From contig NZ_VTRT01000011.1 of assembly GCF_008274585.1 (NCBI RefSeq), forward strand, positions 1 to 49,296: 49,296 nucleotides of DNA. The letters are read 5' to 3'. Within the stretch, counting starts at the first letter, position 1; each line of letters opens with the position of its first letter. Below the pieces are notes generated by a model. That model saw nothing but the letters and a program-made list of their open reading frames with translations. It searched no databases and was not told the DNA's origin. Shown one piece after another: positions 1 through 49,296 of the stretch. Made by a program: the position numbers and the translations under genes. This DNA comes from Pedobacter sp. BS3 (GTDB taxonomy: Bacteria; Bacteroidota; Bacteroidia; Sphingobacteriales; Sphingobacteriaceae).

Positions 1-253
1 TAGTATTATATTTGAAAACAGATGTAGGATTTAATGGCAGTAGGTTTGACCATTTACACAAAATTCTTCACAGGCTCTCTTGTTTCTCTCTTTCGGTCTT
101 CCTGACTTTCTTGTCTCTTGATTCTATGTTCTTGTTTCTCTCTTCCGGTCTGACTTTCCCGACTTTCGGACTACTATCAGCCATGAACTATGAACCATCA
201 GCCGCCTTCAACCTTCTGGCCTTCCACCTGTATAATCGTAGTTGAACTATAAT
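1..253. repeat. Non-coding pyrimidine-rich degenerate repeat
   Basis: No convincing gene is present. The stretch is pyrimidine-rich with a degenerate internal repeat: the words CTTGTTTCTCTCTT and CCGGTCT/CGGTCTTCC recur near 78 and 130. The segment GACTTTCCCGACTTTCGGACTA near 153 is closely matched near 31580 (one base different), so it belongs to a dispersed intergenic family. A 77-codon open frame here is compositionally biased and has no recognisable domain, so it is not called. Confidence 0.55.
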
Positions 254-320
254 ATGATAATATCCTACAAAATATAGCGAAAATATTATAGTAAATACGT
301 ATGTTTTCAGAATAGCTTTG
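254..320 (+). promoter_or_regulatory. Operator copy 1 and -7 element of the symporter operon
   Basis: ATGATAATATCCTACA lies at 254-269. A perfect Bacteroidota -7 match, TAGCTTTG (consensus TAnnTTTG), lies at 313-320, exactly 59 nt from the motif start to the -7 start. No TTG-type -33 box is visible about 20 nt upstream of the -7, which suggests an activator-dependent promoter. The same motif at the same spacing occurs at 5753 and 30506. In this copy the second half of the palindrome (TAGGAT in copy 3) is not conserved. The predicted transcript start is about 325, giving a leader of about 90 nt before the symporter gene. That an AraC-family protein binds here is inferred. Confidence 0.72.
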
Positions 321-415
321 TTACTGTTTTAATAGCAGACTTTGAAATAAAGCAGGCGATGTTCAAAACAAGTGTTTTCCGGACTTGCCTGTTCTTAACC
401 AATTTTAAACGATAG

Positions 416-1978
416 ATGAAAAATCTTCCTGTACTTGACCTTTGTGTTATTGCACTTTACCTGATAGCCATGATAGTTGTCGGAATCTATTTCTCACGTA
501 AGAATAAGAGTTCCGAACAATTTACCAAAGCATCCGGAAAAATACCCGGCTGGGCCATTGGTTTATCTATATATGCTACATTTTTAAGTAGCAATACATT
601 CCTCGGAGTTCCCGGTAAGGCATTTGGAGGTAACTGGAACGCCTTTGTGTTCAGTATATCCATGCCTCTTGCTGCCTGGGTAGCATCCAAATATTTTGTA
701 CCATTTTATCGTACCATTGGCGGAGTATCCGCTTATACACATTTAGAGCACCGGTTTGGCGCCTGGGCACGTACCTACGCCGTTGTGTGCTTTTTATTAA
801 CACAGCTTGCCCGTATGGGCTCCATATTCTTTGGTATAGCCCTGAGCTTACAGGCGCTTACCGGATACAGCATGAGTGTTATCATGATTGTAATGGGCGT
901 CTGTATTATTTTTTACACTGTATTGGGCGGTATTGAGGCCGTTATCTGGACGGAGGTAGTGCAGGCTATTGTCAAGACAGTTGGAGCCTTGCTTATTCTT
1001 TTCCTGATTATTAAGGATATGCCCGGAGGCGTCTCCGATATTATAAAAATTGGTGTGACAGACCAGAAATTCAGTTTAGGAAGCCTGTCGCCCAATTTCA
1101 CCGAATCCACATTCTGGGTAGTGCTTTTTTATGGCTTCTTTATTAACCTGAACAACTTTGGTATGGACCAGAATTATGTACAGCGTTATCATACCGCCAC
1201 ATCCGAAAAAGAAGCAACCAAATCAGTTTGGTTGTGTGTGTGGCTGTATGTTCCGGCATCGCTGTTATTTTTCATAATCGGCACCTGCCTGTACGCTTAT
1301 TACCAGGTGCACCCGGAATTCTTGACCAGCATTAAGCAGCAGGTAGCTATAGAGCGACTACCGCATGGGGCTTCTTCACAGGAAATATCACAGCTGGCAT
1401 CTTCTCTAAAACCCGCCGATTATGGTGATAAGGTAATGCCGCAGTTTATGGTGACTAATATACCGGCGGGCCTGGTTGGATTGATTATTTCAGCTATTCT
1501 TTCGGCAGCCATGAGTACCATCAGCTCCGGTATGAATGCATCGGCAACGGTGTTCTCTGTCGATATTTTCAAGCGCTACATTAAACCTGATATCACCGAA
1601 AAACAAAATATGAATTTATTATATGTGGCTACGGTTGTGTTTGGTCTGCTCGGTATGGGAACCGGTATCGCGATGATTGGAGTCAAAAGCCTGCTTGATA
1701 TCTGGTGGGAGCTTTCCGGGATTTTTGCCGGGGGAATGTTGGGCCTATTCCTGTTGGGCATGATAAGCCGCCGGGCAGGAAATCATGAAGCGCTGACAGC
1801 TACACTTATCGGTATACTGGTTATCCTCTGGATGACCTTCTCTAACCTGATACCGGAGCAATACAGCTTTTTACGTAACCCATTGCACAGTAATATGATT
1901 ATTGTGATTGGTACGCTTACCATTTTCCTGGTGGGATTATTCATGACGTCAGTCCGCAAACAGCCGGTAACGCGATAA
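416..1978 (+). CDS. Sodium:solute symporter (SSS family)
   Basis: Inner-membrane sodium-coupled transporter, 520 residues, usual length for SSS/SGLT proteins. The protein is a series of hydrophobic helices starting at residues 7-26. The family signature in helix 8, AAMSTISSGMNASATVFSVD at about residues 364-383, carries the Ser/Thr residues that form the Na2 sodium site in this family. It is the first gene of a three-gene operon; the next gene starts 27 nt downstream. The partner lyase suggests a sugar-acid, deoxysugar or aminosugar as solute, but the substrate cannot be read from the sequence. An SSS transporter close to a DUF3748 gene and an AraC gene recalls the E. coli yidK-yidL-yidR neighbourhood (recalled from general knowledge). 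Transcription probably starts at the operator/promoter at 254-320. Confidence 0.9.
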   Translation: MKNLPVLDLCVIALYLIAMIVVGIYFSRKNKSSEQFTKASGKIPGWAIGLSIYATFLSSNTFLGVPGKAFGGNWNAFVFSISMPLAAWVASKYFVPFYRTIGGVSAYTHLEHRFGAWARTYAVVCFLLTQLARMGSIFFGIALSLQALTGYSMSVIMIVMGVCIIFYTVLGGIEAVIWTEVVQAIVKTVGALLILFLIIKDMPGGVSDIIKIGVTDQKFSLGSLSPNFTESTFWVVLFYGFFINLNNFGMDQNYVQRYHTATSEKEATKSVWLCVWLYVPASLLFFIIGTCLYAYYQVHPEFLTSIKQQVAIERLPHGASSQEISQLASSLKPADYGDKVMPQFMVTNIPAGLVGLIISAILSAAMSTISSGMNASATVFSVDIFKRYIKPDITEKQNMNLLYVATVVFGLLGMGTGIAMIGVKSLLDIWWELSGIFAGGMLGLFLLGMISRRAGNHEALTATLIGILVILWMTFSNLIPEQYSFLRNPLHSNMIIVIGTLTIFLVGLFMTSVRKQPVTR

Positions 1979-2005
1979 GAAATTAACAAGAAAAGAAATA
2001 AAATA

Positions 2006-2944
2006 ATGAAGAACAAGCAAAAGGGATTTATTCCCGTTATGTTAACGCCGTTTAAAGACAATGGCGCTGTAGATTATGATGGATTATCGCGAATAACCGA
2101 ACTGAATATAGAAGCAGGGGCCGCCGGGTTGTTTGCCAACTGCCTTTCCAGCGAAATGTTTGAGCTTACGCCACAGGAACGTATTGACAGTGTAAAGCAT
2201 ATTGTTAACATCGCAGACGGAGCAGTGCCTATAGTCGCTACCGGGACATTTGCCGGTACTGTAGCGCAACAGGCTGATTTTATAAAGCGTATATACGATA
2301 CCGGTATTGAGGCCGCCATAGTAATTACGGGACTAATGGCCGAAGAAACCGAGCCGGATGAAATTTTCGATAACAATGTTTTCAAGCTGATAGCGCTTAC
2401 GCCAGATATTCCCTTAGGATTTTACGAGTGTCCCGAGCCGTATAAACGATTAATTTCACCAGCACAATTAAAGCGGTTTGTTGAAACCGGCCGGGTAATT
2501 TATCATAAAGATACCTGCCTGGATATAAACCTGATAAAGGAAAAAATCGAGGCTACTAAAGATTATGAACAATTCGGTTTGTACGATGCTTACATGGTAC
2601 ACGCCGTTGAATCGCTTAAAGCCGGTTCCGCGGGGCTGTCCTGTATCCAGGGTAATTTCTTCCCCGAACTGATTGTTTGGTTATGCAATAACTATGACCG
2701 TCCGGAGCTACAACAACAGGTTGTTAAAGTGCAGTCATTCATTACCCGTAACATGGAACCTATGCATGAAGTATATCCCATCGTTGCCAAATATTTTCTT
2801 CAAAAACGCGGACTTAATATCTCATCGTTTACACGCAGAGACGTTGGCCGGTTTACACCAGATGTTAAGCAACGCATTGATGTGCTGTACAATGAATATT
2901 ACCAGCTTCGTGCCGAATTAAATCTCACTTTTGAAATAGCATAA
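2006..2944 (+). CDS. DapA/NanA-type aldolase (dihydrodipicolinate synthase family)
   Basis: TIM-barrel class I aldolase, 312 residues, cytoplasmic (no signal peptide). The Schiff-base lysine is probably K168 in VIYHKDT, and the conserved active-site tyrosine is Y140 in GFYECP; both fit the DapA/N-acetylneuraminate lyase arrangement. The carboxylate-binding loop, G(T/S)TGE in DapA and NanA, is instead ANCLSSE near residue 47, so the substrate is probably neither aspartate semialdehyde nor ordinary sialic acid. It lies between a symporter and a DUF3748 gene, which argues for catabolism of the imported compound by retro-aldol cleavage or dehydration. It could be a 2-keto-3-deoxy sugar acid aldolase or a NanA-like lyase; the family is secure, the substrate is open. 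Confidence 0.85.
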   Translation: MKNKQKGFIPVMLTPFKDNGAVDYDGLSRITELNIEAGAAGLFANCLSSEMFELTPQERIDSVKHIVNIADGAVPIVATGTFAGTVAQQADFIKRIYDTGIEAAIVITGLMAEETEPDEIFDNNVFKLIALTPDIPLGFYECPEPYKRLISPAQLKRFVETGRVIYHKDTCLDINLIKEKIEATKDYEQFGLYDAYMVHAVESLKAGSAGLSCIQGNFFPELIVWLCNNYDRPELQQQVVKVQSFITRNMEPMHEVYPIVAKYFLQKRGLNISSFTRRDVGRFTPDVKQRIDVLYNEYYQLRAELNLTFEIA

Positions 2945-2945
2945 T

Positions 2946-4340
2946 ATGTACAACCGCCTGCATATCGCTGTATTTTACGTTATCTTACCAGGATATTTGT
3001 TTATTATGCAGGCTTGTTCTGTCAATCAATCCGGTAACATGTCTTTTCGCGAAAAACAACTTACACACGATAAAAAAGGTCATTGTCTGCATATTTCACA
3101 AAGCTTTTCGCCGGATAACGAATGGCTGGTGTACGATACCCGTAATAATGATACGCTGATACGGAGCACCGGAAGCATTGAGATAGTAAATGTAAAAACC
3201 GGGGAGATAAAAGAGGTTTATAAAACCTCTAATCAGACGGAATATGGGCCAGGTGTGGGAGCTGTAACATTTTCGCCGGTTGCCGATACCGTCTTGTTTA
3301 TTCACGGTATTCGCAATGCCGATAGCCGTAATCCGTACAGCTTTACCCGTCGTACCGGCGTTGCGGTAGATATTCATCATCCGTATCAACCCGTGTTTAT
3401 GGATGCCCGCGATATTACCGTACCGTTTACTCCGGGCGCTTTACGCGGAGGTACGCATGCCCATTCATGGAGCGCTGACGGGCAATGGATTAGCTTTACC
3501 TACAACGATTATGTGATAGAGCAACTGGCAAAAACCGATACCTCGGTGCAGGATTTGCGGGCAGTAGGCGTGATGGTTCCGGGACATCCGGTTACGGTGG
3601 AATCGGACAATGCAGGCGAAAATAACAGCGGTAAAATGTTTGCCGTTGCGGTAACCCAGGTTACCGAACATCCACAGCCCGGCAGCGATGAAATTGACCG
3701 GGCATTTGATGAGGGCTGGATTGGTAACGGTTATCAAAAGACCGATGGCAGCTGGCAGAAACGGGCTATTGCTTTTCAGGGAAATGTGCGTGACAAGAAT
3801 GGAAAAACCAAAACCGAAGTATTTGTCGTTGACCTGCCCGATAATCTTACCGTGGCTCGTCCGGGATTGCCATTAGAAGGTACAGCAAGCAGCCGTCCAA
3901 ATGTACCGGCCGGAGTAGTGCAACGCCGGATTACATTTACAGCACATGGAATAGAAGGGCCGCGGCATTGGCTGCGCAGTACCAGCGATGGTAAACAAAT
4001 TGCTTTCCTGGCTAAAGATGCAAAGGGCATTGTACAAATTTATGGGGTTTCGCCGAACGGCGGAGCTATTACACAATTAACATTCAATGAATTTTCGGTT
4101 GCAGGACCGTTTAATTTCAGTCCCGATAACCGCTATATTGCTTATCCTGCTGATAACAGCATTTTTATAACCGATTTAAAAACATCCCGCTCAGAACGGG
4201 TAACACCAAAATCAACCGATGATGAAAAACCGGTAGGCGGTGTAGTTTGGTCGCATGACGGCAAAACACTGGCTTATAACCGTTATGTAAAATCAGGAAA
4301 TGAGCAGTTTTTGCAGATTTTTGTGAGTAAGCGGTTGTAA
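2946..4340 (+). CDS. DUF3748 lipoprotein, TolB/WD40-like propeller
   Basis: 464 residues, starting one base after the previous stop, so co-translation with the lyase is likely. The N-terminus is hydrophobic with a lipobox-like FIMQAC (C24), predicting export and lipid anchoring. The rest consists of beta-propeller blades with TolB/PD40-style phrases: SFSPDNEWLVYDTR, SWSADGQWISFTYND, NFSPDNRYIAYP and VWSHDGKTLAYNRY. The central stretch with GGTHAHSWS and the region around residues 230-260 resemble DUF3748, the family of E. coli YidR. No catalytic function is established for that family. The linkage to an SSS transporter and a lyase suggests binding or processing of the same sugar outside the cytoplasm. 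No frameshift or truncation is seen. Confidence 0.8.
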   Translation: MYNRLHIAVFYVILPGYLFIMQACSVNQSGNMSFREKQLTHDKKGHCLHISQSFSPDNEWLVYDTRNNDTLIRSTGSIEIVNVKTGEIKEVYKTSNQTEYGPGVGAVTFSPVADTVLFIHGIRNADSRNPYSFTRRTGVAVDIHHPYQPVFMDARDITVPFTPGALRGGTHAHSWSADGQWISFTYNDYVIEQLAKTDTSVQDLRAVGVMVPGHPVTVESDNAGENNSGKMFAVAVTQVTEHPQPGSDEIDRAFDEGWIGNGYQKTDGSWQKRAIAFQGNVRDKNGKTKTEVFVVDLPDNLTVARPGLPLEGTASSRPNVPAGVVQRRITFTAHGIEGPRHWLRSTSDGKQIAFLAKDAKGIVQIYGVSPNGGAITQLTFNEFSVAGPFNFSPDNRYIAYPADNSIFITDLKTSRSERVTPKSTDDEKPVGGVVWSHDGKTLAYNRYVKSGNEQFLQIFVSKRL

Positions 4341-4362
4341 TTAAAAAGTACCTGCTTTCTGT

Positions 4363-4680
4363 TAGCGCTCGTTTGCAACGAGTGCTATATTCTGTTGTGA
4401 TTGTATCACAAACAATCATGATTTTTGGCGTTATAAACGCCGTGCAATGAGGCGCTCGTTGCAAACGAGCGCTATCCGATATGAAAATAGTAATGTGCCG
4501 TAGGCACAATCGCTTTGTAAAAAATGTATGTAAATATACTTGCCCTGTAGGGGCAATCCATTGATTGGTCTCACAATGTAGCAAATGATTAACCAAAAGA
4601 TATAACCCAGTAAGGTGTGTACCTGCGGCACGCTTCTCATACGTTTGTGCTGTTATAAAGCGGCTGCTCCTACGGAGCAA
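4363..4680. repeat. Cluster of short hairpin (REP-like) repeats
   Basis: Non-coding gap between the convergent ends of the DUF3748 and AraC genes. Hairpins seen: 4363-4387 (11-bp stem with one G-T pair, loop TGC), 4452-4472 (GCGCTCGTT/AACGAGCGC, loop GCA), 4494-4508 (TGTGCC/GGCACA, loop GTA), about 4540-4556 (TTGCCCT/GGGGCAA, loop GTA, one T-G pair) and 4665-4679 (TGCTCC/GGAGCA, loop TAC). Loops are mostly three bases. The segment 4619-4680 is homologous to 49212-49272. Position between convergent genes would allow a bidirectional terminator role. A 171-codon minus-strand open frame across the region is an artefact of the repeats. Confidence 0.75.
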
Positions 4681-4742
4681 GAGTCACTCGATTATATCCT
4701 TATTTTTCGTACCTCGCTTAACTCTTAACTTTCAACCTGACA

Positions 4743-5606
4743 TCAATACGTCAGATACTTCTTTTTATATTCTAACGGAGTCATGCCTTTAACTTTCTTA
4801 AAATGACGGTAAAAGTTAGAAACGTTATTAAATCCGCACTCAAAACAAATAACCTCGGTAGGTAATTTATCTTCTACCAGGTAGCGGCAGGCATGGCTTA
4901 TCCTGATTTCAATTAAAAAATCGTAATAGGTTTTCTTGGTAATCAGCTTAAAATAACGACAAAACGAAGTAACGCTCAAATTGCTCAATGCAGAAATCTC
5001 TTCCAGGGTAATTTCCCGCTTATAATTTGACAAGGTATGTGTATAAATTTTATTCAGCCTGACCGTGTCGTTCGACTGGGTAAAATTCGGCACCGAGGCA
5101 ATATTTTTGTACTCTTCAGTCTCTGCAAGGGTTTTTAAGATAGAAAGCAGGATAATCAGCCGGTCAAGGTTGGTAGCATCAATAGCCGACACCATCAGTT
5201 CCGACAATTTTTTCCGTGCTTCGCCCTGTATAACCATGCCGCGAAGCGCTTTCTCAAAAAGCTTGGGCAGCAGGTAAGCCTCCGGCAAGCTCAGGATATC
5301 TTTACCCAGGCAATCGGGTAAAAAATGAATCACGATGGCCTCAACGCTCAGCTCATCATTTTGCTGAAAATACTCCTCGCGGCAACGCCAGGTATGCGGT
5401 AAATTTTGTCCGAGCAGGATAATATCGCCGGAAGAAAAATTGCTGATATTATCCCCGATGAAACGCACTCCCTCACCCCGCATCACATAATGTAATTCCA
5501 GTTCCGGATGGTAGTGCCAGATAGTGCCAAAGTTGGGCTGTATGTCATGCCGTATGCTGAACGAGTTCTGAAGTTTAACCGGTACTTTATGATATTGCGG
5601 CTTCAT
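4743..5606 (-). CDS. AraC-family regulator with cupin sensor (paralogue 1)
   Basis: 287-residue cytoplasmic regulator. Residues about 10-85 form an AraC-type cupin sugar-binding domain (FGTIWHYHPELELHYVMRGE, followed by LLGQNLPHTW). Residues about 190-285 hold two helix-turn-helix motifs: ITLEEISALSNLSVTSFCRY, then the second helix pair ending CGFNNVSNFYRHFKKVKGMT with the typical TPLEYKKKY tail. It is closely related along its whole length to the proteins at 29626 and 45781. It is divergent from the isomerase-kinase operon; the shared 293-bp gap holds operator copy 2. Probable role: activate the symporter, isomerase and sigma operons when it binds its sugar. The ligand is unknown. Confidence 0.9.
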   Translation of the reverse strand: MKPQYHKVPVKLQNSFSIRHDIQPNFGTIWHYHPELELHYVMRGEGVRFIGDNISNFSSGDIILLGQNLPHTWRCREEYFQQNDELSVEAIVIHFLPDCLGKDILSLPEAYLLPKLFEKALRGMVIQGEARKKLSELMVSAIDATNLDRLIILLSILKTLAETEEYKNIASVPNFTQSNDTVRLNKIYTHTLSNYKREITLEEISALSNLSVTSFCRYFKLITKKTYYDFLIEIRISHACRYLVEDKLPTEVICFECGFNNVSNFYRHFKKVKGMTPLEYKKKYLTY

Positions 5607-5752
5607 AGCGGCTTTTTACTAATTTAAGTTCTGGTTAGAAATTAAGTATTACAGGCTACAGCGCTTTAGCAATACAGCCGGTTCTCATCAATTGGTTTTG
5701 TTTTTTTAATTCTATTACTAAGGAAAGCAAAAAATACAATCTTTCAAAGTTT

Positions 5753-5819
5753 ATGATAATATCCTACAAAAAAAGGATAAGAAACTGCATAAATCCGGAG
5801 ATTGGTTAACGCATATTTG
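5753..5819 (+). promoter_or_regulatory. Operator copy 2 and -7 element of the isomerase operon
   Basis: ATGATAATATCCTACA at 5753-5768 is followed by AAAAAAGGATAAGAAA. ATCCTA and AGGAT form an imperfect inverted repeat with a 6-nt centre. CATATTTG at 5812-5819 matches five of the six fixed positions of TAnnTTTG and starts exactly 59 nt after the motif start, as at 254 and 30506. No -33 TTG is present at the right distance. The leader contains a small hairpin (GCTGC/GCAGC) near 5824-5839. It lies between the divergent AraC gene and the isomerase gene, so it may also control the AraC gene. Confidence 0.75.
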
Positions 5820-5898
5820 TATAGCTGCATGAGGGCAGCCACTAACCGGTTTATGAATTAAATTTTCAGTTTAACGTATTAATCATTCTTACGATATT

Positions 5899-7515
5899 AT
5901 GAGTACAGGCAACAAAGAAATCTGGCTGGTTGCCAGCGGAGATTTACGATTAGCAGCCAACCAGGATTGCTGGCAGGCGCAATATGAAATGGAAGAGCTG
6001 TTAAAAGCGGCCCTTGAAAAGCAAGGTTATACCATCAGGCGGGCACATCCTTACGATGAAGTAAAGAAACACGGGTTTATCGATTCGCAAAAGATGGGGA
6101 TGGAAGTTTTCCGAAATATTGACCCCAATGCGCCGCTGATTGTTGCAGAAAGCGTCTGGCAATATACACACCATGTGCTTGCCGGACTTACCACGCATCA
6201 GGGCCCGATTCTTACCGTTGCCAATTGGAGCGGTATGTGGCCGGGTTTGGTCGGCTTGTTAAACCTGAATGGTTCGCTAACCAAAGCAGGAGTAAATTAC
6301 AGCACGCTGTGGAGTAAAGATTTCGGCGATGATTTCTTTACCCGGAACCTGAACGAGTGGCTGACTACCGGGAAAATTAAACATGACCTGCAGCATGTGA
6401 AAGATTATAAGCTGGTTAAGATTCCGGCAGCGGATGAGAAGACTGGGTTGGAATTTGCCGCTGAACTGAAAGGCAACAAAGCCATTATGGGTGTGTTCGA
6501 TGAAGGCTGTATGGGCATGTTCAATGCCATTGTGCCCGACCATTTGTTGCATGCTACAGGCATTTTCAAGGAGCGTCTCAGCCAATCAACGTTATATGCC
6601 CGTATGCAGCAGGTAAGCGACGCGGATGCCCGCAAGGTATTAGATTGGCTGCTGCAAAAGGGAATGAGCTTTAACTGGGGCAGCGATGAAGCTACCGAGC
6701 TTACCGAAAAACAAACATTGGAACAATGTAAAATGTATATCGCTGCGCTCCGCATTGCCGATGAATTTGGCTGCAATACCATCGGTATACAATACCAGCA
6801 GGGCCTGAAAGACCTCACTGGCGCAAGCGATTTGGTAGAAGGATTGTTAAATAATACCGAACGTCCGCCGGTGTATAGCGAAGATGGCAGAGAATTGTAT
6901 GCAGGCAAAGCGCTTCCGCATTTTAACGAGGTTGACGAATGCGCTGGTATTGATGCGTTGGTAACCTATCATCTGTGGAATAAATTAGGCTTACGCGGCG
7001 ATAACACCCTGCATGATATTCGCTGGGGCGAACATTACCGGGGCGATGGTATTGATGATTTTGTTTGGGTGTTCCTGATTTCAGGAGCTGTACCCGCTTC
7101 GCATTTTGCAAATGGCTACCGCGATGCAGGCAGCGACAGGCAGCCACCAATGTATTTCAGGTTAGGCGGCGGTACATTAAAAGGTGTAAGCAAACCGGGA
7201 CCGATTGTGTGGAGCCGCGTTTACATTATGGATGATAAGCTGCATTGCGATTTAGGTGTTGGCGAAGCTGTAAAGCTCCCCGAAGACGAATCGCAGCGTC
7301 GCTGGAAGGCAACCACGCCACAGTGGCCCATTATGCACGCCGTGCTTAAAGGCGTTTCCCGCGACCAGTTGATGGGGCGGCACAAAGCCAATCACATCCA
7401 TGTAGTGTACACGGATAATGAGGCACAGGCACATCAGGCCTGCCGGATTAAGGCCGCTGCCCTGGCAGGATTAGGTATTGAAGTGCATTTCTGCGGAGAT
7501 GTGGAACTGGATTAG
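5899..7515 (+). CDS. L-fucose isomerase-like aldose-ketose isomerase
   Basis: 538-residue cytoplasmic protein resembling the FucI/AraA superfamily, which interconverts aldoses and ketoses with a metal cofactor. The N-terminal half has a Rossmann-like domain (ESVWQYTHHVLAGL, then GPILTVANWSGMWPGLVG). AIMGVFDEGCMGMFNAIV puts E202 at a probable metal-binding position; IGIQYQQGLKDL and HANHIHVVYTD supply further polar residues typical of this fold. It is slightly shorter than E. coli FucI (about 591 residues). The kinase downstream looks like a ribulokinase, so the natural substrate could be L-arabinose or another pentose/deoxyhexose rather than L-fucose. First gene of an operon driven from 5753-5819. 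Family fairly sure, substrate open. Confidence 0.8.
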   Translation: MSTGNKEIWLVASGDLRLAANQDCWQAQYEMEELLKAALEKQGYTIRRAHPYDEVKKHGFIDSQKMGMEVFRNIDPNAPLIVAESVWQYTHHVLAGLTTHQGPILTVANWSGMWPGLVGLLNLNGSLTKAGVNYSTLWSKDFGDDFFTRNLNEWLTTGKIKHDLQHVKDYKLVKIPAADEKTGLEFAAELKGNKAIMGVFDEGCMGMFNAIVPDHLLHATGIFKERLSQSTLYARMQQVSDADARKVLDWLLQKGMSFNWGSDEATELTEKQTLEQCKMYIAALRIADEFGCNTIGIQYQQGLKDLTGASDLVEGLLNNTERPPVYSEDGRELYAGKALPHFNEVDECAGIDALVTYHLWNKLGLRGDNTLHDIRWGEHYRGDGIDDFVWVFLISGAVPASHFANGYRDAGSDRQPPMYFRLGGGTLKGVSKPGPIVWSRVYIMDDKLHCDLGVGEAVKLPEDESQRRWKATTPQWPIMHAVLKGVSRDQLMGRHKANHIHVVYTDNEAQAHQACRIKAAALAGLGIEVHFCGDVELD

Positions 7516-7550
7516 TTGTTAGTTGGTTAGTGATTGGTTGGTTAGTGTGA

Positions 7551-7614
7551 CATCTCACATCTAAAATCTCATATCTAAAATCTCATATCTAAAATCTCAT
7601 ATCTTAAAATCTAA
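7551..7614 (+). repeat. Tandem 14-bp repeat between isomerase and kinase genes
   Basis: Unit ATCTAAAATCTCAT repeats exactly at 7559-7572, 7573-7586 and 7587-7600, followed by a degenerate copy 7601-7614; a partial unit precedes. It fills most of the 105-bp gap between two genes expected to be in one operon. There are no unique spacers, so this is not a CRISPR array. Copy number may vary between strains; any effect on kinase translation is speculative. Confidence 0.85.
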
Positions 7615-7620
7615 AAGAGA

Positions 7621-9252
7621 ATGCCCGCAAAATATGTTATTGGTATAGATTTCGGTACCGATTCGGTTAGAACCTTATTGGTGAATGCCCATACCGGGGA
7701 AGAAGCCGGATGTGCCGTTCATTATTATCCGCGATGGAAAGAAGGCAAATATTGTAATGCTGCTGTTTCACAATTCAGGCAGCATCCGCTGGATTACCTG
7801 GAAAGTATGGAAGCCTGTTTGCACGAGGTGCTGGCAGGCCTATCGCCGGAAGTGGTGAATAATATCACCGGTATTTCGGTAGATACTACGGGCTCATCGC
7901 CGGTAGCGGTTGATAAAAACGGGACACCACTGGCGCTTTTGCCTGAATTTTCGGAAAATCCCAATGCTATGTTTATTTTATGGAAAGACCATACGGCTAA
8001 TGCCGAGGCCGAAGAGATAAACAAGCTATGTCGCCGGTGGCATACGGATTATACCCGTTACTCAGGCGGAGCCTATTCGTCGGAATGGTTCTGGTCCAAA
8101 ATACTGCATACCCTGCGGGTGGATGAGCAGGTAAGGCAAAAAGCGTTTTCGTGGATGGAACATAGCGACTGGATGCCGGCTGTATTAACTGGTAATACCA
8201 ATCCGCTTACCGCGAAACGTAATCGCTGCGCCGCGGGGCACAAGGCCATGTGGCACGAGGAATTTGACGGTTTACCCGAAGAAGCATTCTGGAAAACGCT
8301 CGACCCCTTGTTAACCGGTTTAAGAAGCCGTCTTTACCAGGATACTCATACGGCCGATGAAGCCGCGGGAACAATTTCTGCCGAATGGGCGCACCGGCTC
8401 GGTTTACCGGAGCACGTTAAAATCGGCGTAGGCGCTATCGACGCACACTTTGGAGCTGTGGGCGCTTGCATAGAACCTTATTCGCTGGTAAAAGTAATGG
8501 GAACCTCAACCTGCGACATGCTGATAGCGCCGGCAGAAAAGCATAAAAATCATTGTGTGAAGGGAATTTGCGGTCAGGTTGATGGCTCCATTCTTCCCGG
8601 AATGCTGGGTATGGAAGCCGGTCAGTCGGCCTTTGGCGATGTCTATTTCTGGTTTAAGGAGCTGTTAAGTTTTCCGCTAAAGCAGCTATTAAAAGATAAA
8701 ATACCGGCCGAAACTCTTACAGCGGCGGCAGAAAATATACTGCCAGAATTGAATAAGCTGGCGGCAACGCTTCCGGTTACAGAAAAAGATGTGGTAGCCT
8801 TAGACTGGATTAACGGTCGCCGCACACCGGATGCAGACCTGACATTAACCGGTACCATTGCGGGTATCAGCTTAGGAACCGATGCCCCGCGAATTTTTAA
8901 GGCGCTGGTAGAAGCTACAGCCTTTGGCTCAAAGGCCATTGTTGAGCGTTTTAATGATGAGGGAGTCCCCGTCAAAAAGATAATCGCCTTGGGCGGCATC
9001 AGTAAGAAATCAGCCTTTGTGATGCAAACGCTGTCCAGCATTTTGAACCTGCCTATTGAAGTTATCCAAAGCGAGCAGGCTTGCGCATTAGGCGCCGCCA
9101 TGTTCGCGGCAACGGCAAGCGGCGTATATCCGGATATTCAGCAGGCGCAAAAAGCCATGTCGGGAGGAATTGAAACCGTATATTCGCCCGAAAAGGATAA
9201 AGTAGCGGTTTACGAAAAATTGTACGAGCGCTATAAACAGCTACAACATTAA
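7621..9252 (+). CDS. araB: Ribulokinase (FGGY family)
   Basis: 543-residue carbohydrate kinase that phosphorylates L-ribulose or a related ketose with ATP in the cytoplasm. The FGGY N-domain opens with YVIGIDFGTDSVRTLLVNA, the phosphate-1 motif in a form typical of AraB. The C-domain has VKVMGTSTCDMLIAP, VEATAFGSKAIVERF, IALGGISKKSAFVMQTLSS and CALGAAMFAATASGVY, covering the adenosine and connect motifs. Length fits ribulokinases. It follows the isomerase after a gap filled by a tandem repeat, and the sigma A gene starts only 45 nt downstream, so sugar catabolism and the sigma factor probably share a transcript. Kinase family is certain; ribulose preference rests on overall resemblance. Confidence 0.88.
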   Translation: MPAKYVIGIDFGTDSVRTLLVNAHTGEEAGCAVHYYPRWKEGKYCNAAVSQFRQHPLDYLESMEACLHEVLAGLSPEVVNNITGISVDTTGSSPVAVDKNGTPLALLPEFSENPNAMFILWKDHTANAEAEEINKLCRRWHTDYTRYSGGAYSSEWFWSKILHTLRVDEQVRQKAFSWMEHSDWMPAVLTGNTNPLTAKRNRCAAGHKAMWHEEFDGLPEEAFWKTLDPLLTGLRSRLYQDTHTADEAAGTISAEWAHRLGLPEHVKIGVGAIDAHFGAVGACIEPYSLVKVMGTSTCDMLIAPAEKHKNHCVKGICGQVDGSILPGMLGMEAGQSAFGDVYFWFKELLSFPLKQLLKDKIPAETLTAAAENILPELNKLAATLPVTEKDVVALDWINGRRTPDADLTLTGTIAGISLGTDAPRIFKALVEATAFGSKAIVERFNDEGVPVKKIIALGGISKKSAFVMQTLSSILNLPIEVIQSEQACALGAAMFAATASGVYPDIQQAQKAMSGGIETVYSPEKDKVAVYEKLYERYKQLQH

Positions 9253-9297
9253 AATAATAGGTATTATATTTATGGTTTAACCCAGAATTCTGCTCTC

Positions 9298-9837
9298 ATG
9301 AATATTCAATCCGACCAGCAGTTATTGCAACAGCTTAAAGCGGGTAGTTCCAGGGCTTATGATGCTATATTCCTGAAATACTATAAGCTGCTGTGTATTA
9401 ATGCCTATTTTTATCTTCACGATGAACAGGAAGCCAAAGACCTGGTACAGGCTTTTTTCCTGGAATTGTGGGAAAAGAAAATTTATATGCGGTTGGAGGG
9501 CGATATTAAAGGATATTTATACCGTTCCATACAAAATAGATGTTTGAATTATTTGCGAAAGCAGGAAACCAATACCAAAAAGCAATCCGAGCTGGTCAGT
9601 GATTTAGAAACCGAGTATATATTTGAGGAAGAAGACTCGTTGGAAGCGGTTTATGCCATGCTGAACGGTGCGTTCAGCGAGTTGCCCAACCAGCGTAAAG
9701 AAGCATTAAAGCTGGTTTATTTCCAGGATAAAAAGTACCAGGAAGCTGCCGATATTATGGGTATCAGCATCAATTCGCTGAAAACACATTTAAAAATCGG
9801 ATTAAAGAATCTACGCGAAATGCTGAATATCTTTTAA
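9298..9837 (+). CDS. ECF RNA polymerase sigma factor, FecI-like (sigma A)
   Basis: 179 residues. Region 2 is at about 20-85 (YDAIFLKYYKLLCINAYFYL, then EAKDLVQAFFLELWEK) and region 4 at about 125-175 (LPNQRKEALKLVYFQDKKYQ, then AADIMGISINSLKTHLKIGL). It is the promoter-recognition subunit expected to switch on the SusC operon at 13046 when released by the FecR protein encoded 41 nt downstream. Its own expression may come from the AraC-controlled promoter at 5753-5819 through the kinase gene, since only 45 nt separate them and no terminator is visible. Unlike the other two sigma factors here, it lacks a hydrophobic C-terminal tail. Confidence 0.92.
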   Translation: MNIQSDQQLLQQLKAGSSRAYDAIFLKYYKLLCINAYFYLHDEQEAKDLVQAFFLELWEKKIYMRLEGDIKGYLYRSIQNRCLNYLRKQETNTKKQSELVSDLETEYIFEEEDSLEAVYAMLNGAFSELPNQRKEALKLVYFQDKKYQEAADIMGISINSLKTHLKIGLKNLREMLNIF

Positions 9838-9878
9838 AAAAATTAACCTGAAATCCCCTCTTTATTGTATTACTACTA

Positions 9879-11018
9879 ATGACATCCGATTACGAGCATA
9901 TACGCCAGTTGTTTATGGAGAAGCTGGCCGGCACACTTAGTCCGGCAGATGAGCTCCGTTTACAGCAGTTACTGAATGCCGATGAGCGTAACCGGGCGTT
10001 GTGGCAATCGCTTGAAAAACAAAGTGCTAATATTGGTGCAGGCGATTTTCTCGATAAATTAGATACGGAGCATGATTTGTCAGCAATCAGGAAAACAATA
10101 CAGCAGCGTTCTGTAAAGCGGATACGTCCCTGGGTAATTTCGGCGGCCGCTATGTTGCTGGTTGTGCTGGGAATCAGCAGCTGGTTTTTATTGGTAAGGA
10201 AAAATCAGCCGGAGAAGATATTGGCTAAAAATACGGTTAAAAGTAGTTCTGAGCACGTCCAGTTGTTACTGGAAAACGGCGAAGCCGTGACGCTGGATAA
10301 AACCACGAAACATCGTGTTTTAACGTTGGGAAATGTGAAGTTTCAGACTTCCGGCAATACTTTGCAGACCGTAAGCGGCAGTAATCCCGAACAGCTGACC
10401 ACGCTTTCGGTTCCGGTAAAAGAAGATTTCCGGGTAACCTTGTCAGATGGTACGAAAGTGTGGCTGAACTCCATCTCAAAATTACGTTTCCCCGTACGCT
10501 TTACCGGGAAAACACGGGAAGTTTACCTGGAAGGGGAGGCCTATCTCGAAGTGGTCAAAGATGCCCAACATCCGTTTATTGTTCATACCGAACAATCGGA
10601 TATCCGTGTTTTAGGAACAAAATTCAATGTGAATACCTACCAGGCAGGCAGTATGAAAACCTCGCTGGTGGAAGGTTCTGTTTTGCTGACAGCTAAAAAC
10701 GGGAGTGCTACAAAGTTATCGCCGGGTTACCAATCGGTGTATACGAAAGATGGATTTAAAACAACATCTTTTGACGCGGATGAAGTGCTCTCGTGGATGG
10801 ATGGAGTCTATTACTTTCAGCATGTGCAGCTAAAGGAGCTGGAACCGGTAATTAGCCGTTGGTTCGGGCTTAATGTTGCATTTGATAATCCGGCATTGGG
10901 TGATATACGCTTATCCGGAATGATAGAAAAACAGCAACTGACCGGTTTTTTAAAAGACCTGGAAACGTCAAGCGATATTCAGTATACCATTTCCGGCAAT
11001 GTGCTTCATTTAAAGTAA
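9879..11018 (+). CDS. FecR-family anti-sigma factor (FecR A)
   Basis: 379-residue single-pass inner-membrane protein. The cytoplasmic N-terminus (about 1-85) would bind sigma A. A transmembrane helix follows at about 89-108 (ISAAAMLLVVLGISSWFLLV). The periplasmic part has the FecR domain (FRVTLSDGTKVWLNSISKLR, GEAYLEVVKDAQHPF, RVLGTKFNVNTY) and a C-terminal DUF4974 domain (YYFQHVQLKELEPVISRWF). In this family the periplasmic part contacts the N-terminal STN domain of the cognate SusC and relays substrate binding to the sigma factor. The usual order is FecI-FecR-SusC; here an ATPase gene and about 2 kb intervene before SusC. Confidence 0.92.
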   Translation: MTSDYEHIRQLFMEKLAGTLSPADELRLQQLLNADERNRALWQSLEKQSANIGAGDFLDKLDTEHDLSAIRKTIQQRSVKRIRPWVISAAAMLLVVLGISSWFLLVRKNQPEKILAKNTVKSSSEHVQLLLENGEAVTLDKTTKHRVLTLGNVKFQTSGNTLQTVSGSNPEQLTTLSVPVKEDFRVTLSDGTKVWLNSISKLRFPVRFTGKTREVYLEGEAYLEVVKDAQHPFIVHTEQSDIRVLGTKFNVNTYQAGSMKTSLVEGSVLLTAKNGSATKLSPGYQSVYTKDGFKTTSFDADEVLSWMDGVYYFQHVQLKELEPVISRWFGLNVAFDNPALGDIRLSGMIEKQQLTGFLKDLETSSDIQYTISGNVLHLK

Positions 11019-11229
11019 AAGTTATTATGTTCTTATCCGGGACTTCTTCGGGACTTGTTCGAGGCAGCTTCGGGAGAGTTCCCCAAATTTCCGAACGTGT
11101 CCCGAAGCAATACACTAAGTATCCCGGAGAAAGTTGATTTTATAGGCGCTGACGCACATCAGAAATTTTTTCATTAGGAGTATCGCTCAATTTTTACTTG
11201 TTTCAAGTCATTTTGCAAGGCTGATAATC
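11019..11229. other. Non-coding spacer with TTCGGGA-type short repeats
   Basis: No gene. The words GGGACTTCTTCGGGACTTGTTCG (11040-11062), GCAGCTTCGGGAG and the inverted form TCCCGAAGC (11100-11108) make an imperfect repeat set that can fold back, in keeping with an end-of-operon terminator for the sigma/FecR transcript. The rest shows no recognised element. Confidence 0.45.
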
Positions 11230-11314
11230 TTACACGTTCTTCGACAGCTCTTCGGGAAAAGTTTCGACTCCCTCATAACAGACCGGCTTAGTGTACTGAA
11301 TTCGGGGTATTACA
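11230..11314 (+). repeat. 85-bp direct repeat, left copy flanking the ATPase gene
   Basis: Aligns without gaps to 12802-12886. The central part, from CCCTCATAACAGACCGGCTT through AGTGTACTGAAT, is identical in both; the flanks TTACACGTTCT/TTACACATTCT and GGTATTACA/GGATGTTACA are similar. Overall identity is roughly 80% by eye. The pair brackets the ATPase gene and its promoter. Confidence 0.85.
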
Positions 11315-11509
11315 TAGCTGAGCAAAGTAGCAAAAACTATGGCTGCGCCTTTTGATTTAAAGTTTCTGTTAAGACAATTATACTTTTACTGCAAAGGCTA
11401 TCCGGATTAAAGGTCTGCTGAAGCTCAAATTATCAAGAATAGTTTTGACAAGAATACGTCATAACACCAAATTTGTACTTTCTAATTTTCTCCAATATGC
11501 TGATTTTTC

Positions 11510-11582
11510 GATTATAATCTAAAAATTAAGCCTAAAATTTTGATTGTAATCTAAAAATTACGCCTAAAATTTTGATTACAAT
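11510..11582 (+). repeat. Tandem 32-bp repeat upstream of ATPase gene
   Basis: Two units, 11510-11541 and 11542-11573, differ at two bases; a third partial unit (GATTACAAT) follows at 11574-11582. Each unit starts with GATTRTAATC and ends with CCTAAAATTTT. The end of unit 2 overlaps the -33 element of the promoter below, so the array could be an operator series. Confidence 0.85.
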
Positions 11583-11601
11583 TGGGGTTTACTTAGGTTT
11601 G
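11571..11601 (+). promoter_or_regulatory. Promoter of the ATPase gene
   Basis: TTTG at 11571-11574 and TAGGTTTG at 11594-11601 are separated by 19 nt, matching the Bacteroidota TTTG-N19-TAnnTTTG arrangement. The predicted start is near 11607, about 14 nt before the ATG at 11621. The ATPase gene is therefore probably transcribed independently of the surrounding sigma/FecR and SusCD genes. Confidence 0.72.
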
Positions 11602-11620
11602 AGTATTAGAATATGTAGCC

Positions 11621-12754
11621 ATGATACATAGGAATTTACAGCAAAGCATTATAGATACGTGCTTTAAAAGTAAGGTTATCTTGCTTTTGGGGGCTCGCCA
11701 GGTAGGAAAAACAACCTTGTTAAAAGAGGTTATAGCCCAAATTGGTGTTCCGTCTGTATGGTTAAATGCCGATGAAGCCGATGTTTTACAAGCCTTTGAA
11801 ACAGCAACCACCAGTACACAGCTTTTGCAACTGATTGGCACAAACAATAAGCTGGTTGTGATAGATGAAGCCCAACAAATTCCGGATATCGGCAGAAAGC
11901 TCAAGCTGATTTATGATACCCGGCCTGACATCCAGCTGATTGCTACCGGTTCGTCGTCTTTTGATTTGCAGGACAAAATGGCTGAGCCGCTCACAGGGCG
12001 AAAACGGACATTTTATCTATATCCGCTCAGTTACAGGGAAATTGCACAAAACCAATCTGTTTTAGAGGCAAGAAGACTGTTAGAAACACGCCTTATTTAC
12101 GGTTCTTATCCCGATGTGGTAAACCATCCGGGTACTGAAAAAAGTGTATTGACCGAAATTGCAGCCAGTTATCTATACAAAGACATTTTAAAACTGGATT
12201 ATATCCGCAAACCTGCCCATATAGAAAAATTATTACAGGCTCTGGCATTTCAGGTAGGAAGCGAGGTGAGTTACCACGAATTAGCGCAAACCATCGGGAA
12301 TATTGACACGACAACCGTAGAAAAATACATTGATTTGCTGGAAAAAGCATTTGTCATATTCAAACTTCCGGCCTTGAGCCGAAATTTGCGTAATGAAATC
12401 AAAAAAGGGAAAAAATATTATTTTTATGATAACGGCATACGCAACGTGCTGATAAGCAATTTCTCGGGTGTTGATTTAAGGTACGACAAAGGCGCTTTGT
12501 GGGAAAATTTCCTGATTTCTGAACGGATAAAAAACAACCATTACAAAGGCCTGTATGTAAATTCTTATTTTTGGCGAACACAAGATAAGGCCGAAATTGA
12601 TTACATTGAGGAAGCTAACGGCATTTTGAGTGCCTTTGAAATAAAGTGGAAAGCACAGAAAGTGCGTTTTGCCAATTCTTTTTTAGAAGCATATCCAAAT
12701 CATAGAACAGCAGTAGTTAGCCGGTCTGATTTTGAGCCTTTTATAGGAATGTAA
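11621..12754 (+). CDS. AAA family ATPase with DUF4143 domain
   Basis: 377 residues. Walker A is GARQVGKTT (24-32) and Walker B LVVIDE (78-83), with a sensor-like IQLIATGSSSF further on; this is the AAA_14 domain. The C-terminal half is DUF4143, a winged-helix/nuclease-like domain seen in this ATPase family (GALWENFLISERI and a nuclease-like FWRTQDKAEIDYI... AFEIKWKAQ). Such proteins are common, patchily distributed and of unknown function; a PD-(D/E)XK-like fold has been suggested for the tail, consistent with the E-I-D...E-I-K pattern here. It has its own promoter and is flanked by direct repeats, so it looks like an insertion into the polysaccharide locus rather than part of it. Confidence 0.9.
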   Translation: MIHRNLQQSIIDTCFKSKVILLLGARQVGKTTLLKEVIAQIGVPSVWLNADEADVLQAFETATTSTQLLQLIGTNNKLVVIDEAQQIPDIGRKLKLIYDTRPDIQLIATGSSSFDLQDKMAEPLTGRKRTFYLYPLSYREIAQNQSVLEARRLLETRLIYGSYPDVVNHPGTEKSVLTEIAASYLYKDILKLDYIRKPAHIEKLLQALAFQVGSEVSYHELAQTIGNIDTTTVEKYIDLLEKAFVIFKLPALSRNLRNEIKKGKKYYFYDNGIRNVLISNFSGVDLRYDKGALWENFLISERIKNNHYKGLYVNSYFWRTQDKAEIDYIEEANGILSAFEIKWKAQKVRFANSFLEAYPNHRTAVVSRSDFEPFIGM

Positions 12755-12801
12755 ATTTCCGGCATTATCCGCTAAACCCCCTCTTTCCAAGTTTAGCGAC
12801 C

Positions 12802-12886
12802 TTACACATTCTCCGACGCATCTTCGGGTAAGTTTTCAATACCCTCATAACAGACCGGCTTAGTGTACTGAATCTGGGATGTTACA
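12802..12886 (+). repeat. 85-bp direct repeat, right copy flanking the ATPase gene
   Basis: Partner of 11230-11314; same length, ungapped alignment. It lies 47 bp after the ATPase stop codon. The remaining sequence to the SusC start at 13046 is AT-rich and shows no TAnnTTTG element in a convincing position, as expected if an ECF sigma factor drives SusC. Confidence 0.85.
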
Positions 12887-13045
12887 AGTAATGAATGAGT
12901 GCTATTAGCTACTCAGCTATAATTTCTGCTTTCTGCTCAAATCTTATCTTTTCCACCTGCTCAACACATTTTAAATTAATTTAGATTCCCGTTCACCCGA
13001 ATTACTATATACTGTGTAATTACAGTAACTAATTAATTTATATTC

Positions 13046-16000
13046 ATGCAACAGATTTTACGAAAGTACCGGAAAGCTTCCTATGGAATATCGTTTTGCG
13101 TGTTACTTATGCTTCTGCTCTCTTCTAATGTGTATGCGCAGGAAAAAAATGAGCATAGGCTGATAACCGTTACAGGTAATAATATCACGCTGGCTAAAGC
13201 TTTTCAGCTCATTAAAAAAGAAACCGGGTTAACCGTTTTTTACAACAACTTGTTGTTAAACGACCAGGAAAGAATTACCGTGAACTTAAAAAAAGCATCG
13301 TTATCAGAGGTGCTTGACTTTTTACTTTCTGGTCGGAATATCAGTTATGAAATCCGGCGTGACCGGGTTATCGTTTTAACTAAGAAGGTTGTGACCGGTG
13401 CTTCTGTGAGCAACCCTTCAAAAAATGTGCTGGTGACAGGCAAAATTACTGATGAAAAAGGCGAACCGCTGGCAGGGGTAAGCATCAGGGTTAAAGGCAA
13501 AAATGTATCGGCCATATCTGATAGTAAAGGCACGTATAAGGTAACTGTCGTTAGTCCGGATGATATTCTGGTATTTGTATATATCGGGTTTGAAACGGTA
13601 GAGCGGAAAGTTGCCAATAGTGCACGGATAGATGTGGTTTTAAAACAAAAGATCACAGGTTTAGACCAGGTAGTAGTAATTGGCTACGGGGAGGTTAAAA
13701 GGAGCGATTTAACAGGGTCTGTAGGCGAGGTGAAAATGGCCGACCTGCAAAAGGCTCCTGTTCCTAATTTTGATCAGGCGCTTGCCGGGAGAATTGCGGG
13801 TGTGCAGGTGAGTTCAAATGAGGGTCAGCCTGGTTCCGGGGTTGATATAGTTATCAGAGGTGGAAATTCATTAACACAAAGCAATGCTCCGTTATATGTG
13901 ATAGATGGTTTTCCGATGGAAGATTTTTCCAGCTCTTCCTTAAATCCTGAAGATATTGAGTCTATTTCCGTACTAAAAGATGCTTCTGCAACAGCTATAT
14001 ATGGTTCGCGTGGTGCTAACGGAGTTATTATTATAGAAACCAAGAAAGGAAAAATAGGCCCGCCACAGGTAGCCTATCATGGCTATTTTGGTATTCAGGA
14101 GGCTACCAAAAGAATGAATATGATGAATCCCTATGAGTTTGTTAAATATCAGTATGAGATGAACGCAGAAGAAACAAATAAACTTTATTTTCAAAAGCCG
14201 GGGATGACTTTAGATGATTATAAGGGGGCAGACAATATAGATTGGCAATCGCTTCTGTTCAGAAGAGCCGCAATGCAAAATCATAATCTTTCTATAAGAG
14301 GTGCCACCAATGCTACAAAATACTCTTTTTCTGGATCATTATCCGATCAGGATGGAATAATTATAAACTCGGGATTTAATCGGGCACAGGGTAGAATCAC
14401 TGTTGAGCAGACCATTAGTAAAAAGCTAAAGGCTAATATCAATATTAATTATGCTAAAGATAAGAACTATGGCTCTTTAGCCTCCGAAATGAAGTCGAGT
14501 TCCAATTCTTACGCATCGTATTTAATGTATAGGATTTTGGGGTACAGACCTGTTGCTAATAATGTAGATATAATTGATAACCTGATAGACCCTGAAGATG
14601 AGGATGCTTTGTTTCTCATGAACCCCTTAATTTCCACAAAAAACGAAATTCGCCAGGAAACAAAGTCAGATTTGCTTATAAATTCGGGACTGAACTACAA
14701 TATCACCAATGAGCTTACCCTTAATGTCAGGGGCGGGTATAATCAACGGTTTGCCAAAAGTCAGTCATTTAACAATTCACAAACTTATAAAGGGTTTACA
14801 TCCAACTGGAATCCCAATGGAGCAAATGGAACTTATGGTGATATAGAACTAGGCATTTGGGTAAATGAGAATAGGCTTACCTACAAAAAGCGGCTGAATA
14901 AAGATCATTATATTGATGTTACAGCCGCCTTCACCATGCAGGGTGTTTCTTTAGAAAGCTTTGGATTTGAAATAGATAGAATTACAAATGAGGAATTAGG
15001 CATCAGGGCACTTGATTTTGGTATACCAAAGGATGTGCGATCTGTATTGTCTAAAAATACGTTGATGTCCTATTTAAGCAGGGTAAACTATAACCTAAAA
15101 TCAAAGTATTTATTCACCGCGTCTTTGCGGGCAGATGGTTCTTCGAAGTTCTCGCCGGGAAACAGATGGGGCGTATTTCCATCCGGCGCATTTGCGTGGC
15201 AAATGGGAAAAGAGAATTTTCTGAAGAATTCCAGGATTATTAATAATGCAAAATTGCGTTTAAGCTATGGTATTACAGGAAATAACAGAATTAGTGATTT
15301 TGCCCGGTTCCAGACACTTGCTATAGGCGATTATTATTCCTTTGGCAATGAAACTCCTCTTTACGCGGCTGTAATAAACAGTATGGGAAATCAGAACCTC
15401 AAATGGGAAAAGACGGCGCAGTTAGATTTAGGGTACGATATATCGTTGCTGCGAAACAGGGTAAATCTTACCATAGATGCTTATGACAAAACAACCAGTG
15501 ACTTACTGTTAAACGCTAATATGCCACTTGCCACAGGGTTTAATGCTGTTTATAAAAATGTAGGCAAGATTCGTAATACAGGTCTTGAGATTTCATTAAA
15601 TACGGTAAACGTTCAAAAAAAGGACTTTTCATGGGAGTCATCATTTAATATAAGCTTTAACAAGAATAAAATTCTGAAGTTGTCTGATGGGCAGTCAAAT
15701 ATACTGTCATGGGTAAACTTTACGGGCGATTATAACGGCTCATTTTCATACATAGCTAAAGTGGGCGGTCCGGCAGCATCCCTGTATGGTTATGTATGGG
15801 ATGGCAATTACCAGTATAGCGATTTTGATCTGATAGGAACATCGTACGTATTAAAAAAAGGTATCCCAACAAACGGCAATACAACCGTCCAGCCTGGCGA
15901 TATTAAGTATGTTGATTTTAATAAGGATGGTGTTGTCAATGAAAAAGACATGGTTCAGATTGGCCGGGGATTGCCGATACATTATGGAGGTTTTACCAAC

Positions 16001-16468
16001 AACTTTACTTACAGGGGATTTAGTTTAAACGTGTTTTTTCAATGGAGCTACGGAAATGACATTATAAATGCCAACAGGTTAGCTTTTGAAGGAAACATGG
16101 GCAACAGAATAAATCTTAACCAGTTTGCTTCTTATGAAAACAGGTGGACCCCCGATAATCCGACAAATGAGAATTTCCGGGTAGGAGGCTTCGGGCCAAA
16201 AGGTAGGTATTCAACAAAGATAATTGAGGATGGATCGTATTTAAGATTAAAGACGGTTCAGTTATCCTATGCTTTTCCTAAGAAATGGCGGGGGAAATTA
16301 AAATCATTAGAAGTATATGGTGCAGCACAGAATATATATACATGGACTAATTACTCAGGATATGATCCGGAAGTTTCTGTAAGGCAATCAACACTAACCC
16401 CTGGATTTGATTACTCCTCCTATCCAAGGAATCTGACCGTAACCGCAGGGGTAAAAGCAAATTTTTAA
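13046..16468 (+). CDS. SusC-type TonB-dependent outer-membrane transporter (SusC A)
   Basis: 1140 residues. Signal peptide about 1-32, ending SSNVYAQ. STN signalling domain at about 38-115 (ITLAKAFQLIKKETGLTVFY), the part that talks to FecR. Carboxypeptidase-regulatory-like domain at about 127-208 (VTGKITDEKGEPLAGVSIRV). The TonB plug follows from about 213 (VVVIGYGEVKRSDLTGSVGE; SVLKDASATAIYGSRGANGV), then a 22-strand-type barrel ending in ...TVTAGVKANF. It imports glycan fragments across the outer membrane with the SusD lipoprotein encoded 12 nt downstream. The STN domain together with upstream sigma/FecR genes marks it as a self-inducing transporter. Substrate not determinable. Confidence 0.95.
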   Translation: MQQILRKYRKASYGISFCVLLMLLLSSNVYAQEKNEHRLITVTGNNITLAKAFQLIKKETGLTVFYNNLLLNDQERITVNLKKASLSEVLDFLLSGRNISYEIRRDRVIVLTKKVVTGASVSNPSKNVLVTGKITDEKGEPLAGVSIRVKGKNVSAISDSKGTYKVTVVSPDDILVFVYIGFETVERKVANSARIDVVLKQKITGLDQVVVIGYGEVKRSDLTGSVGEVKMADLQKAPVPNFDQALAGRIAGVQVSSNEGQPGSGVDIVIRGGNSLTQSNAPLYVIDGFPMEDFSSSSLNPEDIESISVLKDASATAIYGSRGANGVIIIETKKGKIGPPQVAYHGYFGIQEATKRMNMMNPYEFVKYQYEMNAEETNKLYFQKPGMTLDDYKGADNIDWQSLLFRRAAMQNHNLSIRGATNATKYSFSGSLSDQDGIIINSGFNRAQGRITVEQTISKKLKANININYAKDKNYGSLASEMKSSSNSYASYLMYRILGYRPVANNVDIIDNLIDPEDEDALFLMNPLISTKNEIRQETKSDLLINSGLNYNITNELTLNVRGGYNQRFAKSQSFNNSQTYKGFTSNWNPNGANGTYGDIELGIWVNENRLTYKKRLNKDHYIDVTAAFTMQGVSLESFGFEIDRITNEELGIRALDFGIPKDVRSVLSKNTLMSYLSRVNYNLKSKYLFTASLRADGSSKFSPGNRWGVFPSGAFAWQMGKENFLKNSRIINNAKLRLSYGITGNNRISDFARFQTLAIGDYYSFGNETPLYAAVINSMGNQNLKWEKTAQLDLGYDISLLRNRVNLTIDAYDKTTSDLLLNANMPLATGFNAVYKNVGKIRNTGLEISLNTVNVQKKDFSWESSFNISFNKNKILKLSDGQSNILSWVNFTGDYNGSFSYIAKVGGPAASLYGYVWDGNYQYSDFDLIGTSYVLKKGIPTNGNTTVQPGDIKYVDFNKDGVVNEKDMVQIGRGLPIHYGGFTNNFTYRGFSLNVFFQWSYGNDIINANRLAFEGNMGNRINLNQFASYENRWTPDNPTNENFRVGGFGPKGRYSTKIIEDGSYLRLKTVQLSYAFPKKWRGKLKSLEVYGAAQNIYTWTNYSGYDPEVSVRQSTLTPGFDYSSYPRNLTVTAGVKANF

Positions 16469-16480
16469 CGATTAAAATCA

Positions 16481-18076
16481 TTGAAAATGATAAAAAATAT
16501 ATTGTCTATAACACTATTTGCTTCAATGCTGGTAAGTGTATCATGTAAAAGCTTTTTGGATGTAAAGCCCGATAAGTATGTAGTATCTACCGAAAATTAT
16601 TATAAGAATGCCCAGCAAGTAGATATTGCTTTGAGAGGGGTATATGCCATTCTTGCGGAAACGTTTGTGTATGGAAATAGTATGCTGGGACGTATGGGCC
16701 TGGAAGCTGATGAAGGATTTATGCATTTTCCGACAGATAACGGTACAATTGGTTATTACGTAGTTAATACTACCGATGATAAATTACTTAACCATTGGCG
16801 GGCATTATATAAGGGAATAAGCAGGGCAAACCTTCTGTTAAAAAATATTGATAATCCGGAGATAGCCATTGATAAAACTGAAAGAGCAAGTATAAAGGGG
16901 CAGGCTTTATTTCTGCGGGGATATTATTTTTTTATGCTGGTGAGCAGATTTGGAGGTGTTCCACTTGTTCTAGACCCGCCGGTTTCCAGTGAAGATGAAT
17001 ATACTAAGCTACCCCGGTCTACTGCTAAAGAAGTTTACCAACAGGTACTTTCGGATATGGAGCAGGCTGCAGAGCTGGTAGATGATGTATCGAAAGTAGA
17101 ATCTGCTGGAAGGATAAGTAAATCCGCCGTGTGGGGAGTACTGGCCAGGGTTAATCTATATATGGCAGGTTATCCGCTGAATGAAACACCCAGGTATGCC
17201 GATGCCGCTAATTGGGCAAAAAAAGTAATTGATTTAGGATTCCATCAATTAAATCAATCTTACGAACAGGTTTTTGTTAACTATGCACAAGACCAATATT
17301 ATATCCCAGAAAGTATTTGGGAAGTTGAATTCTGGGGTAATGGTACTGGAGTTTATAATACCACAGGTGGTTGTGTTGGGATAAATAATGGTATCGCTTA
17401 TTCTGCAACAGGCACAGCCAACTGGGGATTTTCGCAGGGTATGGTAAGGCCACATCCCTGGTTGTACAGGCTGTATGACGCAACTGATTTACGCCGGGAT
17501 TGGGCTATATCCCCTTATAAATATGCAGATGCCGGGAAAGTGGCTTTCTCTCCAACTAACCTTATCATAGAAAGGTATTGCGGAAAGTTTAGACGGGAAA
17601 ACGAACTTGTTACTCCTAAAACCAATACGCAAACCCCGCAAAATTTCCCGCTTTTACGTTACTCCGATGTGTTATTGATGTATGCAGAAGCCATCAATGA
17701 ATCTGAAGGGAAACCAGATAATGCTTATGAATACATCAATCAGGTAAGAAGACGGGCCCACGGGCTTCCTGTAACTGCAACCAATACATCAGTTGATTTA
17801 TCCGGAATGTCTTATGCCGATTTCAAAGAAGAGATAAAGAATGAGAGGGCCCGCGAATTGTGCTTTGAGGCGTTGCGCAAAAACGACCTGATACGGTGGG
17901 GCGATTTTTATACAAATATGAAACAAAGGCTGTCAGAAGTGCCGGCAGGCACTAATACGCTGTATGTTTCCATGTATAACTATTATAATAATGTAACAGA
18001 GAGGGATGTTGTTTGGCCCATCCCTGCTTATGAAATGGGAGTTAATCCTAAACTGGTTCAAAATAAAGGGTGGTAG
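16481..18076 (+). CDS. SusD/RagB-family glycan-binding lipoprotein (SusD A)
   Basis: 531 residues. Lipoprotein signal with MLVSVSC (C22). The alpha-helical TPR-type SusD fold is evident from LFLRGYYFFMLVSRFGGVPL and the C-terminal LLRYSDVLLMYAEAINESEG, EYINQVRRRA and IKNERARELCFEALRKNDLI, hallmarks of this family, with the typical ending WPIPAYEMGVNPKLVQNKGW. It caps the SusC barrel on the cell surface and binds the glycan. Translationally close to SusC (12-nt gap). Followed by a DUF5017 lipoprotein gene, a common arrangement. Confidence 0.95.
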   Translation: MKMIKNILSITLFASMLVSVSCKSFLDVKPDKYVVSTENYYKNAQQVDIALRGVYAILAETFVYGNSMLGRMGLEADEGFMHFPTDNGTIGYYVVNTTDDKLLNHWRALYKGISRANLLLKNIDNPEIAIDKTERASIKGQALFLRGYYFFMLVSRFGGVPLVLDPPVSSEDEYTKLPRSTAKEVYQQVLSDMEQAAELVDDVSKVESAGRISKSAVWGVLARVNLYMAGYPLNETPRYADAANWAKKVIDLGFHQLNQSYEQVFVNYAQDQYYIPESIWEVEFWGNGTGVYNTTGGCVGINNGIAYSATGTANWGFSQGMVRPHPWLYRLYDATDLRRDWAISPYKYADAGKVAFSPTNLIIERYCGKFRRENELVTPKTNTQTPQNFPLLRYSDVLLMYAEAINESEGKPDNAYEYINQVRRRAHGLPVTATNTSVDLSGMSYADFKEEIKNERARELCFEALRKNDLIRWGDFYTNMKQRLSEVPAGTNTLYVSMYNYYNNVTERDVVWPIPAYEMGVNPKLVQNKGW

Positions 18077-18109
18077 CATCATCTCCAATAATTATTTAAA
18101 ACGAATGTT

Positions 18110-19093
18110 ATGAATAAAAATATAAAATGGGTTTTAGGCCTTATTGTAGTTTTCAATACATGGTCCTGCTCCAAAGAACTAAAAACAGAATATCCCAATT
18201 TTAAGGTATCGGTTGCCGATACAATTGTAAAAGCAGGAGAACCTGTAGTATTCAATTTTGAAGGTAATCCTGATATAATAACGTTTTATTCAGGAGAGTT
18301 TGGTAATGATTACGGCTATATGGATAAAGACAGTATAGTTGCTTTGAAACAGCTTAACTTATCTTTTCAAAACCAGGTACGCAGTCAGGGCGGTACAGAA
18401 CCTTTGTGTCAGGCTGATCAGTTCCATGTGCTGATAACTAATAACCTTAATTTAGTTGGAGCGTCGAAAGAAGATTCAGTGCAGCGTATTAAGGATGCAG
18501 TATGGAAAGATTTGACAGCCAAATTTACCTGGAGCCCGCTAACCTGTTCAAGTACAAATCCGTATATATCATCGGGTACAGCAAATATTGCAGACTCAGT
18601 TGAAAAGAATAAGCAAACATACATTGCTTTCCGGTATACAAACAGGCCCAATAATAATACAGTAGGAAAATCTTCTATCTGGAGGTTCCAGGCTTTAACG
18701 CTCACTGCTGTAACAGAATTAGGTAGTTCTTTGCTCATGAACCAGGGTAATGCGGGTTGGCAGCCTGTTTATGAGGGAGGAATAGAGTTATGGAATCCTA
18801 CTCCATTTAGCATCGCTTCTACTACCTCATACGCGGTAACTATGAGAGGGCCAAGAACCACTACAGAAACATATCAGATGTGGTGTATCAGTAAGCCTTT
18901 CATTATAACAGACACTAACCTGGGTAAGAATCCCGGAATAGGCATCAAATCCTATACAGACGTTCCATTGAAATCTTACAGCTATATCTTCACGACCGCG
19001 GGTACCTATAATGTGGTATTCCTTGCTATCAATGCTAATAAGGATAGTAAGCAGGAGTCTGTTCATCAGTTGCGAATCGTGGTAAAACCATAA
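18110..19093 (+). CDS. DUF5017-like surface lipoprotein
   Basis: 327 residues. Lipobox TWSC (C20). The N-terminal third, with a beta-rich KVSVADTIVKAGEPVVFNFE followed by ITFYSGEFGNDYGY, resembles DUF5017, a family found after SusD genes and usually considered a surface glycan-binding (SusE/F-position) protein. The remainder is Thr/Ser-rich beta structure ending in a PKD-like SYIFTTAGTYNVVFLAINAN. No catalytic motif is seen. Probably anchors on the outer leaflet with SusD. Domain assignment is from recalled motif resemblance and should be profile-checked. Confidence 0.75.
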   Translation: MNKNIKWVLGLIVVFNTWSCSKELKTEYPNFKVSVADTIVKAGEPVVFNFEGNPDIITFYSGEFGNDYGYMDKDSIVALKQLNLSFQNQVRSQGGTEPLCQADQFHVLITNNLNLVGASKEDSVQRIKDAVWKDLTAKFTWSPLTCSSTNPYISSGTANIADSVEKNKQTYIAFRYTNRPNNNTVGKSSIWRFQALTLTAVTELGSSLLMNQGNAGWQPVYEGGIELWNPTPFSIASTTSYAVTMRGPRTTTETYQMWCISKPFIITDTNLGKNPGIGIKSYTDVPLKSYSYIFTTAGTYNVVFLAINANKDSKQESVHQLRIVVKP

Positions 19094-19121
19094 CGTTAAA
19101 AGCGAGCCATACGAAATTAGG

Positions 19122-21113
19122 ATGAGTAAAACTAAAGGAATATTATTAGCCTGTTTTTTAGCCTGTGGCGGCGGAGTAAAAGCTCAAAATAGCCTGCCTG
19201 CACCTTTAAGATACCCCGACTCCACAATTTCTGATTTTGGTTTTGGATTAGACCTGAAACCAGTTGTTTTGCCAAATAAAAATTTATTAGTCAGCATTTC
19301 GCTGTTAGGTAATGGTTTTTATGAATGTAAGTATTTGGGCAAAACAGCCGATGGCTCATTATTATATAGTAGGCCGGAAAGAAACGAAGAGTTTAGCAGG
19401 AAGTTTGGGGAAGGGAAGCAAATATACGTAGACGGAAAACCTGAATACTTTTTCACAGAAAAACCAACCAGGCGATGGGTTCACGTAGAACTGGCAGATG
19501 ACGCTCCGCTGAGAATAATTAAAACCACATCCTTAACAGTTTCGGGTAGTCCGCTGGTTGGAGAGTTTACAATTGTAAAAAACCGGGATGGTGTATTCCT
19601 GGTAAAATACTCTTATGTAAATGAAGGAAAATCGTATTGGCCGGGAGGCAGTAACCCATGGATATATCCGCCTAATCCGGAAATAGGGTTTGGTAAAGGG
19701 TATAATGCCAATGGAAGCTGGAAAGGGGATAAAACCAGGGCTCAGTTTAGTTATGCGGAGCTAAATGATAAAAACAGATGGGAATTTGGCTCTTATAAAA
19801 AGGTGTTATCTAACGGCGAGCCACTGACACTCGAATTTTATCAAAGTCCTTCAGGGATATTTGATGTGGAAGTATTAGGTAAAAAAGAGCAGCAGGTTTT
19901 AATAACGTGGGATGTAGATAAGGTTACACTGTATGAAACCGCCCTGTTCAAAGGAATTCTGAACTTTTTCCCAAAGAAACTACCCAAAGGAATTTCTTCA
20001 ACCACTAAGGAACTATATAGCGGAGCAGATATAAGCTCTACCCAACCCATTTATAAAGATTTAACGGCGAGACATGGTTTTGTAATGGGAGGGAATCCCG
20101 GGATTTTAATAGAATATTACTTCGATAGAAAAGGGTCTGAGTGGAAACAGCGCCCTGTAAAAATGAAAGGGGGAAACCTTCACATTCAAACACTGGCTGT
20201 TCCGCAATGGGTTGATTGGGACGGAGACGGTAATTCAGATATTATTGGTGGCGATGCGTCAGGTTACATCTGGTTCTTTAAAAATACGGGTACAGATGAA
20301 AAGCCTATATGGCAACCTGGTGTGAAATTGAAGTCGCAGGGAAAAGTAATCCAGCGTCAGGCCGGACTAACCGGTTCAATACAAGGACCGAATGAAAAAA
20401 GATGGGGTTACGTGCAACCAGTTGTAATTGATTGGGATAACGACGGTTTATTAGATGTCCTGTGTAATGATATAAAAGGGGAATACGTGGTTTATAGAAA
20501 CACGGGAGATAAGCATACTCCAAAGTTAGGGCCTGCAAAACCTTTGGAATACAACAGCAAGCCGTTTAAGGCAGCCTGGAGAAGCAAGCCGGCAATGGTT
20601 CCTCAACGTTATCTGTCACAAAGTATAGAGGCCGCTGCCCCCATGCTGGCTATCAGTAGCTCTGGTATATTATGCAGCTATACCCGCGATAAAACAATCC
20701 CGGATAAGCTAACGGAGGAAATTCCGTTGAAATGGGAAAATGGAGAAGGTATACGCATAGTGGGTTTTGCCGGGCATGAAGGCAGGGCAACCCTAAGCGT
20801 ATGTGATTATAATCGCGATGGAAAATGGGATATTCTGTTCGGGCAGGGAATCCACATGTTTCAGTCTAAAGAAGTAAAAGAAGCAAAACCCTATGCAACC
20901 GCTTATGTGCTCATCAACAGCGGAACCAACCAAAAACCTGTTTTTGAAAGGCCAAAAGTAATCTGTCAGGAAAATGGAGAGCCGATAAATATGGACAGGC
21001 ATGGATGCTGGGTGAGTCCGGTTTTAACAAAAGAAGGTTTTGTTAAGGATATTCTTGCAGGTGGCGAAGACGGGAGATTCTATCTGTTTAAAAATCCCCG
21101 GATATGTAAATAA
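19122..21113 (+). CDS. Secreted FG-GAP/VCBS repeat protein
   Basis: 663 residues with a signal peptide ending VKAQNS (about residue 24). The N-terminal half has no domain I recognise. From about residue 360 there are calcium-binding FG-GAP/VCBS-type repeats: VDWDGDGNSDIIGGDASGYI, VIDWDNDGLLDVLCNDIKGE, VCDYNRDGKWDILFGQG and a last DILAGGEDGRFYLFKNP. Each has the DxDxDG calcium loop. Such propellers bind ligands or glycans on the surface. No T9SS tail is obvious. It lies inside the SusCD operon A, so it is probably surface-exposed and helps glycan capture; an enzymatic role of the first half cannot be excluded. Confidence 0.78.
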   Translation: MSKTKGILLACFLACGGGVKAQNSLPAPLRYPDSTISDFGFGLDLKPVVLPNKNLLVSISLLGNGFYECKYLGKTADGSLLYSRPERNEEFSRKFGEGKQIYVDGKPEYFFTEKPTRRWVHVELADDAPLRIIKTTSLTVSGSPLVGEFTIVKNRDGVFLVKYSYVNEGKSYWPGGSNPWIYPPNPEIGFGKGYNANGSWKGDKTRAQFSYAELNDKNRWEFGSYKKVLSNGEPLTLEFYQSPSGIFDVEVLGKKEQQVLITWDVDKVTLYETALFKGILNFFPKKLPKGISSTTKELYSGADISSTQPIYKDLTARHGFVMGGNPGILIEYYFDRKGSEWKQRPVKMKGGNLHIQTLAVPQWVDWDGDGNSDIIGGDASGYIWFFKNTGTDEKPIWQPGVKLKSQGKVIQRQAGLTGSIQGPNEKRWGYVQPVVIDWDNDGLLDVLCNDIKGEYVVYRNTGDKHTPKLGPAKPLEYNSKPFKAAWRSKPAMVPQRYLSQSIEAAAPMLAISSSGILCSYTRDKTIPDKLTEEIPLKWENGEGIRIVGFAGHEGRATLSVCDYNRDGKWDILFGQGIHMFQSKEVKEAKPYATAYVLINSGTNQKPVFERPKVICQENGEPINMDRHGCWVSPVLTKEGFVKDILAGGEDGRFYLFKNPRICK

Positions 21114-21156
21114 TCGCAAGCAATGATATGATTATAAACTTTAAAAATAAAGAACG

Positions 21157-22488
21157 ATGAGAAAAAACAGACTAAAACAAATTAGTGCAATAACACTGGT
21201 CTTTATTGGCATGGCAAAGATTTCTTCCGGACAGCTAATAGAAGAAACAGTTCCGGGTACAACAGCCGGAAATACCGGAACAGTAAAATTTACATACGGA
21301 GGCAGTGAAGTAACGTATACAACGGTACGGGCAAAAGACGGCAATGTCTGGTTACAGCAGAATTTAGGTTCATCAAATGTGGCCACGGCCCAGGCTACAG
21401 ATCAAGGCTCCTGGGGAGATTTGTTCCAGTGGGGGCGTTGGGATGACGGTCATCAATACCGGTCAGGGTTAACTACCTCAGACACCCCCCCGTCACCAAA
21501 CGACCCTACCGGTTTAAGTACTACAGTCCCCGCCCCGTTTTATTATAATTCAACAGTAGCAAACAGGTGGTGGGCCGGTGGAACGTCCTCCGATCAGGCA
21601 GCGGCCGCTTCCCCAAACGATGTTTCTGCAACAGACGGCTGCGACCCCTGTAAAAAACTACTGGCGGGACAATGGAGATTACCCACCAGTGCCGAATGGG
21701 AAACCTTAAAAGATGCAGAAGGAATCACGAATAATGCAACAGCCTTTAGCTCCAATCTGAAAATTCCGTCCACAACCTTTCGTGACGGGGGAACCGGGAA
21801 TTTGAACACCAATACCAACACAACCCGGCTTTGGTCATCTACTGCAGGAGTAAATGGCGGGGCCTATGTGCTTAGTTTGGTAAGCGGCAGCGCAACAATA
21901 CCCAACATCAGCCGGGCCAATGGATATGGCGTAAGGTGCATCAGGGCAGAAAGCACCACCCCTGTTGGTTTTATAAACTTTAAAGGCAAGAGCAGCGTGT
22001 GGGGCGTAAACTTAGAATGGGCGGTAGCATCAGAATATAATAATGCCTACTATACGGTTAAACATTCCCCGGATGGAGCCGTATTCAAAAAGCTGACAGA
22101 TATATCCGGCAAAGGAAATTCCTCGGTTCAGCAAACCTATACGTATGTCCACCGCAACCCTGTTTCAGGTATTAATTATTATAAATTATCGCAAACAGAT
22201 TTAGACGGGACGCAAAGGGAGCTTTCAACCATTGTGGTTGAAGGTACAGCCTTAGAGAAAGAGAAAATCATTATCAGTACTACCGACCAGTCTGTTAACG
22301 TATTGCTGGTTGGTTTTGAGTCTAAGCCGAAGCGAATCGTTATATCTTCCATTTCCGGTCAAAACGTGTATGCAGGGAGCATTGATAATGGGCGAGTGAC
22401 ACTTCCTGTAGCGCTTAGAGAAGGAGGATATGTTGCCAGAGTAGTTTTTAAAGATAATACAGTTAAAACAGTAAAATTTCTAAAGTAA
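21157..22488 (+). CDS. FISUMP-domain protein with T9SS sorting tail
   Basis: 443 residues, signal peptide to about residue 24. Residues about 35-268 form a Fibrobacter-succinogenes-major-paralogous (FISUMP, TIGR02145-like) domain: TVRAKDGNVWLQQNLG, WGDLFQWGRWDDGHQYRS, QWRLPTSAEWETLKDA and NGYGVRCIRAE. Residues about 270-443 have the fibronectin-like linker and C-terminal domain used by type IX secretion (VVEGTALEKEKIIISTTD... ARVVFKDNTVKTVKFLK). Codons 54-443 are a near-identical duplicate of codons 442-831 of the next gene. No enzyme motif is seen; probably a cell-surface binding protein. FISUMP function is unknown in general. Confidence 0.85.
   Translation: MRKNRLKQISAITLVFIGMAKISSGQLIEETVPGTTAGNTGTVKFTYGGSEVTYTTVRAKDGNVWLQQNLGSSNVATAQATDQGSWGDLFQWGRWDDGHQYRSGLTTSDTPPSPNDPTGLSTTVPAPFYYNSTVANRWWAGGTSSDQAAAASPNDVSATDGCDPCKKLLAGQWRLPTSAEWETLKDAEGITNNATAFSSNLKIPSTTFRDGGTGNLNTNTNTTRLWSSTAGVNGGAYVLSLVSGSATIPNISRANGYGVRCIRAESTTPVGFINFKGKSSVWGVNLEWAVASEYNNAYYTVKHSPDGAVFKKLTDISGKGNSSVQQTYTYVHRNPVSGINYYKLSQTDLDGTQRELSTIVVEGTALEKEKIIISTTDQSVNVLLVGFESKPKRIVISSISGQNVYAGSIDNGRVTLPVALREGGYVARVVFKDNTVKTVKFLK
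21316..22488 (+). repeat. 1173-bp duplication, copy 1
   Basis: Aligns without any indel to 23892-25064 (constant offset 2576). About 15 base differences were counted by eye, most near the two ends; the central 900 bp has only a few. It encodes the FISUMP domain and T9SS tail. Confidence 0.95.
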
Positions 22489-22568
22489 AGATTTTGCCTT
22501 TACCACAAATCATCGGTAAAACAACTTCGGGTTTTAGTTTAGACAGGTAAGTAGTTTAAGTCTATTTT

Positions 22569-25064
22569 ATGAGGGTCACAAAAATATGCCTGATTGCAAT
22601 TTTAGTGCAATTAATAATGAGTTCATTTAGGGTGTCTGCCCTGAATCAGTTGAGGCATGGCCAAACAGTTAACATTGCCGGGGCAGATTCCCTTTGGGTA
22701 AGCGAAGTTAAGTATCAGGATGCCGCAACAGGTATTTATCTCGGAAGTCCCAGTTTACTAAAACTATCAAATGGTGATATACTGGCATCTCATGACTATA
22801 ATGGGCCCACCTCAAATACTACAGGGGTTTACCGTTCCCAGGATAATGGATATACCTGGACCCATATAACAGATATTACGGGACTATTTTGGGCGACCCT
22901 TTTTGAATATCAGGGAAATATATACTTTTTAGGAACCAATGCTGGTACAGGAGTTACTTCGCGAACAATCGTTATTTGTCGTTCCACGGATAATGGCGCC
23001 ACATGGTCTGAGCCGGTAACGCTTTTTGATGAAGATATACCCAGCCAGCCAGTTAGGTATCATTGTGCGCCAACCCCTGTGGTAACGTATAATGGCCGGT
23101 TATTTCGGGCCTTTGAAGCGTTGGATACGCGATTTCTGTGGGCAAGAGGATATAGGGCATTTGTAATATCTATAGCGGAAGGCGCAGACCTTATGGTTCC
23201 TTCAAACTGGAAAATGAGCACCAAGGTTACTTATAACGCAGGGTGGGATCCCCCCGGGTCGGACTTAACAACAACAGGCTGGATAGAGGGAAATGTAGTA
23301 GTAGACCCCTTAGGAAAGTTATTGGATATCATAAGGGTTAATTCTGTACCTTATATAGACAAAGCGGCTATTATCAGGATTAGTGACGATGGCAGTTCTG
23401 CTACGTTTACGCCCGATGATTATATAGAGTTTCCTGGGGGGCTGCATAAATTTGTTATTCGTCCTGATACCGTTACCGGTGTTTACCTCGCGATGGTTAA
23501 CAACAATACGGATACGGCATACCCCCAGCAACGTAATATTTTGTCTTTATATGGTTCTACAAATTTGAGGAACTGGCATCATATTAAAACGTTAATGGAG
23601 GATGATCAGGGACTGCCATTTTCCGTCTCTGTTGAAAAAACAGGCTTTCAATACCCGGATTGGCATTTCGATGGCGATGATTTGATTTACCTGGTAAGAA
23701 CAGCTTATGATGGAGCATATAATTATCACAACGCCAACAGGATTACCTTTGGGAGATTAAAAAACTTCAGATCTTACATTACGTTTCCTCCGGATCCTCC
23801 GGCACCACCACCACTCTCAGAGAAAGTTCCCGATTCTGGTGTAGGAAGTACAGGTTATGTTCGGCTGGTGTATAATAGTAACGAAGTAGTTTATACAACG
23901 GTACGGGCAAAAGACGGCAATGTCTGGTTGCAGCAGAATCTAGGTTCATCAAATGTGGCCACGGCCCAGGCTACAGACCAGGGCTCCTGGGGAGATTTGT
24001 TCCAGTGGGGGCGTTGGGATGACGGTCATCAATACCGGTCAGGGTTAACTATCTCAGACACCCCCCCGTCACCAAACGACCCTACCGGTTTAAGTACTAC
24101 AGTCCCCGCCCCGTTTTATTATAATTCAACAGTAGCAAACAGGTGGTGGGCCGGTGGAACGTCCTCCGATCAGGCAGCGGCCGCTTCCCCAAACGATGTT
24201 TCTGCAACAGACGGCTGCGACCCCTGTAAAAAACTACTGGCGGGACAATGGAGATTACCCACCAGTGCCGAATGGGAAACCTTAAAAGATGCAGAAGGAA
24301 TCACGAATAATGCAACAGCCTTTAGCTCCAATCTGAAAATTCCGTCCACAACCTTTCGTGACGGGGGAACCGGGAATTTGAACACCAATACCAACACAAC
24401 CCGGCTTTGGTCATCTACTGCAGGAGTAAATGGCGGGGCCTATGTGCTTAGTTTGGTAAGCGGCAGCGCAACAATATCCAACATCAGCCGGGCCAATGGA
24501 TATGGCGTAAGGTGCATCAGGGCAGAAAGCACCACCCCTGTTGGTTTTATAAACTTTAAGGGCAAGAGCAGCGTGTGGGGCGTAAACTTAGAATGGGCGG
24601 TAGCATCAGAATATAATAATGCCTACTATACGGTTAAACATTCCCCGGATGGAGCCGTATTCAAAAAGCTGACAGATATATCCGGCAAAGGAAATTCCTC
24701 GGTTCAGCAAACCTATACGTATGTCCACCGCAACCCTGTTTCAGGTATTAATTATTATAAATTATCGCAAACAGATTTAGACGGGACGCAAAGGGAGCTT
24801 TCAACCATTGTGGTTGAAGGTACAGCCTTAGAGAAAGAGAAAATCATTATCAGTACTACCGACCAGTCTGTTAACGTATTGCTGGTTGGTTTTGAGTCTA
24901 AGCCGAAGCGAATCGTTATATCTTCCATTTCCGGTCAAAACGTGTATGCAGGGAGCATTGATAATGGGCGAGTGACACTTCCTGTAGCGCTTAGAGAAGG
25001 AGGATATGTTGCCAGAATAGTTTTTGAAGATAATACAGTTAAAGTGGTAAAATTTCTGAGGTAG
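22569..25064 (+). CDS. BNR (sialidase-like) propeller enzyme with FISUMP domain and T9SS tail
   Basis: 831 residues with a signal peptide (about 1-25). Residues about 45-415 are a BNR/sialidase-superfamily propeller with Asp-boxes RSQDNGYTWT and RSTDNGATWSE. The canonical sialidase (F/Y)RIP motif is absent; the equivalent region reads YLGSPSLLKLSNGDIL. It may be a glycosidase or a lyase of propeller fold rather than a true sialidase. A proline-rich linker (PPDPPAPPP, about 410-420) leads to a FISUMP domain (about 425-655) and a T9SS C-terminal domain (about 660-831), so it is exported and fixed on the surface. The last 390 codons duplicate those of the upstream gene. It sits in the SusCD A operon direction, 80 nt after that gene. 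Confidence 0.82.
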   Translation: MRVTKICLIAILVQLIMSSFRVSALNQLRHGQTVNIAGADSLWVSEVKYQDAATGIYLGSPSLLKLSNGDILASHDYNGPTSNTTGVYRSQDNGYTWTHITDITGLFWATLFEYQGNIYFLGTNAGTGVTSRTIVICRSTDNGATWSEPVTLFDEDIPSQPVRYHCAPTPVVTYNGRLFRAFEALDTRFLWARGYRAFVISIAEGADLMVPSNWKMSTKVTYNAGWDPPGSDLTTTGWIEGNVVVDPLGKLLDIIRVNSVPYIDKAAIIRISDDGSSATFTPDDYIEFPGGLHKFVIRPDTVTGVYLAMVNNNTDTAYPQQRNILSLYGSTNLRNWHHIKTLMEDDQGLPFSVSVEKTGFQYPDWHFDGDDLIYLVRTAYDGAYNYHNANRITFGRLKNFRSYITFPPDPPAPPPLSEKVPDSGVGSTGYVRLVYNSNEVVYTTVRAKDGNVWLQQNLGSSNVATAQATDQGSWGDLFQWGRWDDGHQYRSGLTISDTPPSPNDPTGLSTTVPAPFYYNSTVANRWWAGGTSSDQAAAASPNDVSATDGCDPCKKLLAGQWRLPTSAEWETLKDAEGITNNATAFSSNLKIPSTTFRDGGTGNLNTNTNTTRLWSSTAGVNGGAYVLSLVSGSATISNISRANGYGVRCIRAESTTPVGFINFKGKSSVWGVNLEWAVASEYNNAYYTVKHSPDGAVFKKLTDISGKGNSSVQQTYTYVHRNPVSGINYYKLSQTDLDGTQRELSTIVVEGTALEKEKIIISTTDQSVNVLLVGFESKPKRIVISSISGQNVYAGSIDNGRVTLPVALREGGYVARIVFEDNTVKVVKFLR
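23892..25064 (+). repeat. 1173-bp duplication, copy 2
   Basis: Second copy of 21316-22488. Amino-acid changes seen: Thr to Ile in T(T/I)SDTP, Pro to Ser in ATI(P/S)NISR, and several in the last 20 residues. Ends exactly at the stop codon of both genes. Confidence 0.95.
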
Positions 25065-25123
25065 AGATAGAGCTCTAGTATTAATCCACTTTACTCTCTT
25101 CCTTAAAATTATAATATAAAAAG

Positions 25124-25990
25124 ATGAAGACAAAGAGAAGCATAACAATGATATTGATTGCATTGACACAATTGATGTGTAAAGCGCAAACCGACAGAAC
25201 CACCGGTCAACCAGAAACCGTCCTCGGCTGGCAATTAGGCGCCCAAGCGTACACATTTAACCGTTTCACCTTTACCCAGGCCTTAGACAAAATAGACAGC
25301 TGCAATCTAAAAAATGTAGAAGCCTATCCTCAGCAACTCATCGGTGGTGGGATAAACGAAAAGATGGACTACCACATGTCCGAAAGCAGCAGGCAATACG
25401 TACTACAGCAATTGCAGGCAAAGAAAATCAGGCTGGTATCCTATGGCGTTATCAAAACCCAGGACAGCAGCGAGTGGGAAAAAATATTTGCCTTCGCCAA
25501 ATCGCTGGGCGCAGAAAACATCACCTGCGAACCCGAAGCCAAAGACATTCCGCTGGTATCGCAATTATGTGATAAATACCAAATCAACGCCGCCATACAC
25601 AACCACCCCCGGCCCTCGCACTATTGGAATCCCGATACCGTGCTCAAAGCCATTGCCGGACAAAGCAAGCGCTTAGGCGCCTGTGCCGATATCGGCCACT
25701 GGGTACGTTCAGGATTAGACCCCATAGTCTGCCTGCAGAAGCTGCAGGGGCATATTATCCAGCTACACTTCAAAGACCTGAGTGAAAAAGGAAACATCAA
25801 CGCACACGATGTACACTGGGGCACAGGCATCAGCAATATCCCCGGCGTCATCGCCGAGCTCAAGCGCCAGAGATTCAAAGGAGTCATCTCCGCCGAATAC
25901 GAGTACAACTGGGAAAACAACGTCCCCGACGTACAGGCAAGTGTAGAAAACTTCAGGACTATGGTCAGGAAGTCACCAAAGTCAAAATAA
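25124..25990 (+). CDS. Secreted sugar phosphate isomerase/epimerase-like TIM barrel
   Basis: 288 residues. An N-terminal signal-like segment (MILIALTQLMCKAQ) precedes an AP-endonuclease-2-type TIM barrel: LGAQAYTFNRFTFTQALDKI, NLKNVEAYPQQL, ENITCEPEA, YQINAAIHNHPRP, LGACADIGHWVRSG, IIQLHFKDL and GVISAEYEYNW. The His/Glu/Asp residues in these strands are the expected metal ligands. Exported members of this family are frequent in Bacteroidota polysaccharide loci, with mostly unknown substrates. It uses markedly more C-ending codons than its neighbours. Possible MCKAQ lipobox-like cysteine at residue 19, so it could be a lipoprotein. Family sure, reaction unknown. Confidence 0.82.
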   Translation: MKTKRSITMILIALTQLMCKAQTDRTTGQPETVLGWQLGAQAYTFNRFTFTQALDKIDSCNLKNVEAYPQQLIGGGINEKMDYHMSESSRQYVLQQLQAKKIRLVSYGVIKTQDSSEWEKIFAFAKSLGAENITCEPEAKDIPLVSQLCDKYQINAAIHNHPRPSHYWNPDTVLKAIAGQSKRLGACADIGHWVRSGLDPIVCLQKLQGHIIQLHFKDLSEKGNINAHDVHWGTGISNIPGVIAELKRQRFKGVISAEYEYNWENNVPDVQASVENFRTMVRKSPKSK

Positions 25991-26036
25991 AATCCAGCTA
26001 TAGGGTCAAAAGAAAAAATAACGTAACAACTTATAA

Positions 26037-28142
26037 GTGAAGCACTATATCAGGACAATCATACTGGCCGGTTTGTTTGCGATAAATGCAGGAGTAGCAA
26101 AGCTACAGGCACAAGAACAGATAACCATAGGCTCAGAAATATGGATAGAACCCGGCCAGCGCAAAGAAGAAATCGAAGAATGGTTCAGACTGTCCAGCCA
26201 GAACAAAATGCGCTCCGTACGCCTGTTCATGATGTGGAACTACATCGAAGAAAAACCCGGAGTATTCAATTTTATACAATACGATTGGGCCTTTGCCGCG
26301 GCAAACAAATACAACATAAAAATAGAAGCCACCCTATGCGCCATACACGGTCCCGTAAGCGCCAGCAAAATATATCATGGCCGTCCGCAGTTCAACGAAC
26401 TATTCCCCACAGAAGAACTGATGCACAAGTCAGCAATATATATCGAAAAAACAGTAAACAAGTATAAAAATAACAAAGCCCTGGAAAGCTGGTGGCTGCT
26501 GAATGAACCCAGAAGGTTCGACGCCACCTCACCCTTAGCCACCCAAAAGCTGCAAGAATGGGTAAAGCAAAAATATAAGACCATCGAAGCCGTCAATAAA
26601 GCCTGGATAGAAAACTATAAAAACTTCACAGAAATAAAATACGACCCCCTGTGGACCCAGGGGAACTATTTTTACTGGCCGGTGCCCTCCATAGACTGGT
26701 ACCAGTTCCAGCGGGACTACCTGACCTTCAACCTGCAGTGGATAGCCGGGCAAATACGCCAGTACGACAAAAAGACCGAAATAACGATGAACCCCGCCAA
26801 CGTTTTCGAGTCAGCCCACCAATACGATTTACCAGCCTATAAAACATTCAACAACATCCTGGGCGCATCCATGCACGCCTCCTGGCAGCTCAGGTTTATG
26901 GAACGCGAACAATACGGGTACGCCGTAGCAGGCATCTCAGAAATATTAAAAGGCGCAGCCCCGCAAGGGAAATTCTGGATTAGCGAACTACAGGGAGGCA
27001 ATAACATCTGGAGCGGCAAAACCCCCATGTGCCCCGACTCGCTGGACTTAGCACAATGGATATGGACCGGTATAGGCTCCGGAGCCAGAAAAGTAGTGTA
27101 TTGGGCCTTAAACTACCGCAGGCAGGGAATAGAAGCAGGCGAATGGGGACTGTTCGGCTTTAGAGGCGAAGCCACCGACCGTTCCAGGGTAACATTAAAA
27201 ATGAACCAGGTGCTGGAAAAATACCAGGCATTCTTTAAAGACGCCAAACCCTATAAGCCCAAAGTAACCCTGATTCTCAGCCCCGAAACCATGCGTGTGC
27301 TGTTACACATCGACGCCTTTGGAACAGGCGCCCGGCTGTTTGACAAAGATGCCCACATGCGGAGCCTGATGATGTGGTTCGTAGCATTACAAGAAATAGG
27401 CTGCCAGGCAGACATCCGCTATATGAACGATTACGAATGGAATTCACCAGAGCAGGGGCGTATAGCGATATTAGCCAATGCAGTCTCTATACCCACAGCA
27501 CAAGTAACGCAGATACAGCAATTTGTAGCCAGCGGAAACCAGCTTATCGCCGAAGGGCTCACCGGCTTTTTTGACGAATACGAAACCAATACCTTTCAAA
27601 CCAGCTTTGATATGGAAAAACTGTTAGGCGGCAGAATGACAGACATAAGATACCAGGAAGACCCTAAAAGTTTCCAGGTAGACGGTCAGGAAGAAAAGCT
27701 GCCCGCATATATATGGAAGCCCTTATTGCAAGCCACCTCAGGCACTGCAAAAATAGCAGGAAAAGACGGCGGAGATATCATAGCCCTGCGGAACAGCTTT
27801 GGAAACGGAACAACGCTGTGGATGCCAGCCTGTTTCAGCTTAGGAGCTTTGCCATCAAATACAAGGCCGCTCGCCTTATTAGCAGGAACAGAGCTAAAAA
27901 CCACCTTACAATCGCAGCCCTTTTACTTTAAAGAATATACCAAAGGCGCATTGCTTCGCATGATGCAGAATGGCAATCAATATCTGACGGTGATAACCAA
28001 TAATAATAAAACGGCGATAAATGCAGAACTGGTTAACACCTTAAAGCTGAACCCAACGGTGATATTCGGAAACGGGGCAGCCCTGGAAGGCACTAAAGTA
28101 CATCTAACGGGACGCGAAACCTTGGTTATCCTATGGAAGTAA
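26037..28142 (+). CDS. GH42-like beta-galactosidase, exported
   Basis: 701 residues, GTG start (26037) following an AT-rich stretch; the frame opens with a signal peptide (KHYIRTIILAGLFAINAG... LQAQ). The catalytic (beta/alpha)8 domain has the clan GH-A pair: acid/base E157 in WWLLNEPRRF and nucleophile E317 in KFWISELQGG, spacing 160 residues, as in GH42 beta-galactosidases. A beta-galactosidase trimerisation-type domain follows at about 415-590 (KVTLILSPETMRVLLHIDAF, RIAILANAVSIPTAQ), then a small C-terminal beta domain. Expected to hydrolyse terminal beta-galactosides in the periplasm or at the surface. C-rich codon usage, like the preceding gene. GH42 over neighbouring GH-A families is likely but not certain. 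Confidence 0.82.
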   Translation: MKHYIRTIILAGLFAINAGVAKLQAQEQITIGSEIWIEPGQRKEEIEEWFRLSSQNKMRSVRLFMMWNYIEEKPGVFNFIQYDWAFAAANKYNIKIEATLCAIHGPVSASKIYHGRPQFNELFPTEELMHKSAIYIEKTVNKYKNNKALESWWLLNEPRRFDATSPLATQKLQEWVKQKYKTIEAVNKAWIENYKNFTEIKYDPLWTQGNYFYWPVPSIDWYQFQRDYLTFNLQWIAGQIRQYDKKTEITMNPANVFESAHQYDLPAYKTFNNILGASMHASWQLRFMEREQYGYAVAGISEILKGAAPQGKFWISELQGGNNIWSGKTPMCPDSLDLAQWIWTGIGSGARKVVYWALNYRRQGIEAGEWGLFGFRGEATDRSRVTLKMNQVLEKYQAFFKDAKPYKPKVTLILSPETMRVLLHIDAFGTGARLFDKDAHMRSLMMWFVALQEIGCQADIRYMNDYEWNSPEQGRIAILANAVSIPTAQVTQIQQFVASGNQLIAEGLTGFFDEYETNTFQTSFDMEKLLGGRMTDIRYQEDPKSFQVDGQEEKLPAYIWKPLLQATSGTAKIAGKDGGDIIALRNSFGNGTTLWMPACFSLGALPSNTRPLALLAGTELKTTLQSQPFYFKEYTKGALLRMMQNGNQYLTVITNNNKTAINAELVNTLKLNPTVIFGNGAALEGTKVHLTGRETLVILWK

Positions 28143-28187
28143 TGATGGGTATTCTCTGAAGTCTGATACTGTTTTAAGAAATAAATT

Positions 28188-29600
28188 ATGCGAATGAAAA
28201 CTATACACTTTATTCTCTTATGTCTTTTCTGCCTGGTAGGTAAGGTATATGCCCGGGTAGATTTGCCATCAGTATTTTCGGATGGAATGGTTATGCAGCG
28301 GCAGTCGAAAGTAGCCGTTTGGGGGAAGAGCGATGCCGGAGCTAAAATAACAATAGTTCCTTCATGGAATGAAAAGTTGTACACTACAGCAAGCGATAGC
28401 AGCGGTACCTGGAAGCTGAACATTGCTACCCCGGCTGCCGGAGGTCCTTATACCCTGACCGTTAGCGATAGCCAAAGCCAGCTTGTTTTATCGGATATAT
28501 GGATAGGCGAAGTTTGGGTAGCATCAGGGCAATCCAATATGGCAATGCCGGTTAGAGGTTTTACCACAGATTCCATTTTGAACGGACAGAAAATCATAGC
28601 GACGGCAGAAAATCCTTACATTCGCTTTTACACAGGTCCGCAGATATCCTGGGGTAAACCGCTTACGGATTTCAGGCGCAATAACTGGCAGCCATCAACG
28701 CCGGTGTCGGTGAGGAACTTTAGCGCTGCTGCCTATACGTTTGCCCGTGAATTACAGCGGCGCTTACAGGTTCCTGTTGGGATTATACAGGTAGCCTGGG
28801 GCGGTACGGTTATCCAGGCCTGGATGAGCGCACACAGCCTGAGCACATTTCCGTCAGTGCATGTACCCGAAGAAATAAATGGTGCCTTTGAAAATAAAAA
28901 CACTCCTGCCGGCTTATTTAACGGGATGATAGCTCCCATTGCCGGGTATGGTATTAAAGGAGTAATATGGTACCAGGGTGAGCAAAATGTACGGGAGCCG
29001 GATGCCTACGCGAAGTTGTTCCCGGCTATGGTAAAAAACTGGCGACAGGTGTGGAATGCGGATTTCCCTTTCTATTATGCACAGATAGCTCCCTGGGATT
29101 ATAAAAGTATGAATAAGAAAGCTCCGCTGCTAAGAGAAGCCCAGCTAAATAGTTTACAAACAATTCCCAATTCAGGAATGGCTGTACTCACAGATGTCGG
29201 GGCGGAAAAAACAATTCATCCTCCTGATAAGGAGTCGGTAGGCAAGCGCCTGGCTTATATCGCTTTGGCAAAAACGTATCATCAGCCTATCGCGTGGTCC
29301 GGGCCGGTATATCGGAATATGCAGGCAGAACATAATGCCTTGCTGCTGAGCTTTGGCCATGCCGAAGGTCTGCATTTTTCGGGTACAACATCGGATAATT
29401 TTGAAATAGCCGGAGCCGACCGGGTATTTTATCCGGCGAAAGCCCTCATAACAGGGAATAAAATACGTGTGAGTGCTGAACAGGTAGTCCGACCAGTGGC
29501 AGCCCGGTATGCGTTTAAAGGCTGGGTTGCAGGCGATTTATTTAATAAAGACGGTCTGCCTGCATCATCTTTCAGAACAGATAACTGGCCGGTAAACTGA
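28188..29600 (+). CDS. Sialate O-acetylesterase-like SGNH carbohydrate esterase
   Basis: 470 residues with signal peptide (about 1-24, ending KVYAR). N-terminal jelly-roll begins VDLPSVFSDGMVMQRQSKVA, a hallmark of the sialate-9-O-acetylesterase (SASA/DUF303) family. The nucleophile is S116 in VASGQSNMAMPV; GVIWYQGEQNV supplies the QGE block; the Asp-His pair is probably in LTDVGAEKTIHPPDKESVG. It removes acetyl groups from sugars; in plant-glycan loci relatives act on acetylated pectin or xylan, so sialate is not assured. Codon usage returns to the AT-rich local style. The AraC gene begins 25 nt downstream. Confidence 0.88.
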   Translation: MRMKTIHFILLCLFCLVGKVYARVDLPSVFSDGMVMQRQSKVAVWGKSDAGAKITIVPSWNEKLYTTASDSSGTWKLNIATPAAGGPYTLTVSDSQSQLVLSDIWIGEVWVASGQSNMAMPVRGFTTDSILNGQKIIATAENPYIRFYTGPQISWGKPLTDFRRNNWQPSTPVSVRNFSAAAYTFARELQRRLQVPVGIIQVAWGGTVIQAWMSAHSLSTFPSVHVPEEINGAFENKNTPAGLFNGMIAPIAGYGIKGVIWYQGEQNVREPDAYAKLFPAMVKNWRQVWNADFPFYYAQIAPWDYKSMNKKAPLLREAQLNSLQTIPNSGMAVLTDVGAEKTIHPPDKESVGKRLAYIALAKTYHQPIAWSGPVYRNMQAEHNALLLSFGHAEGLHFSGTTSDNFEIAGADRVFYPAKALITGNKIRVSAEQVVRPVAARYAFKGWVAGDLFNKDGLPASSFRTDNWPVN

Positions 29601-29625
29601 GCCAAACCCAATAATAAGCCGGAAA

Positions 29626-30498
29626 ATGAAGGCCAGCTTACATACCGTAATACCTGAGCATCAGCATTCATACCGGGTGTTCCACACGATTCAGCCGCAT
29701 TTCGGCACCGTATGGCATTACCATCCTGAACTGGAGCTTCATTATATTATCCGGGGCGAAGGAATACGTTTTATCGGCGACAGTATAGACCACTTTAGTT
29801 CGGGCGAGCTGGTGTTACTGGGAGCAAACCTGCCTCATACCTGGCGCTGTCGCGAAGAATATTTCAGGAATGATAGCGATAAAGTTGCCGAAGCTATGGT
29901 AGTACAATTTTTGCCGGAATGTTTAGGTTGTGATTTCCTGGAATTACCCGAATCCTGGCCACTCACCCGTCTGTTTGATAAGGCATCTGCCGGAATGTTC
30001 ATCAGGGGTAAAAGTAAGGATGAAGTGTGCCGGCTGATGCAGCATGCTATGCTGGCTGATGGACTGGAGCGGTTGGTGATTTTATTGCGCATATTAAAAA
30101 TTCTTGCTCATACAGAAGAATATCACCCGATTTCAGCAACTAATAACTTTCGGCCAAAGGAGGCCGACCGGCTACGGTTAAACCGTATTTACGATTATAC
30201 ATTAACCCATTACAGGAATGCCATCAGCCTGAATGAAATAGCAGCAATATGTCATACCAGCATTGCCAATTTTTGCCGCTACTTTAAGCAGATAACGAGG
30301 AAAACGTACAGCAACTTTTTAACAGAGGTGCGCATTAATCAGGCCTGCAGGATGTTACTTGAGACCAGCAATACCGTAACGTATATCAGCTACGAATGCG
30401 GATTTAATACTACCGCCAGCTTCTACCATCATTTTAAAAAATTAAAAGGGGTTACTCCGTCAGTATATAAGAAAAGCCTGTTCAGGGATTGTCTTTAA
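29626..30498 (+). CDS. AraC-family regulator with cupin sensor (paralogue 2)
   Basis: 290 residues. Same layout as the protein at 4743-5606: cupin (FGTVWHYHPELELHYIIRGE, then LLGANLPHTWRCREEYF) and a double helix-turn-helix at about 190-285 (ISLNEIAAICHTSIANFCRY; CGFNTTASFYHHFKKLKGVT). Closest to the third paralogue at 45781: even the ribosome-binding region is alike (AAGCCGGAAAATGA here, AAGCCGGAAATGA there), so the two arose by duplication including non-coding DNA. It ends PUL A, 25 nt after the esterase, and operator copy 3 lies 8 nt beyond its stop codon. Likely activator of the locus; ligand unknown. Confidence 0.9.
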   Translation: MKASLHTVIPEHQHSYRVFHTIQPHFGTVWHYHPELELHYIIRGEGIRFIGDSIDHFSSGELVLLGANLPHTWRCREEYFRNDSDKVAEAMVVQFLPECLGCDFLELPESWPLTRLFDKASAGMFIRGKSKDEVCRLMQHAMLADGLERLVILLRILKILAHTEEYHPISATNNFRPKEADRLRLNRIYDYTLTHYRNAISLNEIAAICHTSIANFCRYFKQITRKTYSNFLTEVRINQACRMLLETSNTVTYISYECGFNTTASFYHHFKKLKGVTPSVYKKSLFRDCL

Positions 30499-30505
30499 TA
30501 AGTTC

Positions 30506-30572
30506 ATGATAATATCCTACATAAATAGGATAAGAATTGCAATAATTTATATCATTGATTTCTGTACATTAG
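30506..30572 (+). promoter_or_regulatory. Operator copy 3 and -7 element of sigma B
   Basis: ATGATAATATCCTACA at 30506-30521, then TAAATAGGATAAGAA. Here the inverted repeat ATCCTA-N6-TAGGAT is perfect. TACATTAG at 30565-30572 matches five of six fixed bases of TAnnTTTG and starts exactly 59 nt after the motif start. No -33 TTG at the proper distance. The predicted start near 30577 leaves a leader of about 170 nt before sigma B. Confidence 0.73.
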
Positions 30573-30746
30573 CAGTAATTGTTAACCAATTATAGGAACT
30601 CATTTGTGCCTATCGCTTTCAGGTAGTATTCAGGTATACCCGGTTGGGATGCCAGGGAACTATGGATTTTAATAATCATATAATAGAACGGTAATATGCT
30701 GGTTAACTTATGTTTTTTCTTTTGCGGGTAAATTGCAGCTCACTGG

Positions 30747-31313
30747 ATGGAAAAAGATGAAGAACTTTTATCGGGATTATCAGCCGGAAATCAGGTTGCC
30801 TTCACCACTATTTATCGTAAATACTGGCCTGAGCTTTATAATGTCGCCTATAAACGGGTAAAGAACCGGGAGTTGAGTCAGGATATTGTTCAGAATGTAT
30901 TTACTTCGCTGTGGGATAGAAGGCAGCATGCCAAAATCAGGAACCTTCCGGCTTATTTGCATACCTCTGTTAAGTTTCAGGTCTTAAAACAAAGCATTCA
31001 TCATGCAGGTTCTCCGGTACTATTAGAGGAACTGGAAAATATAATCACTTCTCCGTTCAATACAGACGACCCTATCCGTTATAAAGAAATAACCGAACTG
31101 GTACAAGCCTGGATAAACATATTGCCAGAAAAAAGACGAGAGATTTTTCTGCTGCATTATCGTGAGGAGTTATCTACGCTGCAAATTGCAGAGGTGCTCA
31201 AGGTTTCCCGCAAAACCGTACAAAACCAGTTAAATACCGCTACCCAAACCCTTAAGCTGCGGGTGGTGCAATCGTTATCCATACTCATCTTCCTGTATTT
31301 TATCCTCCGTTGA
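30747..31313 (+). CDS. ECF RNA polymerase sigma factor, FecI-like (sigma B)
   Basis: 188 residues. Region 2 at about 18-85 (AFTTIYRKYWPELYNVAYKR, ELSQDIVQNVFTSLWDRR) and region 4 at about 118-170 (WINILPEKRREIFLLHYREE, IAEVLKVSRKTVQNQLNTA). After region 4 comes a hydrophobic tail, VVQSLSILIFLYFILR, which could dock on the membrane. It probably drives the SusC B operon. It is unusually far (461 bp) from its FecR partner, because a hairpin-rich repeat block intervenes. Operator copy 3 upstream suggests AraC control of the sigma gene itself. Confidence 0.92.
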   Translation: MEKDEELLSGLSAGNQVAFTTIYRKYWPELYNVAYKRVKNRELSQDIVQNVFTSLWDRRQHAKIRNLPAYLHTSVKFQVLKQSIHHAGSPVLLEELENIITSPFNTDDPIRYKEITELVQAWINILPEKRREIFLLHYREELSTLQIAEVLKVSRKTVQNQLNTATQTLKLRVVQSLSILIFLYFILR

Positions 31314-31329
31314 GTAAGGTTAAGACTGA

Positions 31330-31549
31330 GACTAAGGTTAAGGATGTCTAAGACTGTCCGAGTTCCGCAGGGGCTCTACGGATTAGGCAATATAATGGAG
31401 TCTTTCAGACTCCGGAAAAATACTGCTTGGGCACATATCGGAGTCAGAGACTCCGTTTTATTTATAAAATCCTTAGAACGTTGCACTAACTCTAAGGACA
31501 GGCTGTGAGATTGAGGTCAAGGCTAAGGTTAAGGTTGTCTGTATAAGAC
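31330..31549. repeat. Hairpin block between direct repeats, inside the sigma B-FecR B gap
   Basis: Two perfect hairpins share one stem theme: 31397-31413 (GGAGTCT/AGACTCC, loop TTC) and 31439-31455 (CGGAGTC/GACTCCG, loop AGA). They are bracketed by related direct repeats at 31330-31354 and 31521-31549, both containing CTAAGGTTAAGG(A/T)TGTCT and ending AAGAC. The layout suggests an inserted REP-like unit. Confidence 0.75.
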
Positions 31550-31774
31550 ATTTTAACCTTAGGCTTCTTTCAGGCTTCCGGACTTTCCCGACTTGCGGAC
31601 TATAGGCTATGACTACGAACGACACGGACATTGTCCACTGTCAACTTTTAGAGATAAACTACATGGACATTGTCAACTGTCCATTATCCACTGTCCATTA
31701 TTTAATTTTTTTCTCCTCCGTTTGGGACTTTTAGTCTTTTCCGGTACATATCTATAAACGAAGGGATATAATCC
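31550..31774. other. Non-coding low-complexity spacer before FecR B
   Basis: No gene. 31567-31600 matches the pyrimidine-rich element near 153-190 at the start of the window. 31632-31703 consists of degenerate TTGTCCACTGTCAAC/TTGTCAACTGTCCATTATCC words in loose tandem. A purine-poor ATTTAATTTTTTTC run follows. FecR B translation starts at 31775. Confidence 0.5.
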
Positions 31775-32989
31775 ATGGAGAATTATAAGGCCAAGCCTGA
31801 TATGATAGCTGTTGTACAGAAGTACCTGAGTGGCAATGCCACAAAGGAGGAATTAAAATTCCTGGAATTGTATTACGGATATTTCGAAAGTGAAGACGAT
31901 ATCCTTAATAAGTTAACTGACGAAGAACGGCAACAACTCCAGGAGGCAATGGAATCTCATCTTTTGCGTCACATTGCCACAGCAGGAAAAGCGGCAAAAC
32001 CATCTAAAACTCCAGTTATAGCTATCAAAACAATACGTTTAGGCATAGCAGCTTCTTTATTTATCACTATCGGATGCGGTGTATGGTTCTACCTGGCCCG
32101 GCAGGGGACAACAGGTAATGAGGTAAAACAGACATTAGCTTATCACCAAAACAATAAACCGCAGCAGCAAGCCATATTAACACTGGCCAATGGTAAAAAG
32201 ATTAACCTTGATGCCGCGAAGAACGGTCGGATTGCGGAAGAAGCAGGAATTAATATCAAAAAATCAGCCGATGGTACATTGGTTTACACTCAGTCCGCTA
32301 AGCAGCTAAGCGCCAATATACCTGCCTATAACACTATTTCCACGCCCAACGGACGGCAATACCAGCTTAACCTGCCCGATGGCACTAAGGTGTGGCTGAA
32401 CGCGGCGTCGGCTTTAACTTATCCTGTTTCATTTACAGGGAATTTGCGAAATGTTGAACTGGTTGGCGAAGCCTATTTTGAAGTCGCGAAAAATGCGAAC
32501 ATGCCTTTTGTTGTAGCCGCACGAGGTACAAAGGTAGAAGTGCTGGGGACGCATTTTAATGTATCGGCTTACACCGATGATGATTTGGTTAAAACTGCCC
32601 TTATCGAAGGTTCGGTTCGCATGTCAAATAAAAATGATGCCGTGATACTAAAACCTGGCCAGCAGGGTGCCGGTACTTCAGAAAGCCTGGACATTGGCGT
32701 AAAACCGGTAAACGTGCAGCAGGCAACCGCCTGGAAAGATGGGTATTTTATCTTCAGGAATAATACTATCCGCGAAGTAATGAAACAAGTAGCACGCTGG
32801 TATAACGTCGGGGTAGAGTATAAGATATCAGGAGACGATAAACGTTTCGGAGGAATTTATTCGAGGACAAATGATTTGGAAGAATTATTAAAAGGACTGG
32901 AGCTAACCGGCCTGGTGAAATTTAAAATTATAACCGGTAGTCGAGAAGGACAAGCGGCAGGAGAAAGGAGCGTGATGGTGATGGATTAA
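31775..32989 (+). CDS. FecR-family anti-sigma factor (FecR B)
   Basis: 404 residues. Cytoplasmic sigma-binding region to about residue 85, transmembrane helix at about 89-110 (LGIAASLFITIGCGVWFYLA), periplasmic FecR domain (LPDGTKVWLNAASALTYPVS; GEAYFEVAKNANMPF; VEVLGTHFNVSAYTDDD) and C-terminal DUF4974 domain (GYFIFRNNTIREVMKQVARW). It restrains sigma B until SusC B binds substrate. It is directly upstream of SusC B, the standard order. Confidence 0.92.
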   Translation: MENYKAKPDMIAVVQKYLSGNATKEELKFLELYYGYFESEDDILNKLTDEERQQLQEAMESHLLRHIATAGKAAKPSKTPVIAIKTIRLGIAASLFITIGCGVWFYLARQGTTGNEVKQTLAYHQNNKPQQQAILTLANGKKINLDAAKNGRIAEEAGINIKKSADGTLVYTQSAKQLSANIPAYNTISTPNGRQYQLNLPDGTKVWLNAASALTYPVSFTGNLRNVELVGEAYFEVAKNANMPFVVAARGTKVEVLGTHFNVSAYTDDDLVKTALIEGSVRMSNKNDAVILKPGQQGAGTSESLDIGVKPVNVQQATAWKDGYFIFRNNTIREVMKQVARWYNVGVEYKISGDDKRFGGIYSRTNDLEELLKGLELTGLVKFKIITGSREGQAAGERSVMVMD

Positions 32990-33014
32990 TCTTTTCAGGT
33001 GGTCCGTAAAATTT

Positions 33015-33041
33015 CCCGGGAACGGGGCAAACGCTCCCGGG
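33015..33041 (+). terminator. GC-rich hairpin between FecR B and SusC B
   Basis: CCCGGGA (33015-33021) and TCCCGGG (33035-33041) form a perfect 7-bp stem around a 13-nt loop, 26 bp after the FecR stop. There is no strong T-run, so it may be an mRNA stabiliser or partial terminator separating the regulatory genes from the strongly induced SusC operon. Confidence 0.45.
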
Positions 33042-33082
33042 GTAGTTGTGCGGGCTAACTCATTATTGTTTTTGCAAACCAA

Positions 33083-36000
33083 TTGATAATAGTTAAACCC
33101 AACGTTCAAATGTATATAAAAAATACCGCATTTAATGGCGGCAGTGCTGCCTGCGCTCACTTAAAACTCTTTCGTATTATGAAGTTAATGTGTGCATTTA
33201 TGTTCGTGGCTGTCATGCAGGTTAGCGCAACCTCGTATGCCCAGAAAATAAACATAGCATTTAAAAACGCTAATCTGGAAGATGTGTTTATCCGGTTAAA
33301 GCAGGAAAGCGGTTATAACTTTCTGTACAATGCGCAACTGCTGGAATCGGCAAAACCGGTAACACTTTCGCTTAAGCAAGCTACCATAAACCAGGTGATG
33401 AATAATTTAATGGCTAACCAGCCCTTAACCTATACCATCAATCAAAAAACCATCACCATACAGCCCAGGCTACAGCAGCCGGATATACCGGTAAGAGGCC
33501 GTATAACTGATGAGCAGGGCGAGGCATTGCCCGGTGTAAATATAAAAGTGAAAGGTACCGCTGTTGGGGCAATATCGGCCGCTGATGGAACCTATACATT
33601 AAAAGTTCTTGATACCAAAAGCATATTGGTGTTCTCATTCCTGGGATTTGTAAGCCAGGAAATACCAGTGGCCGGCCATACCACTATCAATGTAACCCTC
33701 AAACAGCAAAATACCGATTTATCTGAGGTAGTAGTTACCGCCCTGGGTATCAAACGCGAAGAAAAGGCGTTGGGCTACGCTGTAACACAGGTAAAAGGCG
33801 AGCAGCTTACAGAAGCGCTTTCAAATAACTGGACGGATGCTTTATCTGGTAAAGTGGCGGGCTTAAATCTGGTGAGGTCGGGCGGAGGGCCGACAGGCTC
33901 AAACAAAATCATTTTACGTGGAGAAAGTAATCTGAACGGAGATAACGATGCGTTGATTGTAGTTGATGGCGTAGTGATTAATAACAGTAGTGGCCGTATG
34001 ACCGGAACCGGTGATGCCGGATACCTGGGAAGCGATTCGCCGGTAGACTTTGGTACAAGCTTAAATGACATTAATCCCGAAGATATAGAAAGCGTAAACG
34101 TATTAAAAGGACCCGGAGCCGCGGCATTGTATGGTCAGCGTGGCGCTAATGGAGCCATTATTATTACTACAAAATCGGGCAAACCGAGAGTGAAGGGCAT
34201 CGGCGTGACACTGAACTCGAATACTTCGATAGAAACCATATCCAGATGGCCTGATTACCAGTACGAGTATGGTTCTGGAACCGAAGGTGTTGACTACTTT
34301 TCATGGGGTTCCGCTGCCGATGGGTCCAGTACACGTAGTTCAAGCACCGCCTGGGGCCCAAAGTTTGATGGGCAAATGTATTTTCAATATGACCCGGTAA
34401 CACATACTGGAGCTACAGTAAGAACACCCTGGATTGCATATCCAAATAACCGGAAAGACTTTTTTGAAACGGGTAAGACCTTTACCAATAGTATAAGCCT
34501 GGACGGTGGAACAGCTAAAACGGCAGTACGTTTTTCATATACTAACGTTTACGATACCTGGATTATTCCTAATACCGGTTATAAAAGAAATACCATTGCC
34601 CTTTCTGCCAGCCAGAAAGTTACAGATAAACTGCAGATATCAACTAAAATTAACTATACCAATAAATGGAGTGATAATTTGCCGGCAACAGGTTATAACA
34701 ATCAAACCATTATGTACTGGAACATCATGCAGGTACCTAACGGTAACCTCGACTGGTTAAGAGAATACTGGATACCGGGAAAGGAAGGGGTTGAGCAGAG
34801 TTACCCATTTAGTAGTTCTCCCGATAATCCCTATTTGATTGTAAACGAGATGCTCAATAAGCTGAACAGGAATTCACTTACAGGTAATATACAGGCTAAC
34901 TACAACTTTACAAAGAATCTGAGTTTGATGGTACGTACCTCTATGGACTTTTCGTATGATAACCGCTCTGAGCAACGCCCGATGGATACACAAAAGTTTA
35001 CCTATGGGATGTTTCGCACCATGAATATTTTTGCCATGGAAGCCAACAGTGATTTCCTGTTAAAATATAACAGGAAGTTAAGCAGCAGGTTTGATGCGTC
35101 AATATCCGCCGGGGGTAGTATGCTGAAGAATCGTTATGTGAAAGATGAACTACGGGCCAACGCATTGCAGTATCCGCAAATTTTTACATTGGCAAACAGC
35201 AGAGATGTATTAACAGCCTTACCTTATCGTAGTGAGTATGCTATAAACAGCTTTTACGGATTAGGAACCTTGAGCTATAATAACTATTTATTTCTTGATG
35301 TTACGGCCCGTAATGACTGGAACAGTGTGCTGGCTACATCAACATCACTGGCAAATGTTTCGTTTTTCTATCCATCGGTTAACCTGAGTGCCATTGTATC
35401 TGATATGTTTAAATTACCGGCTGCAATATCGTATGCCAAGCTGCGGGCATCTTATGCGGGGGTAGGTAGCGGTGGTACAAAAGCATATCAGAATACCTAC
35501 AGTTTTACTACAGTAACTAACTATTCCGGTGGGCTACGGAACCCGGTAACGCTGCCTAATGTCAATCTGAAACCGCAGTATACCACCAGTTACGAAGTGG
35601 GGGCGGATGTCCGCCTTTTTAAAAGTCGTTTAGGATTTGATATAGCTCTGTATCAGGGTAATACGAAAGATCAGATTCTGGCCGCTACATTAGACAGATC
35701 GGCCGGGTATAATAATATTGTTGTAAACGGAGGGCTGGTGCGTAACCAGGGGATTGAAATTCAGGCTAACGCCAAACCCTTGGTTAACAAAAAAGGACTG
35801 AACTGGAATGTTTTTGCAACATTTTCTGCCAACAGAAATGAGGTTGTGCGATTAACAGATAGTTTGTATGCCCTTCAATTGCAAAACACACTATCCGGTC
35901 GTGGATCTATAGAGGCACGGGTTGGAGGAAGTATGAGTGCTATTTATGGGCCGGGTTATCAGCGTGCACCAGACGGACAAATTATCTACCAGGACGGTTA

Positions 36001-36580
36001 TCCGCTGTTAACAGCAGACCCTGTTTTCTTGGGGAACAGTGATCCTAGATGGAGAGCCAGCCTTGGTAATGAATTCAGGTACAAGCAATTTCGTTTCAAT
36101 ATATTGGTTGATGGTGAATACGGCGGTGTAGGCTATTCGCTTACTCATGCCTTGCTGGCCGAGCACGGAAAACTTAAAGAAACACTTCCGGGACGCTATA
36201 ATGGAATCATCGGCGATGGTGTGATTAAAAATGAGGATGGTACATATCGCCCTAACGATGTAATAGCCCGTGATATATGGACTTACTATACCCGGCATTA
36301 CGGACGTGAGAACCTGGAAGGAAGTATGTATAATACCGATTTTATAAAGCTACGGGAAGCCCGCCTGGATTATACATTACCATCAAAGCTCAATAAGCGC
36401 CTGGGATTGCAAAAGGCGACTATAGGTATTTATGGACGCGATTTATTGATTATAACCTCATGGCCAGCTTTTGATCCGGAATTTGGGACATTAAATAATG
36501 GTTCTATAGATAAAGGTTTTGAAACCGCACAGTTTCCGTCAACACGAACATTTGGTTTAAATCTAACCGTCGGTTTTTAA
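33083..36580 (+). CDS. SusC-type TonB-dependent outer-membrane transporter (SusC B)
   Basis: 1165 residues from the first ATG; the ATG at 33110 (MYIKNTAFNGG) is an equally good or better start, and the hydrophobic signal core starts only at M33 (MKLMCAFMFVAVMQVSATSY). STN domain at about 55-130 (NANLEDVFIRLKQESGYNFL), carboxypeptidase-like domain at about 135-215 (VRGRITDEQGEALPGVNIKV), plug from about 222 (EVVVTALGIKREEKALGYAV; NVLKGPGAAALYGQRGANGA), then barrel. It belongs to the SusC branch with the ALGIKREEK(A/S)LGY signature, different from SusC A. Works with the SusD-like protein encoded 10 nt downstream and signals to FecR B. Confidence 0.94.
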   Translation: MIIVKPNVQMYIKNTAFNGGSAACAHLKLFRIMKLMCAFMFVAVMQVSATSYAQKINIAFKNANLEDVFIRLKQESGYNFLYNAQLLESAKPVTLSLKQATINQVMNNLMANQPLTYTINQKTITIQPRLQQPDIPVRGRITDEQGEALPGVNIKVKGTAVGAISAADGTYTLKVLDTKSILVFSFLGFVSQEIPVAGHTTINVTLKQQNTDLSEVVVTALGIKREEKALGYAVTQVKGEQLTEALSNNWTDALSGKVAGLNLVRSGGGPTGSNKIILRGESNLNGDNDALIVVDGVVINNSSGRMTGTGDAGYLGSDSPVDFGTSLNDINPEDIESVNVLKGPGAAALYGQRGANGAIIITTKSGKPRVKGIGVTLNSNTSIETISRWPDYQYEYGSGTEGVDYFSWGSAADGSSTRSSSTAWGPKFDGQMYFQYDPVTHTGATVRTPWIAYPNNRKDFFETGKTFTNSISLDGGTAKTAVRFSYTNVYDTWIIPNTGYKRNTIALSASQKVTDKLQISTKINYTNKWSDNLPATGYNNQTIMYWNIMQVPNGNLDWLREYWIPGKEGVEQSYPFSSSPDNPYLIVNEMLNKLNRNSLTGNIQANYNFTKNLSLMVRTSMDFSYDNRSEQRPMDTQKFTYGMFRTMNIFAMEANSDFLLKYNRKLSSRFDASISAGGSMLKNRYVKDELRANALQYPQIFTLANSRDVLTALPYRSEYAINSFYGLGTLSYNNYLFLDVTARNDWNSVLATSTSLANVSFFYPSVNLSAIVSDMFKLPAAISYAKLRASYAGVGSGGTKAYQNTYSFTTVTNYSGGLRNPVTLPNVNLKPQYTTSYEVGADVRLFKSRLGFDIALYQGNTKDQILAATLDRSAGYNNIVVNGGLVRNQGIEIQANAKPLVNKKGLNWNVFATFSANRNEVVRLTDSLYALQLQNTLSGRGSIEARVGGSMSAIYGPGYQRAPDGQIIYQDGYPLLTADPVFLGNSDPRWRASLGNEFRYKQFRFNILVDGEYGGVGYSLTHALLAEHGKLKETLPGRYNGIIGDGVIKNEDGTYRPNDVIARDIWTYYTRHYGRENLEGSMYNTDFIKLREARLDYTLPSKLNKRLGLQKATIGIYGRDLLIITSWPAFDPEFGTLNNGSIDKGFETAQFPSTRTFGLNLTVGF

Positions 36581-36590
36581 TAAATATATT

Positions 36591-38066
36591 ATGAAACAGG
36601 TAAATTATTACATATATACAGGTGCTGTTGTTTTTATGCTGGTTGTTTCATCCTGCACCAAGGGATTTAAAGACCTCAATAAAAATCCGAATGCCAGTGA
36701 ATTTGCACTACCTCAGGCTTTGCTCGCTCCGGCAATTACCGACGTGGTAAGTAGAAATATGGATAGGGGGGCTAAACGTATTAACAATGAGTTAATGCAG
36801 GTGCATGTTTTAATGGGCGATGTAGAAGGGCGAATATTCCGTTACGATATCAGACGGTCAGAAGCAGATTACTTATGGAATAACTGGTATTTGCAGCTTA
36901 CAAATTTCAAAAGTTTATATACCAGCGCAGAAGAACTTTACAGGGTTGACGGCAATAACGTTAGTAAAACCTATATGGCCATAGGGCTGATATGCCAGTC
37001 GTGGGTAGCATCGTTGCTAACCGATACCTATGGCGATATTCCATATTTTGATGCGAATAAAGGAAAAGATGGCATATTAATGCCCGTATTTGACAGACAG
37101 GAAGATATTTATAAAGATATTTTCGATAAGCTGGAACAAGCTAATGAATTGCTGAAAACAGGGGCCGATCTTCCGGCAGAACAGGCAGGTTCAGATCCTA
37201 TTTATGCAGGCGCAGCGGCAAAATGGAGAAAATTTGGAAACTCGCTTTATCTGCGATTATTGTTAAGAGTATCCGCTAAAGCAGAGTCTGATGTTGCTGC
37301 TAAAGTTAGGGAAATTGTTCAAACGCAGGCAAACAATTATCCGATTATAGCCACAAATGCCGAATCGGCAATACTCAGATGGACAGGCGTATTGCCTTAT
37401 CAGTCTCCATTTCAGACAGACCGTGATTCAGACTGGAATTTACTTAAGCTGGCAGAATTTTTTGTGGATAATCTGAATGCCTGGGGCGATCCGCGTATCG
37501 TTAAATGGGCAACATTGAAAAACGGACAATATGCCGGCATTCCAAGTGGATATCCGGTTGGTGAAGTACCCGATCCAAAATCAGCAATGCCTTTAGCGTT
37601 AAAAACAGAGCCGTTGCTGGGTAACATCATGAATTATGCCGAAGTGCAGTTTATTTTATGCGAGGCCGCTCTTAGAGGATGGATAAGTGGAAGCGCTCAG
37701 CAATACTATGAAAACGGAATTACCAATGGTATTACATTATGGGGCTATAATGTACCTGCAAATTATCTTGCCGGAACATTTATTAAATGGGATGAGAGTG
37801 AACCCTTTGATAATAAACTGGAAAAAATACAGCTCCAGAAATATTATTCCTTGTTTTTTACCGACCTGGAGCAATGGTTTGAATACCGGCGAACCGGGCA
37901 TCCTGTATTGCCCAAGGGCACAGGCTTGCTTAACAACGGAGAGATGCCAGCCCGTTTAAATTATCCTGTTTATTTACAATCCACTAATCGCGATAACTAT
38001 GACGCCGCGGTAGCTATACAAGGGCCTGATGATATCAGTACAAAGGTTTGGTGGCAGCGCCCCTGA
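36591..38066 (+). CDS. SusD-like (SusD_RagB type 2) nutrient-binding lipoprotein
   Basis: 491 residues, lipobox VVSSC (C22). It starts with KGFKDLNKNPNASEFALPQA and has WASLLTDTYGDIPYFDA, AKWRKFGNSLYLRLLLRVS, MNYAEVQFILCEAALRGWIS and TDLEQWFEYRRTGHP, which are hallmarks of the SusD-like family 2 (PF12771 type) rather than the classical family of SusD A. It pairs with SusC B as the surface glycan-binding lid. So the two loci have SusCD pairs from different lineages and are not simple duplicates of one another. Confidence 0.93.
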   Translation: MKQVNYYIYTGAVVFMLVVSSCTKGFKDLNKNPNASEFALPQALLAPAITDVVSRNMDRGAKRINNELMQVHVLMGDVEGRIFRYDIRRSEADYLWNNWYLQLTNFKSLYTSAEELYRVDGNNVSKTYMAIGLICQSWVASLLTDTYGDIPYFDANKGKDGILMPVFDRQEDIYKDIFDKLEQANELLKTGADLPAEQAGSDPIYAGAAAKWRKFGNSLYLRLLLRVSAKAESDVAAKVREIVQTQANNYPIIATNAESAILRWTGVLPYQSPFQTDRDSDWNLLKLAEFFVDNLNAWGDPRIVKWATLKNGQYAGIPSGYPVGEVPDPKSAMPLALKTEPLLGNIMNYAEVQFILCEAALRGWISGSAQQYYENGITNGITLWGYNVPANYLAGTFIKWDESEPFDNKLEKIQLQKYYSLFFTDLEQWFEYRRTGHPVLPKGTGLLNNGEMPARLNYPVYLQSTNRDNYDAAVAIQGPDDISTKVWWQRP

Positions 38067-38102
38067 TAATTATTTATAGTATCCATAAAATTCATACACA
38101 GC

Positions 38103-39413
38103 ATGAAGAAACTATATTTTTTATTACTGATGGTAGGCCTGATTGGCGTTATCTCATGTAAGCGTGAAAATTGGGCTGACGGTAAACCTAGTCCTGTTAT
38201 ATTTCTTGGTGATATACGTTCACTATATAAAGGTAGCCAGGTTTCGCTTAATACAAATAATATGTTAGGTGCCAGCCAGATTACCGGTATTGTTATTTCA
38301 GATGCGGTTTCAGGTAATGCGCCGCAGGGTACAATTGTTTTACAAAATACACTCCGGAAAAAAACACGGGGTATTAATATCATTGTTGGCCAGACTGCTA
38401 CAGATTATATGCCCGGCGATTCCCTGATTATTGATGTCTCTGGTGGGATTTTATCCCGTGAAGGAGGCTCTCTGCAAATCTCACAAATCACTACAGATGC
38501 TATCAAACTGGTTTCAAAAGACAATGTTGTCACACCGGCCAGGATTACAGCACAGCAATTAATCGAAAATCCGGATACCTACGAAAGTACATTGGTTAGA
38601 ATTTATGCAGGTACAGTTATTCCAGAGCCTGCTGCAACTGAAACCTACAGTGGCGATAAAGCATTTTCAGATGGGTCAGATACCGTAATACTGCATACGG
38701 AGGTCAATGCGGATTTTGCTTCGGAGATTTTACCAGCTACCGCGACTTTTACCGGTATTCCGCTTTTTTATAATGATGGCAGCAATAATAACTTAATAAA
38801 ATTGTGGCCACGTCATATCAGCGATATGCTGTTAAATTCATCACTGCTCTCCTGGAACTTATTTGGTGCCAAAGGTAATGAACTAACAGCCAGTTCCACG
38901 TCAACTAATACCAATCTTGAGATATCGGTGCTTAGTCGTGGGCCCGGTATTGTGGCTCAAGCGGCCGGCAGTTCTTACGCCAGTACATTTCCTATTAATG
39001 CAGACAGGGCTGCGGCAGAGGCAGCCGGTTCGTATTATCAGTTCACTGTAAAAGTAAAAAGCAGTGCAGTAGTAAGCCTTTCAGCGCTGGACGTAATTTT
39101 ACGTATACAAACCAGTGCGCCGCGTACCTACATCTGGGAATATAGTTTAGATAATGGGGATACTTTTAAGGATGTTGGCGTACCATATACCTGGACAACA
39201 GGCTTTTCGGATAATAATGGTATACAGCAACCCACGATTGACCTTTCTACTATTGCTGATTTGCAGAACATTTCAGCAGATACGTCCTTGATTTTCAGGT
39301 TATATGCCTGGGGAGGAACAAGCGCTACCAGCAATAGCGGGTTTAGAATAGGTAAAAGCTTAACGGCGGCTCAAAGTTCGTTGACTGTTAGTGGAAGTGT
39401 AACAACAAATTAA
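38103..39413 (+). CDS. DUF5689-type lipoprotein with C-terminal RLYAWGG module
   Basis: 436 residues, lipobox GVISC (C19). Residues about 30-240 resemble DUF5689 with an OB-like fold (ITGIVISDAVSGNAPQGTIV; PGDSLIIDVSGG; LIENPDTYESTLVRI). Residues 248-436 (from 38844) are copy A of a module found five times in this operon: LLSWNLFGAKGNE, LSRGPGI, ASTFPINAD, VILRIQTSAPRTYIWEYSLD, RLYAWGGTSATSNSGFRIGK. Expected on the cell surface next to SusD; probably glycan binding. Domain names are from recalled motifs; the module copies are directly visible. Confidence 0.8.
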   Translation: MKKLYFLLLMVGLIGVISCKRENWADGKPSPVIFLGDIRSLYKGSQVSLNTNNMLGASQITGIVISDAVSGNAPQGTIVLQNTLRKKTRGINIIVGQTATDYMPGDSLIIDVSGGILSREGGSLQISQITTDAIKLVSKDNVVTPARITAQQLIENPDTYESTLVRIYAGTVIPEPAATETYSGDKAFSDGSDTVILHTEVNADFASEILPATATFTGIPLFYNDGSNNNLIKLWPRHISDMLLNSSLLSWNLFGAKGNELTASSTSTNTNLEISVLSRGPGIVAQAAGSSYASTFPINADRAAAEAAGSYYQFTVKVKSSAVVSLSALDVILRIQTSAPRTYIWEYSLDNGDTFKDVGVPYTWTTGFSDNNGIQQPTIDLSTIADLQNISADTSLIFRLYAWGGTSATSNSGFRIGKSLTAAQSSLTVSGSVTTN

Positions 39414-39421
39414 TTATTATC

Positions 39422-40045
39422 GTGATGAAAAAAAGTATCGTTCTATTATTATTGGCAGGTACATTACAATGTGCCAAAGCACAAGTTCTTTCCTGGAGTT
39501 TTTCAGGTAACATAAAAGGAAGTGAAAAAAGTAGTCCGGCAACCCAGGTTGACCCTAACCTGGAACCTTCTTTGTTGACCAGGGGCCCTGCCTTAATACC
39601 GCAAAAGGCTACATACTCTTTTGCCTCGGCTTTCCCGGTAAATGCCACAAAAAAAGACGCTGTTAAGGCAGGCGCATATTATCAGTTTACAATACAAGCT
39701 AAAAAAGATTATGCTGTGTCTTTGTCAGCATTAGATGTGGTATTGCGTATACAAAAAAATGCGCCTAAATATTACCGTTGGCAATACAGTCTGGATGGTA
39801 AAAACTTTACCGACTTAGGTAATGCGGATATAAAATCAGGTACTACCATAAATAATGGCCAGGAGCAGCCAACACTTGATCTTTCAGGCTATAAAGCACT
39901 GCAGCATGTTCCCGCTTCGGTTAGTATTACATTTCGTTTGTATGCCTGGGGAGGCCTTGGTACAACCGATAATGGGTTTAGAATAGGGAAAAGCAATACA
40001 CAAAGAAGTGCACTTGTTTTGAAAGGTAAAGTTACCAGGCAGTAA
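39422..40045 (+). CDS. Secreted single-module protein (RLYAWGG module)
   Basis: 207 residues: signal peptide (MMKKSIVLLLLAGTLQCAKA) followed by one complete module, copy B, from about residue 21 to the end. It keeps LSWSFSGN, LLTRGPAL, ASAFPVNAT, DVVLRIQKNAPKYYRWQYSL and FRLYAWGGLGTTDNGFRIGK. No lipobox (the cysteine lies before the AKA cleavage site) and no T9SS tail, so it should be periplasmic or released. Starts 8 nt after the previous stop. It shows that the module is an independent folding unit. Function unknown. Confidence 0.8.
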   Translation: MMKKSIVLLLLAGTLQCAKAQVLSWSFSGNIKGSEKSSPATQVDPNLEPSLLTRGPALIPQKATYSFASAFPVNATKKDAVKAGAYYQFTIQAKKDYAVSLSALDVVLRIQKNAPKYYRWQYSLDGKNFTDLGNADIKSGTTINNGQEQPTLDLSGYKALQHVPASVSITFRLYAWGGLGTTDNGFRIGKSNTQRSALVLKGKVTRQ

Positions 40046-40094
40046 CTGGTAATGCTAACAATTATCAATTACTAACATTAAAATTAAAATAAAT

Positions 40095-41822
40095 ATGAAA
40101 AAGTTATTATTCATGTTGGTCGCATTAATTATTGTAAGCCGGCTTGATGCGCAAATTTTAGCCTGGAATTTGCTGGGTGCAGCAGGTAATGAAGCTACCA
40201 GTAATTCTACCCTGACTAATCCTAATCTTGAAATTTCGACACTGAGCCGTGGGGCCGGAATTGCGGTTCAGCCAGCCGGAGGTTCTTACGCCAGTACGTT
40301 TCCGGTAAATATCGATAGTGCTGCGGCAAGAGTGGCCGGGGCATATTATGAATTTACAATTACTCCTAAAGGAAGTTCATTAGTAAGCCTCACAACGCTT
40401 GATGTGATATTACGTATACAAACCAACGCCCCACCCACCTATATATGGCGCTATAGTAAAGATAATGGTATTACGTTTAACGATATAGGCGCACCGTATA
40501 CTTGGACAACGGGGTTCTCGCAAAATAATGGTATACAACAGCCTACCATAGATTTATCAGGTATTAATGATTTACAACAATTCAATACACCGGTAATTTT
40601 CAGGTTATATGCCTGGGGAGGAACAAGCGCTACCAGCAACAACGGTTTCAGAATAGGAAAAAGCTTAGATGAAACTCAAAATGCCCTGGCTATAGGTGGT
40701 ACAATTACACCCCTGATAGCCTGGAACTTACTTGGCGCAGCAGGCGACGAAGCTACCAGTAGCTCTACGCTTACCAATCCCAATCTCGAAGTATCTGTGT
40801 TAAGCCGTGGGCCGGGTATTCAGGCCCAGACAGCCGGAGGTTCCTATGCCAGCACATTTCCAGTAAATGCCGATAGCGTTGCGGCAAGAGTGGCCGGGGC
40901 ATATTATGAATTTACCGTAACTCCCAAAGGTAATGCTATGGTAAGTCTCACAACTCTTAACGTGATACTACGCATACAAACCAGTGCCCCGCCCACTTAT
41001 ATATGGCGTTATAGCAAAGATGGAGGCGTTGCATTTACTGATATAGGAACACCATATACCTGGACAACGGGGTTCACACAAAATAATGGTATACAACAAC
41101 CTGCCATAGATTTATCAGGTATTAGTGATTTACAAAATGTTAGTACTCCGGTAATTTTCAGGTTGTATGCCTGGGGCGGAACAAGTGCCACCAGTAATAA
41201 TGGTTTCCGGATAGGAAAAAGCCTTACCGCAACCCAGGACGCTTTGGCTATATCCGGAATAATTGAACAGGAAAATACATTGCCTGTAGTATTAACCTCG
41301 TTTACCGGCAAGTTGGATGCGGGTAAAATTAAATTACACTGGATAACGGCATCAGAACAGAATAACGCCTATTTTGAAATATTACGCTCGACCGATGGTC
41401 GGCCTTTTACTGTTATTGGTACAGTTACCGGGAATGGTACAACCAATACTACCAGTAATTACAATTATATGGATTCAAAGCCATTGCCGGAAGATAATTA
41501 CTATCAGTTAAGGCAGGTAGATTTTAACGGAAATATTACCGGGTCTCCGGTAATCCATATTAATGCAGGCTTTAAACAAACGGAATTGCAGGTATACACG
41601 CCCTCAGGTGATGAAGCCATTCATGTGGCTGTATATACTGAACATGCAGGCAGAGCGACTGTAAGTATCACCAATATGTTAGGTCAGGTAGTTATAAAGC
41701 AAGATTGTAAGCTGGAAAAAGGCTATAATGATTTACGATTAGCAGTAGCCCTCCCTAAAAACATTTACATTGCCCGGTTATCTTCTTCCACAGAGAATGT
41801 AAGCACTAAATTTTTAAGATAA
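40095..41822 (+). CDS. Two-module surface protein with T9SS sorting tail
   Basis: 575 residues. Signal peptide to about residue 19 (...VSRLDAQ). Module copy C1 spans about residues 21-206 (40155-40712) and copy C2 about 207-389 (40713-41262); the two are roughly 80% identical in DNA and clearly a recent tandem duplication. After ENTLPVVLTSFTGK, a fibronectin-like region and the C-terminal T9SS domain occupy about 395-575 (YFEILRSTDGRPFTVIGTVT; ending NIYIARLSSSTENVSTKFLR). No catalytic motif. It should be displayed on the outer surface as a binding protein; it is the counterpart of the FISUMP-T9SS protein in PUL A. Confidence 0.82.
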   Translation: MKKLLFMLVALIIVSRLDAQILAWNLLGAAGNEATSNSTLTNPNLEISTLSRGAGIAVQPAGGSYASTFPVNIDSAAARVAGAYYEFTITPKGSSLVSLTTLDVILRIQTNAPPTYIWRYSKDNGITFNDIGAPYTWTTGFSQNNGIQQPTIDLSGINDLQQFNTPVIFRLYAWGGTSATSNNGFRIGKSLDETQNALAIGGTITPLIAWNLLGAAGDEATSSSTLTNPNLEVSVLSRGPGIQAQTAGGSYASTFPVNADSVAARVAGAYYEFTVTPKGNAMVSLTTLNVILRIQTSAPPTYIWRYSKDGGVAFTDIGTPYTWTTGFTQNNGIQQPAIDLSGISDLQNVSTPVIFRLYAWGGTSATSNNGFRIGKSLTATQDALAISGIIEQENTLPVVLTSFTGKLDAGKIKLHWITASEQNNAYFEILRSTDGRPFTVIGTVTGNGTTNTTSNYNYMDSKPLPEDNYYQLRQVDFNGNITGSPVIHINAGFKQTELQVYTPSGDEAIHVAVYTEHAGRATVSITNMLGQVVIKQDCKLEKGYNDLRLAVALPKNIYIARLSSSTENVSTKFLR

Positions 41823-41830
41823 ACTGATTT

Positions 41831-43498
41831 ATGAAAAAAATATATCTGCTGTTATTTACTGCAGCTAATTTTGTAATATTTGTAGCCTGCAAAACGGTTA
41901 GTCGTGACGAGAGCGGCCACCCTTCGGGGAAAGAGACAGAACAGCCGGTTAATACTTCCGGTTCGGCAATTGTTAAAACCGAATTTATATGTAATCCTCC
42001 TAAAACACCCGAATTGCATGCCTCTACCATTGAAGAAACTTCTTACGGATTAATAGCTGCGTGGTTTGGCGGCACTAAAGAGAAGAATCCTGATGTTGGG
42101 ATTTGGGTTTCACGCAATGATCATAATACAGGTTGGACAGTGCCTGTAGAAGTTGCAACGGGAGTAACCCTCAAAGCTGATGGCACAACAGAACGTTACC
42201 CCTGCTGGAACCCGGTACTTTTCCAGGCGCATAACGGCGGTCCGCTCATGTTGTTTTATAAAGTCGGCCCTACCACGCCCGAATGGTGGGGAATGTTAAT
42301 AACATCAACAGATGGGGGTAAAACCTGGAGCAAGCCACAGCGGTTACCTGACAATATTTATGGCCCTATAAAAAACAAGCCTGTATCCATAGGCGAAAAT
42401 GGGATGTTATGTCCGTCAAGCATTACTTCACGCCTGCATTTTGAGCGTACAGACGATTGGGGCAAAACCTGGACACGTACCCCATCAGTTACAGACAGGT
42501 CAATTCCGGTTATACAGCCCAGCATCCTGTTTTATGGAAATGGGAAATTGCAAGCCGTAGGCCGTACACTCAAAGATAAACGGGTATTCAGTATATGGTC
42601 GGCAGATAATGGCAGCACCTGGAGCAATTTTCACTTACTGAAGTTACCTAATCCAAATTCAGGTACAGATGCGGTTACATTAAAAGACGGCCGGCAACTA
42701 CTCGTCTATAATCACAGTGAAGATTTTCGGTCGCCGCTCAACGTAGCGTTGTCTGACGATGGTGAAAATTGGTATCAGGTATTAGTGATTGAAAATGATA
42801 AGGATGGAGGGTACAGCTATCCGGCAGTAATTCAAACCAAAGATGGATTAGTACATATTACGTATTCCTGGCGGAGAAAAAATATTAAGCATGTGGTTAT
42901 CGATCCTGCAAAGTTAACAGGCAAACCTATCCTTGCCTGGAATTTTGAGGCGGCAGGTATTACAGGTGCCGAAACAAGCAGCACATCAACATTTACTGTT
43001 AGTGGTTTAGAAAAAGCTGTTTTAAGCAGGGGTGCAGGAATTACGGCTCAAAAGGCATCCAATTCATTCGCGGCAGCGTTTCCTGTCAATGCAGATTTGG
43101 CTGCGGCCGAGGCCGGTCGTGCTTATTACCAGCTTACGGTAAAGGCAAAAAATGGCTATAAAGTATCATTGTCATCAATTGGTATAACGCTAAGGGTACA
43201 AACAGATGCACCTAAAACCTATCTATGGAAATATAGCGTTGATGGTGGTTATAATTTTACTCCCATCGGCGAGCCGTATACCGTAACTTCAGGTTTTACT
43301 GATAATAACGGATTGCAGCAGCCACAACTTGAGCTTGCACAGGTTAAGGGTTTACAGCAGGTAGATTCATCCGGGAAAATAATTCTGCGTTTATACGCCT
43401 GGGGTGGCAATAGTGTAACTGCGAATAATGGATTTAGGATTGGGAAAAGCAATGCTGTAACCGATGCACTTGTAATAAATGGAACCGTTATTAAATAA
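41831..43498 (+). CDS. BNR (sialidase-like) lipoprotein with C-terminal RLYAWGG module
   Basis: 555 residues, lipobox FVAC (C20). Residues about 50-362 form a BNR propeller of the type ELHASTIEETSYGLIAAWFG, with Asp-boxes STDGGKTWSK, TDDWGKTWTR, SADNGSTWSN and LSDDGENWYQ. The canonical sialidase RIP motif is not found, so exo-sialidase activity is unproven; members of this branch are usually annotated as sialidase-family proteins. Residues 367-555 (from 42929) are module copy D (ILAWNFEAAG, VLSRGAGI, ITLRVQTDAPKTYLWKYSVD, RLYAWGGNSVTANNGFRIGK). It starts 8 nt after the previous gene. Enzyme on the surface, carried by the same module as its three neighbours. Confidence 0.85.
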   Translation: MKKIYLLLFTAANFVIFVACKTVSRDESGHPSGKETEQPVNTSGSAIVKTEFICNPPKTPELHASTIEETSYGLIAAWFGGTKEKNPDVGIWVSRNDHNTGWTVPVEVATGVTLKADGTTERYPCWNPVLFQAHNGGPLMLFYKVGPTTPEWWGMLITSTDGGKTWSKPQRLPDNIYGPIKNKPVSIGENGMLCPSSITSRLHFERTDDWGKTWTRTPSVTDRSIPVIQPSILFYGNGKLQAVGRTLKDKRVFSIWSADNGSTWSNFHLLKLPNPNSGTDAVTLKDGRQLLVYNHSEDFRSPLNVALSDDGENWYQVLVIENDKDGGYSYPAVIQTKDGLVHITYSWRRKNIKHVVIDPAKLTGKPILAWNFEAAGITGAETSSTSTFTVSGLEKAVLSRGAGITAQKASNSFAAAFPVNADLAAAEAGRAYYQLTVKAKNGYKVSLSSIGITLRVQTDAPKTYLWKYSVDGGYNFTPIGEPYTVTSGFTDNNGLQQPQLELAQVKGLQQVDSSGKIILRLYAWGGNSVTANNGFRIGKSNAVTDALVINGTVIK

Positions 43499-43510
43499 CA
43501 AAATTTAAGA

Positions 43511-43596
43511 GGAACTCTGCTCTTTGCTGATAAAAACCTTAGGGTTTACCCATACCCCGCTCTGAAAAGGAGTTCCTTATCTTTAAGGAGCTCCTT
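43511..43596 (+). promoter_or_regulatory. Competing hairpins in the leader of the FGE/BNR fusion gene
   Basis: GGAACTC (43511-43517) can pair with GAGTTCC (43570-43576). Alternatively AAGGAG (43567-43572) can pair with CTCCTT (43591-43596), and AAGGAGCTCCTT (43585-43596) is itself a perfect palindrome. These pairings exclude one another. The block lies in the 150-bp gap between two BNR genes and could act as an attenuator or processing site. Function is inferred from pairing only. Confidence 0.4.
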
Positions 43597-43648
43597 GGTA
43601 GGAGTAATAATATGAACTATATTAAGTCTATCTTTATAAGAAAACACA

Positions 43649-45754
43649 ATGAAGTTATCCTTCTTTTTACGATCTCCACAAAAATACACAACACAGTTTC
43701 CTGCAATTCATTATCTGAAAGGGAATTTTTTTATGATAATTTGGTTCATAAGCTTATGCTTTACGATGCCTGTATATACTATGGCCCAACAAGAAATGAA
43801 TGCAATGACACCCAAAACCAAGAACAGCATCGGCCTTGAGATGGTACGCTTACCCGCCGGACGTTTTTATATGGGCTCGGCCGGAATTGGTGAAAACGCA
43901 GACGAAGCTCCGGCTCATATTGTAGACATCACCAAGCCATTCAGCATAGCGTCAACTGAGATAACCAATAAACAATACGAACTGTTCGACCCCTCGCATA
44001 AAGCGTTGAGAGGTAAAAAAGGGCTTTCAAAAGGAGATGATGAGGCGGTTATTTTTGTAAGCTACGATGAAGCCAGCGCATTTTGTCGATGGTTGTCGGA
44101 AAAAGAAGGAAAAGCCTACCGTTTGCCTACCGAGGCCGAATGGGAGTATGCCTGTCGTGCCGGAACATTATCAGCTTATTCCATGGCGGCCAAGCTTCCG
44201 AAGGAATTAGGAAAAGTCCAGGAATTTAACCGCGATCCGAAACCGGTATCGTTACAAGTAGCCGAATTTGCACCCAACGACTGGGGGCTTTATGACATGC
44301 ACGGCAATGTAGAAGAATGGTGTTACGATTGGTACGGCCCTTATGAGAAGGGCGAGCAGCGAGATCCGGTAGGAAGAATAAGCGGCAGTTTCCGGGTTAC
44401 CCGGGGCGGCAGTCATAATACGCTTGTTCAATACCTGCGCTCAGCCAACAGGTCGGCAATGATTCCGGCAGATAAGAACTGGATGGTCGGTTTCCGGGTA
44501 GTGGAAGGGCCATTGCCGGCAACAACTCCGCTACCTGCCGTCGGCAAACCTGCCAATATGCAAAACGTGCGGCAAGCGGCTTATCATTGGTCAGCTCCCG
44601 CTAAACAAGCATTTTTTTCTGAACCGGTATATTATGTTAAGCCGCCTTCCTGCGGAAATAATACGCCTTTTTATTCGCATAATCATTGTCCGGCTATTAC
44701 CTGGTGCCCTAATGGCGATTTGCTGGCCATCTGGTTTTCAACCAACGATGAATCCGGCCGCGAAATGACCATACTGGCCAGTCGCCTGCGGGCAGGAAGT
44801 ACCAGTTGGGATGAGCCATCGGAGTTTTTTAACGTTCCCGACCGTAACATGACCGGTTCTTCCCTGTTCTGCGATAAAGAGGGAACGCTTTATCACATGA
44901 ATGGGGTGGAAGTTGCCGGGGGCTGGAAAAACCTGGCTATGGTGCTGCGAACCAGTACAGATAATGGCGCCAGTTGGTCTGAACCCCGCTTAATTGATCC
45001 GGAGCACCAGGTACGCAACCAGGTGATTGCGGGAATGTTTCAAACCAAAGAAGGCTGGTTGATACAACCTTCCGACGCAGGTCCGGGTCATTCAGACGGC
45101 TCCGCAATCCATATCAGTAAAGATAAAGGTAAAACCTGGTACAATCCGTATACCGGTAATGCTAAACCGGAATTTAAAGAGGGATATCACGGAGGATTGA
45201 TTGCCGGTATTCACACGGGTGTAGTGCAACTGAAAAATGGCGATTTATTTGCCTTTGGCAGGAACAACGATATCCCCGGGAAAGACGGCGAATTGCACAT
45301 GCCCATCAGTATATCAAAAGATATGGGTAAAAGCTGGACTTACAGTGCATCTGAATTTCCACGAATATATGGTGGGCAACGGCTTGTATTGCGTCGTCTG
45401 AATGAAGGGCCTTTATTGCTGATTTCATTCACACATCATCCACGCGAAAAAGAAAAACCAGGAATGCTTTTTAAAAGCAGCAGCGGGAAAGAATATACTG
45501 GGTATGGCATGTTTGCGGCAATTTCGTATGATGAAGGTAAAACCTGGCCTGTGAAAAAACTGCTTACCGATGGCAAAGAGCGCTTTCTGGATGGGGGTGG
45601 CTGGACAGGCATATTTAAAATGGATAAAACCCATGCCGAACCGATGGGCTATCTTGCCGCCACGCAAACTCCTGATAATAACATACATCTCATCAGCAGT
45701 AAAGTGTATTATTGTTTTAACCTGCAATGGATTTTGCAGCAGCCTGATCTGTAA
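43649..45754 (+). CDS. FGE/SUMF1-like domain fused to BNR (sialidase-like) propeller
   Basis: 701 residues. Signal peptide probably ends MPVYTMAQ (about 45 residues from the first ATG; an internal ATG at 43733 would give a shorter, typical one). Residues about 60-290 are a formylglycine-generating-enzyme/SUMF1 fold: MVRLPAGRFYMGSAG, STEITNKQYELF, RLPTEAEWEYACRAG, DMHGNVEEWCYDWYG, RVTRGGSHNTLVQYLRSANR, GFRVVEG. The two active-site cysteines expected in the RGGS...R.A.R segment are missing. Residues about 325-695 are a BNR propeller with Asp-boxes STDNGASWSE, SKDKGKTWYN, SKDMGKSWTY and SYDEGKTWPV. No RIP motif. So the FGE part may serve binding only. AraC paralogue 3 follows after 26 nt. Confidence 0.85.
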   Translation: MKLSFFLRSPQKYTTQFPAIHYLKGNFFMIIWFISLCFTMPVYTMAQQEMNAMTPKTKNSIGLEMVRLPAGRFYMGSAGIGENADEAPAHIVDITKPFSIASTEITNKQYELFDPSHKALRGKKGLSKGDDEAVIFVSYDEASAFCRWLSEKEGKAYRLPTEAEWEYACRAGTLSAYSMAAKLPKELGKVQEFNRDPKPVSLQVAEFAPNDWGLYDMHGNVEEWCYDWYGPYEKGEQRDPVGRISGSFRVTRGGSHNTLVQYLRSANRSAMIPADKNWMVGFRVVEGPLPATTPLPAVGKPANMQNVRQAAYHWSAPAKQAFFSEPVYYVKPPSCGNNTPFYSHNHCPAITWCPNGDLLAIWFSTNDESGREMTILASRLRAGSTSWDEPSEFFNVPDRNMTGSSLFCDKEGTLYHMNGVEVAGGWKNLAMVLRTSTDNGASWSEPRLIDPEHQVRNQVIAGMFQTKEGWLIQPSDAGPGHSDGSAIHISKDKGKTWYNPYTGNAKPEFKEGYHGGLIAGIHTGVVQLKNGDLFAFGRNNDIPGKDGELHMPISISKDMGKSWTYSASEFPRIYGGQRLVLRRLNEGPLLLISFTHHPREKEKPGMLFKSSSGKEYTGYGMFAAISYDEGKTWPVKKLLTDGKERFLDGGGWTGIFKMDKTHAEPMGYLAATQTPDNNIHLISSKVYYCFNLQWILQQPDL

Positions 45755-45780
45755 TACCTACCCCAATAGACAAGCCGGAA

Positions 45781-46644
45781 ATGAATCCCAGCTTACATAC
45801 TGTAGCCTCCGGACAGCAGCGTTCATACCGGATATTTCATATCATGCAGCCGCATTTTGGTACCGTGTGGCATTACCACCCCGAAATGGAGCTTCATTAT
45901 GTTATCCGGGGCGAAGGAATACGTTTTATCGGCGATAATATCGACTACTTCCGGGCAGGTGAATTAATACTGCTGGGCGCTAATCTGCCTCATGTCTGGC
46001 ATTGTAGAGAGAATAACGCGGAGCACATGACCGAAGCTGTGGTGCTGCAATTTTTACCGGAATGCCTGGGCTCTGATTTTTTAGATTTGCCGGAAGCCTG
46101 GCAGTTATCCCGTTTATTCGAAAGAGCCCGAAAGGGAATACTGATTCGCGGGCGACATAAGGAAAAAATTATTGGTTTGATGTATGAAGCCCAGACGGCA
46201 ACCGGACTACAGCGTATTGTGATATTACTGTCGTTATTAAAGGTGCTTTTAGAGTCGGCCGATTCAAAAAGCATTTCCATGACCCAGGGATTTTCCCGGC
46301 CCGGTGAAACCGAATGCCGCCGCCTCAACCTGGTGTACGATTATATTTTTTCAAATTATAAAGATAATATTACACTGAACCAGGCGGCGGCCATAAGTAA
46401 TATGAGTGCGGCTAATTTTTGCCGTTATTTTAAACGGTTAACCCACAGGACCTATTCCGCTTTTTTAACCGAGGTACGTGTCAACCAGGCCTGCCGGATG
46501 CTTATTGCCGGTAAACATGCTGTAGAATTTATCAGCTATGAGTGCGGGTTCAATAACCCGGCTAACTTTTATCGTCATTTTAAATTACTAAAAGGAGTGA
46601 CGCCTTTGGAGTATAGGCAGCAGTTTTCACCGGTAAAAATATAG
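45781..46644 (+). CDS. AraC-family regulator with cupin sensor (paralogue 3)
   Basis: 287 residues, closest to the protein at 29626. Cupin: FGTVWHYHPEMELHYVIRGE and LLGANLPHVWHCRE. C-terminal double helix-turn-helix at about 190-285: ITLNQAAAISNMSAANFCRY and CGFNNPANFYRHFKLLKGVT. It closes PUL B just as paralogue 2 closes PUL A. The most variable part among the three is the linker between the domains (about 95-185), consistent with different ligands or different oligomeric contacts but related DNA targets. Probable activator. Confidence 0.9.
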   Translation: MNPSLHTVASGQQRSYRIFHIMQPHFGTVWHYHPEMELHYVIRGEGIRFIGDNIDYFRAGELILLGANLPHVWHCRENNAEHMTEAVVLQFLPECLGSDFLDLPEAWQLSRLFERARKGILIRGRHKEKIIGLMYEAQTATGLQRIVILLSLLKVLLESADSKSISMTQGFSRPGETECRRLNLVYDYIFSNYKDNITLNQAAAISNMSAANFCRYFKRLTHRTYSAFLTEVRVNQACRMLIAGKHAVEFISYECGFNNPANFYRHFKLLKGVTPLEYRQQFSPVKI

Positions 46645-46678
46645 CGTCTGATTGTTCACGTTTATCTTAAACCCCCAA

Positions 46679-46719
46679 TTGTAATCATTTCATGTTGTAA
46701 TCAAATTTGATTACATTTG
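46679..46719 (+). promoter_or_regulatory. Operator/promoter of the toxin-antitoxin operon
   Basis: TGTAATCAAATTTGATTACA (46696-46715) is a perfect 20-bp palindrome; an extra half-site TTGTAATCA lies at 46679-46687. TACATTTG at 46712-46719 fits the -7 consensus and overlaps the palindrome, so binding of the HTH protein would block RNA polymerase: autoregulation is likely. The -7 is only 4 nt from the ATG at 46724, so the transcript could be leaderless. The -33 element is weak. Confidence 0.7.
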
Positions 46720-46723
46720 TGCA

Positions 46724-47197
46724 ATGAAGGCGTCTTTAGAAAAATATAAAGGCATACACCCGGGGCTGATTCTTGAGCATGAGCTGAAGAAAAGAGGCAT
46801 CCCGAAAAACCAGTTTGCTCTGGCTGTTGATGAGCACCGGCAGAATATCCATGCCATTACCAAAGGAAGGCGAAAACTACCTGCTGAACTGGCATTTAAA
46901 ATTGATAAAGAGCTTGGATTTGCTGAAGGTACGATGCTGTTATTGCAAACCTATTTTGAAATTGAAGATTACCAGAGAAGGCATAAAGCGCCGTTTGAAG
47001 CTATCAATCAGGGCAAGCTTCGTAAGGGACTCTTCTGGGATACAGATATTAACCGCATTGATTGGGTCAAGAACGCCAATGCCATTATTCGTAGAGTTTA
47101 TGAGCGGGGTAATGATGAAGAAAAATCCTTCATCGCCCGGCACTACGGACATAATGCCGTGAAAAAGGTGTTGAATTCAGAAGGTATTGATAGTTAA
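46724..47197 (+). CDS. HigA-like HTH antitoxin with C-terminal DUF6922-like domain
   Basis: 157 residues. Residues about 10-80 are an XRE/HigA-type helix-turn-helix (IHPGLILEHELKKRGIPKNQ, then FALAVDEHRQNIHAITKGRR). Residues about 104-152 (KGLFWDTDINRIDWVKNANA, IIRRVYERGNDEE, YGHNAVKKVL) resemble the small DUF6922 domain found in antitoxins paired with AbiEii-type toxins. It should bind the palindrome upstream and repress the operon, and neutralise the nucleotidyltransferase encoded 2 nt downstream. The start at 46724 keeps the complete HTH and follows the operator closely. The DUF6922 call is from recalled motif. Confidence 0.82.
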   Translation: MKASLEKYKGIHPGLILEHELKKRGIPKNQFALAVDEHRQNIHAITKGRRKLPAELAFKIDKELGFAEGTMLLLQTYFEIEDYQRRHKAPFEAINQGKLRKGLFWDTDINRIDWVKNANAIIRRVYERGNDEEKSFIARHYGHNAVKKVLNSEGIDS

Positions 47198-47199
47198 TC

Positions 47200-47859
47200 A
47201 TGGCGTTGTACTGGAATACCGTTAATGATCTGTTAAAAAGCAGCCTTTATACCCTAATGCAAGCTTCATTATTTAACAGTTTCCGGCTGGTGGGTGGTAC
47301 CGCACTCAGTTTGTACCTGGGGCATCGTATGTCGGTAGATATTGATCTCTTTACAGACCAGCCCTATGACTCAGTTGATTTTAATGCCATTGATGAATTT
47401 CTCCAGGCTACTTTCCCGTATGTGCGTGGCGATTTCGGGATGCTTCCCGGTCTGGGTAAATCTTACCTGGTAGGCGATAGTGAACAGGATCACATCAAAT
47501 TGGATGTTTACTATACCAATGACCCGTTTATACAACCTGCAATGCAGATCGATAAAGTGCGTATGGCTACGGTTGACGAGATTACAGCGATGAAAATCGA
47601 TGTGATTTCACGTGGCGGACGCAAAAAAGATTTTTGGGATATCCACGAACTACTGGACAAATATACCCTTGAGCAAATGCTGGCCTTACATCGCCAACGA
47701 CACGAATACACCCATAATGAGGAACAAATACTGCATAGCCTTGTCGATTTTACCAGGGCCGATGAGGATTTTGACCCGTTCTGCCTCCGGGGTAAATATT
47801 GGGAGTTTATCAAAGATGATATAATGAGTATTATCCAATCGCAGAGGCAGAACCTTTAG
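47200..47859 (+). CDS. AbiEii/AbiGii-type nucleotidyltransferase toxin
   Basis: 219 residues. MNT-fold nucleotidyltransferase: LVGGTALSLYLGHRMSVDID followed by LFTDQPYD (residues about 29-57) gives the GG..AL....R.S.DIDL(F) active site, and DHIKLDVYYTND adds the third acidic residue. TVDEITAMKIDVISRGGRKK and DFWDIHELLDKYTLEQMLAL are typical of the AbiEii family. In characterised members such enzymes modify tRNA or other RNA ends and stop growth, giving phage abortive infection or plasmid maintenance. Two bases separate it from the antitoxin gene, so the two are coupled. Intact, no truncation. Confidence 0.88.
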   Translation: MALYWNTVNDLLKSSLYTLMQASLFNSFRLVGGTALSLYLGHRMSVDIDLFTDQPYDSVDFNAIDEFLQATFPYVRGDFGMLPGLGKSYLVGDSEQDHIKLDVYYTNDPFIQPAMQIDKVRMATVDEITAMKIDVISRGGRKKDFWDIHELLDKYTLEQMLALHRQRHEYTHNEEQILHSLVDFTRADEDFDPFCLRGKYWEFIKDDIMSIIQSQRQNL

Positions 47860-47918
47860 ACAATTCTTATCTGTAGGAGCCTCTATTTAAAAATGAAAAA
47901 GTTAAGCTATACGGAGCT

Positions 47919-47974
47919 GCTGGTGGCGACACCAGCCCCGGCAGGAAGCCATGGACGGTGAAGACACCGTCCAT
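47919..47974. repeat. Tandem pair of perfect hairpins after the toxin gene
   Basis: 47919-47936: GCTGGTG/CACCAGC with loop GCGA. 47951-47974: ATGGACGGTG/CACCGTCCAT with loop AAGA. They belong to the same style of short-loop hairpin as those near 4363 and 49136, and could terminate the toxin-antitoxin transcript. The remaining 216 bp to the sigma C start contain no recognised element. Confidence 0.7.
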
Positions 47975-48190
47975 TAATTAAACCTGTAAAACTTTTAAAT
48001 GAATTTAAACAGGCTCCTAAATCTACCGTTTTTCATTACGCAAGGTTCATCAGGAAAAGTAGCGGATGAAAATCCATTGATCAGCAATATTATCATTTTG
48101 TTAATACCTTGCTTTTTCTTCAAAAAAGGGTGATATTAGTGATGCGATTTGCAGGAATCATTTTCCGGCAATCAGGCTATAGTTTAGTTA

Positions 48191-48784
48191 ATGCATCTCA
48201 AATACAAAAATACGTCGGGAGAAGCTGGCCGTGTTGCACGGGGAGACGATAGCTTGGATGAATTATTCAGGGAATTATACCCCCGGTTGCTTTATTTTGC
48301 CGTTCAGCTTGTTAAAGACAGCGCTTCTGCCGAAGATATTGTTCAGGGTGCATTTATCGCTTATTTAGAAAACAGCGAAGAATTATCGCCCGATAAAAAT
48401 GTTATAAAAAGCTTTTTATATAAAGCTGTAAAAAATGCCGGCTTAAACTCCCTTCGCCATCATAAAGTAGTAGAAAAATTCCGGCTGACGCTTGAGGAAG
48501 AACCCAGCGAAGATTCTGTAATGAGTTCGCTGATGCGCTCAGAAATTTTGGGTGAAATTCATACTGCCCTGGCCTCGCTGCCCGAAAGTTGTCAGCGTAT
48601 TTCAAAAATGGGCTACCTTGACGGAATGAAAAACAAGGAGATCGCCGAAGAGCTGGGTATTTCAATTAATACAGTAAAATCGCAAAAACAACGGGCAATT
48701 CAACTACTTAAACTGCGTCTAAATCCCGACTTTTTCCTTTCCGTAGTGCTTGTAACAAGCCTGGTTTATTGGCTGATAGGGTAA
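48191..48784 (+). CDS. ECF RNA polymerase sigma factor (sigma C)
   Basis: 197 residues. Region 2 at about 25-90 (LFRELYPRLLYFAVQLVKDS, ASAEDIVQGAFIAYLEN) and region 4 at about 128-180 (ALASLPESCQRISKMGYLDG, IAEELGISINTVKSQKQRAI). The C-terminus is a hydrophobic segment, FFLSVVLVTSLVYWLIG, similar in nature to the tail of sigma B. Its FecR and SusC partners are not in the window; 512 bp of repeat-rich non-coding DNA follow. It may start a third polysaccharide locus. Confidence 0.9.
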   Translation: MHLKYKNTSGEAGRVARGDDSLDELFRELYPRLLYFAVQLVKDSASAEDIVQGAFIAYLENSEELSPDKNVIKSFLYKAVKNAGLNSLRHHKVVEKFRLTLEEEPSEDSVMSSLMRSEILGEIHTALASLPESCQRISKMGYLDGMKNKEIAEELGISINTVKSQKQRAIQLLKLRLNPDFFLSVVLVTSLVYWLIG

Positions 48785-49296
48785 GCGATGTGGCTTTCTG
48801 GGCTTTTCGTCTTAGTTCAGGACATATCCTTCGGGAATTTACCTCGACACTTTGGAATAATGTGCTGTCTTTAACCTTTGCTTAAATTCATAAAACTATA
48901 CGTTTGAACATGATTGTTTTTTCAATGCTATTTGGAGGTGAGATCAGGTGGATAATAAGTATATGTTTTTAACTGCCCATAACACTTTTTTAATTTTTGA
49001 CTGGTCACAAAACGTTAGTTCAAGCTATGGACTTTAGTCCAAGGCTTTAGCTTCTACAAATTTTTAAATCGAAGCATAAGAGAAAAATAAAAAATTCGGC
49101 GAAGCCACCATTAGACTTTCAGTCGTCAGATCAACCTATGGATTTTCAATCCATAGTATTTTAGTCTGAATGATAGCGAGTTTACTCGATGTTTGATTTT
49201 TGGAAGGAAACGTACCTATGGCACGCTTGCTACACACTTGTGTTGTTACAAAGCGGTTGTCCCGCTGGGCAATGTCATTAAGTTAAGGATTAGTAT
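48785..49296. repeat. Non-coding region with REP-like hairpins
   Basis: No gene. Hairpins: about 49029-49040 (GGACT/AGTCC, loop TT), 49136-49156 (CTATGGATT/AATCCATAG, loop TTC), CGAGT/ACTCG near 49179-49190, and TTGTCC/GGGCAA near 49257-49272. Segment 49212-49272 is homologous to 4619-4680: GTACCT..GGCACGCTT and TTGTG.TGTTA.AAAGCGG.TG are conserved while hairpin stems differ. Confidence 0.7.

Follow-up and report, generated by a model that had tools for sequence, protein, structure and literature searches.

A candidate AraC-type operator at a fixed distance from the -7 box in Pedobacter sp. BS3

To our knowledge, few operators of small AraC regulators have been defined in Bacteroidota outside Bacteroides. 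In E. coli the half-sites araI1 and araI2 lie in direct orientation with a period of 21 bp and span positions from about -72 to -35. E. coli AraC acts on these adjacent operators; the AraC-arabinose complex is described as binding more tightly to araI1, and araI2 as recruiting RNA polymerase (PMC4760080). The HTCS regulators of Bacteroides possess an AraC-type DNA-binding domain and are reported to use direct repeats whose copies lie 21 bp apart on average; in the case of HTCS_Man a 5-bp spacer separates two 16-bp sites, and the likeness of the operator motifs tracks the likeness of the regulators (PMC3878776). The genes for sialic acid use in Bacteroides are controlled by NanR (BT0433), a protein of the ROK family (PMC3878776). 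Bacteroidota promoters are difficult to interpret, their -33 box being weak or absent. In the sigma-A promoters of Flavobacterium psychrophilum a TAnnTTTG box occupies positions -12 to -5; AraC is not mentioned in the main text of that study (PMC9723704). The part of the literature covered by our search held no account of an operator of the AraC1 type described below.

The 16-mer and its distance from the -7 box

The analysed stretch of DNA, referred to as the window, comprises 49,296 nt. The 16-mer ATGATAATATCCTACA occurs in it three times without mismatch, at 254, 5753 and 30506 as originally noted, and always on the plus strand. When up to three mismatches were allowed, four matches were found against a mean of 0.71 per shuffled window, and four matches were also reached in one of 100 shuffled windows. 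The fourth match (45672, three mismatches) was taken as chance because it lies within the ORF 43649-45754 and has no TAnnTTTG at 59. The proposed scan of the whole 4.81-Mb genome gave seven matches at up to one mismatch and none with the reversed-pattern control. An extended 30-mer with up to three mismatches recovered the same seven sites and no other (control 0). Four of the seven are situated elsewhere, on contigs C22 and C1. All are intergenic, outside the surrounding long ORFs, with a same-strand start codon 92-241 nt downstream; the motif is thus neither abundant in the genome nor free of promoter bias. A weak matrix match at C22:45756 (L009 9756) was taken as chance because it is antisense within dnaA and lacks a -7 box.

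Mean pairwise identity between the seven sites reached 0.95 within half-site 1, 0.57 for half-site 2 and 0.59 for the -7 box, whereas the 120 nt upstream gave 0.26 and offsets 67-160 gave 0.27. With the flanks at background identity, copies of a mobile element or of a longer repeat were ruled out. An RNA element was rejected as well, since a scan of the window against Rfam at gathering thresholds yielded no match and the predicted transcript start comes only after the site.

Table 1. Features of the window. Operator and operon assignments are predictions.
Feature	Position	Strand	Basis
Site 1, distal half-site (strong)	254..269	+	16-mer scan, half-site comparison
Site 1, proximal half-site TAGCGAAAATATTATA, 21 bp downstream	275..290	+	half-site comparison
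Site 1, -7 box TAGCTTTG, offset 59; predicted transcript start 325	313..320	+	start rule PMC9723704
Sodium:solute symporter, target of site 1	416..1978	+	domains; closest solved relative 5nv9
Aldolase, DHDPS superfamily, probably same operon as symporter	2006..2944	+	profiles; far below NanA cut-offs
AraC1, cupin + AraC HTH, favoured regulator, divergent from site 2	4743..5606	-	domains, relatives' loci, tree
Site 2, distal half-site	5753..5768	+	16-mer scan, half-site comparison
Site 2, proximal half-site AGGATAAGAAACTGCA, 11/16 identical to distal	5774..5789	+	half-site comparison
Site 2, -7 box CATATTTG, offset 59; predicted transcript start 5824	5812..5819	+	start rule PMC9723704
Isom, arabinose/fucose-isomerase-like enzyme, target of site 2	5899..7515	+	Pfam; model + Foldseek
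Ribulokinase, probably same operon as isomerase	7621..9252	+	above TIGR01234 and NF003154 cut-offs
ECF sigma factor (9298-9837) and FecR anti-sigma (9879-11018), probably site 2 operon	9298..11018	+	domains
AraC2, 54% identical to AraC1, sister of AraC3, may share operator	29626..30498	+	domains, comparison, tree
Site 3, distal half-site	30506..30521	+	16-mer scan, half-site comparison
Site 3, proximal half-site AGGATAAGAATTGCAA, 8/16 identical to distal	30527..30542	+	half-site comparison
Site 3, -7 box TACATTAG, offset 59; predicted transcript start 30577	30565..30572	+	start rule PMC9723704
ECF sigma factor, target of site 3	30747..31313	+	domains
FecR, downstream of site 3 ECF sigma gene; SusC/SusD come after it	31775..32989		domains
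AraC3, 60% identical to AraC2	45781..46644	+	domains, comparison, tree

A -7 element had been claimed exactly 59 nt after the start of each window copy. At this offset the sequence matches TAnnTTTG in six of six positions at site 1 and in five of six at sites 2 and 3, and no more than two positions match at offset 58 or 60, which bears the claim out. Genome-wide the box stands at 59 in six of the seven sites and at 58 in one. The transcript starts in Table 1 were derived from the -12 to -5 rule for this box (PMC9723704). The absence of a visible -33 box was likewise confirmed for the three window sites, where no TTG is present 17-23 nt upstream of the -7 box. This is no oddity in Bacteroidota, since no -33 box could be identified in Flavobacterium johnsoniae, as reported in PMC7366714.

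The comparison with orthologous promoters of relatives, which had also been proposed, showed that the spacing is kept. In 399 family genomes, searched with any of 31 gap lengths allowed, 61 of 68 matches had the exact spacing (59 of 66 without the own genome). Among the matches listed for named genomes (at least 120 sites in at least 118 stretches, free gap), the exact spacing was present in 50 of 75 Bacteroidota sites versus 3 of 45 others, phyla being assigned by record titles with Ignavibacteria and one 'uncultured bacterium' counted among the others. The figure free of selection for a -7 box comes from 29 loci of relatives fetched without requiring one (one per genome, from 67 non-own 16-mer matches in 40 genomes): 17 have the box at exactly 59, one at 60 and 11 have none. 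Most of these 11 have no half-site 2 either and are probably chance matches. The reversed-pattern totals in relatives, counted by hand from the tables, were 17 for the 16-mer, 3 for the free-gap pattern and 22 for the AraC4 word introduced below.

The site had originally been described as an inverted repeat, ATCCTA-N6-TAGGAT, perfect in copy 3 and nearly so in copy 2. Among the window copies the repeat is indeed perfect in copy 3 only, but the dyad is not conserved: the TAGGAT arm stands at the corresponding place in 2 of 71 relatives' sites. Judged by its sequence, the operator instead pairs a strong distal with a degenerate proximal half-site, each of 16 bp and both in the same orientation, as a direct repeat with a 21-bp period. 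Self-comparison of the seven own sites gave 66/112 identities at a direct lag of 21, the next lag reaching 55 and the inverted self-match peaking at 48. Lag 21 was the best lag in 54/71 sites and in 35/49 after thinning to <85% identity; this set and a larger one of 107 sites are drawn for the most part from loci that had been retrieved on condition of a -7 box at 30-60 nt, and they still include non-Bacteroidota loci among L200-L237. The proximal half-site is weak, and at own sites 1 and 3 other lags equal or exceed lag 21. The distal half-site is near-invariant (AtGATAATATCCTAyA) and the proximal one reads wwGnnAAnA...A. The symmetry seen in copies 2 and 3 could suggest an operator for a symmetric dimer of another family, e.g., LacI or GntR. 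We regard this as scarcely credible in view of the rare dyad arm, the lower inverted self-match and the AraC-type regulator linked to the site.

Candidate regulators

AraC1-type genes (E <=1e-100) were found in 56 of 151 family genomes. The exact phased pattern was present in 21 of the 151, every one of which has an AraC1-type gene; without the own genome the count is 20/20 (hypergeometric 1.4e-10, kinship not corrected). The pattern is strict, recovering only two of the seven own sites, and is absent from 35 of the 56 genomes that carry an AraC1-type gene. By a looser test, which covered 30 AraC1-type loci of 68 matches, a phased site lies upstream of and divergent from the gene in 27 of the 30 (own locus included), compared with 2, 1 and 0 of 30 in the controls. 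Several of these 27 loci carry a site with 3-4 mismatches; L110, L113 and L116 have no phased site at the threshold. Among the matches listed, 23 of the 50 named Bacteroidota sites have a divergent AraC1 ortholog no further than 500 nt away; the other 27 have none in that range. The genome G001, of the same genus, contains neither an AraC1 hit nor a site. The four AraC proteins of the own genome are 287-290 aa long and consist of cupin-like and HTH domains only (the cupin match of AraC2 falls just below the cut-off), and the 48 AraC1-type ORFs encode 287-316 aa.

The features of class II AraC/XylS operators were thus encountered together: direct half-sites about 21 bp apart, a proximal half-site near -35/-33 at the fixed promoter distance counted above (61/68; 50/75 among the matches listed; 17/29), and a cognate AraC-type regulator linked to the site (21/21 genomes, 27/30 loci). 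We consider it highly probable that the sites are operators of a cupin-type, class II-like AraC activator, with AraC1 the likeliest regulator and the operator perhaps shared with AraC2 and AraC3. The fixed spacing had been attributed to a shared activator in phase with RNA polymerase; comparative support for this comes from the spacing, conserved within the family and beyond, from the occurrence of the site with and beside AraC1 relatives, and from the AraC-like operator geometry.

All three AraC proteins of the window had been named as candidates. Linkage of close relatives to the site is seen for AraC1 alone among the three; AraC2 hits in other genomes (151 family genomes searched) share no more than 53% identity and are AraC1-type genes for the most part. 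Nevertheless, AraC2 and/or AraC3 could be the main regulators in this genome, with AraC1 limited to the isomerase promoter. AraC2 ends only 7 bp before site 3, and seven sites are present here versus at most four in any relative (151 genomes, 1-mismatch threshold). Furthermore, a quick tree, calculated with long-branch warnings, places AraC1, AraC2, AraC3 and the AraC1 orthologs in one group (support 99), AraC2 and AraC3 forming a sister pair beside the AraC1 group. We still judge this alternative unlikely. The same operator occurs in genomes whose AraC2 hits are of the distant kind just described, several sites also exist in relatives with a single AraC1-type gene at threshold (e.g., G083), and the 3.8-kb locus of AraC3 (L049) contains no site, about 1.5 kb being covered on either side. 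AraC2 and AraC3, whose HTH helices differ from those of AraC1, may or may not share its operator.

The AraC4 clade has a different half-site word, rGGTTAAGATAGTATyA, in the same promoter frame. Ten rows of the 16 AraC4 hits form this clade; L282, with a similar word and an odd, very long tree row, was left out of the count, and L283-L287 fall outside the clade and do not have the word. The weight matrix used in this comparison contains the -7 box and favours that register, so that the separate word scan is the fairer test. Because the AraC4 clade has its own word, AraC4 is a less likely reader of the AraC1-type site on C1. A third word may perhaps belong to the clade of C12:592134.

Target genes and proposed mode of action

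The closest solved relative of the symporter is 5nv9 (238.5 bits), which we take to be the sialic-acid symporter SiaT. The aldolase scored 40.5 and 28.2 bits against N-acetylneuraminate lyase cut-offs of 281 and 382, and a PDB sequence search at 1e-15 gave no hit for it. For the isomerase no PDB sequence hit was obtained at 0.01, and Foldseek searches with its model (TM-scores ~0.5, rmsd 22) indicate the fold class only. Sialic acid is weakened as a substrate because the aldolase fails the NanA cut-offs and the partner genes encode an isomerase and a ribulokinase.

We infer the following mode of action. An AraC dimer would bind the two 16-bp half-sites on the same face of the DNA, 21 bp apart. 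With the -7 box 59 bp after the first base, the distal half-site would span about -71 to -56 and the proximal one about -50 to -35 under the Flavobacterium start rule; the subunit on the latter would therefore sit where the -33 contact is expected and could touch RNA polymerase. The intracellular ligand is probably a breakdown product of the sugar handled by the target genes, and would allow the dimer to occupy the weak proximal half-site, turning transcription on. Switched on would be a symporter-aldolase operon, an isomerase-ribulokinase-ECF/FecR operon and the second ECF sigma gene, as well as four further promoters on C22 and C1.

The proximal half-site covers part of the region where a -33 box usually lies, and AraC1 at -71 to -35 might instead block the polymerase until a ligand releases it. 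Rigid phasing, however, is a usual feature of activators, while repressors can do without it. Moreover, a TTG 17-23 nt before the -7 box was found in 2/71 sites against about 13 expected from composition, and the promoters therefore look weak without help. Repression thus appears quite improbable. Even less probable is a role without activator, as an upstream element or as an unusual promoter read by an alternative sigma factor. The ECF sigma genes share the locus and the spacing to the -7 box is fixed, but the -7 boxes conform to the housekeeping TAnnTTTG type (as described in PMC9723704), the site with its 21-bp repeat extends to about -71, and another sequence stands in the same frame in a related AraC clade.

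Returning to activation by AraC1, we tentatively extend the reading, although we would not favour it at present. Cupin-AraC paralog clades may each use their own half-site word in one frame (21 bp, -7 box at 59), which would make their regulons orthogonal and rewirable by few base changes. The own regulon may stand above two ECF sigma/FecR surface-signalling modules, so that, if true, an intracellular sugar would gate surface sensing. The core regulon, made up of the symporter, a pyruvate-type aldolase, the arabinose-isomerase-like enzyme and the ribulokinase, might serve an ulosonic acid, e.g., Kdo from pectin RG-II.

Comparison with described systems

The 16-mer would mark a regulon built on a known principle, with an operator geometry kept in many related bacteria. 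A 16-letter word at an exact distance could make such regulons readable from sequence in Sphingobacteriaceae, Flavobacterium and Cytophagales, and offers a test bed for how AraC DNA specificity shifts while the promoter geometry stays fixed.

The window operator resembles araI1-araI2 of E. coli in its two side-by-side half-sites with the stronger one distal; it differs in half-site sequence and in having a Bacteroidota -7 box instead of -35/-10 elements. With the F. psychrophilum sigma-A promoters the window sites share the TAnnTTTG box. NanR (BT0433) belongs to the ROK family, in contrast to the AraC-type regulator proposed here. The HTCS operators are alike in AraC-type DNA binding and in direct repeats about 21 bp apart, and their account, in the sections available, gives no fixed distance to a -7 box (PMC3878776). 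The HTCS regulator is a hybrid sensor, whereas the regulator here is small with a cupin-like N-terminus, and a hybrid two-component sensor was not found among the four own AraC proteins.

A conserved site at a fixed distance from the -7 box

The 16-mer ATGATAATATCCTACA is present as three exact copies in the window, all on the plus strand (sites 1 to 3 in the table). As predicted, -7 boxes of the TAnnTTTG type (TAGCTTTG, CATATTTG and TACATTAG, respectively) begin exactly 59 nt past its first base, a distance called offset here. Scanning the whole genome (4,811,172 bases, 27 contigs, the window being contig C3 in full) with at most one mismatch gave seven matches, and the reversed pattern gave none. 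An extended pattern of 30 letters, in which three mismatches were tolerated, returned the identical seven sites and none further (control 0). The genome-wide scan proposed with the original prediction placed all seven sites between ORFs, each with a same-strand start codon 92-241 nt downstream. In six of them a -7 box begins at offset 59, matching at 5 or 6 of 6 letters; the exception, C22:39202, has a box with all six letters at offset 58.

A comparison with the promoters of relatives had also been suggested, and the spacing of 59 is kept far outside this genome. The 16-mer (at most one mismatch) was found in 41 of 151 family genomes with 74 matches, seven of them our own, vs 17 for the reversed pattern. 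From the 67 other matches 29 loci were drawn, one per genome; the -7 box (5 or 6 of 6) lies at exactly 59 in 17, at 60 in one, and is absent in 11. When the gap was allowed to vary from 30 to 60 (31 values), 399 family genomes yielded 68 matches in 56 genomes, 61 of them with one single gap, and three matches for the reversed pattern. Among the matches listed from genomes with organism names, the same gap was seen in 50 of 75 Bacteroidota matches vs 3 of 45 others, chance expectation being 1/31; the gap-bearing taxa among these matches include Pedobacter, Mucilaginibacter, Olivibacter, Hufsiella, Arcticibacter, Flavobacterium, Arcicella, Hymenobacter and a Catalimonadaceae strain. One of the three non-Bacteroidota matches with that gap lies on a Williamsia MAG contig, which is probably a misbinned Bacteroidota contig. 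The comparison supports well that the putative operator is real.

Arrangement of the half-sites

The site had been described as an inverted repeat, a reading that did not hold: the dyad of copy 3 was found again in just 2 of 71 phased sites of relatives. When the 16-mer was slid along the seven own sites, the identities peaked at lag 21 (66/112; runner-up lag 24 with 55), whereas the best inverted match reached 48. Lag 21 was also best in 54 of the 71 phased sites, or 35 of 49 once thinned to <85% identity. Among 107 distinct matches in relatives, the 33 lacking a -7 box at offsets 58-60 had a mean lag-21 self-match of 4.73, equal to background, vs 9.21 for the 71 phased sites. Judged by these alignments, the operator is a direct repeat, with a strong distal half-site (28.4 bits in the 71 sites) and a degenerate proximal one 21 bp downstream (13.8 bits). 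The repeat is visible in the set and not in every copy, since other lags equal or outscore lag 21 in own sites 1 and 3.

In PMC9723704 the TAnnTTTG box is assigned to positions -12 to -5. Consequently, transcripts are predicted to start at offset 71 (325, 5824 and 30577) and the half-sites to occupy -71 to -56 and -50 to -35. The geometry of the araBAD operator nearly matches these positions. There, according to PMC4760080, AraC-arabinose binds araI1 and araI2, araI1 more tightly, and araI2 recruits RNA polymerase. Here the proximal AraC subunit would occupy the place 17-23 nt before the -7 box; a TTG at this distance was found in 2 of 71 sites vs about 13 expected by composition, a depletion which fits such an occupancy. 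We infer that an AraC-type regulator activates these promoters.

Candidate regulators and a second half-site word

Features of the proposed operator system (C3, the window; C1 and C22, other contigs of the genome; L010 and L139, fetched loci; operon limits guessed from gene order)
Feature	Position	Strand	Remarks
Site 1	C3:254	+	sodium:solute symporter (closest solved relative 5nv9); next gene DHDPS-type aldolase, fails NanA cut-offs
Site 2	C3:5753	+	isomerase, then ribulokinase, ECF sigma, FecR
Site 3	C3:30506	+	ECF sigma; FecR, SusC, SusD downstream
Three C22 sites	C22:26321, 29970, 39202		1172-aa protein; a pair of small ORFs with no Pfam match, then SusC, SusD, DUF5017 genes; esterase (SASA) and FG-GAP protein
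C1 site	C1:1210438		FG-GAP proteins
AraC1	C3:4743-5606	-	AraC HTH and cupin-like domains
AraC2	C3:29626-30498		AraC HTH; cupin-like match just below cut-off
AraC3	C3:45781-46644		AraC HTH and cupin-like domains
AraC4-type operator	L010 7269-7335 = C1 ~1209269-1209335	-	TACCTTTG at offset 59; adjoins AraC4 gene
Williamsia MAG contig	L139 2159-7997		site of AraC1 type in phase; SusC/SusD-like genes; FG-GAP protein, 70% like the one on C22

The three AraC paralogs of the window had been named as candidate activators. The comparison favours AraC1: AraC1-type genes (E <=1e-100) occur in 56 of 151 family genomes, which include all 21 of the set that hold the exact phased pattern (P 1.4e-10 excluding our own, kinship ignored); the pattern was not found in the other 35. 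We searched 420 nt of divergent upstream sequence at 30 fetched AraC1-type loci (of 68 matches, own included) for the site (<=4 mismatches, -7 box at 58-60). It was present in 27 (not at L110, L113 and L116) vs 2/30 reverse strands, 1/30 shuffles and 0/30 coding stretches. Among the matches listed, a divergent AraC1 ortholog lies within 500 nt of 23 of the 50 named Bacteroidota sites; within 700 nt after these sites follow an isomerase (18), a symporter (7) or a SusC-like gene (2), and 23 have no query gene there. In a quick tree with long-branch warnings, AraC2 and AraC3 are sisters (support 99) and stand next to the AraC1 group. Outside this genome no AraC2 match exceeds 53% identity, and most of these matches are AraC1-type genes. 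Co-occurrence, divergent linkage, the tree and the AraC2 identities thus favour AraC1 as the putative reader of the site; AraC2 and AraC3 may use it in common or have drifted from it. Another AraC paralog (C1:1295257-1296069) carries one in-frame TAG.

A fourth paralog, AraC4, is encoded on C1 and is less closely related to the others, with relatives (E <=1e-90) in 16 of 151 genomes, own counted. Its clade comprises ten rows of the tree, each with a GGTTAAGATAGTAT-like site upstream and divergent; in eight, a -7 box matching at 5 or 6 of 6 letters lies at offset 59, the register favoured by the scoring matrix. The free-gap search with the exact AraC4 word gave 10 matches in 399 genomes: six in the 59 register, all from AraC4-clade genomes including our own, and four at other gaps, the one checked for AraC4 having no match. 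The word alone is not enriched in these genomes (reversed pattern 22 vs 10), and the sequence evidence for it is the register together with the accompanying AraC4-clade genes, not the word count. The HTH helices of the two clades differ at a few places, e.g., FYRHFK vs FNRHFK in the second helix. The AraC4-type operator on C1 faces the gene for pyruvate phosphate dikinase (L010 4814-7252, minus strand). Candidate sites with a third word, resembling GCcAATATAG and combined with a -7-like box at offset 59, were seen for another AraC group, at C12:592134 (L052) and in L287, with low matrix scores (-3.5 and 1.1). One promoter frame with several half-site words is a testable extension of the finding.

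Putative target genes, candidate substrate and known operators

AraC-type operators precede two ECF sigma/FecR pairs (9298-11018 and 30747-32989), and after each pair comes a SusC that carries an STN domain; a two-tier cascade is possible. In the first locus an AAA_14/DUF4143 ATPase gene (11621-12754), which may be an insertion, stands between the FecR and SusC genes. A terminator-like hairpin (31439-31455) separates the second ECF sigma and FecR genes; such hairpins are no more numerous in the region than by chance. Elsewhere, a single ORF (43649-45754) joins an FGE-sulfatase (formylglycine-enzyme-like) domain to BNR sialidase-like repeats, and the matrix scan showed a short tandem array of TATCTAA-like units on C22 (L009 ~19370-19455).

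The isomerase model (mean pLDDT 80) has its nearest structural matches among D-arabinose, L-arabinose and L-fucose isomerases (TM ~0.5). In the relative G025 the neighbouring genes encode an apiosidase, GH43 and BT_1020-like proteins, a set which we take to resemble RG-II pectin loci. RG-II contains Kdo and Dha, as stated in PMC12282258. Kdo would be cleaved to pyruvate and D-arabinose, the latter passing to the isomerase and ribulokinase; Kdo as substrate is a tentative guess that fits the gene set. Among the matches listed, a ribulokinase was not seen adjoining the isomerase in named loci.

In the literature searched, with most subscription papers outside its scope, we found no description of the AraC1-type operator. 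The principle is known, because PMC3878776 describes AraC-type hybrid sensors of Bacteroides with direct repeats of 21 bp, among them a pair of 16-bp sites separated by a 5-bp spacer. The likeness to these operators lies in the direct repeat, the 21 bp and the 16-bp half-sites.
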